Shown here one piece after another: positions 1-64,000 of a DNA stretch of 64,000 nucleotides. Position 1 is the stretch's first letter. The number at the start of each line of letters is the position of its first letter. Origin of the DNA: Yoonia sp. GPGPB17 (GTDB taxonomy: Bacteria; Pseudomonadota; Alphaproteobacteria; Rhodobacterales; Rhodobacteraceae); assembly GCF_037892195.1 (NCBI RefSeq), contig NZ_JATACI010000002.1, forward strand, positions 62,001-126,000. Direction: 5' to 3'. A program made the position numbers and the translations under genes. The notes under the pieces were generated by a model that saw only the letters and a list, made by a program, of their open reading frames with translations, was not told where the DNA came from and did no database searches.

Positions 1-78
1 GTTGCTGCGGTGAACGCTGCGCGCCCCAATCTACCATCAGGCCCACCTGAGGCCGACAAAAACGGAGCCACATCATGA
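1..78 (+). CDS. C-terminal end of an upstream gene (partial)
   Basis: Frame 1 is open from the window edge and stops at TGA 76-78, giving about 25 codons rich in Ala, Pro and Asn. The stop overlaps the ATG of the glutathione reductase gene (75-77) in an ATGA arrangement, which is typical of translationally coupled genes and is the main reason to regard the stretch as coding. The product cannot be named from this tail. Confidence 0.45.
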   Translation, partial: VAAVNAARPNLPSGPPEADKNGATS

Positions 79-1511
79 CTTTCGACTACGACCTTTTCGT
101 TATTGGTGGCGGCTCTGGCGGCGTGCGCGCTGCGCGTGTCGCGTCGGCCACCGGGGCCAAGGTGGCTTTGGCTGAGGAATACCGGATGGGCGGCACCTGT
201 GTGATCCGCGGTTGTGTGCCCAAAAAGCTGATGGTTTTTGCCTCGGGCTACTCTGAGATGTTTGACGATGCCCGCGCCTATGGCTGGGATGTGCAGGACG
301 GACCATTCGACTGGTCCAAGTTCAGCGGTCAGATGAATGCGGAACTGGACCGCCTCGAAGGGATTTATCGCAAACTGCTGGATGGTTCGAATGTTGAGAT
401 TGTCGATGCCCGTGCCAGCGTCAAAGATCCGCACACCGTGGTGTTGTCAAACGGCAAGGAATTCACCGCCAAGCATATTCTGGTCGCAACGGGCGGGCGT
501 CCCGTGATCCCCGACATGCCGGGGGCTGAGTTGGGCATTACCTCAAACGAGATTTTCAAACTGAAGGAATTACCAAAGTCGATCCTGATTGTCGGCGGTG
601 GCTACATCGCATCAGAGTTTGCAGGCATCCTGAATGGGCTTGGCGTCAAAGTGACCCAATTCTATCGCGGCGCGCAAATCCTGCGCGGCTTTGATGATGA
701 AGCCCGTGGTCTGGTCGCCGAAGGAATGCGCGCCAAAGGTGTCGATCTGCACCTGGGAACCAACATCGTTGAAATGCGCGCCGCAACACAAGAAGACCGA
801 AAGGGCGCCACGCATGGTGTGCCTATGGAAGATGGCCGTCCGGTTGACTTGGCAGAAGGGGCAAACGGCAAAGGGATCTGGGTCAAAGCCACCAACGGCA
901 CCGAAAAAGTCTATGATCAGGTGATGTTCGCCACAGGGCGGGCGCCAAACACCGATAACATGGGGCTGCAGGCCGCTGGCGTCACCGTCGGCCGTCGGGG
1001 TGAGATTGAGGTGGATGAATACAGCCAGACAGCGGTGCCTTCGATCTACGCCATCGGTGACGTGACCAACCGGGTGCAGCTGACGCCCGTGGCAATCCGT
1101 GAGGGCATGGCGTTTGTGGAAACGGTCTTCAAAGGCAACCCCACGCCCATTGACCACGATTTAATCCCTTCAGCAGTTTTCACACAGCCGGAACTGGGCA
1201 CCGTGGGGCTGACCGAAGAGGAGGCGCGCGAGATCGAACCGGTCGAGATTTACTGCACCTCGTTCAAACCCATGAACCACGCATTCGCCGGGCGGGATGA
1301 CAGAGTGTTGATGAAACTTGTGGTTAGCGTCGAAACGCGCAAGGTTCTGGGATGTCACATCGTCGCAGATCACGCAGGTGAAATGATCCAATTGGCTGGA
1401 ATTGCTGTTAAGATGGGTGCGACAAAGGAAGATTTCGACCGCACGGTTGCAGTTCACCCCACAATGGCCGAAGAACTGGTGACAATGAAGGAACCGATGC
1501 GTACCGCTTGA
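75..1511 (+). CDS. gor: Glutathione-disulfide reductase
   Basis: Cytoplasmic FAD/NADPH flavoenzyme that reduces oxidised glutathione. The N-terminus carries the FAD dinucleotide fold (VIGGGSGG, residues 9-16), followed by the redox-active disulfide in GGTCVIRGCVPKK (Cys42, Cys47). A second GGGYIASEFA motif forms the NADPH domain, then comes the ATGRAPNTDN segment, and the dimerisation domain ends with HPTMAEE, which holds the catalytic His-Glu pair. At 478 aa it is about 20 residues longer than most bacterial Gor. The extra length lies around residues 235-265 (polar stretch QEDRKGATHGV... to GKGIWVK), inside the NADPH domain. GGA at 64-66 may act as ribosome-binding site. The start overlaps the upstream stop, so it is probably the last gene of an operon. 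The family assignment is firm. Confidence 0.95.
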   Translation: MTFDYDLFVIGGGSGGVRAARVASATGAKVALAEEYRMGGTCVIRGCVPKKLMVFASGYSEMFDDARAYGWDVQDGPFDWSKFSGQMNAELDRLEGIYRKLLDGSNVEIVDARASVKDPHTVVLSNGKEFTAKHILVATGGRPVIPDMPGAELGITSNEIFKLKELPKSILIVGGGYIASEFAGILNGLGVKVTQFYRGAQILRGFDDEARGLVAEGMRAKGVDLHLGTNIVEMRAATQEDRKGATHGVPMEDGRPVDLAEGANGKGIWVKATNGTEKVYDQVMFATGRAPNTDNMGLQAAGVTVGRRGEIEVDEYSQTAVPSIYAIGDVTNRVQLTPVAIREGMAFVETVFKGNPTPIDHDLIPSAVFTQPELGTVGLTEEEAREIEPVEIYCTSFKPMNHAFAGRDDRVLMKLVVSVETRKVLGCHIVADHAGEMIQLAGIAVKMGATKEDFDRTVAVHPTMAEELVTMKEPMRTA

Positions 1512-1588
1512 TTTCGAAAGATCAAGGCACACATGGCATGGGGACAGCCCGCGATTTGGGATATCGCTGAAAGGAAGCATAGGAAACA

Positions 1589-2740
1589 ATGGCAGGAAAT
1601 AACGGTGGCCCTTGGGGCGGCGGTGGAAACAACGGCTCGGGCGGCAGAAATGATGATGACCGCGACAGCGGTGGTCGGAAACCTGGTAATGACGGTCCGA
1701 ACATTCCCGAGATTGATGAGCTGGTAAACAAAGGCCGCGAACAGCTGCGCGTACTAATGGGCGGCGGCGGCGATGGCAGCGGGCGTTCAAGCGGCAGTGG
1801 CGGCGGTGGCCCGCAGGTCACACGCGGTATGGTTGGCCTTGGTATGATTGTTGCCCTCATTGCTTGGCTGGGTGCGTCTTTCTACACCGTGCGCCCTGAA
1901 GAGAAATCAGTGGAACTTTTCTTGGGTGATTTCCTTGCCGTGGGTGAGCCGGGTTTGAACTTCGCGCCTTGGCCAGTCGTGACACGTGAAGTGCTCGCCG
2001 TGACAACCGAACGCAACATTGATATCGGCACCAGCCGTTCCGGTATGGACGCTGGTCTTATGCTGACCGGTGATGAAAACATCGTGGATATCGACTTTCA
2101 GGTTGTCTGGAACATCACGGACCCTCAGACATATCTCTTTAACCTGGCAAACCCGCCCCAAACGATTGAGGCGACAGCCGAGTCCGCGATGCGCGAGATC
2201 ATCGCCCAATCCGATCTGGCCCCGATCCTCAACCGTGACCGGGGTGCGATTGCAGACCGTTTGCGCGATCTGATCCAGTCAACGTTGGATAGTTATAATT
2301 CCGGCGTGAACATCATCCGTGTTAATTTTGACGAAGCTAATCCGCCAGAGCCGGTCATCGCATCCTTCCGCGCGGTGCAAGACGCCGAGCAGGCACGTAT
2401 TCAGGTTCAAAACGAAGCAGATGGTTACGCGGCCCGCGTTGTGGCAGAAGCACGTGGTCAAGCTGCCCAGATCCTTGAAGAAGCAGAAGGCTACCGGGCC
2501 CGCGTGGTCAACGAAGCCGAAGGTGAAGCCAGCCGGTTCTCAGCCGTTTTGGCAGAGTACGAGAAAGCGCCAGACGTAACGCGCAAACGTCTCTATCTGG
2601 AAACCATGGAAAACGTCCTTGGTGGTGTTGACATTATCCTTCTAGATGAGGGCGAAGGGGCAGGGAATGGTGTTGTACCCTACCTGCCGCTGAATGATCT
2701 GCGTCGGACGCCGACCGCCAACGCCGGAGGGACCAATTAA
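1589..2740 (+). CDS. hflK: FtsH modulator HflK (SPFH/band-7 membrane protein)
   Basis: Subunit of the HflK-HflC inner-membrane complex that surrounds the FtsH protease and restrains its activity; the bulk of the complex faces the periplasm. The first ~75 residues are extremely Gly/Asn/Asp-rich, as usual for HflK. A single transmembrane helix (GMVGLGMIVALIAWLGASFYTV, about residues 80-100) follows, then the band-7 domain starting at RPEEKSVELFLGDF. The late region (about 270-320) is an Ala/Glu/Arg-rich coiled coil with repeated GYAARVVAEARGQA-like units. The stop overlaps the hflC start as TAATG. AGGAAAC just before ATG 1589 serves as ribosome-binding site. Length (383 aa) and pairing are normal. 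Confidence 0.95.
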   Translation: MAGNNGGPWGGGGNNGSGGRNDDDRDSGGRKPGNDGPNIPEIDELVNKGREQLRVLMGGGGDGSGRSSGSGGGGPQVTRGMVGLGMIVALIAWLGASFYTVRPEEKSVELFLGDFLAVGEPGLNFAPWPVVTREVLAVTTERNIDIGTSRSGMDAGLMLTGDENIVDIDFQVVWNITDPQTYLFNLANPPQTIEATAESAMREIIAQSDLAPILNRDRGAIADRLRDLIQSTLDSYNSGVNIIRVNFDEANPPEPVIASFRAVQDAEQARIQVQNEADGYAARVVAEARGQAAQILEEAEGYRARVVNEAEGEASRFSAVLAEYEKAPDVTRKRLYLETMENVLGGVDIILLDEGEGAGNGVVPYLPLNDLRRTPTANAGGTN

Positions 2741-3618
2741 TGCGTAAGTCAGCATTCCTACTGCCCGCAATTGCGGTCATCGTGATCGGTGCCTTGTCGT
2801 CGGTCTTTATCGTGGACGAACGCCAGAAGGCGCTTGTGCTACAGTTTGGTCAGATCGTGAAGGTGCAGGAAGAGCCGGGTCTGGGTTTCAAAATCCCCCT
2901 GATCCAGGAGGTCGTGCGTTATGACGACCGTATTCTCAGTCGTGATCTGGAACCGCTTGAGGTGACACCATCAGACGACCGTCGTCTGGTCGTCGATGCC
3001 TTCGCCCGGTATCGGATCGCTGATGTTGAACAGTTCCGTCGCGCCGTGGGTGCCGGTGGGGAAGAGGCTGCGGCCCGTCGTCTGGACAGCATTCTACGTG
3101 CTGAAACGCGTGAGGTTCTGGGTTCGGTATCGTCCAACGACATCCTTTCGGTGGATCGTGCAGCATTGATGCTACGTATTCGTAACTCGGCCATTGCTGA
3201 GGCGCGTGCGCTGGGCTTGCAAGTGATCGACGTGCGCCTAAAGCGGACTGACCTGCCCATCGAAAACCTGAACGCCACCTATGAGCGTATGAAGGCGGAA
3301 CGGGACCGGGAAGCCGCAGACGAACGCGCACGTGGTAACGAAGCCGCCCAGCTTATTCGGGCCCAAGCGGATCGTACCGTGATCGAACTGGTGTCCGAGG
3401 CCGAACGCGAAGGCCAGATCATTCAGGGTGAGGCCGATGCCCGCCGGAATGAGATTTTCGCAGAAGCCTTTGGCGCAGACCCGGAGTTCTTTGAATTCTA
3501 CCGCTCCATGACCGCGTATCAGCGCTCCTTGCAGCCGGGCAATTCTACGATGGTGCTGTCACCCGACAATGACTTCTTCAACTTCCTGAAGTCCGATCTG
3601 GGGCGCGCGACCGAATAA
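2740..3618 (+). CDS. hflC: FtsH modulator HflC (SPFH/band-7 membrane protein)
   Basis: Partner of HflK in the FtsH-regulating complex. An uncleaved N-terminal anchor (SAFLLPAIAVIVIGALSSVF, residues 4-23) is followed by FIVDERQKALVLQFGQIVK, the start of the band-7 domain. The later part (about 180-240) is a charged coiled coil, RMKAERDREAADERARGNE and following, as in other HflC proteins. At 292 aa it has the usual length. Translation is coupled to hflK through TAATG, and a strong hairpin terminator follows at about 3643, so hflKC forms the end of its own transcript with degP downstream as a separate unit. Confidence 0.95.
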   Translation: MRKSAFLLPAIAVIVIGALSSVFIVDERQKALVLQFGQIVKVQEEPGLGFKIPLIQEVVRYDDRILSRDLEPLEVTPSDDRRLVVDAFARYRIADVEQFRRAVGAGGEEAAARRLDSILRAETREVLGSVSSNDILSVDRAALMLRIRNSAIAEARALGLQVIDVRLKRTDLPIENLNATYERMKAERDREAADERARGNEAAQLIRAQADRTVIELVSEAEREGQIIQGEADARRNEIFAEAFGADPEFFEFYRSMTAYQRSLQPGNSTMVLSPDNDFFNFLKSDLGRATE

Positions 3619-3642
3619 GCGCGTCGCGCTAAGTTGTGTAGA

Positions 3643-3672
3643 AAGGGCCGACCTGAGGGTTGGCCCTTTTTT
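3643..3672 (+). terminator. Rho-independent terminator after hflC
   Basis: An inverted repeat AAGGGCCgACC / GGTtGGCCCTT with a short loop is followed by a T6 run (3667-3672). It sits 25 nt after the hflC stop and just before the convergent gene at 3680, so it may end transcription in both directions. Confidence 0.85.
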
Positions 3673-3679
3673 GCTTTGC

Positions 3680-4354
3680 CTAGTGGTGTTCAGCATCGGG
3701 CGAAACGGCGAATGACACCTTGTTTGCCAAATCCCGCGAGATCAGCGCATCCAGTGCCAGCTTGAGGCGCGGCGCTGTCCGCGTATGCCGGGCCAAAGTG
3801 GCCCGCGGCCAGATCACTACCTCGGTCCCTACAGGCAGTACTGTTGTTGCGGCGCTGGGCGTGCCGCGCAGATAGGCTACCTCACCAATGAAGGTAGGAC
3901 CAGGGACATTGAACCGGGTCCGGCCCTTTTGGACGTGAAAGGTGCCCTTGGTGACAAAAATCAAAACATCAGGGTTTTCGCCTTCGCGGGTGACGATGCG
4001 ATCTGCGGTCAGGGTTTCGCGGCTGGCCAACCGCATCACCTTGCGAAAATCACCGGGCATCAACTCGTCAAACAGGGGGTAGATGTCTTTATGTTGCTCT
4101 GGAACGGACCAGCTGGCATTGCGGGCATATAAGGCCGCCAAACCGATCAGGATCGCGACCAAAGTCATCGTCGAAATCACAATCGCACCCCACAGCGGCG
4201 TGTCAGCAACGTGAAAATAGTAGAGGATATAGAGCGATGTACTGCACAGCATCGTGAGGCGCAGGTATGTTTGATTGATAAAAAGATAGCCCAGAATTTG
4301 CACGCCCCCGGCCAGTATGATTAGGACAGACGGTGACAGAAACTGGGAAAACAT
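3680..4354 (-). CDS. Membrane protein with cyclic-nucleotide-binding-like fold (Popeye-like)
   Basis: A 224-aa protein with three hydrophobic segments in the first ~80 residues (about 8-25, 32-47 and 55-75), then a cytoplasmic beta-roll from about residue 95 to 210. The beta-roll contains KGTFHVQKGRTRFNVPGP and FIGEVAYLRGTPSAATTV, which matches the phosphate-binding-cassette region of CRP-type domains. This order (three TM helices, then cNMP fold) is that of Popeye-domain proteins, and bacterial relatives are known. The cassette keeps Gly-Glu, but the Arg expected to hold the cyclic phosphate is not at its usual place (PSAAT), so cAMP binding is doubtful. It converges with hflC across the shared terminator. 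The function is inferred from fold only. Confidence 0.7.
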   Translation of the reverse strand: MFSQFLSPSVLIILAGGVQILGYLFINQTYLRLTMLCSTSLYILYYFHVADTPLWGAIVISTMTLVAILIGLAALYARNASWSVPEQHKDIYPLFDELMPGDFRKVMRLASRETLTADRIVTREGENPDVLIFVTKGTFHVQKGRTRFNVPGPTFIGEVAYLRGTPSAATTVLPVGTEVVIWPRATLARHTRTAPRLKLALDALISRDLANKVSFAVSPDAEHH

Positions 4355-4562
4355 TGATATTACTCGAACTTACGCATGACTTACGACCTCTACCTGAAGC
4401 GCAAATGAAAAATATTGCAAGATATACACGATCCTTCACATGCTATTGAGGGGTGAGTAGCGAAGTTTGCGTTGCGCAATCGACGCACTACATGGATTAT
4501 CAGAGAATTAATTGGGTTGGCGTACCCGTGCCCCCATGTCCAAGACAAAGGAGATTTGCCCC

Positions 4563-6044
4563 GTGAAATCCAAGGCAATCGCAATTCAACAAGACCAACA
4601 GCGCGCACGCCGCTTGGTGGTGGCATTGGTGACAACACTTGCCGTCGCTTTCGCGATGGTACTCGCTCAGGTCACATTCGCAAACGCGCAGGAACGGCCC
4701 GCCACCTTTGCTGATCTGGCTGAACAGATCAGCCCATCTGTCGTGAACATCACCACCAGCACAACGGTCGCTGGCCGCACAGGGCCACAGGGCCTGGTGC
4801 CCGAAGGATCGCCCTTTGAAGACTTCTTCAACGATCTGGATCGCGGTCCGGGTCAAGGCACACGGCGCTCGTCGGCGCTGGGCTCTGGTTTTGTGATCTC
4901 TGAAGATGGGTTCATTGTCACCAACAACCACGTGATCGAAGGGGCCGATGAAATTCTGATCGAGTTCTACCCAGGCGGCGAACCGGGCGTACCGGCTGAG
5001 TTGATCGGCACAGACCCCAACACCGATATCGCGGTTTTGAAAGTTGATCTGGATGGCCTGCCATTCGTGGAATTTGGTGACAGTAACGCCACAGGTGCCC
5101 GCGTGGGTGACTGGGTGATGGCGATGGGTAACCCGCTGGGCCAGGGTTTCTCGGTTTCCGCCGGGATTGTGTCAGCGCGTAACCGGGCGCTGTCCGGTAC
5201 CTATGATGACTACATCCAGACGGATGCGGCGATTAACCGTGGTAACTCTGGCGGTCCGCTCTTCAACATGGATGGCGACGTGATTGGCGTGAACACCGCA
5301 ATCCTGTCGCCCAACGGCGGCTCTATCGGGATCGGCTTTGCGATGTCCTCGGCGGTTGTGACCAATGTGGTTGATCAGCTGATTGAGTTTGGCGAGACCC
5401 GCCGTGGCTGGTTGGGCGTGCGCATTCAGGATGTGACCCCCGATATGGTCGATGCGATTGAGGGTCTGGATATGGCCCGCGGTGCATTGGTCACAGACGT
5501 GCCGCCCGGACCCGCTGAAAATGCAGGGATGCTTGCGGGCGATGTTGTCCTGAATTTTGACGGGATCGAAATTGAAGACACACGCGAGCTGGTGCGCATC
5601 GTTGGCAACTCACCCGTCGGCAAAGAGGTGCCGGTGGCGGTGTTGCGCGATGGGGATATGGAAGACTTGACCGTCATTTTGGGACGGCGCGAAACATCCG
5701 AGGCTGTCGCCTTTCCAGCGTCCAGCGAAGAGGATGCGGCACCTGAGCAGTCCGAGATCCTTGGCCTAACGCTGTCCGAGATTACAGAAGAGTTGACGGA
5801 TCAGTTTTCGCTGTCTGTTGAAAGCGGTCTGGTGATTACCGGGATTGACCCCGAATCCGAAGCTGCATCCAAAGGTTTGCTTGAAGGTGACGTGATCACT
5901 GAAGCCGGGCAGGAAACCGTGGCAACCGTGGCTGATCTGGAAGAGCGGATCGAAGCCGCCACCGAAGCCGGGCGTAAGTCGCTCTTGCTACTGGTGCGTC
6001 GCGGTGGCGATCCACGCTTTGTGGCGCTGGTGCTTGAAGAATAG
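4563..6044 (+). CDS. degP: Do-family periplasmic serine protease (DegP/HtrA)
   Basis: Periplasmic chaperone-protease for misfolded envelope proteins. I chose GTG 4563 because AAAGGAG (4547-4553) lies at proper distance; longer starts (TTG 4512, ATG 4536) only add a polar extension before the signal peptide. The signal peptide LVVALVTTLAVAFAMVLAQV ends near ANAQ. The trypsin-like triad is His123 (TNNHVIEG), Asp155 (NTDIAVLKV) and Ser229 (RGNSGGPL), numbered from 4563. Two PDZ domains follow (GWLGVRIQDVTPDM onward, and the last ~95 residues starting EILGLTLSEITEEL). At 493 aa it is a normal length. Placement beside hflKC is common in Rhodobacterales and groups envelope proteostasis genes. A strong terminator follows. 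Confidence 0.95.
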   Translation: MKSKAIAIQQDQQRARRLVVALVTTLAVAFAMVLAQVTFANAQERPATFADLAEQISPSVVNITTSTTVAGRTGPQGLVPEGSPFEDFFNDLDRGPGQGTRRSSALGSGFVISEDGFIVTNNHVIEGADEILIEFYPGGEPGVPAELIGTDPNTDIAVLKVDLDGLPFVEFGDSNATGARVGDWVMAMGNPLGQGFSVSAGIVSARNRALSGTYDDYIQTDAAINRGNSGGPLFNMDGDVIGVNTAILSPNGGSIGIGFAMSSAVVTNVVDQLIEFGETRRGWLGVRIQDVTPDMVDAIEGLDMARGALVTDVPPGPAENAGMLAGDVVLNFDGIEIEDTRELVRIVGNSPVGKEVPVAVLRDGDMEDLTVILGRRETSEAVAFPASSEEDAAPEQSEILGLTLSEITEELTDQFSLSVESGLVITGIDPESEAASKGLLEGDVITEAGQETVATVADLEERIEAATEAGRKSLLLLVRRGGDPRFVALVLEE

Positions 6045-6060
6045 TTTTCGGCCCTACGAA

Positions 6061-6098
6061 AGCAAAAAGGCGGTCCTTTTCGGGGCCGCCTTTTTGCT
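6061..6098. terminator. Bidirectional terminator between degP and the GFA gene
   Basis: A long, nearly perfect inverted repeat AGCAAAAAGGCGGtCC / GGgGCCGCCTTTTTGCT with A5 on one side and T5 on the other. It lies 17 nt after degP and 3 nt before the stop of the convergent gene, so it can stop transcription from both strands. Confidence 0.9.
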
Positions 6099-6101
6099 TG
6101 G

Positions 6102-6488
6102 TCAGGTCTGGTTCTGTGGCAACCCGTCCGCGATATCGTAGTAATCGCCTTTTTCGCTGACAAAAATGTGGCGCCCCAGTTTGGTCCCCGTTGGCGTATC
6201 AAAGGCCCCCATCGCTACTGCTGTCCAGTCCTGAAACACCGGGTCCCAAAACAAGGTCGATCCGCAGATAGTGCAGAACCCGCGTCGGACCTTTTCGGAC
6301 GACTGATACCATCCCACATGCGCCGCACCATTGACCTGGAGTGCCGTGCGCGGGATGTCGACTGAGGCCTCATAATGGCCGGAATGCTTGCGGCACGCGG
6401 TGCAATGGCAGGCGTTGATCTCTGGCAATTCACCGGTGACGGTGAACGTCACCGCGCCGCAAAGACAGCTTCCACGATGTGTTGTCAT
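6102..6488 (-). CDS. GFA/CENP-V family zinc protein
   Basis: A 128-aa member of the glutathione-dependent formaldehyde-activating fold (Mss4-like beta-tent). The zinc ligands are visible: GSCLCGAV near the N-terminus, CHCTACRKHSG around residues 27-37, and FCTICGSTLFW around 71-81. Most GFA-domain proteins are not proven formaldehyde-processing enzymes, so the substrate is unknown. The gene lies 9 nt downstream of the TRAP permease stop on the same strand and may be cotranscribed with it. The family is certain, the function is not. Confidence 0.9.
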   Translation of the reverse strand: MTTHRGSCLCGAVTFTVTGELPEINACHCTACRKHSGHYEASVDIPRTALQVNGAAHVGWYQSSEKVRRGFCTICGSTLFWDPVFQDWTAVAMGAFDTPTGTKLGRHIFVSEKGDYYDIADGLPQNQT

Positions 6489-6497
6489 CTTGGGCTC

Positions 6498-8590
6498 CTA
6501 GGCTGGTGCAGTCTGCCGCAATTGTCGCGCATTTAGGGCCAGTAGCGCAAGAACCACCGCCGCGCCGCCAATGTGCACACCGATGGGCGCAGGCCAGACA
6601 CAGGCGGCACCGGCCAGTCCAACAATAATACGGGCAATCGGGTTCAGCGGCGCCTCCATGCATCCCTGTAACGCGCCCGCCAGCCCGTAGATGCCTACGA
6701 CGCCAAAGGCAAAGATCACCAGCATCACGCCCCAGTCGCCCGACAGGAACGGCGTATAGGCCATGATTAACGGCACGATATAGAGGCCCTTCGCCAGCTT
6801 CCAACTGGCAAAGCCCGTGGCCATCGCAGGGGCCTTGGCAATGGCTGCAGCGGTAAAGGCTGCGAGTGCGACGGGTGGTGTCACGTTGCTGTCCTGGCTG
6901 AGCCAGAAGATGATCATATGCGCCGATAAAATGGCCGCGACCGCGACCTCTTGTGGCACAACCAGATCACGCAAGGGGGCGGCGACCTCTAGCGGCAAGG
7001 CTCGAATAATTGCCGTTGCGTCTTCGGTCGTCAGCGGGCCAGCCAGTACGGTTGGGTCCGGCACACCGAACATCAGCACCGCATTGCCTGCGTCGCCCAA
7101 AGTGCCCGCAGCCAAAGCCTCAATCACAAAGCGATCCGATATCATCCCCGCAAGGGCAGGGGCCGACAGTGTGGCCAGCACGATATAGGCTGCCGTGACT
7201 GGTAGGCCCATGCCGAGCACAAGGCTTGCAATTGCGACCATGACGATAGCAATCAACAGGTTGCCACCAGCCCAGTCGGCGATCATCAGACTAAATGTGT
7301 TCCCGATCCCCGCGGTCGCAATCACGTTGACCACAAGGCCTACGGCGCAAAGCAACACCGCCGTCATGATCATGCCTTTGGTGCCCATCACCAATGCCTC
7401 GAACACGGCGCGGGGCCCCATCGGGTTCTGGGTCAGCCAGCTGGACGCAATTACCGCCAGAATGCCAAAGACTGCGGCATAAGCAGGCGTAAAGCCTGAC
7501 ACAAGCATGGCAATTAAGCCACCAATGGGAATGACGAAACTCGCACCGCCCTTCTTGAAGGCGGAGCCAACGGTTTCGCCATCACTCTCCATCGGTTGCA
7601 GGCCTAAACGGCGGGCCTCAATCCGAACAAAGAACACGACTGACAGGAAGTAGAGCAAGGCTAAGCAGGGCGGCGACCGCGACGATGGTCTCATAGGAAT
7701 CTGCGTAAAACTTGCCATCACGAAGGCCCCCGCGCCCATGATGGGGGGCATCAATTGGCCACCGGTCGAAGACGCCGCCTCAACCCCACCCGCAAATTTT
7801 GATGGAAAGCCTGCCTTTTTCATCAGCGGGATCGTGATAACGCCGGTCGATGCGGTGTTCGCCACAGCCGAGCCGGAAATGGTGCCGGTCAGGCCAGAGG
7901 CGATCACCGCAACAATGCCCGGCCCCCCAACAAGACGCCCCGCAATCGCGCGCGCGATATTGATGACGAAATCCCCTGCGCCCGAGCGCAACAGAAATGC
8001 ACCGAAGATGATAAACAGGAACACGAAGGTCGATGAAATCCGCGCAATCGTGCCGAACATCGCATCATCACCAAAGATCGAACGGAATGCGATGGATTCC
8101 CAACTGAGCCCCGGAAAGGAAAACACGCCGCCAATCAACTGGCCCCACCAGCCAACATAGGAAATCGCGATGATAATCAGGCAGGGAATCACCCAGCCTG
8201 TCAAGCGGCGCGTCAACTCAATCGCGCCAATGATACAGATGACGGAAGCCACCCAATCAAGGGCCGAGAATTTGACACCGCGGTCGTAGATGCCCTGTTC
8301 GGCAAAGGGCATATAGATCGCGGCAGCTGCCACTAGCACACCTAAAGTCAAGTCAAACGCCAACATCGGCACGCTACGGGTCTTTCCCTGACTAGCGGGT
8401 GCAGCACGGCCGCTAGAAACGCGAAGCCTGCAAAGTGGTAGGCGTTGCGTTGGAATTCGGAAATGATCGGATCAAAGGCCACATAGATGTGCCCAACCGC
8501 GATCAGAAAACAGAGGATGGAAAGGGCCGTATTCGTCAGGCCGGTGAAGTCGCGCAGGGCGGCGGCTTCGACGGGGGTTTCATCAGACAT
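6498..8590 (-). pseudogene. TRAP transporter fused 4TM/12TM permease, frameshifted
   Basis: Membrane component of a tripartite TRAP importer (DctQM fusion) working with the TAXI binding protein upstream. The N-terminal part (8590 to about 8386, starting MSDETPVEAAALRDF) and the main part (from about 8380) are in different frames. One extra A in the run at 8381-8389 would join them as ...LVREKTRSVPMLAFDL.... A second defect is a compensating pair: one A missing near 7694 and one G extra near 7660, so about 12 residues (PMRPSSRSPPCLAL) replace an expected IPYETIVAVAALL-type helix. The remainder is a normal multi-spanning permease with SGTISGSAVANTASTG and GMGLPVTAAYI motifs, ending at 6498. Substrate is unknown. 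As written the gene is broken, and sequence error is possible. Confidence 0.85.
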
Positions 8591-8605
8591 ACGCGTCCCC
8601 TTAAA

Positions 8606-8641
8606 TACAAAACGGCCCGCACCTTTGGCGGCGCGGGCCGT
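8606..8641 (-). terminator. Intercistronic hairpin between TRAP binding-protein and permease genes
   Basis: Read on the minus strand, ACGGCCCGC (8641-8633) pairs perfectly with GCGGGCCGT (8620-8612), followed by TTTTGTATTT. It lies 9 nt after the binding-protein stop and just before the permease start. Such partial terminators often make the binding protein more abundant than the permease. Confidence 0.75.
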
Positions 8642-8649
8642 GGTCTTTC

Positions 8650-9657
8650 TTAGTTCGCGATCAGACGCTCCGGGATATCAATCCCTTGTTCCTGATAGAA
8701 CCGTGCCGCACCGGGGTGCAGCGGCACGGGCAGACCCGCAATTGCGGCCTCTAGCGCCATGGCCTTGGTGGCCGGGTGGATCGCTTGCAGGAATGGCAGG
8801 TTTTCATAGATTGTCTTGGTGATCTGATAGACGTTTTCCTCGGGCAGATCAGCATGTGTGGCCAGAAAGTTCGGCTGTGCAATCGTATTGATATCCTCCG
8901 TCTGGCCCGGATAGGTGCCAGCCTCGATCACATAACGGGTCCAAAGACCACGATCACCGTCAGCCATCGCCAACTGCTCATCCGTGAAGTCAAGCATCGT
9001 GACGCCGTCACCAGCCGCCGCCATCAATTGGCTGACGGCACCGGTTGGGACGCCCGCGGGTGTGCCGATCCCTTTGACCTGACCATTCTGCAACGCTTCT
9101 GCGGATGGGCCATAGCCTGCGAAGACCAGCTCATAGTCGGTTTCGATGTCAATGCCAAAACCGGACATGATCGTCGCGTTTGACCCGATCGTACCAGAGT
9201 TCTGACGGCCCAAGGCCATGCCTTCGCCCTTCAGCGCGACCATGTCCTCAATCGTGCCGGTGGTGGCCACGTCAGAGGCCACGACAAACTGTTCGACGTT
9301 CTGCCAAAGCATGGTGACCGAACGCAGGTGGTCCTGCGGCTCATCAACGGGCCCTGTGCCGGTGGCCGCATAATAGCCAAAGAGGCCCTGAAGAATGCCG
9401 AACTGCGCTTCGCCTTCGCGGATCAGGCGGACGTTTTCACCAGAACCGGCAGAGCTGATGGCCGACATGCCGATCTTCTGACGCGGCTCAAGCTTGACCT
9501 TGACCAGCGTCGAAAGGGCCACGCCGACAGGATAGTACGTGCCGCCGGTGGATGCGGTCGCAAGGATATAGCTGGCTGGTTCGGCTTCTTGCGCTTGCGC
9601 CATTGGTGCGGCGACAGCAATGCTCGCCGCAAGAACGGCTTTGGATAAATATTGCAT
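8650..9657 (-). CDS. TAXI-family TRAP transporter solute-binding protein
   Basis: Periplasmic receptor delivering a small acidic solute to the adjacent fused permease. The signal peptide (YLSKAVLAASIAVAAPMAQA, residues 3-22) is cleaved before QEAEPA. The mature N-terminus has the TAXI signature SYILATASTGGTYYPVGVAL. A downstream stretch, ALGRQNSGTIGSNATIMSGF, is the expected ligand-contact loop. At 335 aa the length is normal. GGGAGAGATC before ATG 9657 is a good ribosome-binding site. It is divergent from the ferredoxin gene with about 180 bp between. TAXI proteins bind glutamate, other carboxylates or unknown ligands; nothing here fixes the ligand. Confidence 0.93.
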   Translation of the reverse strand: MQYLSKAVLAASIAVAAPMAQAQEAEPASYILATASTGGTYYPVGVALSTLVKVKLEPRQKIGMSAISSAGSGENVRLIREGEAQFGILQGLFGYYAATGTGPVDEPQDHLRSVTMLWQNVEQFVVASDVATTGTIEDMVALKGEGMALGRQNSGTIGSNATIMSGFGIDIETDYELVFAGYGPSAEALQNGQVKGIGTPAGVPTGAVSQLMAAAGDGVTMLDFTDEQLAMADGDRGLWTRYVIEAGTYPGQTEDINTIAQPNFLATHADLPEENVYQITKTIYENLPFLQAIHPATKAMALEAAIAGLPVPLHPGAARFYQEQGIDIPERLIAN

Positions 9658-9803
9658 AGATCTCTCCCTATTTTTGGGCCTCCCCGACCCAACGTAACGA
9701 AAAGGTAGAGATTCAGACGCCAGAGTCCACAGTGCACAAGTCCGTTAGCGTCTGACATGATGACATTTGGGGGTGGCGAGCACGAAAAACGTGCACTACT
9801 TAG

Positions 9804-10854
<1,051 letters not shown>

Positions 10855-10858
<4 letters not shown>

Positions 10859-11616
10859 GTGCTCATCACGACAATTGCGATCAGAACGGTGATTTCAGTG
10901 ACCTGCTGGGCTGCCCCCAGAATATCGCCAGTCTGTCCGCCAATTTTTGCGTGAGCAATCAAAATACAGCCCAATATGGATAAAGCGGCGACCAGCGTGA
11001 CCCCTAGGTAACCGCACAGCAGCGCAAACCCTGCGGCGATCCCGACAGCCAACCATGTTGTTGCCGAAGCCGGGCGGCCAACGTTCCGGCTTAGTCCCCC
11101 ATCGCGGGCATTGGGCAGTGCCGCCATGACCACGACCATGCTGGCCCGGCTGACCGCGCCCGCCGTAATAAAGGCCACCCAGTAAGCGCCCATTGACACG
11201 ATCACCACCAAGGCCAGCCAACGGATCAACAGCGACAACGCAATCGCACAGACGCCATACACGCCGATATGGCTGTCTTTCATGATCTCCAACCGGCGCG
11301 CCTTGTCCCAGCCGCCCCACAGACCATCCGCACTATCAGCCAACCCGTCTTCATGCATCGCACCGGTCATGACGACAGACCCGGCCAATACCAGCCCGGC
11401 AACGATCCCTGCTGGGATGCCGATGGCCAGCATTAGCGCTGTGGCCGCCGCAAGGATGACACCGACCACAACACCCACCAACGGATAGGCCCAGGCCGAC
11501 GCTGCCCCGCGCTCCATCGCCCGCGCGCTATCCACTAAGATCGGCAGTCGCGTCAGCAAACCCAATGCGGCTGGCAGATCAACCCGATCAATCAAAGCAT
11601 TGTCGTGTTTGTACAA
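10855..11616 (-). CDS. cobS: Adenosylcobinamide-GDP ribazoletransferase (cobalamin synthase)
   Basis: Integral membrane enzyme joining adenosylcobinamide-GDP and alpha-ribazole(-phosphate) in late cobalamin synthesis. Diagnostic segments are LGLLTRLPI near the N-terminus, GAMHEDGLADSADGLWGGW and RRLEIMKDSHIGVYG, followed by several hydrophobic helices and the C-terminal KIGGQTGDILGAAQQ. I place the start at TTG 11616, preceded by GGAAGGACG, which yields 253 aa, the usual family length; an upstream start at 11706 would overlap cobT and add unconserved residues. It is divergent from cobT, its substrate supplier, with only 77 nt between starts, so their promoters overlap. Confidence 0.9.
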
Positions 11617-11693
11617 AATGCGTCCTTCCGGGGCCTTTTCATCGCCGTGCCTTGCGTTAAACAAGACCAAGATTTGACCGCAGAGAGACCACG

Positions 11694-12704
11694 ATGCAAG
11701 CGCCATTTACGACCGTTTCCACCTTCCGTGATGTTTTGGCTGGAGCCCCGGGGCCAGACGCGACCGCCATTACGGGCGCGCAGGACCGCAACGCGCAATT
11801 GACCAAACCACCCGGCGCGCTGGGCCGTTTAGAGGATCTTGCGATCTGGTACGCAGGCTGGCGCGGCGATGCGCAACCACAGGTCACGGCACCTCAGGTG
11901 ATCATTTTTGCAGGCAATCATGGTGTCTGCGCGCAGGGCGTATCCGCCTTTCCACCCGAGGTGACCGTGCAAATGGTCGCCAACTTTGAACACGGCGGGG
12001 CCGCGATCAATCAGCTGTCGAAAGCTTTTGGGGCAAAGATGGATGTTTATCCGCTAGCCCTCGACACACCGACGGCAGATTTCACCACGACACCGGCCAT
12101 GACCGAGGATGCATTCATCGAAGCCCTGCAGACTGGCTGGACCGCCGTTGATCCAGATGCCGATCTTTTGGTGACGGGCGAAATGGGCATTGGCAATACC
12201 ACATCTGCTGCGGCGGTGGCCGCCGCCGTTCTTGGCGGCGAGGCTGCAGATTGGACCGGGCGTGGCACAGGCGTTGATGACGCCGGATTGGCGCGCAAAA
12301 CAGATGTTGTCGCGCGTGGTTTGGCCCTGCACGCCACCTCTGATCCTTTAGGGGCTTTACGCTGTTTTGGCGGGCGTGAGTTGGCGGCAATGGCGGGCGC
12401 GATTGCGGCTGCGCGCTACCACCGTATTCCGGTGATCCTTGATGGCTTCATCTGCTGTGCCGCCGCCGCGGCCTTGCACAAGGCGGTCGATGGTGCGCTG
12501 GATCACGCGGTTGCGGGCCACTTGAGTGCGGAAGGCGCGCATCAGCGCATGCTGGATGCGCTAGGCAAGGAACCCTTGCTGCGGCTGGGCCTTCGTTTGG
12601 GTGAAGGCTCTGGCGCGGCTCTGGCGATTGGCGTGTTGAAGGGGGCCATTGCCTGCCATTCGGGCATGGCGACCTTTGCCGAAGCTGGTGTGAGTGACGC
12701 CTAA
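11694..12704 (+). CDS. cobT: Nicotinate-nucleotide-dimethylbenzimidazole phosphoribosyltransferase
   Basis: Makes alpha-ribazole-5'-phosphate from dimethylbenzimidazole and nicotinate mononucleotide for the lower ligand of cobalamin. Recognisable segments are [53 protein letters not shown] and the C-terminal [15 protein letters not shown], which carries the catalytic Glu. At 336 aa it matches the family. It is transcribed divergently from cobS, a two-gene cobalamin block common in Rhodobacterales. Its stop overlaps that of the convergent antiporter gene by four bases (CTAA). Confidence 0.95.
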
Positions 12705-14584
12705 GACGCGTCCTTTTTGCGCTCGCTGGCCTGTTGGCGGGCGGTCAATTCCATCTCAAGCCCGCTGTTCAGGGCGCGCGCGCGTGCGACGTATTCGGGT
12801 ACATCGGTGATGGGCACGCCGGGTCGCCACAACTCGGCCAGTTCGCGCAGCGCGGTGCGGTCGTGCTGATAGAAGGCCTGTTCCAGCTCTGCTGCTTCAA
12901 ATTCCGACAAGCCAAGGTTTTCTAAAGCATAACGCCCCGCGCGCAGTGAGCTGTCGAACATTTCGCGCACGATGTCATTGGCGCCTGCATCATAAAGCTC
13001 ATGCACATGCACCCGGTCGCGGGCGCGGGCAATGATATGCAGATCGGGCCGTGCCTTACGGGCATAGCGCACCAGTTTGTTGCCCGCTTCGCGGTCATCG
13101 ACGGCGACGACCAGCACACGGGCATCCTCAAGCCCCGCAGCATTGAGCAGATCAGGGCGGGTCGGGTCGCCAAAGAAGCCCCGAAAGCCAAATTTGCGCA
13201 TCATTTGCACGGTGCTCAGGTCATTGTCGACGACGACAGTGGCAAATCCCGCGCTTTGCACCAGCCGGTTCACGATCTGCCCAAACCGGCCGATCCCGGC
13301 GATAATCACCGTACCTTGTTCATCGACCTCGTCATGTTCGGTTTCTTCGGTATCGCCCATGCGTCTGATGATCAGTTCATAGATGATGAACATTAGTGGC
13401 GTGATCAGCATCGACATGGCAATGATCAGCAACAGTTGCCCGGCTAGCCCCCCGTCCAGAACGCCCTGTTGCAGCGAAAATGAAATCAGGACGAAACCAA
13501 ATTCGTAAACTTGCGCCAGACCCAGCGTGAAGAGCCAGCGGTCTTTCCTATGCAGCTTGAACAGCAGGGCAAGGCCAAAGAGGATCACACCCTTGGTCGC
13601 CATCACTGCAATCGCCAACATAATAATCCGGGCAGGATCCCTAAAGAGCAGGGCAAAGTCGATACCCGCGCCTACGGTAATAAAAAACAAGCCCAAAAGT
13701 AACCCTTTGAACGGCGCAAGGTCGCTCTCTAGCTCGTGTCGAAATTCAGAGTTGGCAAGCACAACACCAGCCAAAAAAGTGCCCAAAGCGGGCGATAGAC
13801 CGACCATCGTCATCAGCACGGCCGTGGCGACCACCATCAGCAGGGCGAGCGCGGTATACATCTCGCGCAGGCGGGCATGGTGAATGTAGCGAAACAGTGG
13901 ACGGGTCAGAAACACCCCGGCCAGAACGACAATAGCAACGGCACCAAGGGTGACCAGCGTGACACCCCAGCCGGGCAGCCCTTCGACGAGGCTGAGGGTT
14001 GCGTGGTGGTCGGTGTCATGACCCGATGCTGCGTGGATCATTGATCCATCAGGTGCAAAGCTGACTACGGCGGGGACGGCCAGCAGGGGCAGCAGGGCCA
14101 ACATGGGGATCACGGCAATGTCCTGCGCCAAAAGTACAGAAAACGTGGATCGCCCGCCGCTGGTTTGCATCAGCCCTTTTTCGGTCAACGTCTGCAATAC
14201 GATCGCGGTGGAGGACAGCGCAAAAATCATTCCGATCGCGATGGCGGTTGACAGCGGATAGCCCATGGCAAGGCTGCCCGTTGTGATTGCGGCCATCGTT
14301 AAAAGTATCTGCATTCCCCCCAGTCCCAGCAATCGCTGGCGCATGTTCCACAATGCGCGCGGGTCCAGCTCCAACCCGATCAGGAACAGCATCATGACGA
14401 CGCCAAATTCAGCGAAATGTTGCAGGTCTTGTGTCTCTGATCCGACGAGGCCAGTGACCGGGCCAATCACGATGCCCGCCAGCAGATAGCCCAGTACCGA
14501 CCCAAGCCCCAGCCGCGCGGCCAGTGGCACCGCGATCACCGCAGCGCCCAGATAAATGGTTGCCTGAAACAGGAAGCTATCCAT
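12701..14584 (-). CDS. CPA2-family cation:proton antiporter with TrkA-N domain (KefB-like)
   Basis: A 627-aa inner-membrane monovalent cation/proton antiporter. The first ~400 residues contain about a dozen hydrophobic helices, with family landmarks such as [25 protein letters not shown] and [21 protein letters not shown]. The C-terminal cytosolic part (about 415-530) is an NAD-binding RCK/TrkA-N domain, [20 protein letters not shown] with the acidic end of strand 2 at VVVDND. This arrangement is that of KefB/KefC glutathione-gated potassium efflux or YbaL-type proteins. No KefF-like gene is adjacent. Confidence 0.92.
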
Positions 14585-14755
14585 GCCGTTCCGTCTGCCC
14601 CAAACCGTGCTTGCGCACTTGTGTTAGTCTAGAATTGTGACGGTCAGTCTAACGGCGATCTGACTGTTTGAAAGGGTGAAAGAACCGTATCCTGATGGGT
14701 GAGGACCTTATTCCGCGCCGCTATGTCAGCACGACCAAAGCTTCACATATTAAGG

Positions 14756-17394
14756 CTAGCCCTCTGGAACTTCCAGAGCATAGGTGCGCCCGCGTTTGAC
14801 GTAGTTGAGCGCATCTTCCCCAATTGCAGTGACCTGACCACCGTCAAGCGCGCTGCCGACTTCGACGCGCACATAGCGCCCGTTGCTAAGCCGGACCAAG
14901 GCGCGCCGCGCGTTGGCACGTCCGTAAACACCGATCAGGTTGATTTCGCGCAGGCGGATCGCGTCCTCCTGGGTTGCCGCACGGGCCACGCCGCCGGGGA
15001 CGGGATCAAAGTTTTGTGGTGGCACAGGTGCAGCAGCGGCAATGGGCGCTGTTGCCGTAACTGCAGGTGTCTGTTGGCGGGCCTGCGCTGCGGCGACAAC
15101 AGTGCCAAAGTCGCTTGGTCGGGTGTCTGGTCGCAATGACAGGACAACGGCCAATGCGGTGCTGTTGTCAAAGCGAAGGGTTGCGTCATCCGTCGCGATA
15201 CCCGCGATGATATCGGTGATGTCAGGTGTGCCGGGGTCCACATTCGGCGACAGACCCTGCGGACGCAAACGAGGGCGCAGATCAACGATAGCGCCGTCTT
15301 CGATGATTGATGGATCAAGTGCTATCGCGCCAGAGTTTTGCAATTCAAGTCCCGCGATCCCGACGCTGCCAGGCGTCAGGTTGGTGTCATCTTGGGACGT
15401 GTCCTCGGGGATCGCGGATGCGGTGGTTTCGGTCTCATCAACTGTGTCATCATCTTGGGGCAATTGCGCATCGGCGGGGCGCAGGGGTGTGGCGAAATCC
15501 GGGCGCCCTGAGATGACAATCACGCCCTCTGGTGCCGGCGCCAGAAGCGCCATGCGGTCCAGATCAGCCTGATCCAAGGGAGGGCGCGGTGTGATCGTCA
15601 GGTCTGGAAGGCCCGCAATCACGACGGCCCCTTCGGGTGTGACAGTGCCCTCTTCGGTGGCCAGAATAAAACCATTATCGTCAAGCGGGAACACGATTTC
15701 AGGGGCAGGCGGATTGGCAGGAGCGACAAAGCTGAGGTCGGTATCCAAACCTGTCAGAGGAGGTACGTCAGGTTGGGCGATCCGCTGGGGTGGGGTCACA
15801 ACGGTAAGCGGCTGAAATGTCAGTAAGATTGCCCCGGACGGCACATCAATAAAGCGCGGTGCGCGCAGCCAGACCCCGGTTGCGTCATAGATGCGTGCTG
15901 CTTCATCTGGCGAGGGGACCCGGCCGCGTAGCACCGGGCTACCAACGCTAGCCTGCGCGGTTTCCAATGGTGGTGGGGCAGGGGGAGCCTGCACCGGTGC
16001 CATCAGCACATCGGCAAACAATGCGGTGATCGCAGCGGGTTGGGTGACGGTGGGAGTTGCGGCTTCAGCGGAGAAGTTCGGCAGGGGGCCTCTGGTGTGT
16101 CTTCTGCTCCAAAACCTGCAACGGTGAATGGTGGAATACTGGGGCCAGGTTGCGGAACAGGCTCTGATATCGCTTCGGGTGCCGGGGCCGGAACTGGTGT
16201 AACGGGGGCTGGTTCAGGCATGTCAGGTATGACCGCCGCAGTTTCGACTGGCACGGTGGCGGGGGTCTCTGCAACGTCCGGTGTGGATTGTTGAGACCAC
16301 ATCAAACCGCCAATCAGCAATGCCCCGACGGCGACAGAAGCAGCGATGAGCGCAGTTTTGTTACGGCTCGCGCTCTGTTGGGGCACAGGTTTGCGGTCGG
16401 CGGCGACCCCAAGTTTGGGCGCCGCATTTGGGCCATTGCCTGTCACGGCGACCAAGGCCGGTTTGACGGGTTTGAAATGTCCAGCGTGGTACTCTGCAAT
16501 CACAGGGTCAAGAAGAGCCACCGACGCAAAGACCGGGTTTGCCGGGATCAACGGGTCAGAGAGGGGTTCGGATTTGGTGACCACATATGCGTGGTACTCT
16601 TGCGGAACATAGTCCACCCAGATGGGTTGCACGGACGCAATAGCGTCAGTTATTGCAGCCTCAGCCTCAGCCTCAGCCTCAGCCTCAGCCTCAGCCTCAG
16701 CCTCTAGTGTATCATCAATCGTTTCATCCGAGATATCATCGGTTGCAGCATCGGTCCCACCTTGCCCAGCCAAGAGGGCTGCCAGATCATCTTTGTAGAT
16801 GTCTTCTTTCACCTCTTCGGGTAGATCGAACACCAAAAGGCGTGATTTGATGCGGGTGCCGACGACCATGACCGGCAACTCATCGCGCTCGATCAGGGCA
16901 TCGGGGCCAACCACGCTGCGCGCCATACCCGTGGGGCCGAAGAAAACTTCTTTTTGAAAGGTAAACGGCTCGGGCACGGCGACGAACGCGATGGGCTGAA
17001 ACCCATGCGCTGCAGCGAAGTTTTCAGCTTCTTGCAGGGTTTCGCGGGCAACTGCCGCGATATGGGTGCGTCCGCCGAATTTTTCGCTGTCGATGACTAA
17101 CTCATCCAGCGTGTAAGGGGTCGCACCTTCAAGTGCTGCGTGAATGTCCGCTTCGGTGGTCCGGGTACTATCAATTGCGATGTATTTGATCTGGTCAAGG
17201 GGGATAACCAGTTTGGTGCGCAGACCATCGGGTTCGATCAGCAGTGCCTTTTCGCGCAGTGCGTTCAGCTCGGCCTCGAGCGTTTCGCTGGCGACATCCG
17301 CCCGCCCAACGCGCCGCCACCCGCGCGGTACGCGGTGCAACAGCTCAATTCCGTCGAACGAAAGTGATAGCGCAAAATTGGTGATCATCGCCAC
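14756..17394 (-). pseudogene. Large GspL/PilM-like to PilP-like protein, frameshifted
   Basis: The N-terminal reading frame (17394 to about 16084) gives a cytosolic domain MAMITNFALSLSFDGIELLH... with an actin/GspL-like feel, an (Ala-Glu)n linker encoded by a hexanucleotide repeat, and one membrane helix (KTALIAASVAVGALLIGGLMW). After a Pro-rich stretch the frame is lost in a C5 run (16084-16088 on the minus strand). One more C restores ...EAPLPNFSAEAATPTVTQP..., which continues in frame to 14756. The last ~65 residues (LIGVYGRANARRALVRLSNG to YALEVPEG) look like a PilP/GspC domain. The restored length is about 880 aa. The domain reading is inference from pattern. It is a Rhodobacterales-type conserved hypothetical. 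Confidence 0.7.
16658..16705. repeat. Hexanucleotide tandem repeat GCCTCA
   Basis: Seven perfect copies of GCCTCA (16658-16699) plus one imperfect copy (GCCTCT). It encodes alternating Glu-Ala in the linker of the GspL/PilP-like protein on the minus strand. Unit length six means copy-number change keeps the frame but alters linker length by two residues. Confidence 0.95.
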
Positions 17395-17463
17395 GCTCTA
17401 GCATGTTGGTCCCAAAGGCAAAACGCGTTTTGCCCCCACGCGCGAACCCTATAGCAGAAACCC

Positions 17464-17484
17464 GCCCACGCCAAGAGCGTGGGC
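17464..17484 (-). terminator. Hairpin downstream of metY
   Basis: A perfect 8-bp stem GCCCACGC / GCGTGGGC with a 5-nt loop lies 13 nt after the reconstructed metY stop. The T-run is weak (GGGTTTCTG), so it is probably an inefficient terminator or an mRNA 3'-end structure. Confidence 0.6.
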
Positions 17485-17497
17485 AGGGTTGATCGGC

Positions 17498-18792
17498 TTA
17501 TGCCGTTGCTTTGGTCAACGCCTGATCAAGATCGGCGATCAAATCATCAGCATCCTCGATCCCGATGGACAAGCGTACGATACCGGGACCTGCACCCGCC
17601 GCCTCTTGCTGTTCCGCAGTTAATTGACGGTGCGTGGTTGAGGCAGAGTGAATGATCAGGCTACGCGCATCACCAAGGTTGGCGACATGGCTGAAAATCT
17701 CAAGGTTATCGACCAGTTTGATACAGGCATCATAGCCGCCTTTGACAGCGACGGTGAACAGTGCGCTTAAGCACCTTTCGGGCAGATTTTGGGAATGAGT
17801 TTCGCGTAGGGTGAACTATCAAGCCCGGCGTAGGTCACATAGTCCGTGCGCGGATCGTCCTCGAGCCATTTGGCGATCTTCATCGCGTTTTCGACATGGC
17901 GTTCCATGCGCAAAGACAGCGTTTCGATCCCCATCAGCGTATAGTGGGCGGCCTGCGGGTTCATCGTCATGCCCAGATCGCGCAGACCAATGGCGATGCC
18001 GTGGAAGGTGAAGGCGAGGGGGCCGAAGGTCTCGGCGAACTTCAGGCCGTGATAAGCCTGTTCCGGTTCGCTCAAGGACGGAAACTTGTCGTTCGCCGCC
18101 CAGTCGAATTTGCCGCTGTCCACGACACAACCACCGGTCACTGTGCCGTTGCCGGTCAGGTATTTGGTGGTCGAGTGGACCACCAAAGTCGCCCCATGCT
18201 CAATCGGACGGCAGAGGTAAGGCGTGGCCGAGGTGTTGTCGACAATTAGTGGGATGCCTGCTGCGTCTGAGATGGCCGAGATTGCGTCAAGGTCAGTGAT
18301 ATGTCCGCCGGGGTTTGCAATGGCTTCGCAAAAGACCGCGCGGGTATCATCATCAATCGCCGCTTTGACGGCATCGTGATCGTCGAAATCGACGAAGGTC
18401 GCGGACCAGCCAAAGCGTTTGATCGTCTGGCTGAACTGGGTGACCGTCCCGCCATAAAGACGGCTCGACGCCACGATGTTACGCCCCGGTTGCATCAGCG
18501 GGAAAAGCGCCATGATCTGGGCTGCGTGACCAGAGGAACAGCAAACGCCGCCAACACCACCCTCAAGCGTCGCGATGCGTTCTTGCAAGGCGGCGACTGT
18601 GGGGTTGGTCAGGCGGGAATAGATATAGCCGACCTCTTGGAGATTGAACAAAGCCGCCGCATGATCGGCATCGCGGAATACGTAAGCGGTGGTCTGGTAA
18701 ATCGGGACCTGCCGCGCGCCTGTCGCAGGATCGGGGCGGGCACCTGCGTGAATTTGCAGTGTATCAAAGCCGTAACTTGGGCCATCGGTCAT
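17498..18792 (-). pseudogene. metY: O-acetylhomoserine sulfhydrylase (MetY), frameshifted
   Basis: PLP enzyme forming homocysteine from O-acetylhomoserine and sulfide. The frame from ATG 18792 (MTDGPSYGFDTLQIHAGARP) contains the PLP lysine in HSTTKYLTGNGTV and stops at TAA 17767-17769 after ...KICPKGA. Immediately beyond, another frame continues the conserved C-terminus (ALFTVAVKGGYDAC, NLEIFSHVANLGDARSLI, STTHRQLTAEQQ) to TAA 17498-17500. The break is at CTTAAG (17766-17771); removing TT gives PKGASALFTV, close to the family consensus PKGAGALFTV. The restored protein would be about 430 aa, normal for MetY. As written it lacks the last ~90 residues. AAAGGGAG precedes the start. Confidence 0.9.
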
Positions 18793-19100
18793 CTGGTGTC
18801 TCCCTTTGGAATGCGTTGCCGCTTGGTTTAGGCGGAAACGCGCAGGTACTCAACGGGCCTTGGGGATTAAGGTGGTGCCGGACATGGTGTGGGCGGTCCA
18901 CGGGATTCAATCGCAGATAGGTACGATGCTATTTCTGATGCGGAACAGGCGTTCTGATCTGCTATGACAATGTTAGCTGCGTGGACGAAGCGGACGTTCA
19001 AATGGTGCGGGCTGATCGACCGAAGTTCATATTTTCTTGCTGACGCACGCTGCCCTCTTTGCTAACATCACAAAAGATTTACAATAACCGCCGGTTGGGG
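18793..19100. other. Intergenic region upstream of metY with leader hairpin
   Basis: No gene is seen in these 308 nt. On the minus strand, positions 18841-18813 form a strong stem-loop (GCGTT-t-CCGC paired with GCGG-c-AACGC, loop CTAAACCAA) a few bases before the metY ribosome-binding site. It does not match the SAM-II or SAM/SAH riboswitch cores as I remember them, but its position suggests control of metY translation. Confidence 0.4.
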
Positions 19101-19301
19101 ATGCAAAACAAAAAGATTACTTACGTCGCGGAAACGAATGGCGGCGGTGCTGTTGTGTGTGTCTGGATTGGCGCAGACGGACATAGGACTATGAGACCGT
19201 TCAATCCTGAGCGGGATCGTTTTGATGAGGCCGCCTCGGCGGATTTCTTTGGAGCAGAACCCAAAGTGATCAAACGATGGATCACGCAGCGGCAACTCTG
19301 A
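19101..19301 (+). CDS. Small conserved-looking protein of unknown function
   Basis: A 66-aa ORF starting MQNKKITYVAETNGGG with a plausible mixed alpha/beta composition (VVCVWIGADGHRTMRPFNPE, then an acidic helix DEAASADFFGAEPKVIKRW). A longer start at 19059 exists, but ATG 19101 is preceded by GGTTGGGG. No signal peptide or membrane segment is present. It converges with the ORF at 19346. Not recognised. Confidence 0.5.
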   Translation: MQNKKITYVAETNGGGAVVCVWIGADGHRTMRPFNPERDRFDEAASADFFGAEPKVIKRWITQRQL

Positions 19302-19345
19302 ATTGGTCATTGCTTGCCCAAGTGGCTACGCACTTCTCTGACAGA

Positions 19346-19654
19346 TCAATCAGCAAAATTCCGATCTTCATTGTCCCAAGCCGGTCTTGGGTCGGTTTCA
19401 CTGCTTTTCTCTGAACCGTCCAGTTCCGTCCAAACAAACTCAGTGTGACCTGAAATCTTGACCTCTCGTACGCTTCGGAGCAGGCGCAGTTTTCGAAGGC
19501 TGTCCCAGACGAACGGGACACCCACAAAAGGCATCGCCGTCATGACAATCTTGAAGAGAGGTGTTTGCAGGACAAACTCTGGTTCTTGCCAGAGGTAGAT
19601 CACTCCAATGGAAGTCAGTGTTGTCCAGATTGCGCTGAACCAGAATGTATACAC
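19346..19654 (-). CDS. Small membrane protein of unknown function
   Basis: A 102-aa ORF with two hydrophobic segments (TFWFSAIWTTLTSIGVIYLW, about 3-22, and FKIVMTAMPFVGVPFVW, about 34-50), followed by a polar C-terminus (VREVKISGHTEFVWTELDGSEK). The start codon is GTG with only a weak GGAG upstream. Not recognised; it could be an accessory gene. Confidence 0.45.
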   Translation of the reverse strand: MYTFWFSAIWTTLTSIGVIYLWQEPEFVLQTPLFKIVMTAMPFVGVPFVWDSLRKLRLLRSVREVKISGHTEFVWTELDGSEKSSETDPRPAWDNEDRNFAD

Positions 19655-19872
19655 TACAAATCACTCCATTCCTCTGTGAGCCCAGAACCAATTGATCGAG
19701 TACTATGTCCTTTTCGTGACACATTGCATAATACGCTTTGGGCTCAGTACAGGCATTGGTAGCGTTTTCATGCATCCGGTTTCTTATCTGGCGCGGTGGT
19801 TAACCCGATGTCCAGGGTTGTCGTAAGAGTAGCATGCGACAGCACCGCATATGCGATGCTATCGCGCCTCGA

Positions 19873-21667
19873 TTACTCGCCCAAGGCGATGCCTTCGCGC
19901 CGCGGGTCGGCGCCACCGCTGAGTGTGTCGCCAATCGCGATGGCATGCAGGCCGGAGTTCAGGTCGCGGATGTTCACTTCAAAACCCCGTTCCACCAGCG
20001 CAGCTTCAAAGCTAGTCGCGTCGGTGCCGTCTTCAAGATCATAGGTGCCGAAGCGGTTCACCAGATGTGGCATCGCAACGGCCTGTTGCACGTCCATGCC
20101 CCAATCCACATGTGCGATGATCGCCTGTGCCACATAGCCGATAATCCGGCTGCCCCCGGGCGACCCGATCACAAGGCTGGGTTCACCGTCCTGCATTACG
20201 ATGGTGGGCGACATGGACGATCGTGGGCGCTTGCCCGGTTCGATCCGGTTGGCGATGGGGATGCCATCGCTGTGTGTGCGGAACGAGAAATCTGTCAGCT
20301 CGTTGTTGAGCAGGAACCCACGGACCATCAAACGTGATCCAAAGCCGTTTTCGATGGTTGTCGTCATCGACAAGGCGTTTCCATATTGATCGACGATTGA
20401 GATGTGCGACGTAGATGGCAGCTCCAGTGAGATATCATCGGCCAAGAGCATCGCATGGTCCCATTCGGGCGCGCCGGGGGCGACGTCTGTCAGAGCCGCG
20501 TCCCCGTCGAGAAGCGCTGCGCGTTCATCGAGGTAGGCGCCAAGCGGTTAGGCCTGCGGTTGGCATGGGCACAAAATCACTGTCAGCCATATAGCGGCCA
20601 CGGTCGGCAAATGCCAAACGCGAGGCATCACCGATCAAGCGCCATGTATCTGCACTCTCTGGCCCCATTTCAGCAAGATCATAACGGTCCAGCATGCCGA
20701 GGATCTGCCCGACGGTCAGCGCGCCGGAGGAGGGCGGCCCCATGCCGCAGACGTCCATCGTCCGGTAGGGCACGCAGACAGGGTCACGTTCGATCACCTC
20801 GTAGATTTCCAGATCGGTCGCCGTCAGCACGCCGGGGTTACCTGCTGCTGTTCTGACTGTGGCGACGATATCGTCTGCAATCGGCCCTTCATAGAAAGCG
20901 TCGCTGCCATGTGCTGCGATCAGGCGCAGTGTGTTGGCGTAGTCAGCGTTCACCAGCGTATCGCCAGCTTGCAGGGCATCACCGCCGGGGAAGAAATAAT
21001 CGGCTGTGCGGGTAAAGGTTTGCAGCCGCTCTGCACCACCAGCGATGGAGCTGGCGAGCCGTTCAGAGACTGTAAACCCGTCTTCCGCCAGCGAAATGGC
21101 AGGGGTGAACAACCCACCCCAATCTGCGCGTCCCCAGCGCGCGTGTGCTTCTTCCATCAGCATCGGCGTGCCGGGTGTGCCAACCGAGCGCCCCCCGACA
21201 ACGGCATCCCAAAAACCCATCGGTTCACCATCCTCGGTCTGAAACAGGGTCGGTGTGACGGCGAGTGGTGCGGTTTCGCGGCCATCCAGCGTAGTAACCT
21301 CGCCCGATGTCGCGTCGTACCAGACAAGGAAAGCGCCACCGCCAAGGCCGGATGATTGCGGTTCAACAAGACCGAGGACAGCTTGGACGGCGACCATGGC
21401 GTCTGCCGCTGTCCCACCGTCGCGCAGTACTGCGGCACCGGCTTCAACGGCCAATGGGTTTGCTGCGGCGACCATCCAGTTCTCTGCGGTTGTCGGTGTG
21501 CCCGCTTGTTTTGCTGCCAAGGCAGCCTGCGCGGCCTCGGACACCGCAGCAAAGGTTGAGAGGCCGCTTGTGACTTCTGGTGCGACTGCGTCGGCGGCTT
21601 GCTGCGCAGCCAACGGCCCAGCGAGACCCGTAGACAGTGCCAAAACCACGAATGAAAATTTTGTCAT
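19873..21667 (-). pseudogene. ggt: Gamma-glutamyltranspeptidase, frameshifted
   Basis: Periplasmic Ntn-hydrolase that cleaves gamma-glutamyl bonds (glutathione salvage). ATG 21667 opens a signal peptide (KFSFVVLALSTGLAGPLAAQ). The large-subunit frame contains AANPLAVEAGAAVLRDGGTA and PQSSGLGGGAFLVW. It ends prematurely at TGA 20525-20527 after MPTAGLTAWRLPR. Another frame continues the family sequence (AYLDERAALLDGD..., then LPSTSHISIVDQYGNALSM, where the Thr before Ser-His is the autocleavage nucleophile, and the oxyanion-type GSPGGSRIIGYVAQ) down to 19873. Removing one base near 20537-20542 rejoins them. The restored length of ~597 aa is normal. As written neither fragment could be active. 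Confidence 0.88.
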
Positions 21668-21966
21668 TTTTGAAAATCCTTTGCTGTGGGTCATGAAAAG
21701 CATGGGACGGGACAGGCTGAAATCAATAGAAAACGCCCCATATGTCATGGGTTAATTTGTCAGCGCTTGCGTATTTTTTTGGCAATAACCTAAAGGGTAA
21801 ACAGCCAAAACCAGTGGATTTTGGCCTTTTTGCGGTCTGATAAACAAATGGACCGGTGCAGATTCATTCGCTAGCGTCATCGTAGGTAGCAAAAGAAAGG
21901 CGAGTCCAAGCGCCTCATAGCCACCTAAAAATATAGTCAAAAGACTAAAATAATGGGGACAAAATC
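21668..21966. other. A/T-rich intergenic region between ggt and uspA
   Basis: About 300 nt separating divergent genes. It is visibly richer in A and T than its surroundings (runs such as TATTTTTTTGGC and AAAATATAGTCAAAAGACTAAAATAAT). No convincing gene. It probably carries the promoters of ggt and uspA. Confidence 0.5.
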
Positions 21967-22398
21967 ATGAAACTAGTTATTGGACTCGATGGTCAAAGCT
22001 CGGGGGAAAAAGCCCTGGAATTTGCCAAGAGTGTTGCGGCGCATAGTGAAACCTGTGAGCTGATCGTCGTTTATGTGATCGAATGGTCACCGTTTTCTTT
22101 CCAAACGGCAGAAGAAAATGCGGCGCGCCATAAGCGGCGCGAAGAGGAAATTGCCGTTGCAATGGAGCGGGTCGTTGAACCGGCCGTAGCGTCACTAAAA
22201 GAGGCTGGACATACCGCGCGCGCGGTCGTGCGTCATGGCGATGTTGCCGATACCATTGACGACATTGCCCATTCCGAGGGGGCGTCGCAGATCGTTATCG
22301 CGCGCTCCAGTGCCGGTGGCCTAACCTCGCGCCTGTTTGGCAGTTCAACCGCAAACCTTGTCATGAACGCACGCGTTCCTGTTACCGTAGTCGCATAA
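21967..22398 (+). CDS. Universal stress protein (UspA family)
   Basis: A 143-aa single-domain Usp. It begins with the typical strand-Asp motif MKLVIGLDGQSSGEKALEFA and ends with VIARSSAGGLTSRLFGSSTANLVMNARVPVTVV, the region that binds ATP in ATP-type Usps (Gly-x2-Gly-x9-Gly-Ser). The spacing here is close but not identical to the canonical form, so nucleotide binding is likely rather than certain. It lies 12 nt before the amino-acid symporter gene and is almost surely cotranscribed; pairing of Usp domains with transporters is a recurring theme. Confidence 0.9.
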   Translation: MKLVIGLDGQSSGEKALEFAKSVAAHSETCELIVVYVIEWSPFSFQTAEENAARHKRREEEIAVAMERVVEPAVASLKEAGHTARAVVRHGDVADTIDDIAHSEGASQIVIARSSAGGLTSRLFGSSTANLVMNARVPVTVVA

Positions 22399-22410
22399 GG
22401 ATCGGGTCAC

Positions 22411-23967
22411 ATGAAAAAGATTTACTCAATTGTCTGGGCGGTCATCGCCTATCTTGCCATCGCCGTGCCCGCACAGGCGCAAGAGGCTGCGGCGTCGCTG
22501 GACGCCCGTGTCAATGAAGCTTTTGCCAATGCGACAGGCTGGTTCGTCAACTTTATCTTTATGTCGATCCCGGGCACCAATTTTCCCTGGATTGTGATGT
22601 GGCTGGTGATCGGGGCCACTGTGTTTACAGTCTATTTTGCCGCTGTACAATTTCGCTTCTTTGGCCACGCCATCGGGTTGGTGAAGGGTGACTACTCCGA
22701 CCCTAATGACGCGGGCGAAGTTAGCCACTTTCAGGCGCTTGCCACAGCCCTGTCAGGTACCGTTGGTCTGGGCAACATCGCCGGTGTTGCGGTGGCCGTC
22801 GGGATCGGCGGACCGGGTGCCACATTCTGGATGATCCTTGCGGGCCTGCTGGGCATGGCATCGAAATTCACTGAATGTACGCTGGGTGTGAAATATCGCA
22901 ACGAATACCCTGATGGGACCGTATCGGGTGGTCCGATGTACTACATCTCAAAAGGGTTTGATGAGCTGGGCTTGCCTGGCGGTAAAATCCTTGCGATCCT
23001 GTTCTCGGTCTTCTGTATTCTTGGTGCTTTGGGTGGCGGGAACATGTTCCAGGCCAACCAGGCCCACGCGCAGATTACACAGATCACAGGTGATTTCCCA
23101 GGCTGGATCACGGGCCTGATCTTTGCCGCTGTTGTGTTTGCGGTGATCGTCGGTGGTATCAAGTCGATTGCGCGGGTGACCGAAAAAGTCGTGCCGTTCA
23201 TGGGCATTCTTTATGTTGGTGCAGCGATTGTTGTTTTGATCGTGAACTATGACATGATCGGTTGGGCCTTTGGTCAGATCTTTGCAGGTGCCTTCACAGG
23301 TCTCGGCGTGGCGGGCGGTTTCGTCGGCGCGTTGATCCAAGGGTTCAAGCGCGCCGCGTTCTCGAACGAGGCGGGCGTGGGTTCTGCGGCGATTGCACAC
23401 TCGGCGGTGAAAACCAAAGAGCCAATCACCGAAGGGTTCGTGTCCCTGCTTGAGCCACTGATCGACACCGTTGTGATCTGTACGATGACAGCTTTGGTCA
23501 TCATCATCTCGCAGCAGCTGCTGATTGATCAGGCCACTGGCAACTACATGCTGAACGAAGGCGGTACGGCCATTGCGACAGTCGATGGCAACAGCGGCGT
23601 TGCGCTGACCTCAGCCGCGTTTGGGTCTGCGATTAGCTGGTTCCCATATGTGCTGGCGATTGCGGTGATCCTGTTTGCCTTCTCGACCATGATTTCCTGG
23701 TCGTATTACGGGCTGAAAGCCTGGACCTATCTGTTTGGCGAAGGCAAAACGACCGAGCTGGTCTTTAAGATCATCTTCTGCGTCTTCATCGTGATTGGTG
23801 CGGCGGCCAGCCTTGGGCCTGTGATTGACTTCTCGGATGCAGCGATCTTTGCGATGGCGGTGGTCAACATCTTCTGCCTGTACTTCCTGATGAAGGTGGT
23901 GCGGACAGAGTTGAACTCTTACGCTGCGCGCCTGAAGGCAGGCGAGATCAAGAAGTTCAAGCACTAA
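22411..23967 (+). CDS. AGCS-family sodium:alanine/glycine symporter
   Basis: A 518-aa inner-membrane sodium-coupled importer of alanine or glycine. The N-terminus looks like a cleavable signal (YSIVWAVIAYLAIAVPAQAQ), then about ten hydrophobic helices follow. Family signatures are ATALSGTVGLGNIAGVAVAV, GMASKFTECTLGVKYR, GGPMYYISKG and RAAFSNEAGVGSAAIAHSAV. Length is normal. A strong terminator follows the stop, so the uspA-symporter unit ends here. Confidence 0.94.
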   Translation: MKKIYSIVWAVIAYLAIAVPAQAQEAAASLDARVNEAFANATGWFVNFIFMSIPGTNFPWIVMWLVIGATVFTVYFAAVQFRFFGHAIGLVKGDYSDPNDAGEVSHFQALATALSGTVGLGNIAGVAVAVGIGGPGATFWMILAGLLGMASKFTECTLGVKYRNEYPDGTVSGGPMYYISKGFDELGLPGGKILAILFSVFCILGALGGGNMFQANQAHAQITQITGDFPGWITGLIFAAVVFAVIVGGIKSIARVTEKVVPFMGILYVGAAIVVLIVNYDMIGWAFGQIFAGAFTGLGVAGGFVGALIQGFKRAAFSNEAGVGSAAIAHSAVKTKEPITEGFVSLLEPLIDTVVICTMTALVIIISQQLLIDQATGNYMLNEGGTAIATVDGNSGVALTSAAFGSAISWFPYVLAIAVILFAFSTMISWSYYGLKAWTYLFGEGKTTELVFKIIFCVFIVIGAAASLGPVIDFSDAAIFAMAVVNIFCLYFLMKVVRTELNSYAARLKAGEIKKFKH

Positions 23968-23986
23968 GGCATCTTGCTAGAAGTCA

Positions 23987-24020
23987 GAAAGGCCGCGAGC
24001 GTCAACTCGCGGCCTTTCTT
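23987..24020 (+). terminator. Rho-independent terminator after the AGCS symporter
   Basis: GAAAGGCCGCGAG pairs with CTCGCGGCCTTTC around a short loop, followed by TT. It sits between the symporter stop and the convergent gene at 24040; the A/T ends allow use on both strands. Confidence 0.85.
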
Positions 24021-24039
24021 ACGTTCAGGGGCTTTGCGT

Positions 24040-25041
24040 TTACCGCATCCAGAACCCCGCCGATTTGATCTTGTTACGGATCGTCCGCTCATGACGTGGC
24101 AGGTTGCCCTGATCAAACAGCGCGCGCACCTTATGGCCGCGGCTTTGATAGACCATGCGCTTGAACGGCTCGTGCAGTTTGAGCAGTTTCTTTAGCTTGT
24201 TGGGGGCTGTGATCTCTTCCAGAATGGTGATCTGCGCATCAGAGGCTGTCGCATAAAAAAGCGGCAATGTCCGGTAGTGATAGCTGACTGCACCATCAAG
24301 CCCGTCCAACCCCACATCTGGCCGCCCGCCGCCCAGCCCATGGATCACCAACGGCAAAGCCACCTGATCGAGCCAGGGATCAAGCGGTTGGATCACCAAC
24401 TCCTTGGGTGGGTCGTCGCGTATATTGACAGCGTATTCGGTGAACCGGGCACCAAAAGCGGCAGGATCGGGTCCATAGAACCATCCTGCATTAAAATAGA
24501 GGTAGCGTTCCCAGTATTCATCTGGCTGTGACAGATCGAGTGTGCTTTCGAATTCCAGACCAAACTTGTCATAAAGCGATTTCCAGATCGCGGTGTAGCC
24601 GGGCCAATACAGCTCTTCTACGGGCCAGGTCGGGGTGCGCTTCATGGACGCGGCAGGGCGGGAAAAGTCGAAAGGCAGCTCTGCCAGTTCACCGGTGATC
24701 AATGTGTCAGTATCAAAGAAGATAAAAGGCTCGCCCACAGGCAGAACCTGCAAGCCCTCGATCTTGTTGCCATGGGGATAGCTGCTGCCAAAATGGCGCG
24801 TCTCAAACGGGACCACGCGCGCGCCCAAGGACATCAGGTGATCTTTGACAATCGCAGACATGCGCGGATCGCTGTCCCACAGAGGGCCGGGTTGAGGTTC
24901 TGCCACGAAAAGCTGGCCTTGAAACCGGGGCGCATAGGCCCGCAGAGAGGCCGCAAACAAAAGCGCCTCATACGCGAGCCGACCGCTTTGGCCGACAATC
25001 ATGATATTGAAGTTAGCGGTCTGAAGCGGCGGGGCGGCCAT
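24040..25041 (-). CDS. Glycosyltransferase-like protein with DxD motif
   Basis: A 333-aa soluble protein with features of a GT-A fold: an N-terminal Rossmann-like strand (FNIMIVGQSGRLAYEALLFAASL), an FFDTDTLITGEL motif near residue 110 that would bind metal and nucleotide-sugar, and a late aromatic-rich acceptor region (YLYFNAGWFYGPDP, ... DPWLDQVALPLVIHGLGGG). The C-terminal ~60 residues are basic and helical. No signal or membrane segment is seen. No other surface-sugar genes are adjacent, so donor and acceptor are unknown. Confidence 0.65.
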   Translation of the reverse strand: MAAPPLQTANFNIMIVGQSGRLAYEALLFAASLRAYAPRFQGQLFVAEPQPGPLWDSDPRMSAIVKDHLMSLGARVVPFETRHFGSSYPHGNKIEGLQVLPVGEPFIFFDTDTLITGELAELPFDFSRPAASMKRTPTWPVEELYWPGYTAIWKSLYDKFGLEFESTLDLSQPDEYWERYLYFNAGWFYGPDPAAFGARFTEYAVNIRDDPPKELVIQPLDPWLDQVALPLVIHGLGGGRPDVGLDGLDGAVSYHYRTLPLFYATASDAQITILEEITAPNKLKKLLKLHEPFKRMVYQSRGHKVRALFDQGNLPRHERTIRNKIKSAGFWMR

Positions 25042-25744
25042 GGGTATTCCGATCTAGAACCAGTCGGGCCTGTTTAAACGCGGCAGGCGGGCAGACGCAA
25101 GAAATGCGCGGTTGGGTGCAAGACGACGGGCTGGGGTATCCAGGCGATATGAAAGACACGAAGTGCGATGTTGAGACCGCAAACAGAACGAAACTGGCCA
25201 CCTGGTGAATGGCCAAGCAGGTTCAAACTACGAACAAAGTTTGTCCGGCCACATTTAAGGGCTGTAAAAACACAACACGAAGCCAATGAATGTTAGAAAA
25301 CCAATGGCAGCCCCATCGGCTGTCTAGCAGCTGGTCGATTGGGATTGATGTGATGTCGGTCTTGCAGGGGATGGCCTAAAGAACGCCAGCCGCGTTCACG
25401 CCGTGTATCGTAAGAAAAAACGATCCACCGCTGAAGGGAAAGAAGCCACGCGCCTGTTGCAAGTGCGGGGCGATGTTCCAGCCGACACAGAAGCGTCGAA
25501 TGCTGTGCGAATACTGTTTCCGTCACGCTTGGTAGCCATCAGATGCGGCAGGTCATGCCGGGGGCCTTGTTCATGCCCGCCCCGAAATGCCCCCGTTAGT
25601 CAGTGAGTGGGAAAACCTTGACAGCGCGCGGTCTGCCGTTTCTGACGCGGCGCGCATCATCCACGCGTTTTTTATTTCCCGCGAATTGCGTTCGCGCTAT
25701 GGTTGAAGAAAAGCGTTGGCATCCAATTTGAGTGAGGATTTTTA
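25042..25744. other. Gene-poor region with degenerate coding traces
   Basis: No intact gene is apparent in these 703 nt. Two short coding-like traces occur in shifting frames: a Cys4 zinc-ribbon fragment (25403-25535) and a stretch at about 25592-25708 reading WENLDSARSAVSDAARIIHA... up to ELRSRYG and a stop, without a start in its own frame. The region looks like decayed accessory DNA next to the hypothetical genes that follow. Confidence 0.5.
25403..25535 (+). pseudogene. Possible small zinc-ribbon protein, frameshifted
   Basis: The frame ending at TAG 25533-25535 reads RACCKCGAMFQPTQKRRMLC then EYCFRHAW, with two CxxC knuckles (CCKC and CEYC) as in treble-clef zinc proteins, but it has no start codon after the preceding stop at 25377. 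A GTG at 25403 in another frame (YRKKKRSTAEGK) could supply the N-terminus if one base near 25440 were lost. Very short and tentative. Confidence 0.3.
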
Positions 25745-26545
25745 ATGGTTTGGTTTTGTCGTCGTACTCTTGCTGCATCGTGTATTGCTCTTACCGTTGG
25801 ATGCGGCGGTGGTGGAGGCGAGGGTACTGGCTCGGGCGGATCATTCGATGTTGACGGTGGTGATTCCGCTCTGATCCTTGGTGCCGGTGCCTTGTTGGCT
25901 TGGTTTGTCATTGATCAACTCGCACCCAATACATCTGATACACCAGTCGAAGCTACTCGTCTATTTGCTGGTAGTGATCAGTTTGCTCCTAGTCGTTTCG
26001 CCACCTACGGCATCGTGGCCTTTCCAGCGTCAGGATCAAGTGAAGATGCAGGGAGGCTTCAACTGTTTTGTGAAGCCTATGCTGCTGGGCTTAACTGGAT
26101 AGGAGAAAGCAGTGCTCCGCCAAGTCGGCAAGCGGTAACGGTCTGGCCTCTAATTGACGATGTTGATCCGAGTGATTTCCGCACCACGCTTGATGAAAGG
26201 TGTGAGTCAGCGGTTTTGTTGTAAGATAGAAGAGCTGCTTCAAGAGCACTACGAGCCATTCGCGAACGTAGAATTGAAACCAACGGACGGGGCCCGTTCT
26301 TTGTAGCGTGGTCGCTTGGAGAGACCTTTGGGCATCCAAGTGAAGGTCAGGTCTTAGTATACGATATGTCGAAGGTTACTGACTCGCTGCAGGCGGCTCA
26401 ACACCTACGCCAATGGTCTGTCGAGCTAGAAGCGGGACCGGAGACTTGGCAGGGGGATTGGGATGATGAACGCCGATGGTTGGCGATTCAGCGAACGATG
26501 ACGAACTTTGGACGTCCGATTGACCGCTTCTTCTTTGACAATTAG
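25745..26545 (+). pseudogene. Lipoprotein-like hypothetical gene interrupted by in-frame TAA
   Basis: ATG 25745 opens a lipoprotein signal (ALTVGC lipobox, Cys about residue 20), a Gly-rich spacer and one hydrophobic segment (ALILGAGALLAWFVIDQL). The frame meets TAA at 26222-26224 after 159 codons. The same frame then stays open for another 106 codons with normal-looking protein (GPFFVAWSLGETFGHPSEGQ, LRQWSVELEAGPETWQGDWD) to TAG 26543-26545. Either a nonsense mutation or sequence error split one gene, or the TAA is a genuine end. The family is not recognised. Base composition is lower in G+C than neighbours, hinting at acquired DNA. Confidence 0.55.
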
Positions 26546-26551
26546 CGGGCG

Positions 26552-26800
26552 GTGGCAAGAATTATGGAAGCAGTAAAGAGTTTTTGGCGCCCACTTCTGA
26601 CGGTCACATGTCTTACCGTCGTTTCGACGTTTTGGGCATATCAGTATTTTGACCAGTACACGACTGGAGCCGCCGTAGTCTGGTTTCTTCTTTTGGGCCT
26701 TTTTTGGACGGCCATCGTAGCGCTCGGCTGGCGAGTTGTCCCGGTTCTTTCGCGGAAAGCACTAGTGAGTCTGCGCAACTTCTTTGATCGCCTTAAGTAA
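26552..26800 (+). CDS. Small two-helix membrane protein
   Basis: An 82-aa ORF with two hydrophobic helices (LLTVTCLTVVSTFWAYQYF, about 15-33, and AAVVWFLLLGLFWTAIVALGW, about 40-60) and a basic C-terminus (SRKALVSLRNFFDRLK). The start is GTG 26552 or ATG 26564; no clear ribosome-binding site. It follows the interrupted lipoprotein gene by 6 nt on the same strand and may share its transcript. Not recognised. Confidence 0.55.
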   Translation: MARIMEAVKSFWRPLLTVTCLTVVSTFWAYQYFDQYTTGAAVVWFLLLGLFWTAIVALGWRVVPVLSRKALVSLRNFFDRLK

Positions 26801-26882
26801 CAATGATACAGCAAGGCTTTGGGTGCCCTGTATGTGGCCCCAGAAAAAAATCTTATTAAAATCAACGGGATAAGGCCACCAA

Positions 26883-26957
26883 TGGCAGTCCCTAGGGGAA
26901 TCGAACCCCTCTTTCCAGGTTGAAAACCTGGCGTCCTAACCGATAGACGAAGGGACC
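26883..26957 (-). tRNA. tRNA-Glu (anticodon UUC)
   Basis: On the minus strand the cloverleaf starts GGTCCCTTCGTCTATCGG. The anticodon stem is CCAGG/CCTGG with loop TTTTCAA (anticodon TTC), the T-arm is GGGGTTCGATTCCCC, and the acceptor strand AGGGACT is followed by G and an encoded CCA (26885-26883). The first acceptor pair is G-U. It marks the boundary between the hypothetical accessory patch (25-26.8 kb) and the conserved recJ-glpX-hom block. Confidence 0.97.
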
Positions 26958-27032
26958 GCAGTTGGTGCGCCGCTTTTAGGGAAACCCGGCGGGGCGCGCA
27001 AGAGGGTTTTTTCGTTTTTTGTACAAGGTCTG

Positions 27033-28796
27033 TCAGGGGGCGGGTGCGGCATCCTCTAGCCGCAGCTGCACCGATTGCCGCCCTTGCCATGTATTGATTT
27101 CCAGCCGCCCTGCCAGATGAAAACGGGCGCCGTTGTGGTTAATCAACATTGGGCCCATCGGTCCGTCCATTGCACCAAAGCTGATCCCCTCGATGCGCCC
27201 GCCAAGGCCGTCGCCAAAGCTGATTTTCAGGTGGTTCGCACCAACCTGTTTGGCGAAATGGATCTGGCAATCAGGAAACGCAAAGCGTGGGGCAGGGGCA
27301 CCAGCACCGAAGGGACCGGCATTTTCAATTTGATTGATCAGCTCAATTGTTGCGGCCCCCGGCATCAGGATGCCACTGATTTTGAGGTCGGCAGGCCCGA
27401 TATCTGCTGCCCCTTGTTTGGCAAGCAGATCGCCAAGACGCGCCATTGCCTCGTCCAGTTTGTCTCTTGCAACTGTCAGCCCCGCCGCCATCTTATGCCC
27501 ACCGCCTTTGATCAGCAGTCCATCCTGTGTGGTGCGCTGAATTGCGGCCCCAAGATCAATACCCGAGACAGAGCGGCCAGAGCCTTTGCCTTCATCCCCC
27601 TCCAGCCCGATCACGATGGCCGGGCGGTTGGTAGCTTCTTTCAGCCTTGCGGCGACGATACCAACCACGCCGGGATGCCAGCCTTCACCAGCCGCCCAGA
27701 CCAAGGGTCCGTCCAGCCCGCGTGCAGTGGCTTGGTCCAGTGCGAGATCGCGCACCTTTGCTTCGACCTCGCGCCGGTCTGTGTTCAGCTCATCAAGCTT
27801 TGCAGCCATTGCTTCGGCTTCAACCGGGTTGTCGGTCGCTAGCAGCCGCGCGCCCAGATCGGCTTTGCCAATACGGCCACCGGCATTCACCCGTGGCCCA
27901 AGTAGGAAGCCCAGATGATAGCCGGTCGGTGCCTGGTCGAGGCCGGCAACATCAGCCAGTGCCGTCAGCCCCACACGATTGCGCCGCGCCATGACGGTCA
28001 GACCTTGACGAACAAAGGCGCGATTGACGCCGATCAAAGGCGCTACATCGGCCACGGTCGCCAGCCCCACCAGATCAAGCATTGCCATCAAGTCAGGGCC
28101 TTGTTGTCCCGCCTCGCGCAGCTGCCGATTCACATCAACGAGCATGAGGAAAACAACGCCAGCGGCACAAAGATTTGCCAGATCGCCAGATTCGTCTTGT
28201 CGGTTCGGGTTCACGACGGCCAAGGCATCCGGCAGGGTTTCGCCACCCAGATGGTGATCCAGCACAATGACATCAGCACCCTTTGCAGCCGCGATGGGGC
28301 CGTGAGACAGCGTGCCACAGTCCACACAGATGATCAGGTCGTGGTCGTTGGCCAATGAGGACATTGCGGCATCGTTGGGCCCGTAGCCTTCGTCAATACG
28401 GTCAGGGACATACAGTGTTGCTTGCAGCCCCATATCGCGCAGCCAGGTGATCAAAAGGGCTGCTGAACTGCCGCCATCCACATCGTAATCGGCGAAAATG
28501 GCGATACGTTCTTTCCCCGCGACGGCCTGCAAGAACCGCGCAGTGGCATGATCCATATCTTTCAGATCACGCGGGTCGGGCAGCAGATCACGTAGTGTAG
28601 GGGCCAGAAAACCTGCGGCCTCTTGCGCGGTGACGCCCCGTCTGACCAAAACGCGGCAAAGCGGTGCCGCAAGTCCGGTTTCCTGCGCCATTGCTTCGGA
28701 GAGCCGATCCTCTTCAGCCGAGGGGCCGACCCAGCGGCGCCCAGTGGCCGATGCCGTGACGTTCAAAAAAGCAGGTGTATCTGGTGGTATATTCAT
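27033..28796 (-). CDS. recJ: Single-stranded-DNA-specific exonuclease RecJ
   Basis: 5'-3' ssDNA exonuclease of recombination and mismatch repair. DHH-family metal motifs are present: IAIFADYDVDGGSSAALL (about residues 80-97), DCGTLSHGP, VLDHHLGGE, and the DHHA1 segment ending SGIDLGAAIQ and KGGGHKMAAGLTV. The C-terminal OB-like part ends VQLRLEDA. I start at ATG 28796 (MNIPPDTPAFLNV); the upstream extension to 28820 is poor. The resulting 587 aa is normal. It is co-oriented with glpX and hom, an arrangement I know from Rhodobacterales. Confidence 0.95.
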   Translation of the reverse strand: MNIPPDTPAFLNVTASATGRRWVGPSAEEDRLSEAMAQETGLAAPLCRVLVRRGVTAQEAAGFLAPTLRDLLPDPRDLKDMDHATARFLQAVAGKERIAIFADYDVDGGSSAALLITWLRDMGLQATLYVPDRIDEGYGPNDAAMSSLANDHDLIICVDCGTLSHGPIAAAKGADVIVLDHHLGGETLPDALAVVNPNRQDESGDLANLCAAGVVFLMLVDVNRQLREAGQQGPDLMAMLDLVGLATVADVAPLIGVNRAFVRQGLTVMARRNRVGLTALADVAGLDQAPTGYHLGFLLGPRVNAGGRIGKADLGARLLATDNPVEAEAMAAKLDELNTDRREVEAKVRDLALDQATARGLDGPLVWAAGEGWHPGVVGIVAARLKEATNRPAIVIGLEGDEGKGSGRSVSGIDLGAAIQRTTQDGLLIKGGGHKMAAGLTVARDKLDEAMARLGDLLAKQGAADIGPADLKISGILMPGAATIELINQIENAGPFGAGAPAPRFAFPDCQIHFAKQVGANHLKISFGDGLGGRIEGISFGAMDGPMGPMLINHNGARFHLAGRLEINTWQGRQSVQLRLEDAAPAP

Positions 28797-28883
28797 CGAC
28801 ACACACAATATGGGGCCCACGGCGCTTTGGCCACGGCTAGTTTACATCAAGCGACCGAACTATTTGTCCGGCAAGCTTCGGCA

Positions 28884-29849
28884 TTAACCAGTCGGGTTCC
28901 GGTAGATCATGCGCCGCACCGAGCCTGTCTTCGATCGCATCAGAATCGTCTCTGCGGTCACAAAACCAACCTCACGCTTGATCCCCGGCACGAGCGAGCC
29001 GTCAGTCACACCAGTTGCTGCAAAAATCACATCGCCGGTCACCATGTCGTCGCGCGTGTAGACACGGTCAAAGTTGGTAATTCCAGCTTTCTTTGCGCGA
29101 CCGCGTTCATCATCGTTGCGGAACATCAGACGGCCAAAAATCTGACCGCCCATGCATTTCAGCGCCGCGGCGGCCAACACACCCTCAGGCGCGCCGCCTG
29201 AGCCCATGTACATGTCGATGCCTGTCACATCAGGCTCGGCACAGTGCATCACGCCGGCTACATCACCATCTGTGATCAGTCGGATCGCAGCACCGGTGCT
29301 GCGTATCTCTGCGATCATGTCTTCGTGGCGCGGGCGTTCCAGCACGCAGACCGTGATATCGTTTGTCGAACAGCCCTTTGCCGCCGCCAAAGCCGATATA
29401 CGCTCTGACGGTGACATATCCAATGTCACCACACCGGGCCGAAAGCCGGGGCCAATGGCGAGTTTATCCATGTAAACATCTGGCGCATGCAGCATTGAGC
29501 CACGCGGCCCCATCGCGATCACGGCCAAGGCATTTGGCATGTCTTTTGCCGTCAGCGTGGTGCCTTCCAGCGGATCAAGGGCAATATCCACCCCCGGCCC
29601 GGCGCCGGTGCCAACCTCTTCGCCAATAAACAGCATGGGGGCTTCGTCGCGCTCGCCTTCGCCGATCACGACGACGCCTGCAATATCAAGTTTGTTCAAC
29701 TGGGTGCGCATGGCGTCAACGGCGGCCTGATCGGCGGCCTTCTCGTCGCCTCTCCCGATCAGTGGCGTACAGGCGATGGCCGCAGCCTCTGAAACGCGAG
29801 CCAAGCCCAGCGAGAGGTTACGGTCGTTGAAATCAGTTGCAGCAGGCAT
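28884..29849 (-). CDS. glpX: Class II fructose-1,6-bisphosphatase
   Basis: Hydrolyses fructose-1,6-bisphosphate in gluconeogenesis. The GlpX signatures are GVVVIGEGERDEAPML (metal/substrate), DIALDPLEGTTLTAKDMPNA and the late GSGGAPEGVLAAAALKCMGG. ATG 29849 is preceded by AAAGGACC at 8 nt and gives 321 aa, the family length; the longer start at 29906 overruns the hom intergenic space. It follows hom by about 70 nt, likely in one transcript hom-glpX-recJ. Confidence 0.95.
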   Translation of the reverse strand: MPAATDFNDRNLSLGLARVSEAAAIACTPLIGRGDEKAADQAAVDAMRTQLNKLDIAGVVVIGEGERDEAPMLFIGEEVGTGAGPGVDIALDPLEGTTLTAKDMPNALAVIAMGPRGSMLHAPDVYMDKLAIGPGFRPGVVTLDMSPSERISALAAAKGCSTNDITVCVLERPRHEDMIAEIRSTGAAIRLITDGDVAGVMHCAEPDVTGIDMYMGSGGAPEGVLAAAALKCMGGQIFGRLMFRNDDERGRAKKAGITNFDRVYTRDDMVTGDVIFAATGVTDGSLVPGIKREVGFVTAETILMRSKTGSVRRMIYRNPTG

Positions 29850-29917
29850 GGTCTTGGTCCTTTGGTGACTTGCATTCCCTAAAGCCTGTCCGTGTCGTGG
29901 CGGCAAGCCTGTTTGCG

Positions 29918-31204
29918 CTAAACCGCCTCGATCCGGATCGCGACCGGGTTGCTTTCGACAACGCCGGTGGCTTTGAAATCAGCTAAGGCTTCGTCCAGCG
30001 CGGTGCGGGTGGTTTTATGGGTCACGATCAGTACCGGGGCCGATGTGTCGTCATGTCCGTACTGGCGCATTCTGTCGATGGAAATGCCCGCTTCACCCAA
30101 AGCATGTGCCACCTTGGCCAGTGCGCCGGGTTTGTCGATCAGTTGCATACGCAGGTAGTAGGGAGCCGGAACGGCGGCACGCGCGGCGCGGGCCTTGCGC
30201 AGCGTGGTGGCTGGTTGACCAAATGTCGAAACCCGTATGCCACGCGCGATATCCATCACATCACCCATCACGGCACTGGCTGTCGGACCTTCGCCTGCAC
30301 CGGGACCGCGCAGCACGATCTGGCTGACGGCATCACCTTCAAGCACAACCATGTTGGTCCCGCCCTGTAGCTGCCCCAAGGGCGATGTTTCTGGCACCAG
30401 GCACGGGGACATGCGCTGTTCCAACCCGCGCCCGGTCATCTGAGCTACGCCAAGAAGCTTGATCTTATAGCCCATGTCGGCGGCCTGGTTGATATCTTCG
30501 ATCGTCACCGAGCCGATACCTTCCAGTTCAACTGCATCGAAATCAACCTGCGTGCCAAATGCGATTGAGGACAAAAGCGCCAACTTATGACCAGCATCAA
30601 TGCCGCCCACGTCCAGCTCTGGGTCAGCCTCGAGGAACCCAAGCTGGTTGGCCTCATCAAATACGGCTTCGTAACTCAGGCCCGCATCCTCCATGCGCGT
30701 CAGGATGTAGTTGCAGCTGCCGTTCATCACGCCCATGACGCGGGTGATTTCGTTCCCGGCAAGTCCCTCGGTCAAAGATTTGACCACGGGGATGCCACCA
30801 GCAACAGCCGCTTCAAAGCGGATGACGCGGCCAGCCTCTTCGGCGGCTTCGGCCAGTGTTTGACCGTGGATCGCGAGGAGCGCTTTGTTGGCGCTCACAA
30901 CGTCTTTGCCGGACGCAATTGCCGCTTCGGTGGCGTTCTTGGCCGGGCCTTCATGTCCTCCCATCACTTCCACGAAGACATCAATATCGGCCCGTTGCGC
31001 GAGTGTGACAGGATCATCCTCCCATTCGTACTTGGATAGGTCAACGTCCCGGTTCTTGGTTTTTGATCGCGCCGACACTGCTACGATCTCAACCGGGCGA
31101 CCAGCACGTGCGGCCAGCAAAGCACCGTGTTTTTGCACCATCCGAACAATGCCCACACCCACGGTCCCAAGTCCCGCGATCCCAAGGCGAAGAGGTGTTG
31201 TCAT
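29918..31204 (-). CDS. hom: Homoserine dehydrogenase
   Basis: NAD(P)-dependent enzyme producing homoserine for threonine and methionine synthesis. The N-terminal Rossmann fold has LGIAGLGTVGVGIVRM. The catalytic domain shows SANKALLAIHG, EAAVAGGIPVVKSL and GVMNGSCNYILTRM. A C-terminal ACT domain (YYLRMQLIDKPGALAKVAHA, about 350-428) suggests feedback by an amino acid, usually threonine. At 428 aa it is standard. It heads the hom-glpX-recJ run. Homoserine made here would also feed the broken metY at 17.5 kb. Confidence 0.95.
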   Translation of the reverse strand: MTTPLRLGIAGLGTVGVGIVRMVQKHGALLAARAGRPVEIVAVSARSKTKNRDVDLSKYEWEDDPVTLAQRADIDVFVEVMGGHEGPAKNATEAAIASGKDVVSANKALLAIHGQTLAEAAEEAGRVIRFEAAVAGGIPVVKSLTEGLAGNEITRVMGVMNGSCNYILTRMEDAGLSYEAVFDEANQLGFLEADPELDVGGIDAGHKLALLSSIAFGTQVDFDAVELEGIGSVTIEDINQAADMGYKIKLLGVAQMTGRGLEQRMSPCLVPETSPLGQLQGGTNMVVLEGDAVSQIVLRGPGAGEGPTASAVMGDVMDIARGIRVSTFGQPATTLRKARAARAAVPAPYYLRMQLIDKPGALAKVAHALGEAGISIDRMRQYGHDDTSAPVLIVTHKTTRTALDEALADFKATGVVESNPVAIRIEAV

Positions 31205-31258
31205 CTGTCACTGTCCATCATTGCAATACGTCACGCCGGGTCTAGCGAAAGCGCGCGG

Positions 31259-31489
31259 CTACTGCAACGCGGCGATGTCAATCTGGCGAATGCGTGCCGC
31301 GCGCGCTTGTAGCGCCTCAATGCGCGCCTGCAAGGCTGCCTCATCATCACCTGCCGCGGCAGGCAGAGGTGGCAATGGTGTCAGGTTGGGGTAGGGCGCT
31401 TGACGTGCTGCATCGCTGATCGTGCCCTCAAGCGCGGGGAAATTCGTGCAGGCTGACATAATCAGCGGAAAGATAAAAGCATAGCGCAT
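31259..31489 (-). CDS. Small lipoprotein
   Basis: ATG 31489 gives 76 aa with a lipoprotein signal (MRYAFIFPLIMSACTNFPAL, lipobox IMSAC) and a short mature chain rich in Pro, then an Ala/Arg/Gln helix (EAALQARIEALQARAARIRQ), resembling small periplasmic coiled-coil lipoproteins. A much longer frame extends upstream to 31870 but overlaps the divergent TetR gene and lacks a signal, so I reject it. Function unknown. The orientation opposite to the adjacent TetR gene invites a regulator-target link, unproven. Confidence 0.65.
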   Translation of the reverse strand: MRYAFIFPLIMSACTNFPALEGTISDAARQAPYPNLTPLPPLPAAAGDDEAALQARIEALQARAARIRQIDIAALQ

Positions 31490-31567
31490 AGGCGGCACCC
31501 TATCCGGGCCATCCATCCGGGGGCAACCGCCGATCAGGGGTTTCCATATGAACAAGCGTTCAGTTAA

Positions 31568-32164
31568 ATGGGCCGCATGGCACGTAAGCAAGGTTCTCAT
31601 TCGGATATCACCGGCCCAAAGGTTCGCGATGCAGCGCTGCGCCTGATTGCCAGGCATGGGTATGCTGCGGTGTCGATGCGCCAGATTGCGGCAGATGTCG
31701 GGATACAGGCAGGTGCGCTTTACAACTATACCCCGGACAAACAGACGCTGCTGTTTGATCTGATGCATGGCCATATGACGGATCTGCTGGCGGCACTCGA
31801 GACAGCGGATTTGCAGGGCAGTGCCGTGGCGCAATTGGAGGCGTTCACCCGTTTTCATATCCGTTTTCATCTGCCGCGCCCGGATCAGGTGTTTGTGTCC
31901 TATATGGAGTTGCGCAATCTGTCGGATGAGAATTTCACATCCGTTGAGGGGCTCCGCCGTCAGTACGAAGACGCTTTGGAACGTATTTTACAGGCCGGTG
32001 AGGTAGAAGGCGTTTTCGCTGTTCCCGACACGCGTGTAACCACGATGGCGTTGATTGCGATGCTGACGGGGATCAGCAATTGGTTTCGCGCTGGTGGGCG
32101 GCTTGAGGCTGATAAGATCGAAGCGATCTACTGGGATATGGTGCGGCGCAGCGTGACAGCCTAG
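31568..32164 (+). CDS. TetR/AcrR-family transcriptional regulator
   Basis: A 198-aa one-component regulator. The N-terminal helix-turn-helix is plain: RDAALRLIARHGYAAVSMRQ, then IAADVGIQAGALYNYTPDKQ and TLLFDLM. The C-terminal ligand domain (about 70-198) begins with helices around QLEAFTRFHIRFHLPRPDQV and is of the type found near acyl-CoA or fatty-acid genes, though no such gene is adjacent. ATG 31568 (MGRMARKQG) or the ATG at 31577 could be the start. It is divergent from the small lipoprotein gene; intergenic space of ~80 nt would hold its operator. Confidence 0.9.
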   Translation: MGRMARKQGSHSDITGPKVRDAALRLIARHGYAAVSMRQIAADVGIQAGALYNYTPDKQTLLFDLMHGHMTDLLAALETADLQGSAVAQLEAFTRFHIRFHLPRPDQVFVSYMELRNLSDENFTSVEGLRRQYEDALERILQAGEVEGVFAVPDTRVTTMALIAMLTGISNWFRAGGRLEADKIEAIYWDMVRRSVTA

Positions 32165-32213
32165 GCATTCTGTGCGCTGTGGGTTAAGGCGTTGGCAATG
32201 ACGGAGACAGATT

Positions 32214-32690
32214 ATGTTCCAACCGGATGAAGACGGTATCTATGCGCAAATCGAGGCTTCGCCTGCGCGCAGGATTTTTGCTTATGTCGTGCAGTTCGGG
32301 CTGGGGGCATTGCTGATCTATGTGACGCTGGCCCTGCCGCCATCGTTGCCCTGGATGGTCTTCATGCTGAGTTTCGGGGTGATGATGTTGTGGCAGGCGG
32401 AACGTATGCGGCGTGCAACAACCGTCACACTTGAACTGACAGATACTGAGCTGCGCGACAGCACGGGCGTGGTTTTGGCGCGGATTGACGAAATCCGCAG
32501 CGTTGAACGTGGTACCTTTGCATTTAAGCCCTCAAATGGGTTCAGTCTTGTCCTACACAACAAAAAACCCTGGGCATGGTTGCCGGGGCTTTGGTGGCGC
32601 ATTGGGCGCCGTGTAGGTGTGGGTGGCGTCACAAATGCTTACCAATCCAAATTCATGGCCGAGCGGATCAGCATGATGATCAAAGACTAA
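32214..32690 (+). CDS. Membrane protein of unknown function
   Basis: A 158-aa protein with two membrane helices (IFAYVVQFGLGALLIYVTLAL, about 20-40, and WMVFMLSFGVMMLWQA, about 46-61), then a soluble beta-rich tail (TVTLELTDTELRDSTGVVLARI...) that resembles PH-like YcxB/bacterial PH folds by pattern. GGAGACAG precedes the ATG. It follows the TetR gene by 50 nt. Its stop shares four bases with the convergent pilus gene (CTAA, 32687-32690). The function is not known. Confidence 0.75.
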   Translation: MFQPDEDGIYAQIEASPARRIFAYVVQFGLGALLIYVTLALPPSLPWMVFMLSFGVMMLWQAERMRRATTVTLELTDTELRDSTGVVLARIDEIRSVERGTFAFKPSNGFSLVLHNKKPWAWLPGLWWRIGRRVGVGGVTNAYQSKFMAERISMMIKD

Positions 32691-33322
32691 GGCGGTTCGC
32701 AGGTTTCATCACCGTCAAAGCTCGGTGTTGGATCATAACAGAGCTTTCCGCTTCGCGGCCGAATGAGCATGTCATTTGTAAAGCTTAGATCTGCTAAATC
32801 AAATGCTTGAAACGTTCCGATTCCGACGCTTAAGGGTGCATCATATGCCACCCGGGTTTCAATCAGGATATTGTGGTCTGCCTCTGACATGATCGGCAGA
32901 CGGCCTGCATTTTGGAGAACCAGAAGATCAGCGTCCGTTAGCTCGGCGTCCATTCCACGATTGTCTGCCCAGACGACACGATAAACGTCATCATCTGGGT
33001 CGGTTGGATTACCACCAAAGAATGTGAAAACGGTGATGCGATAGTCGGGATCGGATTCCTCATAGGTCAGTTCTTGCAAAACGGAGCGCGCATTGTTGAT
33101 GAACTCGTCATTTACCGTTTCTTCGCGGCTAAAAAGTTCTGCCAGCGTAATCGTTGAACGAAGCGAGTTGGTTTCTACGCCAAAGACATCAAAATACACA
33201 ATACAAGAGAGGAAAACCCAAGCAAGAATTGGCGCAACCAGCACGAATTCGACGGACATTGAACCGTTGTCATCATCGTGAAAGCGCTTGAGGAGAGTTA
33301 CAAAGCGTGCCACGTATATCAA
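32687..33322 (-). CDS. TadE/TadF-like pilus assembly protein
   Basis: A 211-aa protein beginning with a charged segment, then the pseudopilin-type motif DDDNGSMSVEFVLVAPILAW at about residues 16-35. Here Gly-Ser-x-Ser-Val-Glu-Phe fits the TadE consensus with the Glu five residues after the processing site, followed by a single membrane helix. The rest is periplasmic and acidic (EESDPDYRITVFTFFGG). It is the last of three same-strand genes of Tad character, separated from the next by 19 nt. Its role is inferred as a minor pseudopilin in Flp-type pili. Confidence 0.8.
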   Translation of the reverse strand: MIYVARFVTLLKRFHDDDNGSMSVEFVLVAPILAWVFLSCIVYFDVFGVETNSLRSTITLAELFSREETVNDEFINNARSVLQELTYEESDPDYRITVFTFFGGNPTDPDDDVYRVVWADNRGMDAELTDADLLVLQNAGRLPIMSEADHNILIETRVAYDAPLSVGIGTFQAFDLADLSFTNDMLIRPRSGKLCYDPTPSFDGDETCEPP

Positions 33323-33341
33323 TCCTCGTCCTCACCAGGTT

Positions 33342-33884
33342 CTATGACAAAAGCGCTTGTTGCCAAAAGCGCGTAAGAGCCGCCCCCTCATCGCTGCCGG
33401 TTGCGACAAAGGCCTTCCCAAGGTTCGAAGAAGGAATAAAGGGATCGATGCGGATACAAACCCGCAGAAACCCAAGCTCATTGCTGCCGATATTGTCAAT
33501 GAAGGACGGTTCGGGTCTGTCAACTTCGGTTCTATTTCGGCAGCTGATATCGTTTGGTAATGGGGTCCACGCACCCGTCATGTCCCGTTGAAGAACTTCA
33601 ACTTCGATTTGATCCAAACAATCAGGCAGGATCGAGGCATTGTCGCAAATCTCTGTGCGCAATTCCTCGCCAAACAGGGTTGGGTTTGTATAGGATATAT
33701 TGCCCAATCGGACTTCTCTGACGGCAACATCGACACCATGTTCCAATACCACCTGACGCACAGAGAAGATGCCAGCTTCGTATGTCATCAAGAAAAAGCC
33801 GAAGAAAAAAGGGAACAAGATAACAAATTCTATCGATGCTGTCCCTTTCTCATCGTCCAGAAACCGTTTTATCGCATGTCTCAT
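33342..33884 (-). CDS. TadE-like pilus assembly protein
   Basis: A 180-aa minor pseudopilin. The N-terminus has DDEKGTASIEFVILFPFFFG (Gly-Thr-Ala-Ser-Ile-Glu-Phe, the TadE/G motif), then a helix through FFLMTYEAGIFSVRQVVL, and a periplasmic domain with several Cys (EICDNASILPDCLDQIEVEV, ISCRNRTEV, RVCIRID). ATG 33884 (MRHAIKRF) is the more natural start than 33890. It lies 13 nt downstream of the TadG-like gene, clearly in one operon. Confidence 0.85.
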   Translation of the reverse strand: MRHAIKRFLDDEKGTASIEFVILFPFFFGFFLMTYEAGIFSVRQVVLEHGVDVAVREVRLGNISYTNPTLFGEELRTEICDNASILPDCLDQIEVEVLQRDMTGAWTPLPNDISCRNRTEVDRPEPSFIDNIGSNELGFLRVCIRIDPFIPSSNLGKAFVATGSDEGAALTRFWQQALLS

Positions 33885-33897
33885 GGCCAAAACGTCC

Positions 33898-35769
33898 TTA
33901 TTGGCTCAATCTCAAGGCGGTAATTTGGCTGGAAATCCGTGAAAAGATTTCACCCATGCCTGGTTGTGTCGGATCATTCGTGATCGTCGATGTAAACGCG
34001 TTACCGGGTTTGCTGGCGCAGGTCGTCATTGTGGGGTTATTGACACCCATAGAGATTGTGTAAACGTCGGTCACATGCTTTGCGGCCTCTTCGCAGATCT
34101 TGGTCAAGTAATCCCGGTTCAGAACGGTCTCAGAACCAATGGATCTGGTCATGCTGTTGTATGTTGTACTGGCAATACCGTCTCTTGAGGCCCAGCGACC
34201 AACGGTGTTTTCAGAGAACCCGACACGATTCACATAGGTTTCATAGTACTGCGGTCGGATATCTCGGGACGAATAGGTCTGCCCATCTGTCATAATCACA
34301 ACATACTTATTGGTTGTGCCGTTGTTGTATTCTGCAGGGCGTGACCCCGCAAACGCAGGGTCAACCGATGGCATGCCTGCAATGATATCGCGCATACCGG
34401 GATCCAACAAAGAGACGCCCCACTTCATCCCGCGGTGGATTGATGTTGTCAAAGTCGGCACATATGCGTCGATGGTGTCCTGAAGCTCATCCACGTCTTG
34501 AGACATCACAACAATACCTTGAAAATCCTGCGGCGGGCACTGTACCCGCGACCGGTTGAATGAGGAACTTCTGGTGCTGCTGCTTATATGCGCATAAGCA
34601 ACTTGCTGGTAAACGCGATCCGCATCGAAAGAGACTGTTCCGTATTCATCGGCGTCGAATGTCACGCAACGCGCCGGATTCACAAAGATGTCCTTGCCGT
34701 CAGCCCAGCTGTTATCAACCGTAAAATCGTCGGGGCCGCGCAGCGTGGGCTCCGGCCCTGTATAGTTGACATAGTTTCCATCACTATCCAACTCTGCATA
34801 GACCCACCGACCGCTTTCGTCGTCGTCGTCAAGGGTATTGCCAAAGTCGTCAATGCGAATGACATGCCTTCCACCTGAGCCAACATAGACATAGTCAAAT
34901 GGCTCAGCATAGTTGTCTGTGATATTGAATTCACCAAAACTACTGCCAAGTTTATTGTCTTCGTTAATTGAGTCCGGTGTTGTTTTCAGCGCCATGTATA
35001 GCTCATCTGACAGCGCGACATGCGCCGAATACGCGATCAGGTTAATCGAGACCCGATCCTCATATTCTGGCAACAACAAGTCTTCGACGAACTTTTTGGC
35101 CGCCTGCTGCAGGAAAAACATCCTTGTTCCCCGCGCATTTGTCTGCGAAATCTTGATTTGGCCCGCGAACTCTGGGTGATCATCGGAATAGTACACAAAA
35201 TCGCCGTTGGCATCGGTTTCGTAAACGTCGCCACGCATCATGCTTCCCATAGAACCAGAGATATCCAGTACCAGAGATACCTCAACATCACCCGAACCCT
35301 GAATTGCGCTCGACGTCGCTGGCGCAGTCAGCGTATCCATACCAATCAAGCGCAAATAGAATGTGTTGAGCTCAACCTGTGAATCGATTGAAATCGTACT
35401 AACGGAAGTACCACGCGCAATTTTAGCAGGGTCGCTTAGGTCTGTTGTGATCGCGTCTCCGAACCCTTCAACTTCAAAAAAATTCTCGATAACATCAGCT
35501 GCCGGAATAGTCTGATTGAGGTTTGCGGCCGCCAAAACAGCGCGATCAGACACGCTTTGCAACTTGGTGCGCTCTGTCTCATACCGCATGAAGTCAGTTG
35601 CCATGCCGCCAACAACCAACATCGAAATCAAAAGCAAAAGGGTCAGAACGATCAACCCACCATCTTCATCCTTGCGGAACTGGCGAACAAAAGCCAACTG
35701 TTCAAGATAGCTGCGGCGCATCTCTTGCAGTTTTTTAAACTTGTTTTGACGACGTTTCGAAAGCAGCAT
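33898..35769 (-). CDS. TadG-like von Willebrand A-domain protein
   Basis: A 623-aa membrane-anchored protein. Residues ~30-60 hold the Tad motif (RKDEDGGLIVLTLLLLISML) followed by helix and VVGGMATDFMRYETERTKLQ, the usual start of TadG. The von Willebrand A domain begins VEVSLVLDISGSMGSM (MIDAS Asp-x-Ser-x-Ser) near residue 170 and closes with KYVVIMTDGQTYSS near 515. A large insertion lies between, rich in Asp/Tyr. The C-terminus carries DVYTISMGVN, typical of VWA folds. ATG 35769 follows GGGGAT. It heads a three-gene operon and lies about 225 nt downstream of a CtrA box. It likely contributes to Flp/Tad pilus biogenesis or surface attachment. Confidence 0.88.
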   Translation of the reverse strand: MLLSKRRQNKFKKLQEMRRSYLEQLAFVRQFRKDEDGGLIVLTLLLLISMLVVGGMATDFMRYETERTKLQSVSDRAVLAAANLNQTIPAADVIENFFEVEGFGDAITTDLSDPAKIARGTSVSTISIDSQVELNTFYLRLIGMDTLTAPATSSAIQGSGDVEVSLVLDISGSMGSMMRGDVYETDANGDFVYYSDDHPEFAGQIKISQTNARGTRMFFLQQAAKKFVEDLLLPEYEDRVSINLIAYSAHVALSDELYMALKTTPDSINEDNKLGSSFGEFNITDNYAEPFDYVYVGSGGRHVIRIDDFGNTLDDDDESGRWVYAELDSDGNYVNYTGPEPTLRGPDDFTVDNSWADGKDIFVNPARCVTFDADEYGTVSFDADRVYQQVAYAHISSSTRSSSFNRSRVQCPPQDFQGIVVMSQDVDELQDTIDAYVPTLTTSIHRGMKWGVSLLDPGMRDIIAGMPSVDPAFAGSRPAEYNNGTTNKYVVIMTDGQTYSSRDIRPQYYETYVNRVGFSENTVGRWASRDGIASTTYNSMTRSIGSETVLNRDYLTKICEEAAKHVTDVYTISMGVNNPTMTTCASKPGNAFTSTITNDPTQPGMGEIFSRISSQITALRLSQ

Positions 35770-36305
35770 TCTTTTTATCCCCAATCGATGGCGCAAGATA
35801 ACAGGGCGCCGGTACAACTTTTAACTTCACACGTTCTACCACATTCACCACATCCATGTGGCAAAAAAATGGCCTCATTTGGCGGCTAGTACAAATCCGC
35901 CCATTTCTGCTGCTACACTCAATTAAATCAACAAATATTGTTCATTTTTGCGAAACAATTCCGGGGCTTACTCGCGAAAATTGGTCGCAAAGTTAATCTA
36001 ACGTTAACCCTCTTTCTTGCCAGAAACAGCGCAAGAGCGAATCACGCGGCCTATAAAACCACACCCGGCCAACCGTCCAAAGCTGGTGTGGCACGGCCAT
36101 GGCGCTTTGAGCTCCGGCCTTGGTGATGCGATTGGCATCAGAAATAAGATACCTGGTCAAGGCGCTGCAATGTCGGCGCGCCCGATTTCCCCAGATCGCT
36201 GATCAGACGTGGGTATGTCGCCCCTTGTCATCCTAGTGTCGAAAAGCGAACATGCGTCGCGGGTTGGCCCTTGCTAGGGTCGACCCGGACCAAAGGGAAA
36301 AATGC
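35770..36305. other. Intergenic region between Tad-like operon and soxB
   Basis: A 536-nt gap between divergent operons. The left half is A/T-rich and carries a CtrA box at 35993-36008. No credible gene was found: the ORFs present have low-complexity or shadow-like sequence. Promoters for both operons must lie here. Confidence 0.6.
35993..36008. promoter_or_regulatory. CtrA-binding site TTAA-N7-TTAAC
   Basis: TTAA at 35993-35996, seven bases (TCTAACG), then TTAAC at 36004-36008: an exact match to the consensus of the alphaproteobacterial response regulator CtrA. It lies about 225 nt before the TadG-like start and about 300 nt before soxB. In Rhodobacterales CtrA controls motility and surface structures, so the Tad-like operon is the likelier target. 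Confidence 0.75.
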
Positions 36306-37559
36306 ATGGGATACTCGGGCTTTCGGGTGATCAAGGAGGGGCTTTTCGGCCAGAAAGGTTGGAAGCCGGTATGGCGCGACCCCGAACCGAAAACCGCCTA
36401 TGACGCAATCATTATCGGCGGCGGCGGCCACGGGTTATCGACAGCATTCTACCTCGCCAAAGAGCATGGGATGACCAATATCGCGGTGCTGGAAAAGGGT
36501 TACATCGGAGGTGGCAATGTAGGCCGCAACACCACTATTGTGCGCGCCAACTACTTCCTGCCCGGCAACTCTGAGTTCTATTCGCACTCACTGAAAATGT
36601 GGGAAGGCATGGAGCAGGAGTTGAACTACAATGTCATGCATTCACAGCGGGGTTTGATCAATCTGTTCCATTCGGACGGTCAGCGTGATGCCTTTGCCCG
36701 CCGCGGCAATGCGATGATCAACCAGGGCGATGATGCGATCCTGCTGGACCGGGATGGGGTGCGTGAACACCTGCCTTATCTGGATTTCGACAATGTGCGC
36801 TTCCCGATCTATGGCGGGCTCTACCACCCCCGCGGCGGGTCCGCGCGGCATGATGCGGTGGCTTGGGGCTATGCGCGCGGAGCCGATCAGCGCGGTGTTG
36901 ATATCATCCAGAATTGCGAGGTGACGGGGATCGACATCGAAGGTGGTGTTGTGAAAGGTGTGCAGACCACGCGCGGTGCGATAAAAGCCAAGAAAGTGGG
37001 TATCGTGGTCGCTGGCCGTTCTGGTCAGGTCGCGGCCATGGCGGGGATGCGTTTGCCGATTGAAAGCCATGTGTTGCAGGCTTTTGTGACCGAGGGGCTC
37101 AAACCTATCATTGACCATGTTGTCAGCTTTGGCATGGGGCACTTCTATATCAGCCAATCCGACAAGGGCGGATTGGTCTTTGGCGGGGATATTGATTTTT
37201 ACAGCTCATATGCCGCGCGGGGGAACCTGCCAATGAAAGAGCATGTGATGGACGCGGCCATGACCTTGATGCCAATGATTGGGAAGGCGAAAGTGCTGCG
37301 ATCATGGGGCGGGATCATGGATATGACGCCGGATGGGTCGCCGATTATCGACAAAACCCCGACAGAAGGGCTCTTTATTGACTGTGGCTGGTGCTACGGC
37401 GGCTTCAAGGCCGTGCCTGGGTCTGGCTTTAGCCTTGCCCATCTGATGGCGACCGGAAACCATCATGAGGCGGCGGCCAAGTTCCGTTTGGACCGGTTCC
37501 GCACAGGCGTGGGCCTGATGGATGAAGAGGGCACAGGCTCTCAGCACAATTTGCACTAG
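36306..37559 (+). CDS. soxB: Sarcosine oxidase beta subunit
   Basis: FAD/FMN subunit of heterotetrameric sarcosine oxidase, which oxidises N-methylglycine to glycine with transfer of the methyl carbon to tetrahydrofolate. ATG 36306 gives the family start MGYSGFRVIKEGLFGQKGWK and 417 aa; the start at 36252 adds an unconserved stretch. The FAD fold DAIIIGGGGHGLSTAFYLA is near residue 34. Family blocks NVGRNTTIVRANYF, RGGSARHDAVAWGYARGA and the C-terminal DCGWCYGGFKAVPGSG are clear. First gene of soxBDAG; an alternative substrate such as another N-methyl amine cannot be excluded. Confidence 0.95.
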   Translation: MGYSGFRVIKEGLFGQKGWKPVWRDPEPKTAYDAIIIGGGGHGLSTAFYLAKEHGMTNIAVLEKGYIGGGNVGRNTTIVRANYFLPGNSEFYSHSLKMWEGMEQELNYNVMHSQRGLINLFHSDGQRDAFARRGNAMINQGDDAILLDRDGVREHLPYLDFDNVRFPIYGGLYHPRGGSARHDAVAWGYARGADQRGVDIIQNCEVTGIDIEGGVVKGVQTTRGAIKAKKVGIVVAGRSGQVAAMAGMRLPIESHVLQAFVTEGLKPIIDHVVSFGMGHFYISQSDKGGLVFGGDIDFYSSYAARGNLPMKEHVMDAAMTLMPMIGKAKVLRSWGGIMDMTPDGSPIIDKTPTEGLFIDCGWCYGGFKAVPGSGFSLAHLMATGNHHEAAAKFRLDRFRTGVGLMDEEGTGSQHNLH

Positions 37560-37568
37560 GACGGTATC

Positions 37569-37831
37569 ATGCGGATTATCTGCCCAAATTGCGGTGAGCG
37601 CGACCGGCGTGAGTTTTATTACCAAGGCGATGCGCTTGCGCTTGATCGCCCGGCTGAGGATGCGGGGTTGGACGCTTGGGATGACTACCTGCACAACCGG
37701 GACAACCCTGCGGCGACACCCGCGATCTGTGGTTTCATGAGGCCGGGTGCGGTGCCTGGCTGGTCGTCGAGCGCAACACCGTGACTCATGCGGTGCATCA
37801 GGCAACTCTGGCCGAGAAGGTGAAGCGATGA
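37569..37831 (+). pseudogene. soxD: Sarcosine oxidase delta subunit, frameshifted
   Basis: Small zinc-binding subunit of the complex. The frame from ATG 37569 (MRIICPNCGERDRREFYYQG) contains the first zinc knuckle CPNC and remains conserved through AWDDYLHNRDNPA. Near 37716-37725 the frame is lost: the original runs on as ATPAICGFMRPG and stops at 37784. Another frame gives the expected continuation LWFHEAGCGAWLVVERNTVT to LAEKVKR and TGA 37829-37831, which overlaps the soxA ATG as ATGA. An indel in the ACACCCGCG segment explains this. As written the C-terminal His/Cys ligands are lost. Confidence 0.88.
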
Positions 37832-40734
37832 GGCTGCAAGCGCCTTATAAGACGGTCACTTTCACGTTTAACGGTCAGAAGCTGAAGGGCGTGCCGGGCG
37901 AACCTGTATCGGCAGCGCTTTTGGCCAATGGGATCAAGCTGGTCGCGCGGTCCTTTAAGTATCACCGCCCGCGCGGCGTGATGTCTGCGGGGTCGGAAGA
38001 GCAGAACGCTTTGATCACCGTTGGGAGGGGAGCGCAGGCCGAACCGAATGTGCGAGCGACGACATTGGAAGTTGCTGAAGGGTTAGAGGTGTCGAGCCAG
38101 AACGCGTGGCCATCGCTGCGCTATGACATGATGGCGGTCAATGATCTGGTGTCGCCGTTTTTGGCCGCTGGCTTCTACTACAAGACTTTCATGTGGCCGC
38201 GCAGTTTCTGGGAAAAACTGTATGAGCCGGTGATCCGCCGGGCGGCGGGCCTAGGCGCGCTGAGTGGTGAAACCAACCCAGATAAGTATGAAAAGGCTTT
38301 TGCATTCTGTGACGTGCTGGTGATTGGCGCCGGGCCTGCGGGTCTGATGGCCGCGTTGACCGCCGGGCGTGCCGGGGCTGACGTCATCATTGCTGACGAA
38401 GACACACACATGGGTGGGCGTCTGCTGCGCGAGCGCGAAGAGGTTGACGGCAAGGCGGCGACCGAATGGGTTGCCGCGACGTTGGCCGAACTGGATGCAC
38501 TACCGAATGTGCGCAGGATGACGCGTACGACCATTACAGGTGCTTATGATCAGGGGACTTATGGTGCGCTTGAACGTCTCGCGGGGCCGGGCGATAGCCA
38601 TAAACCGCTGGAGTGCTTTTGGCGTATTGTTGCCAAGCGCGCGGTCCTCTGTGCTGGCGCGCTGGAGCGTCCGATTGCCTTCCCCAACAATGACCGTCCC
38701 GGCATCATGATGGCCAGTGCTGTGCGCGCCTATGTCAATCGCTGGGGCGTGGCCCCGGGCAAAGCGGTCGCTGTCTTTGGCAACAATGACGACGCCCACC
38801 GGACCGCCCATGATTTGGCGGCTGCCGGGATCAAGGTAGCGGCCGTGATCGACAGTCGCGATGATGCTAAGGCTGCGGGTGACTATCCGATTTATACCGG
38901 TGCGCAGGTCATTGCGACCAAAGGGCGGCATGGGTTGCAAGGCATCACGATCCAGCACCATGGCGGAACGCGGATCATCCAAACGGACTGTCTGGCGATG
39001 TCGGGTGGGTGGAATCCGACGGTGCATCTGACCTGCCATATGAACGGGCGACCAACGTGGCGCGACGACATCGCATCGTTTGTGCCAACGCCGGATAGCA
39101 TTCCGGGTATGGTTACTGCGGGCGCCTGCAATGGGCATTTCAGTACCGCGGGCTGTTTGGCCGACGGCGCGGCAGTGGCCGCAGAGGTTGCGAAGGACCT
39201 TGGGTTGAAAGCCGATGTGACGCTGCCAGCGGCAGATGATGCGGCTTATGCCATAGAGCCCCTTTGGGCGGTGCCGGGCAAAGGCCGCAAATGGATTGAT
39301 TTCCAGAATGACGTGCATGTGAAGGACATCAAACTGGCCGCGCAAGAGAACTTCCGCTCGGTCGAGCATATGAAGCGCTACACAACGCAAGGCATGGCCC
39401 CAGATCAGGGAAAATCCTCGAATGTGGTCGCGCTGGCTGTGCTGGCCGATGCAACGGGGCGGGGCATTCCCGAGACGGGCACCACGACCTTCCGGCCACC
39501 TTATGTACCGGTGTCGATTGCAGCGATGGGGGCGGGCAGTCAAGGCAAGGGGTTTGCCCCAGAGCGGTTCACAACCTCACATAAGGCCACTGTTGATCGT
39601 GACGCACCGATGATCGAGGCTGGGCTGTGGTATCGCCCCAGCTACTTCCCACAGAGCGGCGAAACCGACTGGCGTCAATCCTGTGACCGCGAAGTGGGGT
39701 ATGTCCGCAATGCAGTCGGGGTCTGCGATGTCTCGACACTGGGTAAGATCGATATTCAGGGGCCGGATGCGGCGGCGCTTTTGGATTTCGTCTATACCAA
39801 CATGTTTTCGACCTTGAAGGTCGGCAAGGTGCGCTATGGTCTGATGCTGCGTGAAGACGGACATGTGATGGACGATGGCACGACGGCAAGGCTGGGTGAA
39901 CAGCATTTCGTGATGACCACAACGACAGCTGCGGCGGGTCTGGTGATGCGTCATCTGGAGTTCGTGTTGCAGGTCTTGCGCCCTGATCTGGATGCGAAGG
40001 TGATCTCCGTCACGGAGCAATGGGCGCAGTTTGCCGTGGCCGGACCAAAGGCGCGCGCGCTTCTGAATACTGTTTTGGATCAAGAGCTTGACGATGAGAA
40101 CTGGCCTTTCATGGCCTGTGGCGACGTCAGTGTTGCCGGTGTGTTGGGGCGGTTGTTCCGTATCTCGTTCTCGGGCGAGCATGCATACGAAGTAGCGGTC
40201 CCGTCGCGCTATGGCGAGAGCCTGTTCCGAATGTTGACAGCACAGGCCGAGGTGATGGGCGGCGGCCCCTACGGCATGGAGGCACTGAACGTGCTGCGCA
40301 TCGAAAAGGGCTTTATCACTCACGCCGAAATTCATGGGCGCACGACCGCCTACGACATTGGGATGGCGCGGATGATCAGCGCTAAGAAAGACTGTGTCGG
40401 CAAAGCCGCTGCGGCGCGTCCGGGTCTTGTTAGTGACAGTCGCCAACAACTGGTTGGCTTGCGCGCCAAGGGCCGGGATCACGGGCTGACGGCGGGCGCG
40501 CATTTGTTTGAACGGCAAGCGGATGCGGTGCGCGTGAACAGTCAGGGATATACCACCTCGGTGTGTTATTCACCGACGCTCGACACGCATCTGGCACTGG
40601 GCTTTCTTGAGAATGGGCGTGCGCGTTATGGCGAGGTGATCAAGCTGCGCGATCACCTGCGCAACATCACCGAAGAGGTCGAAGTGTGTGATCCGGTCTT
40701 TTTTGATCCAACGGGAGGGCGTGCCCGTGGCTAA
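37828..40734 (+). CDS. soxA: Sarcosine oxidase alpha subunit
   Basis: Large subunit of 968 aa carrying NAD, part of the FMN site and the folate-dependent domain. The start is ATG 37828 (MRLQAPYKTVTFTFNGQKLK), coupled to soxD by ATGA; 37747 would overlap soxD. The N-terminal ferredoxin-like 2Fe-2S-type fold is followed by a dinucleotide fold DVLVIGAGPAGLMAALTAGR (near 165), a second Rossmann fold (KAVAVFGNNDDAHRTAHDLA), and from about residue 600 a GcvT-like aminomethyltransferase domain (YVRNAVGVCDVSTLGKIDIQ, GPDAAALLDFVYTNMFS). Length and order match the family. The stop overlaps soxG. Confidence 0.95.
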   Translation: MRLQAPYKTVTFTFNGQKLKGVPGEPVSAALLANGIKLVARSFKYHRPRGVMSAGSEEQNALITVGRGAQAEPNVRATTLEVAEGLEVSSQNAWPSLRYDMMAVNDLVSPFLAAGFYYKTFMWPRSFWEKLYEPVIRRAAGLGALSGETNPDKYEKAFAFCDVLVIGAGPAGLMAALTAGRAGADVIIADEDTHMGGRLLREREEVDGKAATEWVAATLAELDALPNVRRMTRTTITGAYDQGTYGALERLAGPGDSHKPLECFWRIVAKRAVLCAGALERPIAFPNNDRPGIMMASAVRAYVNRWGVAPGKAVAVFGNNDDAHRTAHDLAAAGIKVAAVIDSRDDAKAAGDYPIYTGAQVIATKGRHGLQGITIQHHGGTRIIQTDCLAMSGGWNPTVHLTCHMNGRPTWRDDIASFVPTPDSIPGMVTAGACNGHFSTAGCLADGAAVAAEVAKDLGLKADVTLPAADDAAYAIEPLWAVPGKGRKWIDFQNDVHVKDIKLAAQENFRSVEHMKRYTTQGMAPDQGKSSNVVALAVLADATGRGIPETGTTTFRPPYVPVSIAAMGAGSQGKGFAPERFTTSHKATVDRDAPMIEAGLWYRPSYFPQSGETDWRQSCDREVGYVRNAVGVCDVSTLGKIDIQGPDAAALLDFVYTNMFSTLKVGKVRYGLMLREDGHVMDDGTTARLGEQHFVMTTTTAAAGLVMRHLEFVLQVLRPDLDAKVISVTEQWAQFAVAGPKARALLNTVLDQELDDENWPFMACGDVSVAGVLGRLFRISFSGEHAYEVAVPSRYGESLFRMLTAQAEVMGGGPYGMEALNVLRIEKGFITHAEIHGRTTAYDIGMARMISAKKDCVGKAAAARPGLVSDSRQQLVGLRAKGRDHGLTAGAHLFERQADAVRVNSQGYTTSVCYSPTLDTHLALGFLENGRARYGEVIKLRDHLRNITEEVEVCDPVFFDPTGGRARG

Positions 40735-41248
40735 GCTGATTGCATTGACGCCCTGTGCGGGCTTGCTGCCGATTGTGCATGGTGGTGTGGAGGTGACCGA
40801 GGTGCTGCCCGAGCGGTTGATGTCAGTGGTTCCTTACAGTGGGCAAAGCAAAGCGACGTCCGCGAAACTGAAAACGCAGGTGGGGGCAGGGCTATCTGCC
40901 GTGAACCGTCGGTCGGGTGCGGTGACGTGGTTTGGTCATGGCACCTGGGTGGTCGCAGGTGATGTCGCGCTGGAGGGGCTGGCGGCGGTGACGGATCAAT
41001 CCGATGCCTGGGCTGTTGTCCAGATTTCTGGCGCAGGCGTCGAAGAAATACTGGGACGGTTGGTGCCGGTCGATCTGCGTCTACAAGTATTCAAGAAAAA
41101 CCATGTGGCCAAGACGATGGTGGGGCATATGTCAGTGACGATCACCCGGACCGGGGCAGATGTCTTCGAGATCATGGTGATGCGGTCGATGGCGCAGACG
41201 TTGGTGCATGATCTGGATGTTGCGATGCGGTCGATGGCGGCGCGCTAG
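40727..41248 (+). CDS. soxG: Sarcosine oxidase gamma subunit
   Basis: Smallest of the larger subunits, 173 aa, stabilising the complex. GTG 40727 is preceded by GGGAGGG (40714-40719) and gives MAKLIALTPCAGLLPIVHG, the expected N-terminus; it overlaps the soxA stop by 8 nt. Conserved stretches are AVVQISGAGVEEILGRLVPVDL near residue 95 and VGHMSVTITRTGADVFEIMVMRS near 130, a GcvT-like fold. The operon ends here; dnaG starts 53 nt later. Confidence 0.92.
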   Translation: MAKLIALTPCAGLLPIVHGGVEVTEVLPERLMSVVPYSGQSKATSAKLKTQVGAGLSAVNRRSGAVTWFGHGTWVVAGDVALEGLAAVTDQSDAWAVVQISGAGVEEILGRLVPVDLRLQVFKKNHVAKTMVGHMSVTITRTGADVFEIMVMRSMAQTLVHDLDVAMRSMAAR

Positions 41249-41301
41249 GGCGATCTGGAAATCGACTCGCACAAGACCGGTATTTCGGCATAAATAGGGG
41301 C

Positions 41302-43266
41302 ATGAGTTTGCCCCCCGGTTTCCTTGACGAACTGCGTAATCGACTGTCTTTGGGACAGGTCGTGGGTCGTAAGGTCATGTGGGACACCCGCAAGTCCAAT
41401 CAGGGTAAAGGTGATCTTTGGGCGCCGTGTCCATTCCATCAGGAAAAGACCGCCAGCTTTCACGTCGATGACCGCAAAGGGTACTATTATTGCTTTGGCT
41501 GCCATGCCAAAGGCGATGCCATCACCTTTGTGCGCGAGACCGAGAACGTCGACTTCATGGAAGCGGTGAAGATTTTGGCGGATGAGGCAGGCATGACGAT
41601 GCCGGAGCGTGATCCGCGCGCGCAGGAGAAAGCCGACGCGCGAACCGTGTTGGTCGATGTGATGGAGCAGGCGGTGCAGTATCACCGGCTGCAGTTGCAG
41701 ACAGGCGCGGCTGCCGAGGCGCGTGATTATCTGGAACGCAGGGGATTGAGCGCTGACGCGCAGGCGCGCTGGGAGATTGGGTTTGCCCCCGCAAATGGCG
41801 GCGTGTTGGAACAGCTAACCGGTAAGGGCGTCGACCAGAAATTAGTTGTTGATGCCGGGTTGGCCGCCGAAAGCGACCGGGGCAACGGTTTGTATAATCG
41901 CTTCCGTGACCGGATCATGTTTCCGATCCGTGATGCGCGGGGGCGGGCCATCGGGTTTGGGGGCCGCGCAATGGACCCCAACCATCCGGCAAAATACTAT
42001 AACTCGCCTGAAACGGCGCTCTTTGACAAAGGCCGCAGCCTGTTCAACCACGGACCTGCCCGCGAAGCTGTAAGCAAAGGCAAGCCTTTGGTCGTGGCCG
42101 AAGGCTATATGGATGTTATTGCGTTGTCGGAGGCCGGGTTTCCCGCAACCGTCGCGCCTTTGGGCACAGCGATCACCGAAGATCAGTTGCGCCTGATGTG
42201 GCGGATGGCGCCTGAGCCGATTATTGCGTTGGATGGGGACACTGCCGGTCTGCGTGCCGCGATGCGGGTGATTGATATTGCACTGCCGCTCTTAGAAGCC
42301 GGGCAGTCGCTGCGCTTTGCACTGATGCCGGAAGGGCTGGACCCGGACGATCTGATCAAAACGCAAGGGGCCGGTGCGATGCAGCGATTGCTGGATCAGG
42401 CGATCCCGATGGTGCAGCTTTTGTGGCGGCGTGAGACGGAAGGGAAGAACTTTGACAGCCCCGAACGCAAAGCTGCCCTGGACAAGGCTCTCCGTGACAA
42501 GATCAAGTTGATACAAGATCCGTCGATCCGAAACCACTATGGGCAAGCGATCAAGGAGATGCGGTGGGCGCTGTTCTCAAGCCGAAAACCCACACCGGCG
42601 CGCGGACAAGGCGGTGCTTGGAATTCACGCCAAGACACATGGAAACGTGATGTCAGCCCCGTGGCGGCGTCGCGTAGCTCTGCGTTGGCCTCAGGTGCGA
42701 CCGATCAGGACCATTTGCGCGAAGCCGTCATTTTGGCCACGATGATCGCAGCTCCCACTGTCGCGCCCGAGTTTGAGACCGCGCTGGAGCAGATGGAAAG
42801 CCGCGACCCGATGCACCGTGATCTGCAGGCCAGCTTGTTGCGCCATCTTGGTGCCGAGGATCTGCGCAGCGCAATTATCGAAGATCTCGGCGATGCGCCC
42901 CTTGAAAAGCTGATCGCACAGAACCATGTCGCCATCAGCCCTGCTATCCGGCGGGGCGGTGACGCCGATATTGCGCGCCTGTGTCTTGCCGAAGAATTCG
43001 CCAAACTGACCGCACGCCAAGGTCAGGTCCGCGAAATCGAAGACGCGGTTGAAGACCTCAGCGGGATTGCAGATGAAGGGCTGACGTGGCGTCTGGCGGA
43101 AGCGACCAAAGCCGTGGATCGGGCCGGGCGTGGAGACAATGATGACAAGGCCGAATACGCTATTGGCGAAAACGGCGCCCGTGTGAAGAAAGAAGAGCAG
43201 AGCGCATTTGACCAACTTCTTGAACAGATTGGCTTTGCTAAAGACGGCAAACGACCTAAATCGTAG
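41302..43266 (+). CDS. dnaG: DNA primase
   Basis: Synthesises RNA primers for replication. The N-terminal zinc-ribbon is the CHC2 type: CPFHQEKTASFHV and YYYCFGCHAKGD (about residues 42-72). The TOPRIM core holds VVAEGYMDVIAL and IIALDGDTAGLRAA with acidic metal ligands. A basic DnaB-binding C-terminal region follows. At 654 aa it is typical for alphaproteobacteria. It precedes rpoD in the classic dnaG-rpoD order, with about 130 nt between. Confidence 0.97.
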   Translation: MSLPPGFLDELRNRLSLGQVVGRKVMWDTRKSNQGKGDLWAPCPFHQEKTASFHVDDRKGYYYCFGCHAKGDAITFVRETENVDFMEAVKILADEAGMTMPERDPRAQEKADARTVLVDVMEQAVQYHRLQLQTGAAAEARDYLERRGLSADAQARWEIGFAPANGGVLEQLTGKGVDQKLVVDAGLAAESDRGNGLYNRFRDRIMFPIRDARGRAIGFGGRAMDPNHPAKYYNSPETALFDKGRSLFNHGPAREAVSKGKPLVVAEGYMDVIALSEAGFPATVAPLGTAITEDQLRLMWRMAPEPIIALDGDTAGLRAAMRVIDIALPLLEAGQSLRFALMPEGLDPDDLIKTQGAGAMQRLLDQAIPMVQLLWRRETEGKNFDSPERKAALDKALRDKIKLIQDPSIRNHYGQAIKEMRWALFSSRKPTPARGQGGAWNSRQDTWKRDVSPVAASRSSALASGATDQDHLREAVILATMIAAPTVAPEFETALEQMESRDPMHRDLQASLLRHLGAEDLRSAIIEDLGDAPLEKLIAQNHVAISPAIRRGGDADIARLCLAEEFAKLTARQGQVREIEDAVEDLSGIADEGLTWRLAEATKAVDRAGRGDNDDKAEYAIGENGARVKKEEQSAFDQLLEQIGFAKDGKRPKS

Positions 43267-43396
43267 TTTGCGCAACAGATACCAAGAACAATCCGCCAAC
43301 TGCTTGCGAATCACCTCGATGCGAGGTTGATTCGATTTTAACCGAATCAGCCGAATCACTTTGGCTTAGAATAACGCGTTCGAAAGGGCATTCCGA

Positions 43397-45382
43397 ATGG
43401 CTGCGAAAGATAACGATGATCGTAAAGACGCCGATCAGGATGGCGACATCAGCCTTGATATGAGCCAGGCTGCGGTCAAAAAGATGATCGCTGACGCCCG
43501 GGAACGTGGCTACATCACTTACGATCAGTTGAATGCTGTCCTGCCGCCCGAGCAGGTCTCATCAGATCAGATTGAAGATGTGATGTCGATGCTGTCCGAA
43601 ATGGGCATCCAAGTCACCGAGGAAGAAGAGAGCGAAGAGACCGAGGAGACCCAAGGCAACACCGCCGTGGCGACGGTTGCAGGTTCTCGAGAGGTGACGC
43701 TTGGCGGTGCAGAAGCCGAAAAGCTGGATCGTACCGATGACCCTGTGCGCATGTATCTGCGCGAGATGGGTTCAGTTGAACTGCTGTCACGTGAAGGTGA
43801 AATCGCGATTGCCAAGCGGATCGAAGCTGGCCGCAATACGATGATCCTGGGGCTGTGCGAAAGCCCGCTGACCTTTCAGGCGATCACCATCTGGCGCGAC
43901 GAACTCTTGTCCGAGGACATTCTGCTGCGCGATGTGATCGACCTTGAAACCACCTTCGGCAACCAGCTTGGCGAAGATGGTGAGGAAGAAACCGTTGTCG
44001 CGGCACCTACCACCCCCGGGGCCGAGCCCAAGAAAGAAGAGACGCAAGAGCTTGACGCTGATGGCAACCCGATTGCCAAGGACGACGACGACGATGAAGA
44101 CGATCAGGCCAATATGTCGCTGGCCGCGATGGAAGCCGCCCTCAAGCCACGTGTTTTGGAAACGCTTGAGATGATCGCGCGCGATTTCGCCGATCTGTCC
44201 GACATGCAAGATGCCCGGATGTCCGCGACCCTGAACGAAGATTCCTCGTTCACCGACAAACAGGAAAAGAAGTACCAAAAGCTGCGGTCCGAGATTGTGG
44301 AGCTGGTGAATTCCCTGCATCTGCACAACAACCGGATCGAGGCGCTGATCGACCAGCTTTACGGCATCAACCGCCGGATCATGTCTATCGACAGTTCTAT
44401 GGTGAAACTGGCGGACCAGGCCCGCATCAACCGCCGCGAATTTATTGATGCCTATCGTGGGCGCGAGCTGGACCCGAACTGGCTTGAGGAAATGACCGAA
44501 AAGTCGGGTCGCGGCTGGCAGATGCTGATCGAAAAGTCGACCGCCAAGATCGAAGAGCTGCGCGGTGACATGGCGCAAGTTGGGCAGTATGTTGGCGTCG
44601 ATATCACCGAATTTCGCCGGATCGTGCAGCAAGTTCAGAAGGGCGAGAAAGAAGCGCGTCAGGCCAAGAAGGAAATGGTCGAGGCGAACCTGCGCTTGGT
44701 GATTTCAATTGCTAAAAAATACACGAACCGTGGCCTGCAATTCCTTGATCTTATTCAAGAAGGGAACATCGGCCTGATGAAGGCCGTCGACAAGTTCGAA
44801 TACCGCCGCGGTTATAAGTTCTCGACCTATGCGACATGGTGGATCCGTCAGGCGATCACCCGGTCCATTGCTGATCAGGCGCGCACGATCCGTATTCCGG
44901 TACATATGATCGAAACCATCAACAAGTTGGTCCGTACCGGGCGCCAGATGCTGCACGAAATCGGCCGCGAGCCGACACCAGAGGAACTGGCAGAGAAGCT
45001 GCAAATGCCTTTGGAAAAGGTCCGCAAGGTGATGAAAATCGCCAAGGAGCCGATCAGCCTTGAAACGCCTATTGGGGACGAGGAAGACAGCCAGTTGGGT
45101 GACTTTATCGAGGATAAGAATGCGATCCTGCCGTTGGACAGCGCCATTCAGGAAAACCTCAAGGAAACCACAACACGGGTTCTGGCGTCGCTCACGCCGC
45201 GTGAAGAGCGTGTGCTGCGCATGCGTTTCGGCATTGGCATGAATACCGACCACACGCTTGAGGAAGTGGGCCAGCAGTTCAGCGTGACGCGCGAACGTAT
45301 TCGCCAGATCGAAGCGAAAGCGTTGCGGAAGCTGAAGCACCCAAGCCGGTCGCGGAAGTTGCGGTCGTTCTTGGATCAGTAA
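43397..45382 (+). CDS. rpoD: RNA polymerase primary sigma factor RpoD (sigma-70)
   Basis: A 661-aa housekeeping sigma factor. Region 1.1 occupies the first ~80 residues ([20 protein letters not shown]). Region 1.2 begins at [21 protein letters not shown] long acidic non-conserved region (about 190-240, with DDDDDEDDQ) follows. Regions 2-4 are fully conserved: [40 protein letters not shown], region 3 ([20 protein letters not shown]) and the region 4 helix-turn-helix ([20 protein letters not shown]). Neighbours are normal. Confidence 0.97.
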
Positions 45383-45396
45383 GCGGGAGACGTCAC

Positions 45397-45657
45397 ATGG
45401 CGCTCTTTTCCAAACTCTTTGGCGGAGGGAAGGCACCGAAGACGACTCCGTCCGAGATCTATAAAGACTTCGTCATTACGCCGACTCCGCAAAAAGAAAG
45501 CGGGGGTTGGCGTCTTGCGGCACGGATCGAAAAGGACGGACAGGAGCATACGCTGATCCGCTCGGACGTGCTGCAATCCAAAGAGCAGGCCGATGCTGTG
45601 TCGATCGCCAAAGCCAAACAGATCATTGACGAACAGGGTGACCGCTTGTTTGGCTAA
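45397..45657 (+). CDS. HlyU-family small protein
   Basis: An 86-aa protein starting MALFSKLFGGGK, with YKDFVITPTPQKESGGWRLA and ITKDG-type strand ARIEKDGQEHTLIRSDVL, then a helix EQADAVSIAKAKQIIDEQGD. The pattern is that of HlyU-type proteins, some of which act as transcriptional regulators of virulence genes in Vibrio; here the role is unknown. It lies 14 nt after rpoD, co-oriented, with GGGAGAC before the ATG. Confidence 0.8.
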   Translation: MALFSKLFGGGKAPKTTPSEIYKDFVITPTPQKESGGWRLAARIEKDGQEHTLIRSDVLQSKEQADAVSIAKAKQIIDEQGDRLFG

Positions 45658-45694
45658 GTCATATCGGCACACTGCGTGTAGCCAACCTATCTAC

Positions 45695-47275
45695 CTACGA
45701 AAAACCGTCCGGGTAGAGATGCTCCAGTTCCGCCTTTAACGGACCTAGAAATTCTTCATACCTTTTCCAGCGGTTAACGGCGGTTTTGTAGATTGGCTGA
45801 CGTACTTGCGCGACCGAAATAGTGTGTACCGGCGCTTTGTTGCTTTGAAACTTCAGGCAAGCGGGATCCCAATCCAAACCGATAAAATCGATTATCTTGC
45901 GTGCCATACCTTCTGTATCGGCAACGACGTCCTCATAGCTTACCTCCATAGTTGGATTGGGGATGACTTTTTGCCAGTGCGCGACCAAACGCCGGAAATC
46001 GGTGTAGTACTCACCAAGTGAGGTCAAGTCCTGTGTATAGCTATGAAACTGAGTGAGTGGCTGCAGGTAGCAAGACACGCAGTTATCCATCGGATCACGT
46101 AGCGCAATGATAATCCGGCCCTTTGGGAACATCTTTGCAAACAATCCCAATAGTTCAAAGTTATGCAGATTCTTGCAGACAACCCGTTTCTTGCCAGGTG
46201 CAATCGCTTCCGAGCGTTTCAGATAAAGCTCTGCAAGCTCATTGGCCTTTGGTGACGACAGGTGCCGTATGATCCGTGACAAGCCCGCGCCATCGCCTGG
46301 ACGAAAGCCAATCGATTTTGCGAGATTGCGTATCTCACTATGTTCACCGATTCCCCCGATCTCAGGGTGACTTGATAGGATTTGTTCAAGCAAAGTGCTC
46401 CCCGTCCGGGGCATGCCGACGACAAGAACCGGGTTTTCGCTACTATGACCATCAATTCCAAAGAAGTCAGCACGCGAGGTTCCAGAGATAAGACCGCTTA
46501 CAAAGCCTCTGTTCGTTTTACGATCGTGGCGCGTGGTTTCCAGAGTCTTGGCCTGCCGATAATACTCGAACGATTGTGTGTAGTTTTCGATGTCGTTCTC
46601 GGCCTTGCCCAGCATCAGCAATACACTTCGAAGGCTAGGATGCTTATTGGCCTCAACATGAGGCAACAACACGGTGCGAATGTGCTGATAAATGGGATCG
46701 TTTACGGAGGCCTTCACGGTCCGGTTCCAGATTGACAAGTTATGTAGATTGTTGGGGTGTTCCGCAAAGATCTCGCGACAAATCTTTTCAGCGGCAATCT
46801 GATCTCCGGTTGAGTTTAGTGATGACGTAAGGAGTAGTTTGGAGGGTAAGTGATCCGGGCGGATGCTTAACGCTTTTTTGATCAGCTTGATCGCTTCATC
46901 ATGGCGACTGTTGAATTGATTGACCGTTGCTGCAACATAGAGGCTGTCTGCGGACTTGGGTGCCAACGCCACAGCTTTGTTGGCATGGGTAAGCGCGACG
47001 TCGTAGTTGCGCAGACGACAATGTGTCTGGGCCGCCAATTCATGCGCCAACGCAGACCGTGGTGCCAATTTCAAGAGCCTTGGCAGCAGCGGGAGTACCT
47101 GTTCCGACTTCAGCCCTTTGCGTAACAGTAAGCGCCCGAGATGCAAAAGTGGTTTGGGGTCTTTAGGATAGTCCTTCGCGGCCTTGCTCAAAATCGTCTT
47201 TGCTTTGCTTAGCTGCCCGGCGTCCTCTGCATTTTTTGCTGCAAGCAGCATAGTGGCGAGTGCTATCTTAGCCAT
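45695..47275 (-). CDS. TPR-repeat sulfotransferase
   Basis: A ~526-aa protein with an N-terminal array of tetratricopeptide repeats (roughly residues 10-200, e.g. DPKPLLHLGRLLLRKGLKSE, then NYDVALTHANKAVALAPKSA) and a C-terminal PAPS-dependent sulfotransferase domain. The 5'-phosphosulfate loop is VLVVGMPRTGSTLLEQIL and the 3'-phosphate motif RDPMDNCVSCYL. I prefer ATG 47275 (MAKIALATMLLAA, AAGGAAAG upstream); starts at 47338 or 47398 add a polar leader. The acceptor, possibly a surface glycan or protein, is unknown. Such fusions recur in roseobacters. Confidence 0.85.
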   Translation of the reverse strand: MAKIALATMLLAAKNAEDAGQLSKAKTILSKAAKDYPKDPKPLLHLGRLLLRKGLKSEQVLPLLPRLLKLAPRSALAHELAAQTHCRLRNYDVALTHANKAVALAPKSADSLYVAATVNQFNSRHDEAIKLIKKALSIRPDHLPSKLLLTSSLNSTGDQIAAEKICREIFAEHPNNLHNLSIWNRTVKASVNDPIYQHIRTVLLPHVEANKHPSLRSVLLMLGKAENDIENYTQSFEYYRQAKTLETTRHDRKTNRGFVSGLISGTSRADFFGIDGHSSENPVLVVGMPRTGSTLLEQILSSHPEIGGIGEHSEIRNLAKSIGFRPGDGAGLSRIIRHLSSPKANELAELYLKRSEAIAPGKKRVVCKNLHNFELLGLFAKMFPKGRIIIALRDPMDNCVSCYLQPLTQFHSYTQDLTSLGEYYTDFRRLVAHWQKVIPNPTMEVSYEDVVADTEGMARKIIDFIGLDWDPACLKFQSNKAPVHTISVAQVRQPIYKTAVNRWKRYEEFLGPLKAELEHLYPDGFS

Positions 47276-47493
47276 GAAGATGTCTTTCCTTGTTTTCGGC
47301 AGTCTCAGCGGCGAAACATCCGAGCTTTTACTTGCCATATATCGACGATTATTTAGTTCGAAAACTGTGTTGATGGGTCTGAAACACGAATCACGCACTA
47401 CTCATGTGCATTTACGATCATGTGACATCGCGTTTCAGCAGATTGAAATGACCCAAGGTTCGGCACACATCCTGTCATAGAAAGGATGTCGTC

Positions 47494-47751
47494 ATGACCA
47501 AACTCTCCATCTCCCTCGCAGCCGCTGTGCTGTCCGTGACATTCGCCCCGACCGCCGGTGCTTACAGCTTTGAGCCTGAGCATGACACGGCCATTCAGGT
47601 CGCTGCCCCTTCCGCGCAGACAGCTGATGCAGAAGGTGTTTGCTCCGTCGCTGTTACGCCGCTGCTCGCCGGTATTCTTACGTTGCCTGATGATTGGCGC
47701 GGCGGTGCTGATGGATCTGCCCAAACCGCATTGGCCTGTGCCGACGAGTGA
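47494..47751 (+). CDS. Small secreted protein of unknown function
   Basis: An 85-aa ORF with a clear signal peptide (KLSISLAAAVLSVTFAPTAGA, residues 3-23) preceded by AAAGGA. The mature chain is short, acidic, and has two Cys (VCSVAV and ALACADE) that could form a disulfide. Not recognised. Confidence 0.65.
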   Translation: MTKLSISLAAAVLSVTFAPTAGAYSFEPEHDTAIQVAAPSAQTADAEGVCSVAVTPLLAGILTLPDDWRGGADGSAQTALACADE

Positions 47752-47797
47752 TTGAAAGCAGTTGCGCATTGCCGCTAGCGCGGTGATGCTGCGCTAC

Positions 47798-48202
47798 ATG
47801 CAGACCCGTTTTGAAATCGCAACGACAGGCCCCGGCCTTTATGAATTCACCCCTCAGGTTGCGGAGTGGGTGACCGGAACGGGGCTTCTGACGCTGTTTA
47901 TCCAGCACAGCTCTGCCAGTCTGGTCATTCAGGAAAATGCTGATCCTGAGGTGCAAACTGACCTGCAGAACTATTTCTCCCGGCTGGTGCCGCCGACCAC
48001 AGACCCTAGCATGAGATATCTGACCCATACCTATGAAGGGCCTGACGATATGCCCGCCCATATCAAAGCAGCACTTTTGCCTACTCACCTGAGCATCCCC
48101 GTTACTGACGGCGGGCTGGCGCTGGGCACATGGCAGGGGATTTACCTGTTTGAGCATCGTGACAGAGTGCATCGGCGCGGCGTCATCGCGCATCTGTGCT
48201 AG
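47798..48202 (+). CDS. YjbQ/UPF0047 family protein
   Basis: A 134-aa single-domain beta-rich trimer-type protein. Family blocks are TGPGLYEFTPQVAEWV near the N-terminus, LLTLFIQHSSASLVIQENAD in the middle (His for metal/phosphate binding), and the end LALGTWQGIYLFEHRDR. Some relatives have weak thiamine-phosphate synthase activity, but the physiological role is unsettled. I place the start at ATG 47798 (MQTRFEI); TTG 47762 and ATG 47786 are alternatives. Confidence 0.88.
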   Translation: MQTRFEIATTGPGLYEFTPQVAEWVTGTGLLTLFIQHSSASLVIQENADPEVQTDLQNYFSRLVPPTTDPSMRYLTHTYEGPDDMPAHIKAALLPTHLSIPVTDGGLALGTWQGIYLFEHRDRVHRRGVIAHLC

Positions 48203-48267
48203 AAGTGCTTGTCTGATGTGGATTGCCGCTCTAGCAAAGGTCTATGACGGTTGAAGGGGTCCATCGG

Positions 48268-48777
48268 ATGATAAGCCGTATCGCGCTGTGTCTTTTGGTG
48301 ACGAGTACGGCCGCAAATGCCGTCTGCGGACCAGAGCATGAGACATTTATCGCCTGTCAGATTGCGGATCGTGATGTCACCCTTGAGGTGTGTTTTGACG
48401 CCGACACCGCCAGCTACAGCTATGGGCCGATGGGTGCGCCCGAGCTTACCTTGCAAGAACCTGTGGCCACGTTGGACTATCTGCCATGGCCCGGGGCCGG
48501 GAGCGCGATTTGGGAAGAGGTCACTTTCTATAGTGGGCCATACAGTTACACGGTGCTAGGTGGTTTTGAACGTCCTTTCAGTGAAAAGGCGATGCAGAAA
48601 CCCGTCAGGCGTTTTGGCGGTGTTACCGTGCAAGAGGGTGAGACCACTGTGACGGCGTTGACGTGTGCGCCCAAGACGGTGGAATTCGCTTGGGGGGAAG
48701 GCCTCTGGCAAGCTAAAGAGAACCTTGGACTGACTTGGAATTATCAGGAACGGCGCTGGTTTGCTCTGCCTGATTGA
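48268..48777 (+). CDS. Secreted protein of unknown function
   Basis: A 169-aa protein with a signal peptide (ISRIALCLLVTSTAANA) then a mature region with four Cys (VCGPEHETFIACQIAD, EVCFDAD, LTCAPKT) and aromatic-rich beta-like strands (YSYTVLGGFERPF, TWNYQERRWFALPD). ATG 48268 starts the signal directly; 48244 only adds polar residues. Not recognised. Confidence 0.65.
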   Translation: MISRIALCLLVTSTAANAVCGPEHETFIACQIADRDVTLEVCFDADTASYSYGPMGAPELTLQEPVATLDYLPWPGAGSAIWEEVTFYSGPYSYTVLGGFERPFSEKAMQKPVRRFGGVTVQEGETTVTALTCAPKTVEFAWGEGLWQAKENLGLTWNYQERRWFALPD

Positions 48778-48921
48778 GGCGATTTAGCCACGTTAGGCCC
48801 CCTTTATCTAGGGCAGCAATTTGCCCACTACCCAAAACTTGTGCGGACTCCTATAGTGCCTGTGGATAAGTGGGGCAGGGCCACAAGCAATAGACCCCAG
48901 CAGGAACAATGAGGACTGAAC

Positions 48922-49395
48922 ATGCGTTGCCCATTTTGCGGAAATGTTGACACACAGGTAAAAGACAGCCGCCCGGCAGAAGACCATGTGGCGATCCGCC
49001 GTCGCCGTTTTTGTCCCGCCTGCGGGGGCCGTTTCACGACTTATGAACGTGTGCAGTTGCGTGACTTGGTGGTAATCAAAACCAATGGGCGCCGCGAAGA
49101 TTTTGACAGGCCCAAACTGGAACGCTCGATCCGTATTGCATTGCAGAAGCGCCCGGTGGAACCTGAGCGGATTGACCAGATGATCAGCGGCATTGTCCGC
49201 CGCTTGGAAAGCATGGGCGAGACGGACATTCCGTCCGGCACCATTGGCGAGATTGTGATGGAAAGCCTGGCGCGCATTGATACTGTTGCTTATGTGCGTT
49301 TTGCGAGTGTTTACAAGAACTTCCAGGCTGCAGATGATTTCGACAAATTTGTCAGCGAACTCCGACCCGATGGTAAAGACGAAGACGACGCGTGA
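48922..49395 (+). CDS. nrdR: Transcriptional repressor NrdR
   Basis: Zinc-ribbon/ATP-cone repressor of ribonucleotide reductase genes. Zinc ligands are MRCPFCGN and [13 protein letters not shown]. The ATP-cone spans about residues 49-139, starting [20 protein letters not shown]. The C-terminus ([19 protein letters not shown]) is standard. At 157 aa it is intact. GAGGACTG precedes the ATG. Its stop overlaps ribD by four bases (GTGA), placing it at the head of the riboflavin cluster, an order common in proteobacteria. Confidence 0.97.
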
Positions 49396-50486
49396 CCCCT
49401 CAAACTGATGCTCGTTTTATGGCGCTGGCCCTTATGCTGGGACGGCGCGGCAGGGGGCGTGTTTGGCCCAACCCGGCCGTGGGCTGCGTGATCGTCAAGG
49501 ACGGTCAGATCGTAGGGCGCGGTTGGACCGCTGACGGTGGCCGTCCCCATGCGGAGGTGATTGCACTGGCGCAGGCAGGCACTGCGGCCAACGGGGCAAC
49601 GGTTTATGTAACGCTCGAACCCTGCGCCCATCATGGCAAAACGCCACCTTGCTCGGATGCGCTGATAGCGGCCAAGGTTGCCCGCGTTGTCATTGCGGCG
49701 GATGATCCTGATGAACGTGTCAACGGGCGCGGTATTGCCATGCTGCGCAATGCAGGCGTGCAGGTCGATTGCGGTGTGGGGAACGCAGAAGCTGTGCGCG
49801 ATCATGCGGGCTTTCTATCGCGTATCACCCAACGACGACCCTTTGTGACCCTGAAACTGGCAGGCACGTTGGACGGACGTATTGCGACAGCGACTGGCGA
49901 AAGCCAGTGGATCACGGGGCCAGCTGCCCGCCGCATGGTCCATATGATGCGAGCGACTCATGATGCCGTCATGGTTGGGGCGGGAACGGTACGTGCCGAC
50001 GACCCATCGTTGACCGTGCGTGGTCTGGGCATTGTTCAGCAACCTGTCCGCGTTGTCGTCTCGCGCGCAATGAAGATCCCCGCAACCAACCAATTGGCCA
50101 AAACTGCATCAGATACCCCGGTTTGGCTTTGCCACGGTACGGGAGCCGACGTCGCTGACTGGACCGCTATGGGGGCCATCAGCCTGCCGTGTGCAATAGT
50201 TGCAAAACAGGTAGACCCCCAAGCTGTGATGACTACTTTGGCCGACCAAGGGATTACGCGGGTCTTTTGCGAGGGCGGCGGCATGCTCGCGGCCTCTTTG
50301 TTGAACGCCGGGCTGGTGGATCAGCTTGTCGTGTTCTCTGCCGGTGCTGCCATTGGGGCTGAAGGCACGCCGATGCTATCGGCAATGGGTGTTGATAAAC
50401 TGGCCGATGCGGCGCAGTTTGCCCTTGAAAGTGTTAGACCAGTTGGCAGCGATATCTGCCATATCTGGACCAAGTCATGTAGTTAG
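49392..50486 (+). CDS. ribD: Bifunctional riboflavin deaminase-reductase RibD
   Basis: Catalyses two riboflavin steps: pyrimidine deamination then ribosyl reduction. The N-terminal deaminase has [22 protein letters not shown] and [16 protein letters not shown] (zinc His/Cys set). The C-terminal reductase starts [17 protein letters not shown] and includes [20 protein letters not shown] and [17 protein letters not shown] 49392 start, 364 aa, coupled to nrdR. After it the strand flips to the capsule genes instead of going straight on to ribE. Confidence 0.96.
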
Positions 50487-52482
50487 TCACCGCCACAGAA
50501 ATGCGTAGCTGGCAAAGACCCCCTGAAGTTTGGCAAGACTGCGATTAAAAATCCCTGCTTTGGGCAAGTCATTGTTTTCAATGCGATCCACAATCACTTC
50601 CACCGGGCACGGTAGGCCGGTGACAGGATCGCGGTAACGTGGGTAGGCGATCAAGGTCGCGTGTACCAGCGCAATGAGATCCACCCGTGCCTGCCTGCGA
50701 TCAATCGGCATTGCCCGATCGTCGGTCAGCCCCCAACCGGCATAAAAGGGCGTCCCTAAGCAAGTTACCTTCTTGCCGCGCAACAGAGCCTCAAACCCTA
50801 GCAGAGATGTCATGGTCCAAACCTCATCAACGGCCTCAATTGCATCGATAGGGTCCGCCTTGGACAGGACCACATCGGCCAGTTCCTTGGCGTTTGGGAC
50901 CGCGCCGGGACGCAACCCGGCTTCGACATCAGGGTGTGGCTTGTAGATGATGACGGCTGCCGGGTTGGCCTTGCGTGTGATTTCCAGCAGCGTCAGATTG
51001 TCGGCAACTTCCGATGTCCCGAGCTTGATTGATGCGTCATCCTCGACCTGTCCGGGCACAAGGATACGGCGGCCCTTGGGCAGTGTGGGCAGCGGTTTGG
51101 CCTTCAGATTGTATTTCGACAACCGCGCCTCAACAATGCGCTCAATCAAGGCGCCAAGCGCGCAGTCGCGCACTTTCGTTCAGCTTGTCAGAGGCGTTGA
51201 TCAGGTTTTCCAGCAGGCTGGCGCGGGTTGCATCGTAGTAGATACCGGTGTCGTCCAAAACAAGACTTAGGGGGGCGACCAGGTTTGCCCCCAAGCCACG
51301 CGAGCGCAAGAATCCGTCTTCCACCAATATCGTATCATCCGCAGGTGCGGTGGCCCATCGCATCAAACGCAAGCCTTTCTTTGCGGCACGCGCTTTGGCC
51401 TTTGCATCAGTTGCAAAGGACACTGGCTTTGGCTTGCCAAAGAACGCCTGCAACGGTTTGCGCTTCCACATACGCATATCGGCGGCTACCCAGCCTGCAT
51501 AGTCATCGCGCCATGCGTTGGCAGCTACCGTTAGGGTGGCGGCGGCCTCTTCATAGCTACACAGCCGGTCGTGAAACGGATCGTACCACGTTGGATAAAG
51601 GATCATCGCGCCCGCAAATAGCTGCGCACGCGTCAAACCGCGCTGGCGCCGTTGTACCGGCGTCCGATCATCGGTCAATCCCCAGCCGGTATAAAATGGC
51701 TGTCCGAAAACCACAGGCCGATGCCCCGCCATGACGGCCTCAAAACCCAATTGTGAACTGACGGTGTAAACGGCGATTGCACCCTCCAACAGATCCCAGG
51801 GCGAGACATTGTGATCGGCAAATGAAATCTGCGTGCTGGCATCCTTCGGGGTAAAGTACCCGCTACGATGGCCAGCCACCGTTTCGGGATGCGATTTGAT
51901 GACAATCTGTGCGCCGGGGTATTCGGTTTGGGCATAGAATAGCATCTCTCGGAATGTGTTGCTGTCGGCGCCACAGGCTCTGACCGATGCATCATTTCGG
52001 GTCTGATCCACCACCAGAACGTACCCCGGTTCCGGTGCGGGCAGGGCAGGGTCAAAACGGTTGTATTTTGAGATATGGTCGGACTTCAGCGCAGCAATTC
52101 CGGCCCGCGCCCGATCCAAAAGCGCGGTATCGTCAAGGGGGTCTTCGGACAGGATGATCTCAAGGTCAGACCGCGTGTTGGGGTCATAATGCGCCCCGTT
52201 GCGATCAATGTTCAGCCCTATAGGCGGGTGCGCATCGCGCCCTAACCCGACCGAGCGCAGGAAACTGTCTTCAATCCGCACCAGGGGGCTGTTCTTGATT
52301 TCGGCAATGGCCTCACCTCTTGGCGATGTCGGGCTATGTCCCCAGACGCCCACCAGATCACCCTGACCAGGTGCGCCAAGCTTGATGTCATAGCCCGCAA
52401 GTTCGACAATGCGTCGGACGCGGCCCTTGGTTAGCAGGCCGCCGTTATAGACATAGAGGTTTTGGCGCGGATCTTGGATCAT
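50487..52482 (-). pseudogene. kpsC: Capsule polysaccharide export protein KpsC, frameshifted
   Basis: KpsC-type transferase of group 2 capsule assembly, normally with two similar halves (dual beta-Kdo transferase). The first half and the start of the second run from ATG 52482 (MIQDPRQNLYVYNGG) to a stop near 51142. The expected continuation is in another frame, VRDCALGALIERIVEARLSK to the end at 50487, containing TLPKGRRILVPGQVEDDASI and SLLGFEALLRGKKVTCLGTP. One base too many near 51183-51187 separates them. Both halves show paired TPFYAGWGLTDDR / QPFYTGWGLTDDR repeats. The restored protein would be about 665 aa, normal. It lies 10 nt after kpsS. Confidence 0.88.
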
Positions 52483-52492
52483 CTCGCGCAAA

Positions 52493-53788
52493 CTATTGCA
52501 GGGCGGTGCTGTGCACAACGCGCAATGGCGCAGCCTTGTCGGATTGCCTTGTCAGCAAGGCATCGTAAGGGTCGGCATCGTCCAGCATCTTATCGACCAG
52601 TTCGCGCAGCAACTGCTGACGGCCAGAGGCGGAATAAAAGCCACCGGGCACCTGGCTGGTCTCCAAAAGAAACTGACGGTATTCGCGATAAGCCTGTGCA
52701 TCAGGGCGTTGCGGCGCGGCAAAAAAATCAGTCAGGGGCTGATCGGAAACAAACTCGGGCTTGGAAAACACAGCACTGCCAAAGGCCTTCAGCGGAATAC
52801 CCCGCCAAAGCGCCTGCTGCCCAGAGGTTGAGTTGACCGTTACCGCAGATCGCGCTGCATCCAGAATATGTGCCAACTTGCCACCGCGCAGATAGTGCGT
52901 GCGCGCAGCAACGCCGTGTTGCGCCGCTGTCTGCCGGATCATCTGGCGCAAGGGCGACTGTCCACTCTCAAGTGGATGGGCCTTGAATACAAGGTGATGG
53001 TGCGCTGGTGCACCGGTTGCAAAACCCGCAATCACCTGCGCGATGAAAGCTTCCATGTTTTCAAAGGATGAATGCGCCTGAAAGCTGGCGTCATGTTCCA
53101 ATTGCAGCAAGGCGATATGATACGGATAGCCGCCTGCTTTGATCCGCCTTGTGGCCCAAAACCTGTGCACAGCCAGAAACGGCATCAACAGCAAGCGTTT
53201 GGTGTAGAGCATCGCTTCGCGATGAACGGGCAATGCACGATGGGGTTTGAAACCGGGATAACGCCTGTTTCGGAACATAACAAACCAGTGGTAGGCGGCC
53301 CCGTAAAAGATATGCTGGCGCATATCGCCCCAATGGGACGGTGGTGTTGGCATATCAATGTCAGAATGGGCCAACCGGTCGCGCATATCCGCCACGGAGA
53401 AATCCATAAGACGCGAATGCCCGTTGCTGCCACCCCGTTCATAGGTGATCCAATAGGGCCGCATGTAACCCTCTTCAAACACGTGAACACGTAAACCGAG
53501 TGCTTTGGCCTGCCGTACGGCCTCGGCGTGGGCCGGGCGGGTGTCGCCATAAAGCACAATGTCGGTAATCGCATGCTCTTTGATGATCGCGCTGAGTGTC
53601 TTTGGCCATTTGGTCATGTCACCTTGGAACGGAATATACCCCGGTGTGCGCCCCCAGAACGCTGCATCCCCGGCATTGAACCCTACACGCCATACCTGCG
53701 CATCGGCTTTTCGCAGCATCTGACCCAACTGGCGAAAGAAGGGGCCATGCGGACCTTGCAGGAAAAGATAGGTTTTGTGTTGTGGCAT
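52493..53788 (-). CDS. kpsS: Capsule polysaccharide export protein KpsS
   Basis: A 431-aa partner of KpsC that adds the first Kdo to the lipid anchor of group 2 capsules. It starts MPQHKTYLFLQGPHGPFFRQ, the standard KpsS opening, then contains DIVLYGDTRPAHAEAVRQAK, HVFEEGYMRPYWITYERGGS and the late TVNSTSGQQALWRGIPLKAF block. ATG 53788 is preferred over 53806. It is intact, on the minus strand inside the riboflavin cluster, leading kpsC. Confidence 0.92.
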   Translation of the reverse strand: MPQHKTYLFLQGPHGPFFRQLGQMLRKADAQVWRVGFNAGDAAFWGRTPGYIPFQGDMTKWPKTLSAIIKEHAITDIVLYGDTRPAHAEAVRQAKALGLRVHVFEEGYMRPYWITYERGGSNGHSRLMDFSVADMRDRLAHSDIDMPTPPSHWGDMRQHIFYGAAYHWFVMFRNRRYPGFKPHRALPVHREAMLYTKRLLLMPFLAVHRFWATRRIKAGGYPYHIALLQLEHDASFQAHSSFENMEAFIAQVIAGFATGAPAHHHLVFKAHPLESGQSPLRQMIRQTAAQHGVAARTHYLRGGKLAHILDAARSAVTVNSTSGQQALWRGIPLKAFGSAVFSKPEFVSDQPLTDFFAAPQRPDAQAYREYRQFLLETSQVPGGFYSASGRQQLLRELVDKMLDDADPYDALLTRQSDKAAPLRVVHSTALQ

Positions 53789-53913
53789 CAGCGCAATTTT
53801 GAACAAACAGATGCATCTTACTGCCTTGAAAGAGAGGTTCTGGCAAGCCTGTGGCTTGTGGGTGTGCAGATGAAACGCTAGGTCAAAGCAAACGATGAAG
53901 GGAGACTGCGGGC

Positions 53914-54510
53914 ATGTTCACAGGAATTGTCACCGATATTGGCACCGTGCTGGAACTGGAACAGCGTGGCGATTTGCGCGCACGGATCGGGACTGGGTAC
54001 GATATCGCTGGGATCGATATTGGGGCGTCTATTGCCTGCAATGGCGTATGCCTGACGGTGATCGCGTTGGGGCAAGAACCACAAAACTGGTTTGATGTCG
54101 AAATTTCAGCCGAGACTGTGGGCGCGACTAACGTGGGCGATTGGACCGTCGATGGAAGACTCAATCTGGAGCGCGCCCTGAAAGTAGGCGACGAACTGGG
54201 CGGGCATATTGTTTCCGGCCATGTGGATGGCGTGGCCGAGGTTGTGGGCATGCAAGACGAAGGCGACAGCACGCGTGTCACTTTCCGCGCACCAAAGGAC
54301 CTGGCGCGATTTATTGCACCAAAGGGATCGGTGGCCCTGAATGGCACGTCTCTGACCGTGAATGAGGTGGATGGTGTGGATTTCGGGATCAACTTTATCC
54401 CGCATACCAAGATCGCGACGACATGGGGCGACACGGCGGTCGGTGACCGGATCAATCTCGAGATTGATACGATGGCTCGCTATGTCGCGCGTTTGCGCGA
54501 TTACGGCTGA
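53914..54510 (+). CDS. ribE: Riboflavin synthase alpha subunit
   Basis: Dismutates two lumazine molecules to riboflavin. Two tandem lumazine-binding barrels are visible: MFTGIVTDIGTVLELEQRGD with SIACNGVCLTVI (first), and GHIVSGHVDGVAEVVGMQDE with LNGTSLTVNEVDGVDFGINF (second). At 198 aa it is normal. GAAGGGAGA precedes the ATG. The stop overlaps the next start as TGATG. Confidence 0.96.
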   Translation: MFTGIVTDIGTVLELEQRGDLRARIGTGYDIAGIDIGASIACNGVCLTVIALGQEPQNWFDVEISAETVGATNVGDWTVDGRLNLERALKVGDELGGHIVSGHVDGVAEVVGMQDEGDSTRVTFRAPKDLARFIAPKGSVALNGTSLTVNEVDGVDFGINFIPHTKIATTWGDTAVGDRINLEIDTMARYVARLRDYG

Positions 54511-54733
54511 TGAAACCGCTGGTCCTTGCGTCCATCGAGGACGCGACGGGGGACCGCTGCGTTGATATTATGCGCCTGACAGATGGGCAGTTCGCCTATC
54601 GTGAATGCTTAAGCGCGACCCCGAAGATGCGCATGGTTGGCGCTACCTGTCTGAGGCACCGCCAACACCGTTTGACACCGAAGCCGCCGCGCGCGAGGCT
54701 GCGTTACGGGATGTGAAATGGATGACGGAATGA
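54510..54733 (+). pseudogene. Small conserved protein, frameshifted
   Basis: ATG 54510 opens MKPLVLASIEDATGDRCVDI, a protein type I associate with riboflavin clusters of Rhodobacterales. At 54607-54613 the sequence TGCTTAAGC breaks the frame; removing TT gives ...YRECKRDPEDAHGWRYLSEA and continues to TGA 54731-54733, which overlaps the next gene's ATG 54730 as ATGA. This coupling supports the restored reading (about 74 aa). Function unknown. Confidence 0.75.
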
Positions 54734-55290
54734 CAGCGGGTATTGGACATAACTCTGGTCGGGTTGACGCGCCGGGGCAAAGCTGGCGCAAGCATGTCTG
54801 GACTAAGGCACGTAAAGAACTGATGCCGACGCTGCCGTTGGAAGTGGTCCGCTTGCGGGTCCGGCGGGCGGCGGAACTGGGGTTGCCATATAAGACCTAT
54901 GCCGGGATCAGGGCCAGTTCCGGCCATGATTTGATCGGGTTCCTGTTCTCCAACAATGCGTTGCAGGTGCTGCGCGAGGGGCAGGCGATGCCATCTGACA
55001 GGGCAGCAAAACTGAGCGCATTGGTGCGAACAGAATGCGCGGGCGTCGCACATCTGCCAGTCACGCCAACGCATCTGGGCAGCCTGCCGGGTTTGAGCGC
55101 TGCGCATGCGGCACCTGCTTTCAATGCCAGCTGGGCCGAAATGCGGAATCAGATGCGGGCAATCATCAACGCAAAGGGCCATCCCGCGGATCGCATTGTT
55201 ATTGTTGGTGACACCGCGTTTGAACGTGAGTGGGCAGAGGCGGCGCGCGCGGCAGGTTATTTGCAGGCGGATCGGTTCTTTCAAAGGTAA
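54730..55290 (+). CDS. Conserved hypothetical protein in riboflavin cluster
   Basis: A 186-aa protein starting MTAGIGHNSG, an IGHN-type opening seen in several alphaproteobacterial proteins of unknown role. A basic helical region (RKHVWTKARKELMPTLPLEV) and LELGLPYKTYAGIRASSGHD-like segment follow, then helices to a C-terminal Arg-rich tail. ATG 54718 would add four residues. Coupled to the preceding gene by ATGA and followed by a perfect hairpin. No function can be assigned. Confidence 0.7.
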   Translation: MTAGIGHNSGRVDAPGQSWRKHVWTKARKELMPTLPLEVVRLRVRRAAELGLPYKTYAGIRASSGHDLIGFLFSNNALQVLREGQAMPSDRAAKLSALVRTECAGVAHLPVTPTHLGSLPGLSAAHAAPAFNASWAEMRNQMRAIINAKGHPADRIVIVGDTAFEREWAEAARAAGYLQADRFFQR

Positions 55291-55310
55291 GGTGGATCAG
55301 GATCCACCTT
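55289..55310 (+). terminator. Perfect hairpin after the 54.7-kb gene
   Basis: AAGGTGGATC pairs exactly with GATCCACCTT across a 2-nt loop, overlapping the stop codon. No T-run follows, so it is a weak terminator or a processing or attenuation structure before ribB. Confidence 0.55.
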
Positions 55311-55389
55311 ACGGCAGACCACCCTTAGTTACTTTCCAAAACCCCGGCGCTGGGCTATCTGCCTTTGCAACACGCCTGCGGAGACACCT

Positions 55390-56520
55390 ATGAACAGCGC
55401 ATTTGAAACCCCCGGCCCGGTCGAACGCGATTGGACGGACGCGATCAGCAAGATCGAGGACATCATTGACGATGCCCGGAATGGCAAGATGTTCATTCTG
55501 GTCGATCATGAAGATCGCGAAAACGAGGGTGATCTGGTCATCCCGGCGCAAATGGCGACGCCGGATGCAATCAACTTCATGGCCAAGCATGGGCGCGGGC
55601 TGATCTGCCTGACATTGCCAGGTGAGCGGATTGATGCGCTGGGCCTGCCGCTGATGGCCTCACACAACTCATCCCGCCACGAGACGGCCTTTACAGTGAG
55701 CATCGAAGCGCGCGAAGGCGTGAGTACTGGTATCTCGGCCCATGACCGTGCACGTACTGTGGCGACCGCAATTGACGCCTCAAAGGGTGCAGTTGATATT
55801 GCAACGCCGGGCCATGTCTTTCCGCTGCGCGCCCGCGAAGGTGGTGTGCTTGTCCGCGCCGGGCATACAGAAGCGGCCGTTGATATCTCGCGCCTGGCCG
55901 GTTTGAACCCGTCCGGTGTGATCTGTGAGATCATGAAGGAAGATGGTGAGATGGCGCGCCTGCCGGACCTCATCGCTTTCGCCCAATTGCACAACCTTAA
56001 GATTGGCACCATCAGCGATTTGATCGCCTACCGTCGCCGCCACGACAATCTGGTGCGCGTGCGCGAAGCCAGCACGATTCAATCCGAATTCGGTGGCGAG
56101 TGGGAGCTGCGAATCTATACGGATGAAACCCAAGGGGCCGAACACATCGCGTTGATCAAGGGTGACATTGCAACGCCAGAGCCCGTTTTGGTTCGCATGC
56201 ACGCGATGGACCCGATGCTGGATGTTGTGGGTGTCGGCCCGAAAGGACGACGTGATGAGTTTGGCGATGCGATGAAACTGATCGCAGATGAAGGGCGCGG
56301 CGTTCTTGTACTTTTGCGTGATCTGCATATGAAACTGGACCCAAGCGAAGAAGCGTCGCCACAGACCCTTCGCCAATACGGGTTGGGCGCACAGATTCTG
56401 AGTTCTCTGGGCCTGCACGAAATTGAACTGCTGACAAATTCGCCGCAGCCCAAGGTCGTGGGGCTGGATGCCTATGGCTTGGAGATCACCGGGACACGCA
56501 AGATTTCGGAGATTGGATAA
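55390..56520 (+). CDS. ribB: 3,4-dihydroxy-2-butanone-4-phosphate synthase with degenerate RibA domain
   Basis: A 376-aa protein. The N-terminal half (about 20-215) is RibB: ILVDHEDRENEGDLVIPAQM with acidic metal ligands, HGRGLICLTL, and PGHVFPLRAREGGVLVRAGH. The C-terminal half has the RibA (GTP cyclohydrolase II) outline, e.g. EWELRIYTDETQGAEHIALI and LRQYGLGAQILSSLGLHEIE, but the zinc-binding Cys cluster and RCDCG loop of active RibA are absent (VGPKGRRDEFGDAMKLI occupies that place). So it is RibB plus an inactive RibA-like domain. GGAGACACCT precedes the start. No FMN riboswitch is visible upstream. TAATG overlap with ribH. Confidence 0.93.
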   Translation: MNSAFETPGPVERDWTDAISKIEDIIDDARNGKMFILVDHEDRENEGDLVIPAQMATPDAINFMAKHGRGLICLTLPGERIDALGLPLMASHNSSRHETAFTVSIEAREGVSTGISAHDRARTVATAIDASKGAVDIATPGHVFPLRAREGGVLVRAGHTEAAVDISRLAGLNPSGVICEIMKEDGEMARLPDLIAFAQLHNLKIGTISDLIAYRRRHDNLVRVREASTIQSEFGGEWELRIYTDETQGAEHIALIKGDIATPEPVLVRMHAMDPMLDVVGVGPKGRRDEFGDAMKLIADEGRGVLVLLRDLHMKLDPSEEASPQTLRQYGLGAQILSSLGLHEIELLTNSPQPKVVGLDAYGLEITGTRKISEIG

Positions 56521-57059
56521 TGGCTGGCGCATCACATTACATTATGCCTTTGCCGGAATTCGATAAGCCGGTCAAAATATTGATCGTCGCCTCGCCCTAC
56601 TACAAAGATATCTCGGACAATCAGATCGCCGGTGCCAAGGCTGAAATCGAAAAGGCAGGCGCCACCTGGGAAATCGTTGAAGTGCCCGGTGCACTGGAGA
56701 TCCCGACTGCCATCGGCATTGCTGAGCGGATGAGTAATTTTGACGGCTACGTGGCGCTTGGCTGCGTCATCCGTGGCGAAACAACGCATTATGACACCGT
56801 CTGCAATGACAGCAGCCGGGCGATCCAACTGCTCGGTCTGCAAGGTCTTTGCATCGGCAACGGTATCCTGACAGTCGAGAACCGCACGCAAGCCGAAGTC
56901 CGCGCTGACCCCGCTGAAATGAATAAAGGTGGCGGGGCTGCGGCGGCGGCCTTGCACCTGATCGCGCTCGCTCGTAAGTGGGGCAAAGCTGAGAAGACCG
57001 TGGGGTTCACCCGTGAGATTCTGATGGTAAGCGATACCGACAGTAAGACCTCAACATGA
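56520..57059 (+). CDS. ribH: 6,7-dimethyl-8-ribityllumazine synthase
   Basis: Condenses the RibB and RibD products to lumazine. Family motifs: VPGALEIPTAIGIAERM, YVALGCVIRGETTHYDTVCN (active-site His), and IGNGILTVENRTQAEVRADP. At 179 aa it is slightly longer than average because of N- and C-terminal extensions. It is coupled to both neighbours (TAATG with ribB, ATGA with nusB). Confidence 0.96.
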   Translation: MAGASHYIMPLPEFDKPVKILIVASPYYKDISDNQIAGAKAEIEKAGATWEIVEVPGALEIPTAIGIAERMSNFDGYVALGCVIRGETTHYDTVCNDSSRAIQLLGLQGLCIGNGILTVENRTQAEVRADPAEMNKGGGAAAAALHLIALARKWGKAEKTVGFTREILMVSDTDSKTST

Positions 57060-57529
57060 CCCTTTCGAACAACCAAAAGCGCAAGATGAAATCGGCGGCG
57101 CGGCTTTACACCGTGCAGGCGCTCTTTCAGATGGAGGCGACGGCCCAGACCGTTGATCAGGTCACGCGTGAGTTCGAAGATCACCGCTTGGGTGCGGTTT
57201 ATGAGGAAGGCGAGATGACCGAAGGCGATGTGGACACATTCCGCGCGCTGATGGAAAAGGCAGTCGATGAGCAGGCCGCGATCGACCAGATGACCGACCG
57301 GGCGCTTGTCGCCAAATGGCCGATAGCGCGGATTGACCCCACATGGCGGGCCTTGTTCCGTGCTGCAGGGGCCGAACTGACGCTCAAGAGTACGCCGCCC
57401 AAGGTTGTGATCAGCGAATTCGTTGGCGTGGCCGAGGCATTTTCGGCGGATGGCAAAGAACCCAAGTTCGTGAATGCCGTTCTGGATCATATGGCGCGCG
57501 AAGCGCAGCCAGAGGCCTTTTCCAAGTAG
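57056..57529 (+). CDS. nusB: Transcription antitermination factor NusB
   Basis: RNA-binding antitermination factor for rRNA operons, partner of NusE. All-helical, 157 aa, with RLYTVQALFQMEATAQTVDQ near the N-terminus and the C-terminal PPKVVISEFVGVAEAFSADG, EPKFVNAVLDHMA pattern typical of the family. The ribH-nusB order is widely conserved. Confidence 0.95.
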   Translation: MTLSNNQKRKMKSAARLYTVQALFQMEATAQTVDQVTREFEDHRLGAVYEEGEMTEGDVDTFRALMEKAVDEQAAIDQMTDRALVAKWPIARIDPTWRALFRAAGAELTLKSTPPKVVISEFVGVAEAFSADGKEPKFVNAVLDHMAREAQPEAFSK

Positions 57530-57585
57530 ATGTGATTTGCCATTCGTTCGGGCAACGCTATCCTCAAAAACAAGGAGGATCGCCC

Positions 57586-57903
57586 ATGCGCCCCGAAAAT
57601 GAACCCGATCTGATGCGTCTCTATCTACGTCATTGCGCGATTGGCTTTGTGCTGTCTGCAGTTTTTGTAGCCCTCATTCTGTGGCGTGACGTAGCCGGTT
57701 TGGGGTCACTTATTGCGGGTTCCGACATTGGGGTGTTGGCTGTTTTCTTGCTATGGTTCTTTCACGGCACCATCTTTGGCAGTGTGCAGTTCGCAATCGT
57801 GGTCATGGCGCAAGCAAAAGATGACGATGATGACGATGACGACTTTCGGGGACCGCTTATCCCCGTTCATGCGCATGCACAAAGGCAGTCGGATCGGACA
57901 TAG
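57586..57903 (+). CDS. Small membrane protein with Asp-rich tail
   Basis: ATG 57586 follows a consensus AAGGAGG ribosome-binding site. The 105-aa product has two membrane helices (IGFVLSAVFVALILW, about 19-33, and IGVLAVFLLWFFHGTIFGSVQFAIVVM, about 48-74) then a run of eight Asp (KDDDDDDDDF) before a short tail. A longer in-frame start at 57343 lies inside nusB and is rejected. It may be cotranscribed with nusB. Function unknown. Confidence 0.75.
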   Translation: MRPENEPDLMRLYLRHCAIGFVLSAVFVALILWRDVAGLGSLIAGSDIGVLAVFLLWFFHGTIFGSVQFAIVVMAQAKDDDDDDDDFRGPLIPVHAHAQRQSDRT

Positions 57904-58370
57904 CATCGACTCCGAAGGTTTGCCGGGGTCACGGCGCCCAGATCTGTCGGATAACACTAGAAAAGCCGCAATATAAACCAGAGTTATACGCGTCTATGCC
58001 TTTGGTTTGGTGACTTTACCGGCTCATTCCGTCCACTGTCCAATTGTGCGCGGCCGACCGGCTATGCACTTCGTTCTACTTGATATGGACATTGGCAGGA
58101 TGACGACAAGGTTCGAACCTATCGACGCAGAAAGCCTCATGCAGAAGGCGACAAATCTCAACCGCAATGATCAACATCATCGGTTTGATGAGCCTCGGGC
58201 CATCGCGCCGTTTCCGACGCGAAGGCGCCATGACACCTCCTGTGGTGACGGGGAACACAAGAGTGCGGGATTGGTACTGACGCTTCACAATGCGTTAAAC
58301 GCGATGAAGATTCTCTAAGGCTGCATCTGATGATATAGCATGGGTTGTGACCCAGCGGCCCGCTTCACCT
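57904..58370. other. Intergenic region with one possible small ORF
   Basis: A 467-nt stretch with no confident gene. On the minus strand a 51-codon ORF (58231-58076, MAPSRRKRRDGPRLIKPMML...) has a consensus AGGAGGTGTC ribosome-binding site and a short hydrophobic helix; it might be real but has no recognised relatives. Confidence 0.4.
58076..58231 (-). CDS. Possible small basic protein
   Basis: A 51-aa ORF starting 5 nt after AGGAGG. It is basic at the N-terminus (MAPSRRKRRDGPRLIK) with one hydrophobic stretch (PMMLIIAVEICRLLHEAF). Only the ribosome-binding site argues that it is translated. Confidence 0.3.
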   Translation of the reverse strand: MAPSRRKRRDGPRLIKPMMLIIAVEICRLLHEAFCVDRFEPCRHPANVHIK

Positions 58371-58874
58371 CTAGCTCAAACAGCTGTGACTCAGGACCAC
58401 GGTGTTTGCGCCTTCAGCAAAAACTGCGGTTTGTGTTTCGCCCCCGATCGTCATCTGAACGATAGCGCCATCCAGTTCTGATCCCGCAACACGAATTTGT
58501 CCCAGACTGCTGTTGGTCAGGACGTCATCCAGATCAGCGGAAATGACGATGTCATCACCTGCACGCAAATCGCTGATTTGAAAGGAGAGCTGTTGATCGC
58601 CATCGACAACAGGTTGGGCCGTTACGATACCGCTCTGCACTTCAACGGGTTGAAAGATCTCGACCCCGGCACCGGCTGAGGTCACATCAAATATGAGGCC
58701 ACCGGCTGATCCATCCAGGTCAATCAGAACGTCAACATCTTGCAAGGGGCAGGTATCACTTGAGATGACAAAGCGATCCTTCGGCGCGCTTTCGACAAAG
58801 CGCACCGTGATATCGGCCAAGGCAGGCGAGGCGAGCAACGCCAGCAAGGCTGCGGAAGGTATGATGCTTTTCAT
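58371..58874 (-). CDS. Secreted protein of unknown function
   Basis: A 167-aa protein with a signal peptide (IIPSAALLALLASPALA, residues 4-20), then a beta-rich domain (DITVRFVESAPKDRFVISSD, ... VEIFQPVEVQSGIVTAQPVV) and two Cys (SDTCPLQD and the C-terminal LSHSCLS) likely in a disulfide. The pattern resembles periplasmic or secreted core-type proteins of Rhodobacterales, but I cannot name it. Confidence 0.7.
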   Translation of the reverse strand: MKSIIPSAALLALLASPALADITVRFVESAPKDRFVISSDTCPLQDVDVLIDLDGSAGGLIFDVTSAGAGVEIFQPVEVQSGIVTAQPVVDGDQQLSFQISDLRAGDDIVISADLDDVLTNSSLGQIRVAGSELDGAIVQMTIGGETQTAVFAEGANTVVLSHSCLS

Positions 58875-58965
58875 CTTGCACAGTTAGTGCTGTGCACCGG
58901 CTGGTCAATTTCGCAGGAAAAGGTGACGGGGACCACGGCAACCGTAGAGGTAGCTAATCCTGAGG

Positions 58966-58981
58966 ACCTGTAAGTACAGGT
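58966..58981. repeat. Perfect 7-bp-arm palindrome ACCTGTAAGTACAGGT
   Basis: Two perfect 7-nt arms flank AG. It sits in the space between the secreted-protein gene and the small ORF at 59136. It could be an operator or the 3' structure of the small gene's transcript. No gene uses it visibly. Confidence 0.45.
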
Positions 58982-59135
58982 GGGCGCCAGGTAATCAGAC
59001 CAGGGTCAAAACAGAGCCAGCCCCCGAGGATTTGCGTAAGGCCGCTGGATTTGTACCTGTGGTATACGTGAGGCGCAGAACCCGTCGCCCAACTACGTAG
59101 GCGGGCATGTGGCGAAGGGCAAGGCTTTCGGTTCT

Positions 59136-59282
59136 TTATTCGTCGATGTCGCCACGGATCAACCAACCCTTGGCGCCGACCATCTCGGCGGGGGCGTAGC
59201 CAAGCAGCAGGCGCTCAGCAAGGCCGACAAACACCAGAGCCATGGAAACTTCGAAAAACGTGATATTCGTTAACAGTGACAT
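59136..59282 (-). CDS. Small membrane protein (about 48 aa)
   Basis: ATG 59282 (MSLLTNITFFEVSMALVFVG) is preceded by AAGGGA at about 9 nt and gives 48 aa with one membrane helix (FFEVSMALVFVGLAERLLLGY) and a polar end (EMVGAKGWLIRGDIDE). ATG 59291 is possible but sits too close to the ribosome-binding site. Composition and codon choice look genuine. Not recognised by name. Confidence 0.55.
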   Translation of the reverse strand: MSLLTNITFFEVSMALVFVGLAERLLLGYAPAEMVGAKGWLIRGDIDE

Positions 59283-59538
59283 TGGCAGCATTCCCTTGTT
59301 GCTTGCCTTAATGTCTACGTAACAAAGCCGCCGAAAACGTGACGCAGTGGTGACCTTTGCCCAAGTAACACAACGTAAAACGTCCAGATTGTGTCACAAA
59401 GCCGTCTCTATTCGATGAACCGAATGTGGCAAGCATTTCGTAACCTATTGTTTTGAAAAACTTAAATATGGGCGAGGTTACCAATTGCGCATTTCTTTGC
59501 AAGATTGTTTCAGTGACTCGATCTTCGCTCCATCAACC

Positions 59539-59946
59539 CTACGGGGCGTGCAGCGATTCCCGCATCCGCGCCAAATGATCATCCCAGCCCTTATCCAATG
59601 CCAAGGTAAGATCAAACCCTGCCTCACCTTCTGGCAGCCCTTCATGGCGCAATGACAGGCGCGTGCCCCCGGGCACCTCATCCAATGTCCAGGTTACAGT
59701 ACTGACCGCATCGCCCATTGGACCGATCGTGAAAGTGTATGACAGGTGGTCATGTGGCGTGGACGTCAGAACCTTGCCCCACATTAGTTTGTTACCACTT
59801 TCTGTGCCAAACATTTCATAGTTATCGCCTTCGGCCAAAGCCTTGCTGGGTTTGTGAAACCAAAGCGCCAGTTTGTCAGGATCAGTCAGGTAGGCCCAGA
59901 CATCTGATTTTGCTGCTTTGAGGTAAATGGATTTTTGAAGTGTCAT
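59539..59946 (-). CDS. SRPBCC/AHSA1-family protein
   Basis: A 135-aa START-like fold. The N-terminal strand-helix SIYLKAAKSDVWAYLTDPDK and DKLALWFHKPSK, the beta-sheet GNKLMWGKVLTSTPHDHLSY, and the terminal helix (DLTLALDKGWDDHLARMRES) are typical of AHSA1/SRPBCC proteins of the ArsR-paired subtype. It overlaps the ArsR-type gene upstream by four bases, so the two are cotranscribed. The ligand is unknown. Confidence 0.9.
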   Translation of the reverse strand: MTLQKSIYLKAAKSDVWAYLTDPDKLALWFHKPSKALAEGDNYEMFGTESGNKLMWGKVLTSTPHDHLSYTFTIGPMGDAVSTVTWTLDEVPGGTRLSLRHEGLPEGEAGFDLTLALDKGWDDHLARMRESLHAP

Positions 59947-60257
59947 TTTGTGTCCTTTTCAATAGCTGATTTCAGGGCGCTCAAGCGGTCATCCCAGAAG
60001 GCGTCAAAGAAGGTCAGCCAATCGCGCAAAGGGGCCATCCCACTGGGGTTTAAGGTGTTGATCCTTTCGCGCCCTTGCGCACGTACGGTGATCAGCCCGC
60101 CATCCGACAGAACAGTCAGGTGTTTCTTCACGGCTGCCCGCGTCATGTCGAAGTTGTCGGCGACCTCCGCGATGGTCATGTCCTTGTGGCGGAGCATCAA
60201 AAGAATGTCGCGCCGCGTCGGATCAGCGAGCGCGCGGAAGGTTGGTTGTGTCTCCAT
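59943..60257 (-). CDS. ArsR-family transcriptional regulator
   Basis: A 104-aa winged-helix regulator beginning METQPTFRALADPTRRDILL, then LRHKDMTIAEVADNFDMTRA and AVKKHLTVLSDGGLITVRAQ (recognition helix and wing). The Cys metal-binding box of ArsR proper is missing, so it is of the metal-independent SRPBCC-partner type. ATG 60257 is favoured over 60272. The upstream 90 nt to the mmcB SOS region would contain its operator. Confidence 0.9.
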   Translation of the reverse strand: METQPTFRALADPTRRDILLMLRHKDMTIAEVADNFDMTRAAVKKHLTVLSDGGLITVRAQGRERINTLNPSGMAPLRDWLTFFDAFWDDRLSALKSAIEKDTK

Positions 60258-60347
60258 GATCAGGCCCCTCATAAGTGATACCTTTTGGTTTCATATTGAT
60301 GCAATACCAGATGGTATCATGTCAATTTGTTTTTCTTCTTGAGTTTT

Positions 60348-60362
60348 GTTCACCTATTGTTC
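60348..60362. promoter_or_regulatory. LexA (SOS) box GTTC-N7-GTTC
   Basis: GTTC at 60348-60351, seven bases (ACCTATT), GTTC at 60359-60362: an exact match to the alphaproteobacterial LexA operator. It lies 12 nt before the mmcB ATG at 60375. mmcB is a known LexA-repressed DNA-damage gene in Caulobacter, which supports both the site and the gene call. Confidence 0.9.
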
Positions 60363-60374
60363 AGGGTATTGTGC

Positions 60375-60840
60375 ATGCCAGATGATCACGACACACCCAG
60401 CCTTATGCCTGGCCAATTGCTTGCCCGTGGCGTGTCGCGCGCCTTGCGCAGCCTTGACTTTGTCAGCGTCGAGGAACTGGTGCCAACTTCGGGCTTGCGC
60501 GTTGATGTGATGGGTTTGGGCCCCCAAGGGAGAGGTCTGGATCGTCGAATGCAAATCAAGCCGCGCCGATTTTCAGTCCGATCATAAGTGGCAAGGTTAT
60601 CTGGAATGGTGCGACCGATTTTTCTGGGCCGTCGACAGCGATTTCCCGACCGAGTTGTTACCGGATGACACCGGGCTGATCCTCGCCGATGCCTACGATG
60701 CCGAGATCATCCGCATGGGGCCTGAAGCGAAACTGGCGGGTGCGCGGCGCAAGGTCATGGTACAGAAGTTTGCACGCCACGCGGCGGTACGCGCGCAAGC
60801 GGCGCGTGATCCTGATTTTGTTGTTGAAAGAATCTATTGA
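60375..60840 (+). pseudogene. mmcB: DNA repair protein MmcB, frameshifted
   Basis: MmcB-type DNA repair nuclease-like protein of the SOS response. ATG 60375 (MPDDHDTPSLMPGQLLARGV) reads through SLDFVSVEELVPTSGLRVDV, then shifts: a single extra A in CAAGGGAGAG (about 60528-60532) leads to RGLDRRMQIKPRR and a stop at 60585. In the other frame the conserved core continues: EVWIVECKSSRADFQSDHKW, GYLEWCDRFFWAVDSDFPTE, LLPDDTGLILADAYDAEIIR, to TGA 60838-60840. The ECK and DF residues are PD-(D/E)xK-type. The restored length is about 154 aa, normal. It sits behind a LexA box. Confidence 0.87.
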
Positions 60841-60939
60841 ATGTCAAGGGTCTGGTTTCAGCCCTTAGCAGACGTTGCCTAACGCGATCAGATCGACGTT
60901 ATGAGGACATATCCTGCGCTGTGTACCACAAGCCATTGC

Positions 60940-62606
60940 CTAGGCAATCTCTGCAATCCACGCCGCGATCCGACCTGGGCTTTGGTAGAGTGCCATCTGC
61001 CCCTGATCCCCAATCTCATGCAGGGTGATACGGGGGGTCTCGGCGCATAGTGTGCGCAGAGAGGCAATATCCTGCACTGTGTTTTCTGTCCCATGGATGA
61101 AGGTCACCGGTATCGCAGATGCCACCTGCGCCAAGGTCGCGCTCCAATCCTGTCCCCACGTCGCGACATCGCTGACGATCTGGTCGGCATCTTCAAAGCA
61201 GTAGGCTAGGTTGCTGCGCAGTGTCTCGCGCAGGTTCGGGTCAGCTAGCGCGTTGGCGTCAGCTGGGCTGTCGCGCACAAAGAAATCGATGATCAGGTCT
61301 TCACCTATCCGGCCAGAGCGAAAAAGATGCGCGGCACTGCGATACCCCAACCGCAGCGCTGCAGATGCGGAATGCGCTGCTAGAAACGACCGCCGGATCG
61401 ACGGCGCTGCGGCCTCAAATGCGCGCAGATCACGGACCGGTGCCCCGGTGGAGATCAGCACCAAGCCAGCGATTTCATAACCCTGCGCGAGCAGTCGGCC
61501 AACGGCCTTTGCGGCCAAAATACCCCCTTCTCGATGGCCCACGATCACAGGGCGCCCCCGCAGGCCTCGCGTAAATCATCCAGCCAATCGGCGCAAAGCA
61601 CGTCAGAACTGTCCCCACGCACCGGGTCGCTGCCGCCAAAGCCGGGGCGACAGGGCGCGATGACCTGCAGACCTGCAGATGCGAAGGCGTCGCGCACGGC
61701 GCTGTTTTCCTGCGGCCTTGAGGATGTGGTAAAGTACAGCACGCTGTGACCCGCACCGTATCGAATGGTGCGGAGCATGCCTGTATCGCGGGTGATATCG
61801 CGAACCACGAAACCCTCGCCCATGGTTGCGTCGACCTGTGGTGATGGCCGCGCTTCGGCGACTTGCCGCAGGATTGTCAAGAACTGCACCAATTCGGTCT
61901 GCCGCCGTGCTCCGGTCTTTTTCAACAGTACTTTGATATGGCTGCGAATGGTCGCCACGCTGCGGCCCAGATGGCCCGCTATCTCTTGCGCGGTGCGCCC
62001 TTCGAGCAGGCCGCGGGCGACGCGGGTTTCGGCGGCACTCAGGTTCAGGTTCTCGGACAGATCAGCAGCAAAGACAGGGGTCCAGTCAATCGATGACAAC
62101 CGGACCACGGTTTCGGCCAGCGGATAGGCCGATTTCAGGTTCTGGCCCAAAGGTGTTTCGACAGCCAGAAAACTGCGCAGCGTGCCCGGGCCGGTCATCC
62201 GATAGGCGCGGCGTGCGGTTTCAGGCAGTGTGACAAAAGGTTTGGAGGATGTGGCGATCAGTGTGGCACAATCCACGCCTTCTTCATCGAGCAAGGCGCG
62301 TGTGCTGGCATTGTGCGACACAATGTTATGCGCCTTGTCCAGCAAGATCGCGGGCGAGGCCACCTGATCCAGCAGATCTTTTTCTTCCTGAGTGTTGTTG
62401 AGCCTCTCTGAGGCGAGCAGCGCCTCTTGAAAAACACTTGAAATCTCGCGATAGGCCAGTCCTTCATCGCGCAGAATGCTGTCGCTCCACGCGTCCCAGG
62501 CTGCCAGAAGATCGCCGAAACGTTCTGGCTTGATCGCCACGCCATAGGCGCTCGCGACCAGTTTCAGCGTCGCATGTTCCTCGGTTTCTACGTCACGATC
62601 TTCCAC
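60940..62606 (-). pseudogene. LuxR-type regulator fused to alpha/beta-hydrolase fold, frameshifted
   Basis: ATG 62606 opens a PAS-like N-terminus (about 80-180, e.g. SPAILLDKAHNIVSHNASTR), then a LuxR helix-turn-helix at about 190-245 (LSAAETRVARGLLEGRTAQE, IAGHLGRSVATIRSHIKVLL). An alpha/beta-hydrolase fold follows (HSVLYFTTSSRPQENSAVRD to PCRPGFGGSDPV). The frame stops at 61545 after EACGGAL. One more C near 61561-61566 gives EALRGRPVIVGHREGGILAA and continues to 60940. The nucleophile elbow is GHREGG, so the catalytic Ser is Arg; the His region reads DQGQMALYQS. It looks like a non-catalytic ligand-sensing domain. The restored length is about 555 aa. Confidence 0.82.
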
Positions 62607-62822
62607 CCGACCAGATTATCCCAAAGTGGCGGTGCAGCTAGCAGAAAGCTGTTTTTGCACCGCTTTGCCTGCGTTAGCGGGTAGGCTGTGTCCCAGAATC
62701 CCCAATATTGATGATTGAGCGGTGGAGGGCTGATAGGAGACATTAACCACATAATAGCGGTGAACTAGGGCAGCGGTGCAGCCACCCGCGCGCCTGAAAA
62801 GATATTCAGAAAGTAAGCATTT

Positions 62823-64000
62823 ATGGTGAAAGTTTCTTCAGGTGGCCGTCTTTTTGGGCCCAGCGGTTTTGAGGAATTCAGTGCCGGTATGGCAATTGGT
62901 GATTTCAACGGCGATGGCGTTAATGACCTTGCCGTCACTTATGTGCTGGACGGCGCGTCGCGTGAAAGCAGTGCGGCGGTTGTGCGCGTTCTGTTGGGTG
63001 GTAGCGGGGCTTTTGACGGAGATGCCCAGGCGGCTGACCTTGGCGGTGTCACCATCACCACCAGCGGCCAGATTGATGCCGGTGTCGGCATCGACCAACC
63101 CGGAGAGCTTTCATTTGCCGACGTGGATGGCGATGGGTTGGACGACCTGTTGATCGGCGCACCCCGCGCCATTCTGGGACCCAGCGAAAGAGGTGCGGGA
63201 TATGTCGCCCTTGGCGTCGGTGCGGCGGATAGCCTGACATATGGTCTGGTCGATCTGACCAATGAGGTGACTGGATTTTCGGTTGTCACCAATGAAACTG
63301 GTTTGGCGGGTTTTGGCTTTCAGGCCCTGGGTGATGTGGATGGAGATGACCAGCTGGATCTGCTGATCACCACGCCCTACGCGACCGCGCAAAACAGCAC
63401 CAGTTTTGCCGGGTTGGGCTTTGTCTATGAGCACGAAACAACCACAAACCTTGACGTCAGCGATGCGCTTGACCCTGCAAGCGGGTTGTCGGCAAGTGTG
63501 CTGACGCCGCAAACGCGGGTTTTTCTGGGCGAGGAGGTTGCTGCTGTCGGTGATGTGAATGGTGATGGGCTGGATGATTTCATCCTGTCTGGACGCGGTG
63601 ACAATGGGGCAGCCACTTCCGGTTTTGCCCGGGGCGCTGCCTATCTGATCTATGGCAATGCAGGCGGTCTGGCTGAGACCATTGATGTTGAAAATCTTGA
63701 TGGCACGCTGGGGACAGAGATTGTCTCCTCCATTTCGCTGACATTGGGCATGCGCATCACGGCGGCGGGTGACGTCAACGGTGATGGTTTGGACGATTTT
63801 ATTATTGGTGACTTGCCGCCCGGTGGCACTGATATATTTGCCTATATCGTCTACGGCACTGATGGTGGATTTGGTGCGCTGTTTGATTTGACGACACAGG
63901 CCAGCGGGCGGGTGACCCAGATTGGCGGTGCGAGGGTCGCCAGCCTGCAAACCGGTTTCGATATGGCATCTGCGGGTGACGTCAATGGAGATGGTTTTGA
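62823..64000 (+). CDS. Large FG-GAP repeat protein (5' part, runs off the window)
   Basis: ATG 62823 opens a frame that stays open to the window edge (at least 392 codons). It consists of integrin-alpha-type FG-GAP repeats: IGDFNGDGVNDLAVTY, FADVDGDGLDDLLIGAPRAI, LGDVDGDDQLDLLITTPYAT, VGDVNGDGLDDFILSGRGDN, AGDVNGDGLDDFIIGDLPPG, AGDVNGDGFD, spaced about 60-75 residues, each a calcium-binding blade of a beta-propeller. No N-terminal signal is obvious, which suits a type I secreted protein with a C-terminal signal outside the window. Confidence 0.9.
   Translation, partial: MVKVSSGGRLFGPSGFEEFSAGMAIGDFNGDGVNDLAVTYVLDGASRESSAAVVRVLLGGSGAFDGDAQAADLGGVTITTSGQIDAGVGIDQPGELSFADVDGDGLDDLLIGAPRAILGPSERGAGYVALGVGAADSLTYGLVDLTNEVTGFSVVTNETGLAGFGFQALGDVDGDDQLDLLITTPYATAQNSTSFAGLGFVYEHETTTNLDVSDALDPASGLSASVLTPQTRVFLGEEVAAVGDVNGDGLDDFILSGRGDNGAATSGFARGAAYLIYGNAGGLAETIDVENLDGTLGTEIVSSISLTLGMRITAAGDVNGDGLDDFIIGDLPPGGTDIFAYIVYGTDGGFGALFDLTTQASGRVTQIGGARVASLQTGFDMASAGDVNGDGF

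What the first reader, a model, noticed from the sequence alone, without database searches (positions are those of the whole stretch)
6498..62606. At least nine genes in 64 kb are split by 1-2 nt indels with both halves conserved
TRAP permease (8381-8389, plus a compensating pair near 7694/7660), GspL/PilP-like (16084-16088), metY (17766-17771), ggt (20537-20542), soxD (37716-37725), kpsC (51183-51187), the 54.6-kb gene (54607-54613), mmcB (60528-60532) and LuxR-hydrolase (61561-61566). In each, the second frame continues recognisable family sequence, and in soxD and the 54.6-kb gene it ends in an ATGA overlap with the next gene. Core genes (dnaG, rpoD, recJ, hom, nrdR, ribB) are intact. Short homopolymers account for some sites, not all. 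Either the assembly carries many indels or this strain is losing transport, capsule and sarcosine functions.
Basis: partly seen in the sequence, partly recalled or inferred. Interest (0 to 1): 0.75.

Follow-up and report, generated by a model that had tools for sequence, protein, structure and literature searches.

The report
Sequencing errors, not gene loss

Summary
All nine split genes exist in the window, and so does the compensating pair in the TRAP permease; relatives carry these genes as single open frames. By one reciprocal test this genome has 31 frame breaks in 220,650 comparable bases, its relative G011 1 in 216,970. The window is no worse than the rest. Indispensable genes are also cut, with no whole copy found: rpoB, ileS, lgt. 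Broken genes show the same constrained substitution pattern as unbroken ones. A cell with these breaks should not live, so these breaks, and by the even rate probably nearly all, are errors. The likely source is nanopore miscalling: gaps are enriched for the word GCTTA and for homopolymers, GCCGGC is nearly missing (2.8 against 18.7-34.6 places per 100 kb in five relatives), and the genome encodes a NaeI-family restriction enzyme (NaeI cuts GCCGGC, recalled) beside a C5 methylase. That link is aggregate and explains only part of the sites. Both error kinds are published. Interest is low, except as a warning and an accidental methylome read-out.

The parts
6498..8372 (-). TRAP transporter permease (DctM), main piece; holds the compensating pair near 7660/7694
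   Evidence: Pfam DctM; single 697-701 aa ORF in 3 relatives; shifted segment; GCTAAGC word at 7660
8348..8590 (-). TRAP permease, N-terminal piece in another frame
   Evidence: 86-89% identical to the start of the same 3 relatives' ORFs
14756..16021 (-). PilP/GspL-like gene, C-terminal piece
   Evidence: matches the second half of one ORF in same-genus genomes; PilP-family model on the G011 protein, below its cut-off
16003..17394 (-). PilP/GspL-like gene, N-terminal piece
   Evidence: matches the first half of the same ORFs in G002, G006, G009, G011
17767..18792 (-). metY (O-acetylhomoserine sulfhydrylase), N-terminal piece; break near 17766-17790
   Evidence: Pfam Cys_Met_Meta_PP matched at 1-290 of 381 positions only; one ORF of >=426 aa in 79 of 80 named loci, the 80th runs off its contig; GCTTAAGC at 17765
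19873..20451 (-). ggt (gamma-glutamyltranspeptidase), C-terminal piece
   Evidence: Pfam profile positions 325-512
20525..21748 (-). ggt, N-terminal piece
   Evidence: Pfam profile positions 2-287; one ORF in G002, G004, G011
37569..37784 (+). soxD, N-terminal piece; the other frame runs to a stop at 37829 overlapping the next gene (ATGA at 37828)
   Evidence: Pfam SoxD 2-48 of 82; one 87-aa ORF in 6 relatives
50487..51173 (-). kpsC-type capsule gene, C-terminal piece (pieces searched apart; site not examined further)
   Evidence: Pfam Capsule_synth; single ORF in G002 and G011
51142..52518 (-). kpsC-type capsule gene, N-terminal piece
   Evidence: Pfam Capsule_synth
54510..54716 (+). small gene split near 54607; the other frame runs to a stop at 54731 overlapping the next gene (ATGA at 54730)
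   Evidence: 73-aa ORF in G002, G003, G011; GCTTAAGC at 54607
   Evidence: one 166-184 aa ORF in 6 relatives
60940..61548 (-). LuxR-hydrolase gene, hydrolase piece
   Evidence: Pfam Hydrolase_4 21.2 bits, below its cut-off of 27
61545..62606 (-). LuxR-hydrolase gene, LuxR piece
   Evidence: Pfam GerE; 31 of 39 non-self homologues are chains of 528-574 aa

Best explanation
The breaks are consensus errors of the assembly, not mutations. Small net length errors (mostly 1-2 nt) occur about once per 7 kb of comparable coding DNA, whatever the gene does. Most likely this is a nanopore assembly without adequate short-read polishing. Part of the errors are ordinary homopolymer errors. Another part is motif-linked: a NaeI-type restriction-modification system marks GCCGGC, the basecaller does not know the mark and writes words such as GCTTAGC or GCTTAAGC, which differ in length and so break frames. 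Shown: the breaks, their rate, their presence in indispensable genes, the GCCGGC deficit, the GCTTA association, and the NaeI-family and methylase genes. Inferred: that GCCGGC is actually marked here, that its misreading makes these words, and that the reads were nanopore.
For: Rate: 31 breaks in 220,650 covered bases (16 seen with two or more references, 15 with one), against 1 in 216,970 in G011 by the same test reversed (Fisher p 1.6e-8 in 10-base bins). Window 7 in 52,960 against 24 in the rest, p = 1.0. Indispensable genes cut with no whole copy found: rpoB (17 of 18 other genomes in one frame, 1 no match); ileS (9 of 11 others over the cut-off in one frame, the other two in pieces in genomes 81-83% complete); lgt (17 of 18 others over the cut-off, own two pieces below it, 1 no match). 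Of five long essential genes chosen beforehand 2 were broken (rpoB, ileS) and 3 whole (rpoC, dnaE, valS), about 2.5 breaks expected (approximate lengths). Differences at codon positions 1+2 relative to 3: 0.143 in 26 broken genes, inside the 0.132-0.216 bootstrap range of 156 unbroken ones. No excess of in-frame stops (17 in own, 37 in the reverse direction, both noisy). 23S rRNA: 4 private indel events in own against 0, 0 and 1 in G009, G011 and G002. Motif: GCTTA in 6 of 28 break zones, 0.4 expected, and at 11 of 111 frame-changing gaps, 1.05 expected; CTAAGC 7, 0.14 expected. GCCGGC 2.8 against 18.7-34.6 places per 100 kb; 0 of 136 aligned GCCGGC of five relatives kept (shared places counted per relative), against 0-37% for 15 control palindromes. 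NaeI family E 1.1e-39 beside a C5 methylase. Both GCTTAAGC words of the window lie on reported break sites.
Against: No reads or platform record were available. Only 3 of 28 break zones hold an exact GCCGGC in a relative (0.2 expected); within one mismatch it is 14 against 7.7, and two look-alike control words are also enriched (CGGCCG 13 against 7.6, CCCGGG 8 against 3.9). A strict GCTTA count covers 6 of 28, so most breaks are not explained by it. The rpoB break zone shows no GCTTA; the ileS zone was not looked at for words. Three other GCTTAGC/GCTAAGC copies in the window (14885, 40730, 47207) are not on reported breaks. Of the aligned GCTTAGC-type places with a length change only one faces an exact GCCGGC. 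The GCCGGC deficit could partly be genuine restriction avoidance: relatives also have fewer than expected (0.45) and 3 of 80 short loci of named relatives have none. Maximum homopolymer length in break zones is no greater on average than in controls (3.36 against 3.35). Other words also differ between own and relatives (CCAGG and GAATC more frequent in own). G007 has a 63% identical methylase, no NaeI hit in the 20 kb read, and 5 GCCGGC there. The reversed test uses this genome's own fragmented ORFs among its queries, which lowers its sensitivity somewhat.
Confidence: 0.93

Rival explanations
1. Real pseudogenes: the strain is losing transport, capsule, sarcosine and methionine functions.
Against: rpoB, ileS and lgt are broken too without a whole copy found; rate is even; no relaxed constraint; no excess of in-frame stops (noisy); 23S rRNA has private indels.
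Confidence: 0.03
2. Real scars: the NaeI-type enzyme cut its own chromosome and error-prone repair left changed words at former GCCGGC sites.
For: NaeI-family gene present, GCCGGC nearly absent, changed words at some break sites.
Against: The genome would also have lost rpoB, ileS and lgt; homopolymer-type gaps are mixed in; I know of no such genome-wide process (recalled, not searched).
Confidence: 0.02
3. A variant of the error reading: random long-read indels (for example low-coverage PacBio) with no motif; the GCCGGC deficit is only restriction avoidance. Its odds are a share of the error reading, not added to it.
For: Own is longer at 14 of 23 resolved sites and only 4 of 23 are in runs of 3 or more; exact GCCGGC at only 3 of 28 zones.
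Against: GCTTA (p 1.1e-8, 454 words) and CTAAGC (p 1.5e-10, 917 words) at frame-changing gaps; several GCTTAGC/GCTTAAGC places with a length change face GCCGGC or a near variant in relatives.
Confidence: 0.2
4. Genome-wide programmed frameshifting makes the split genes readable.
For: A recurring word near some breaks.
Against: Breaks go both ways by 1 or 2 nt, contexts vary, the relative G011 shows 1 break in 216,970 bases, and 23S rRNA is affected too.
Confidence: 0.01

Closest known systems
Modification-mediated nanopore consensus errors (PMC10687267, part 1 of 5 read; PMC6591954, passages)
   Same: Systematic consensus errors tied to modified bases. PMC6591954: with default models about 70% of consensus errors of then-current ONT basecallers in a K. 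pneumoniae genome lay in Dcm motifs.
   Different: The Listeria cases in PMC10687267 were mostly mismatches; here only frame-changing errors were studied, and the motif and mark are inferred, not measured.
Gene-fragmenting indels in long-read assemblies (Kastor, PMC12007338, passages)
   Same: In one bacterial nanopore assembly 1,317 detected indels lay within genes and 909 genes had been annotated as frameshifted; insertions often followed A or T without a particular homopolymer.
   Different: No restriction-modification link in the passages seen.
NaeI type II restriction-modification (PDB 1ev7, 1iaw)
   Same: Endonuclease of the NaeI family next to a C5 cytosine methylase.
   Different: Distant relative (phmmer E 2.2e-19 over 248 residues); specificity and methylation here not tested.

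Membership tests
Sequencing or assembly indel errors | Hit indispensable single-copy genes | tested here: met
   rpoB, ileS, lgt
Sequencing or assembly indel errors | Rate independent of gene function and region | tested here: met
   window against rest p = 1.0; 2 of 5 preselected essential genes broken, about the general rate
Sequencing or assembly indel errors | Reads disagree with the consensus | not testable with these tools
   no reads held
Modification-mediated nanopore errors | Errors linked to a sequence word or motif | tested here: met
   GCTTA/CTAAGC association; covers a part of the sites only
Modification-mediated nanopore errors | Motif is the target of a methylase of the strain | tested here: inconclusive
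   C5 methylase beside a NaeI-family enzyme; methylation not measured; exact GCCGGC at 3 of 28 zones
Modification-mediated nanopore errors | Platform is nanopore, native DNA | not testable with these tools
   genome unnamed
Real pseudogenisation | Relaxed constraint, in-frame stops, spares essential genes | tested here: not met
NaeI restriction-modification | NaeI-family endonuclease | tested here: met
   PF09126 136.8 bits, cut-off 25; 1ev7 E 2.2e-19
NaeI restriction-modification | Specificity GCCGGC | tested here: inconclusive
   GCCGGC deficit in the genome; no biochemical test

The most novel reading that the evidence does not exclude
The assembly is an accidental read-out of this strain's DNA modification: a NaeI-type system marks nearly every GCCGGC, and an untrained basecaller writes length-changed words there. 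So the specificity of an uncharacterised restriction-modification system can be read from the missing word and the false words of a public assembly alone. The mark might be bulkier than plain methylcytosine, since it produces insertions.
Probability: 0.45. Interest if true: 0.4.

Novelty: not a real feature. Interest (0 to 1): 0.17.

Why it matters
It stops a false conclusion of gene loss and flags this genome (held here as the one genome of its species) as unfit for pseudogene counts, metabolic reconstruction or protein catalogues until it is polished. If the motif link holds, the same simple test (one absent palindrome, excess false words, a neighbouring methylase) could find similarly damaged public assemblies and predict methylase specificities.

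Tried and rejected
Rejected: the 23S alignments (sequences in mixed orientation); only one search is used, without G004, whose 23S is partial. Rejected: the first detector run, which counted antisense ORF artefacts; keep only the best-scoring frame. The in-frame stop count is dominated by over-long starts and spurious ORFs and is used only as 'no excess'. Methylation words GANTC, GATC and CCWGG were not enriched in break zones. The 111 frame-changing gaps contain alignment noise and are used only for word enrichment. Among the 31 breaks, two single-reference ones align poorly (identity 0.44-0.45) at the site. Dropped before site-level counts: 3 of 31 breaks (capsule, two efflux-type transporters). 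Literature: one search for GCCGGC with nanopore, methylation and errors gave 2 papers; the passages seen do not report this. One search on nanopore systematic errors at motifs and two on long-read indels. In one search I labelled window 45695-47398 'recJ?'; one search shows that it is a TPR protein and that recJ is 27033-28820. I did not establish the platform, the strain's name, or the mark.
Full report
What is there. The window is C2:62001-126000 of a 4,213,184-base genome in five contigs, completeness 96.23%. By its nearest named loci it belongs to the Rhodobacteraceae (records very near it may be left out of that collection). Over a 5.4-kb stretch the same-genus genomes G002, G004 and G011 are 80-81% identical in DNA. 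I compared intact ORFs of six relatives with the window's DNA and looked for one gene matched in two frames. The PilP/GspL-like gene had one reference in that test, but four same-genus genomes match both its pieces in one ORF of 868-891 aa. The 54.6-kb gene and the LuxR-hydrolase gene were confirmed by hand, and so was the compensating pair in the TRAP permease. metY, for example, is one ORF of at least 426 aa in 79 of 80 loci from named relatives; the 80th runs off its contig.

It is the genome, not the window. The same test on C2:1-400000 and C2:2860001-3060000 gives 31 breaks in 220,650 covered bases. Turned round, with G011 as target, it gives 1 in 216,970 (Fisher p 1.6e-8). Of the 31, 16 are seen with two or more references and 15 with one; 13 of those 15 rest on G011, the relative taken in bulk. 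In the smaller comparison the regions of G002, G003, G004, G006, G009 and G011 hold 0, 0, 0, 0, 1 and 1 break with two or more references, and 0, 3, 0, 2, 2 and 2 with any. The window's share, 7, is what its length predicts (p = 1.0). The reversed test has this genome's fragmented ORFs among its queries and is somewhat less sensitive.

Indispensable genes are cut. RNA polymerase beta (rpoB) is split into profile positions 2-676 and 676-1238 with no other copy found; 17 of 18 other genomes have it in one frame and one incomplete genome has no match. Isoleucyl-tRNA synthetase is split. So is lgt: its two pieces each fall below the family cut-off, while 17 of 18 others have a match over it and one has none (the 'TGA' flagged at the end of many of these matches is, for G011, the stop of a single 323-aa ORF). 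HisH, pyruvate carboxylase and polyphosphate kinase are among the other broken genes. rpoC, dnaE and valS are whole. rpoB, rpoC, dnaE, ileS and valS were chosen before looking; lgt was found by the scan. Two breaks in five genes of about 18 kb is what the general rate predicts (2.5). That rpoB, ileS and lgt cannot be lost is recalled knowledge. Split rpoB can work in the laboratory at certain places (recalled), but three such genes together are not plausibly explained so.

No sign of decay. Between this genome and G011, differences at codon positions 1+2 relative to position 3 are 0.143 in 26 broken and 0.170 in 156 unbroken genes, within the bootstrap range. In-frame stops are not in excess (noisy). 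The 23S rRNA carries four private indel events, against 0, 0 and 1 in three relatives.

What kind of error. Of 26 sites examined (capsule and two efflux sites left out) 23 could be resolved: this genome is longer by 1-2 nt at 14 and shorter at 9, and 4 of 23 lie in runs of three or more. Break zones contain GCTTA in 6 of 28 cases, 0.4 expected, and runs of five C or G in 4, 1.2 expected. Over frame-changing gaps in coding alignments (111, with noise) GCTTA (11, expected 1.05) and CTAAGC (7, expected 0.14) stand out; AAAGG, CCCCC and AAAAA come next among five-letter words. Among 5-7-mers compared with the relatives the strongest outlier is GCCGGC, which is nearly absent (observed/expected 0.07, against 0.45 in relatives; 2.8 against 18.7-34.6 places per 100 kb; 3 in the window against 43.8 in shuffles). 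CCAGG and GAATC deviate the other way, which I did not pursue. Of 136 aligned GCCGGC of five relatives (shared places counted per relative) none is kept, and 14 have a frame-changing length difference nearby (10%, controls 0-5%). GCTTAAGC is in excess (40 against 8.7, palindromes counted twice). Its two copies in the window lie on reported break sites, and one GCTAAGC lies on the TRAP pair; three further GCTTAGC/GCTAAGC copies do not lie on reported breaks. At aligned GCTTAGC- or GCTTAAGC-type places with a length change relatives show an exact GCCGGC once and near variants at several others.

A likely cause. The genome has two C5 cytosine methylases. Next to the chromosomal one lies a protein of the NaeI endonuclease family (PF09126, E 1.1e-39; PDB 1ev7). 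NaeI cuts GCCGGC (recalled), and GCCGGC is listed as an m5C motif of Aeromonas hydrophila NEB724 in PMC8565308 (passage). Modified motifs are a documented source of nanopore consensus errors (PMC10687267, part 1 of 5 read; PMC6591954, passages), as are gene-breaking indels in long-read assemblies in general (PMC12007338, passages). So I read the assembly as nanopore-based, with homopolymer errors and errors at marked GCCGGC. The second part is inference, at about 0.65 that it contributes. Against it: only 3 of 28 break zones hold an exact GCCGGC in a relative (expected 0.2), and control words CGGCCG and CCCGGG are mildly enriched within one mismatch. The rpoB zone shows no such word. Avoidance of the site could explain part of the deficit; 3 of 80 short loci of named relatives also have no GCCGGC. 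G007 has a related methylase, no NaeI hit in the 20 kb read, and 5 GCCGGC there.

Verdict. Nothing here needs a biological cause beyond, perhaps, a DNA mark that upset the basecaller.

Noticed in passing
L243:8438-10351 (own C2:2813438-2815351): NaeI-family endonuclease beside a C5 methylase (best PADLOC model DruM2), flanked by a SIR2-HerA pair: a small defence island.
   Followed up: partly
L244:10649-12782 (own C4, a 37,241-base contig): Second C5 methylase followed by an unassigned protein that may be its restriction enzyme (no Pfam hit for the piece 11997-12782); by eye among plasmid- and conjugation-type genes.
   Followed up: partly
window 55287-55312: Inverted repeat GTAAGGTGGATC-AG-GATCCACCTTAC upstream of ribBA; short matches to this place are numerous in five same-genus genomes; by a strict pattern 2 in 600 kb of own and 14 in 1,140 kb of G011.
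   Followed up: partly
window 60940-62606: LuxR-type regulator and alpha/beta hydrolase in one chain in many homologues, an unusual domain pair.
   Followed up: no
own C2:3183021-3185849 (L206): 23S rRNA with four private indel events and a lower family score than the full-length genes of G002, G009 and G011.
   Followed up: partly
own C2, 600 kb examined: CCAGG and GAATC are relatively more frequent than in five relatives; may reflect different methylases or avoidance in the relatives.
   Followed up: no
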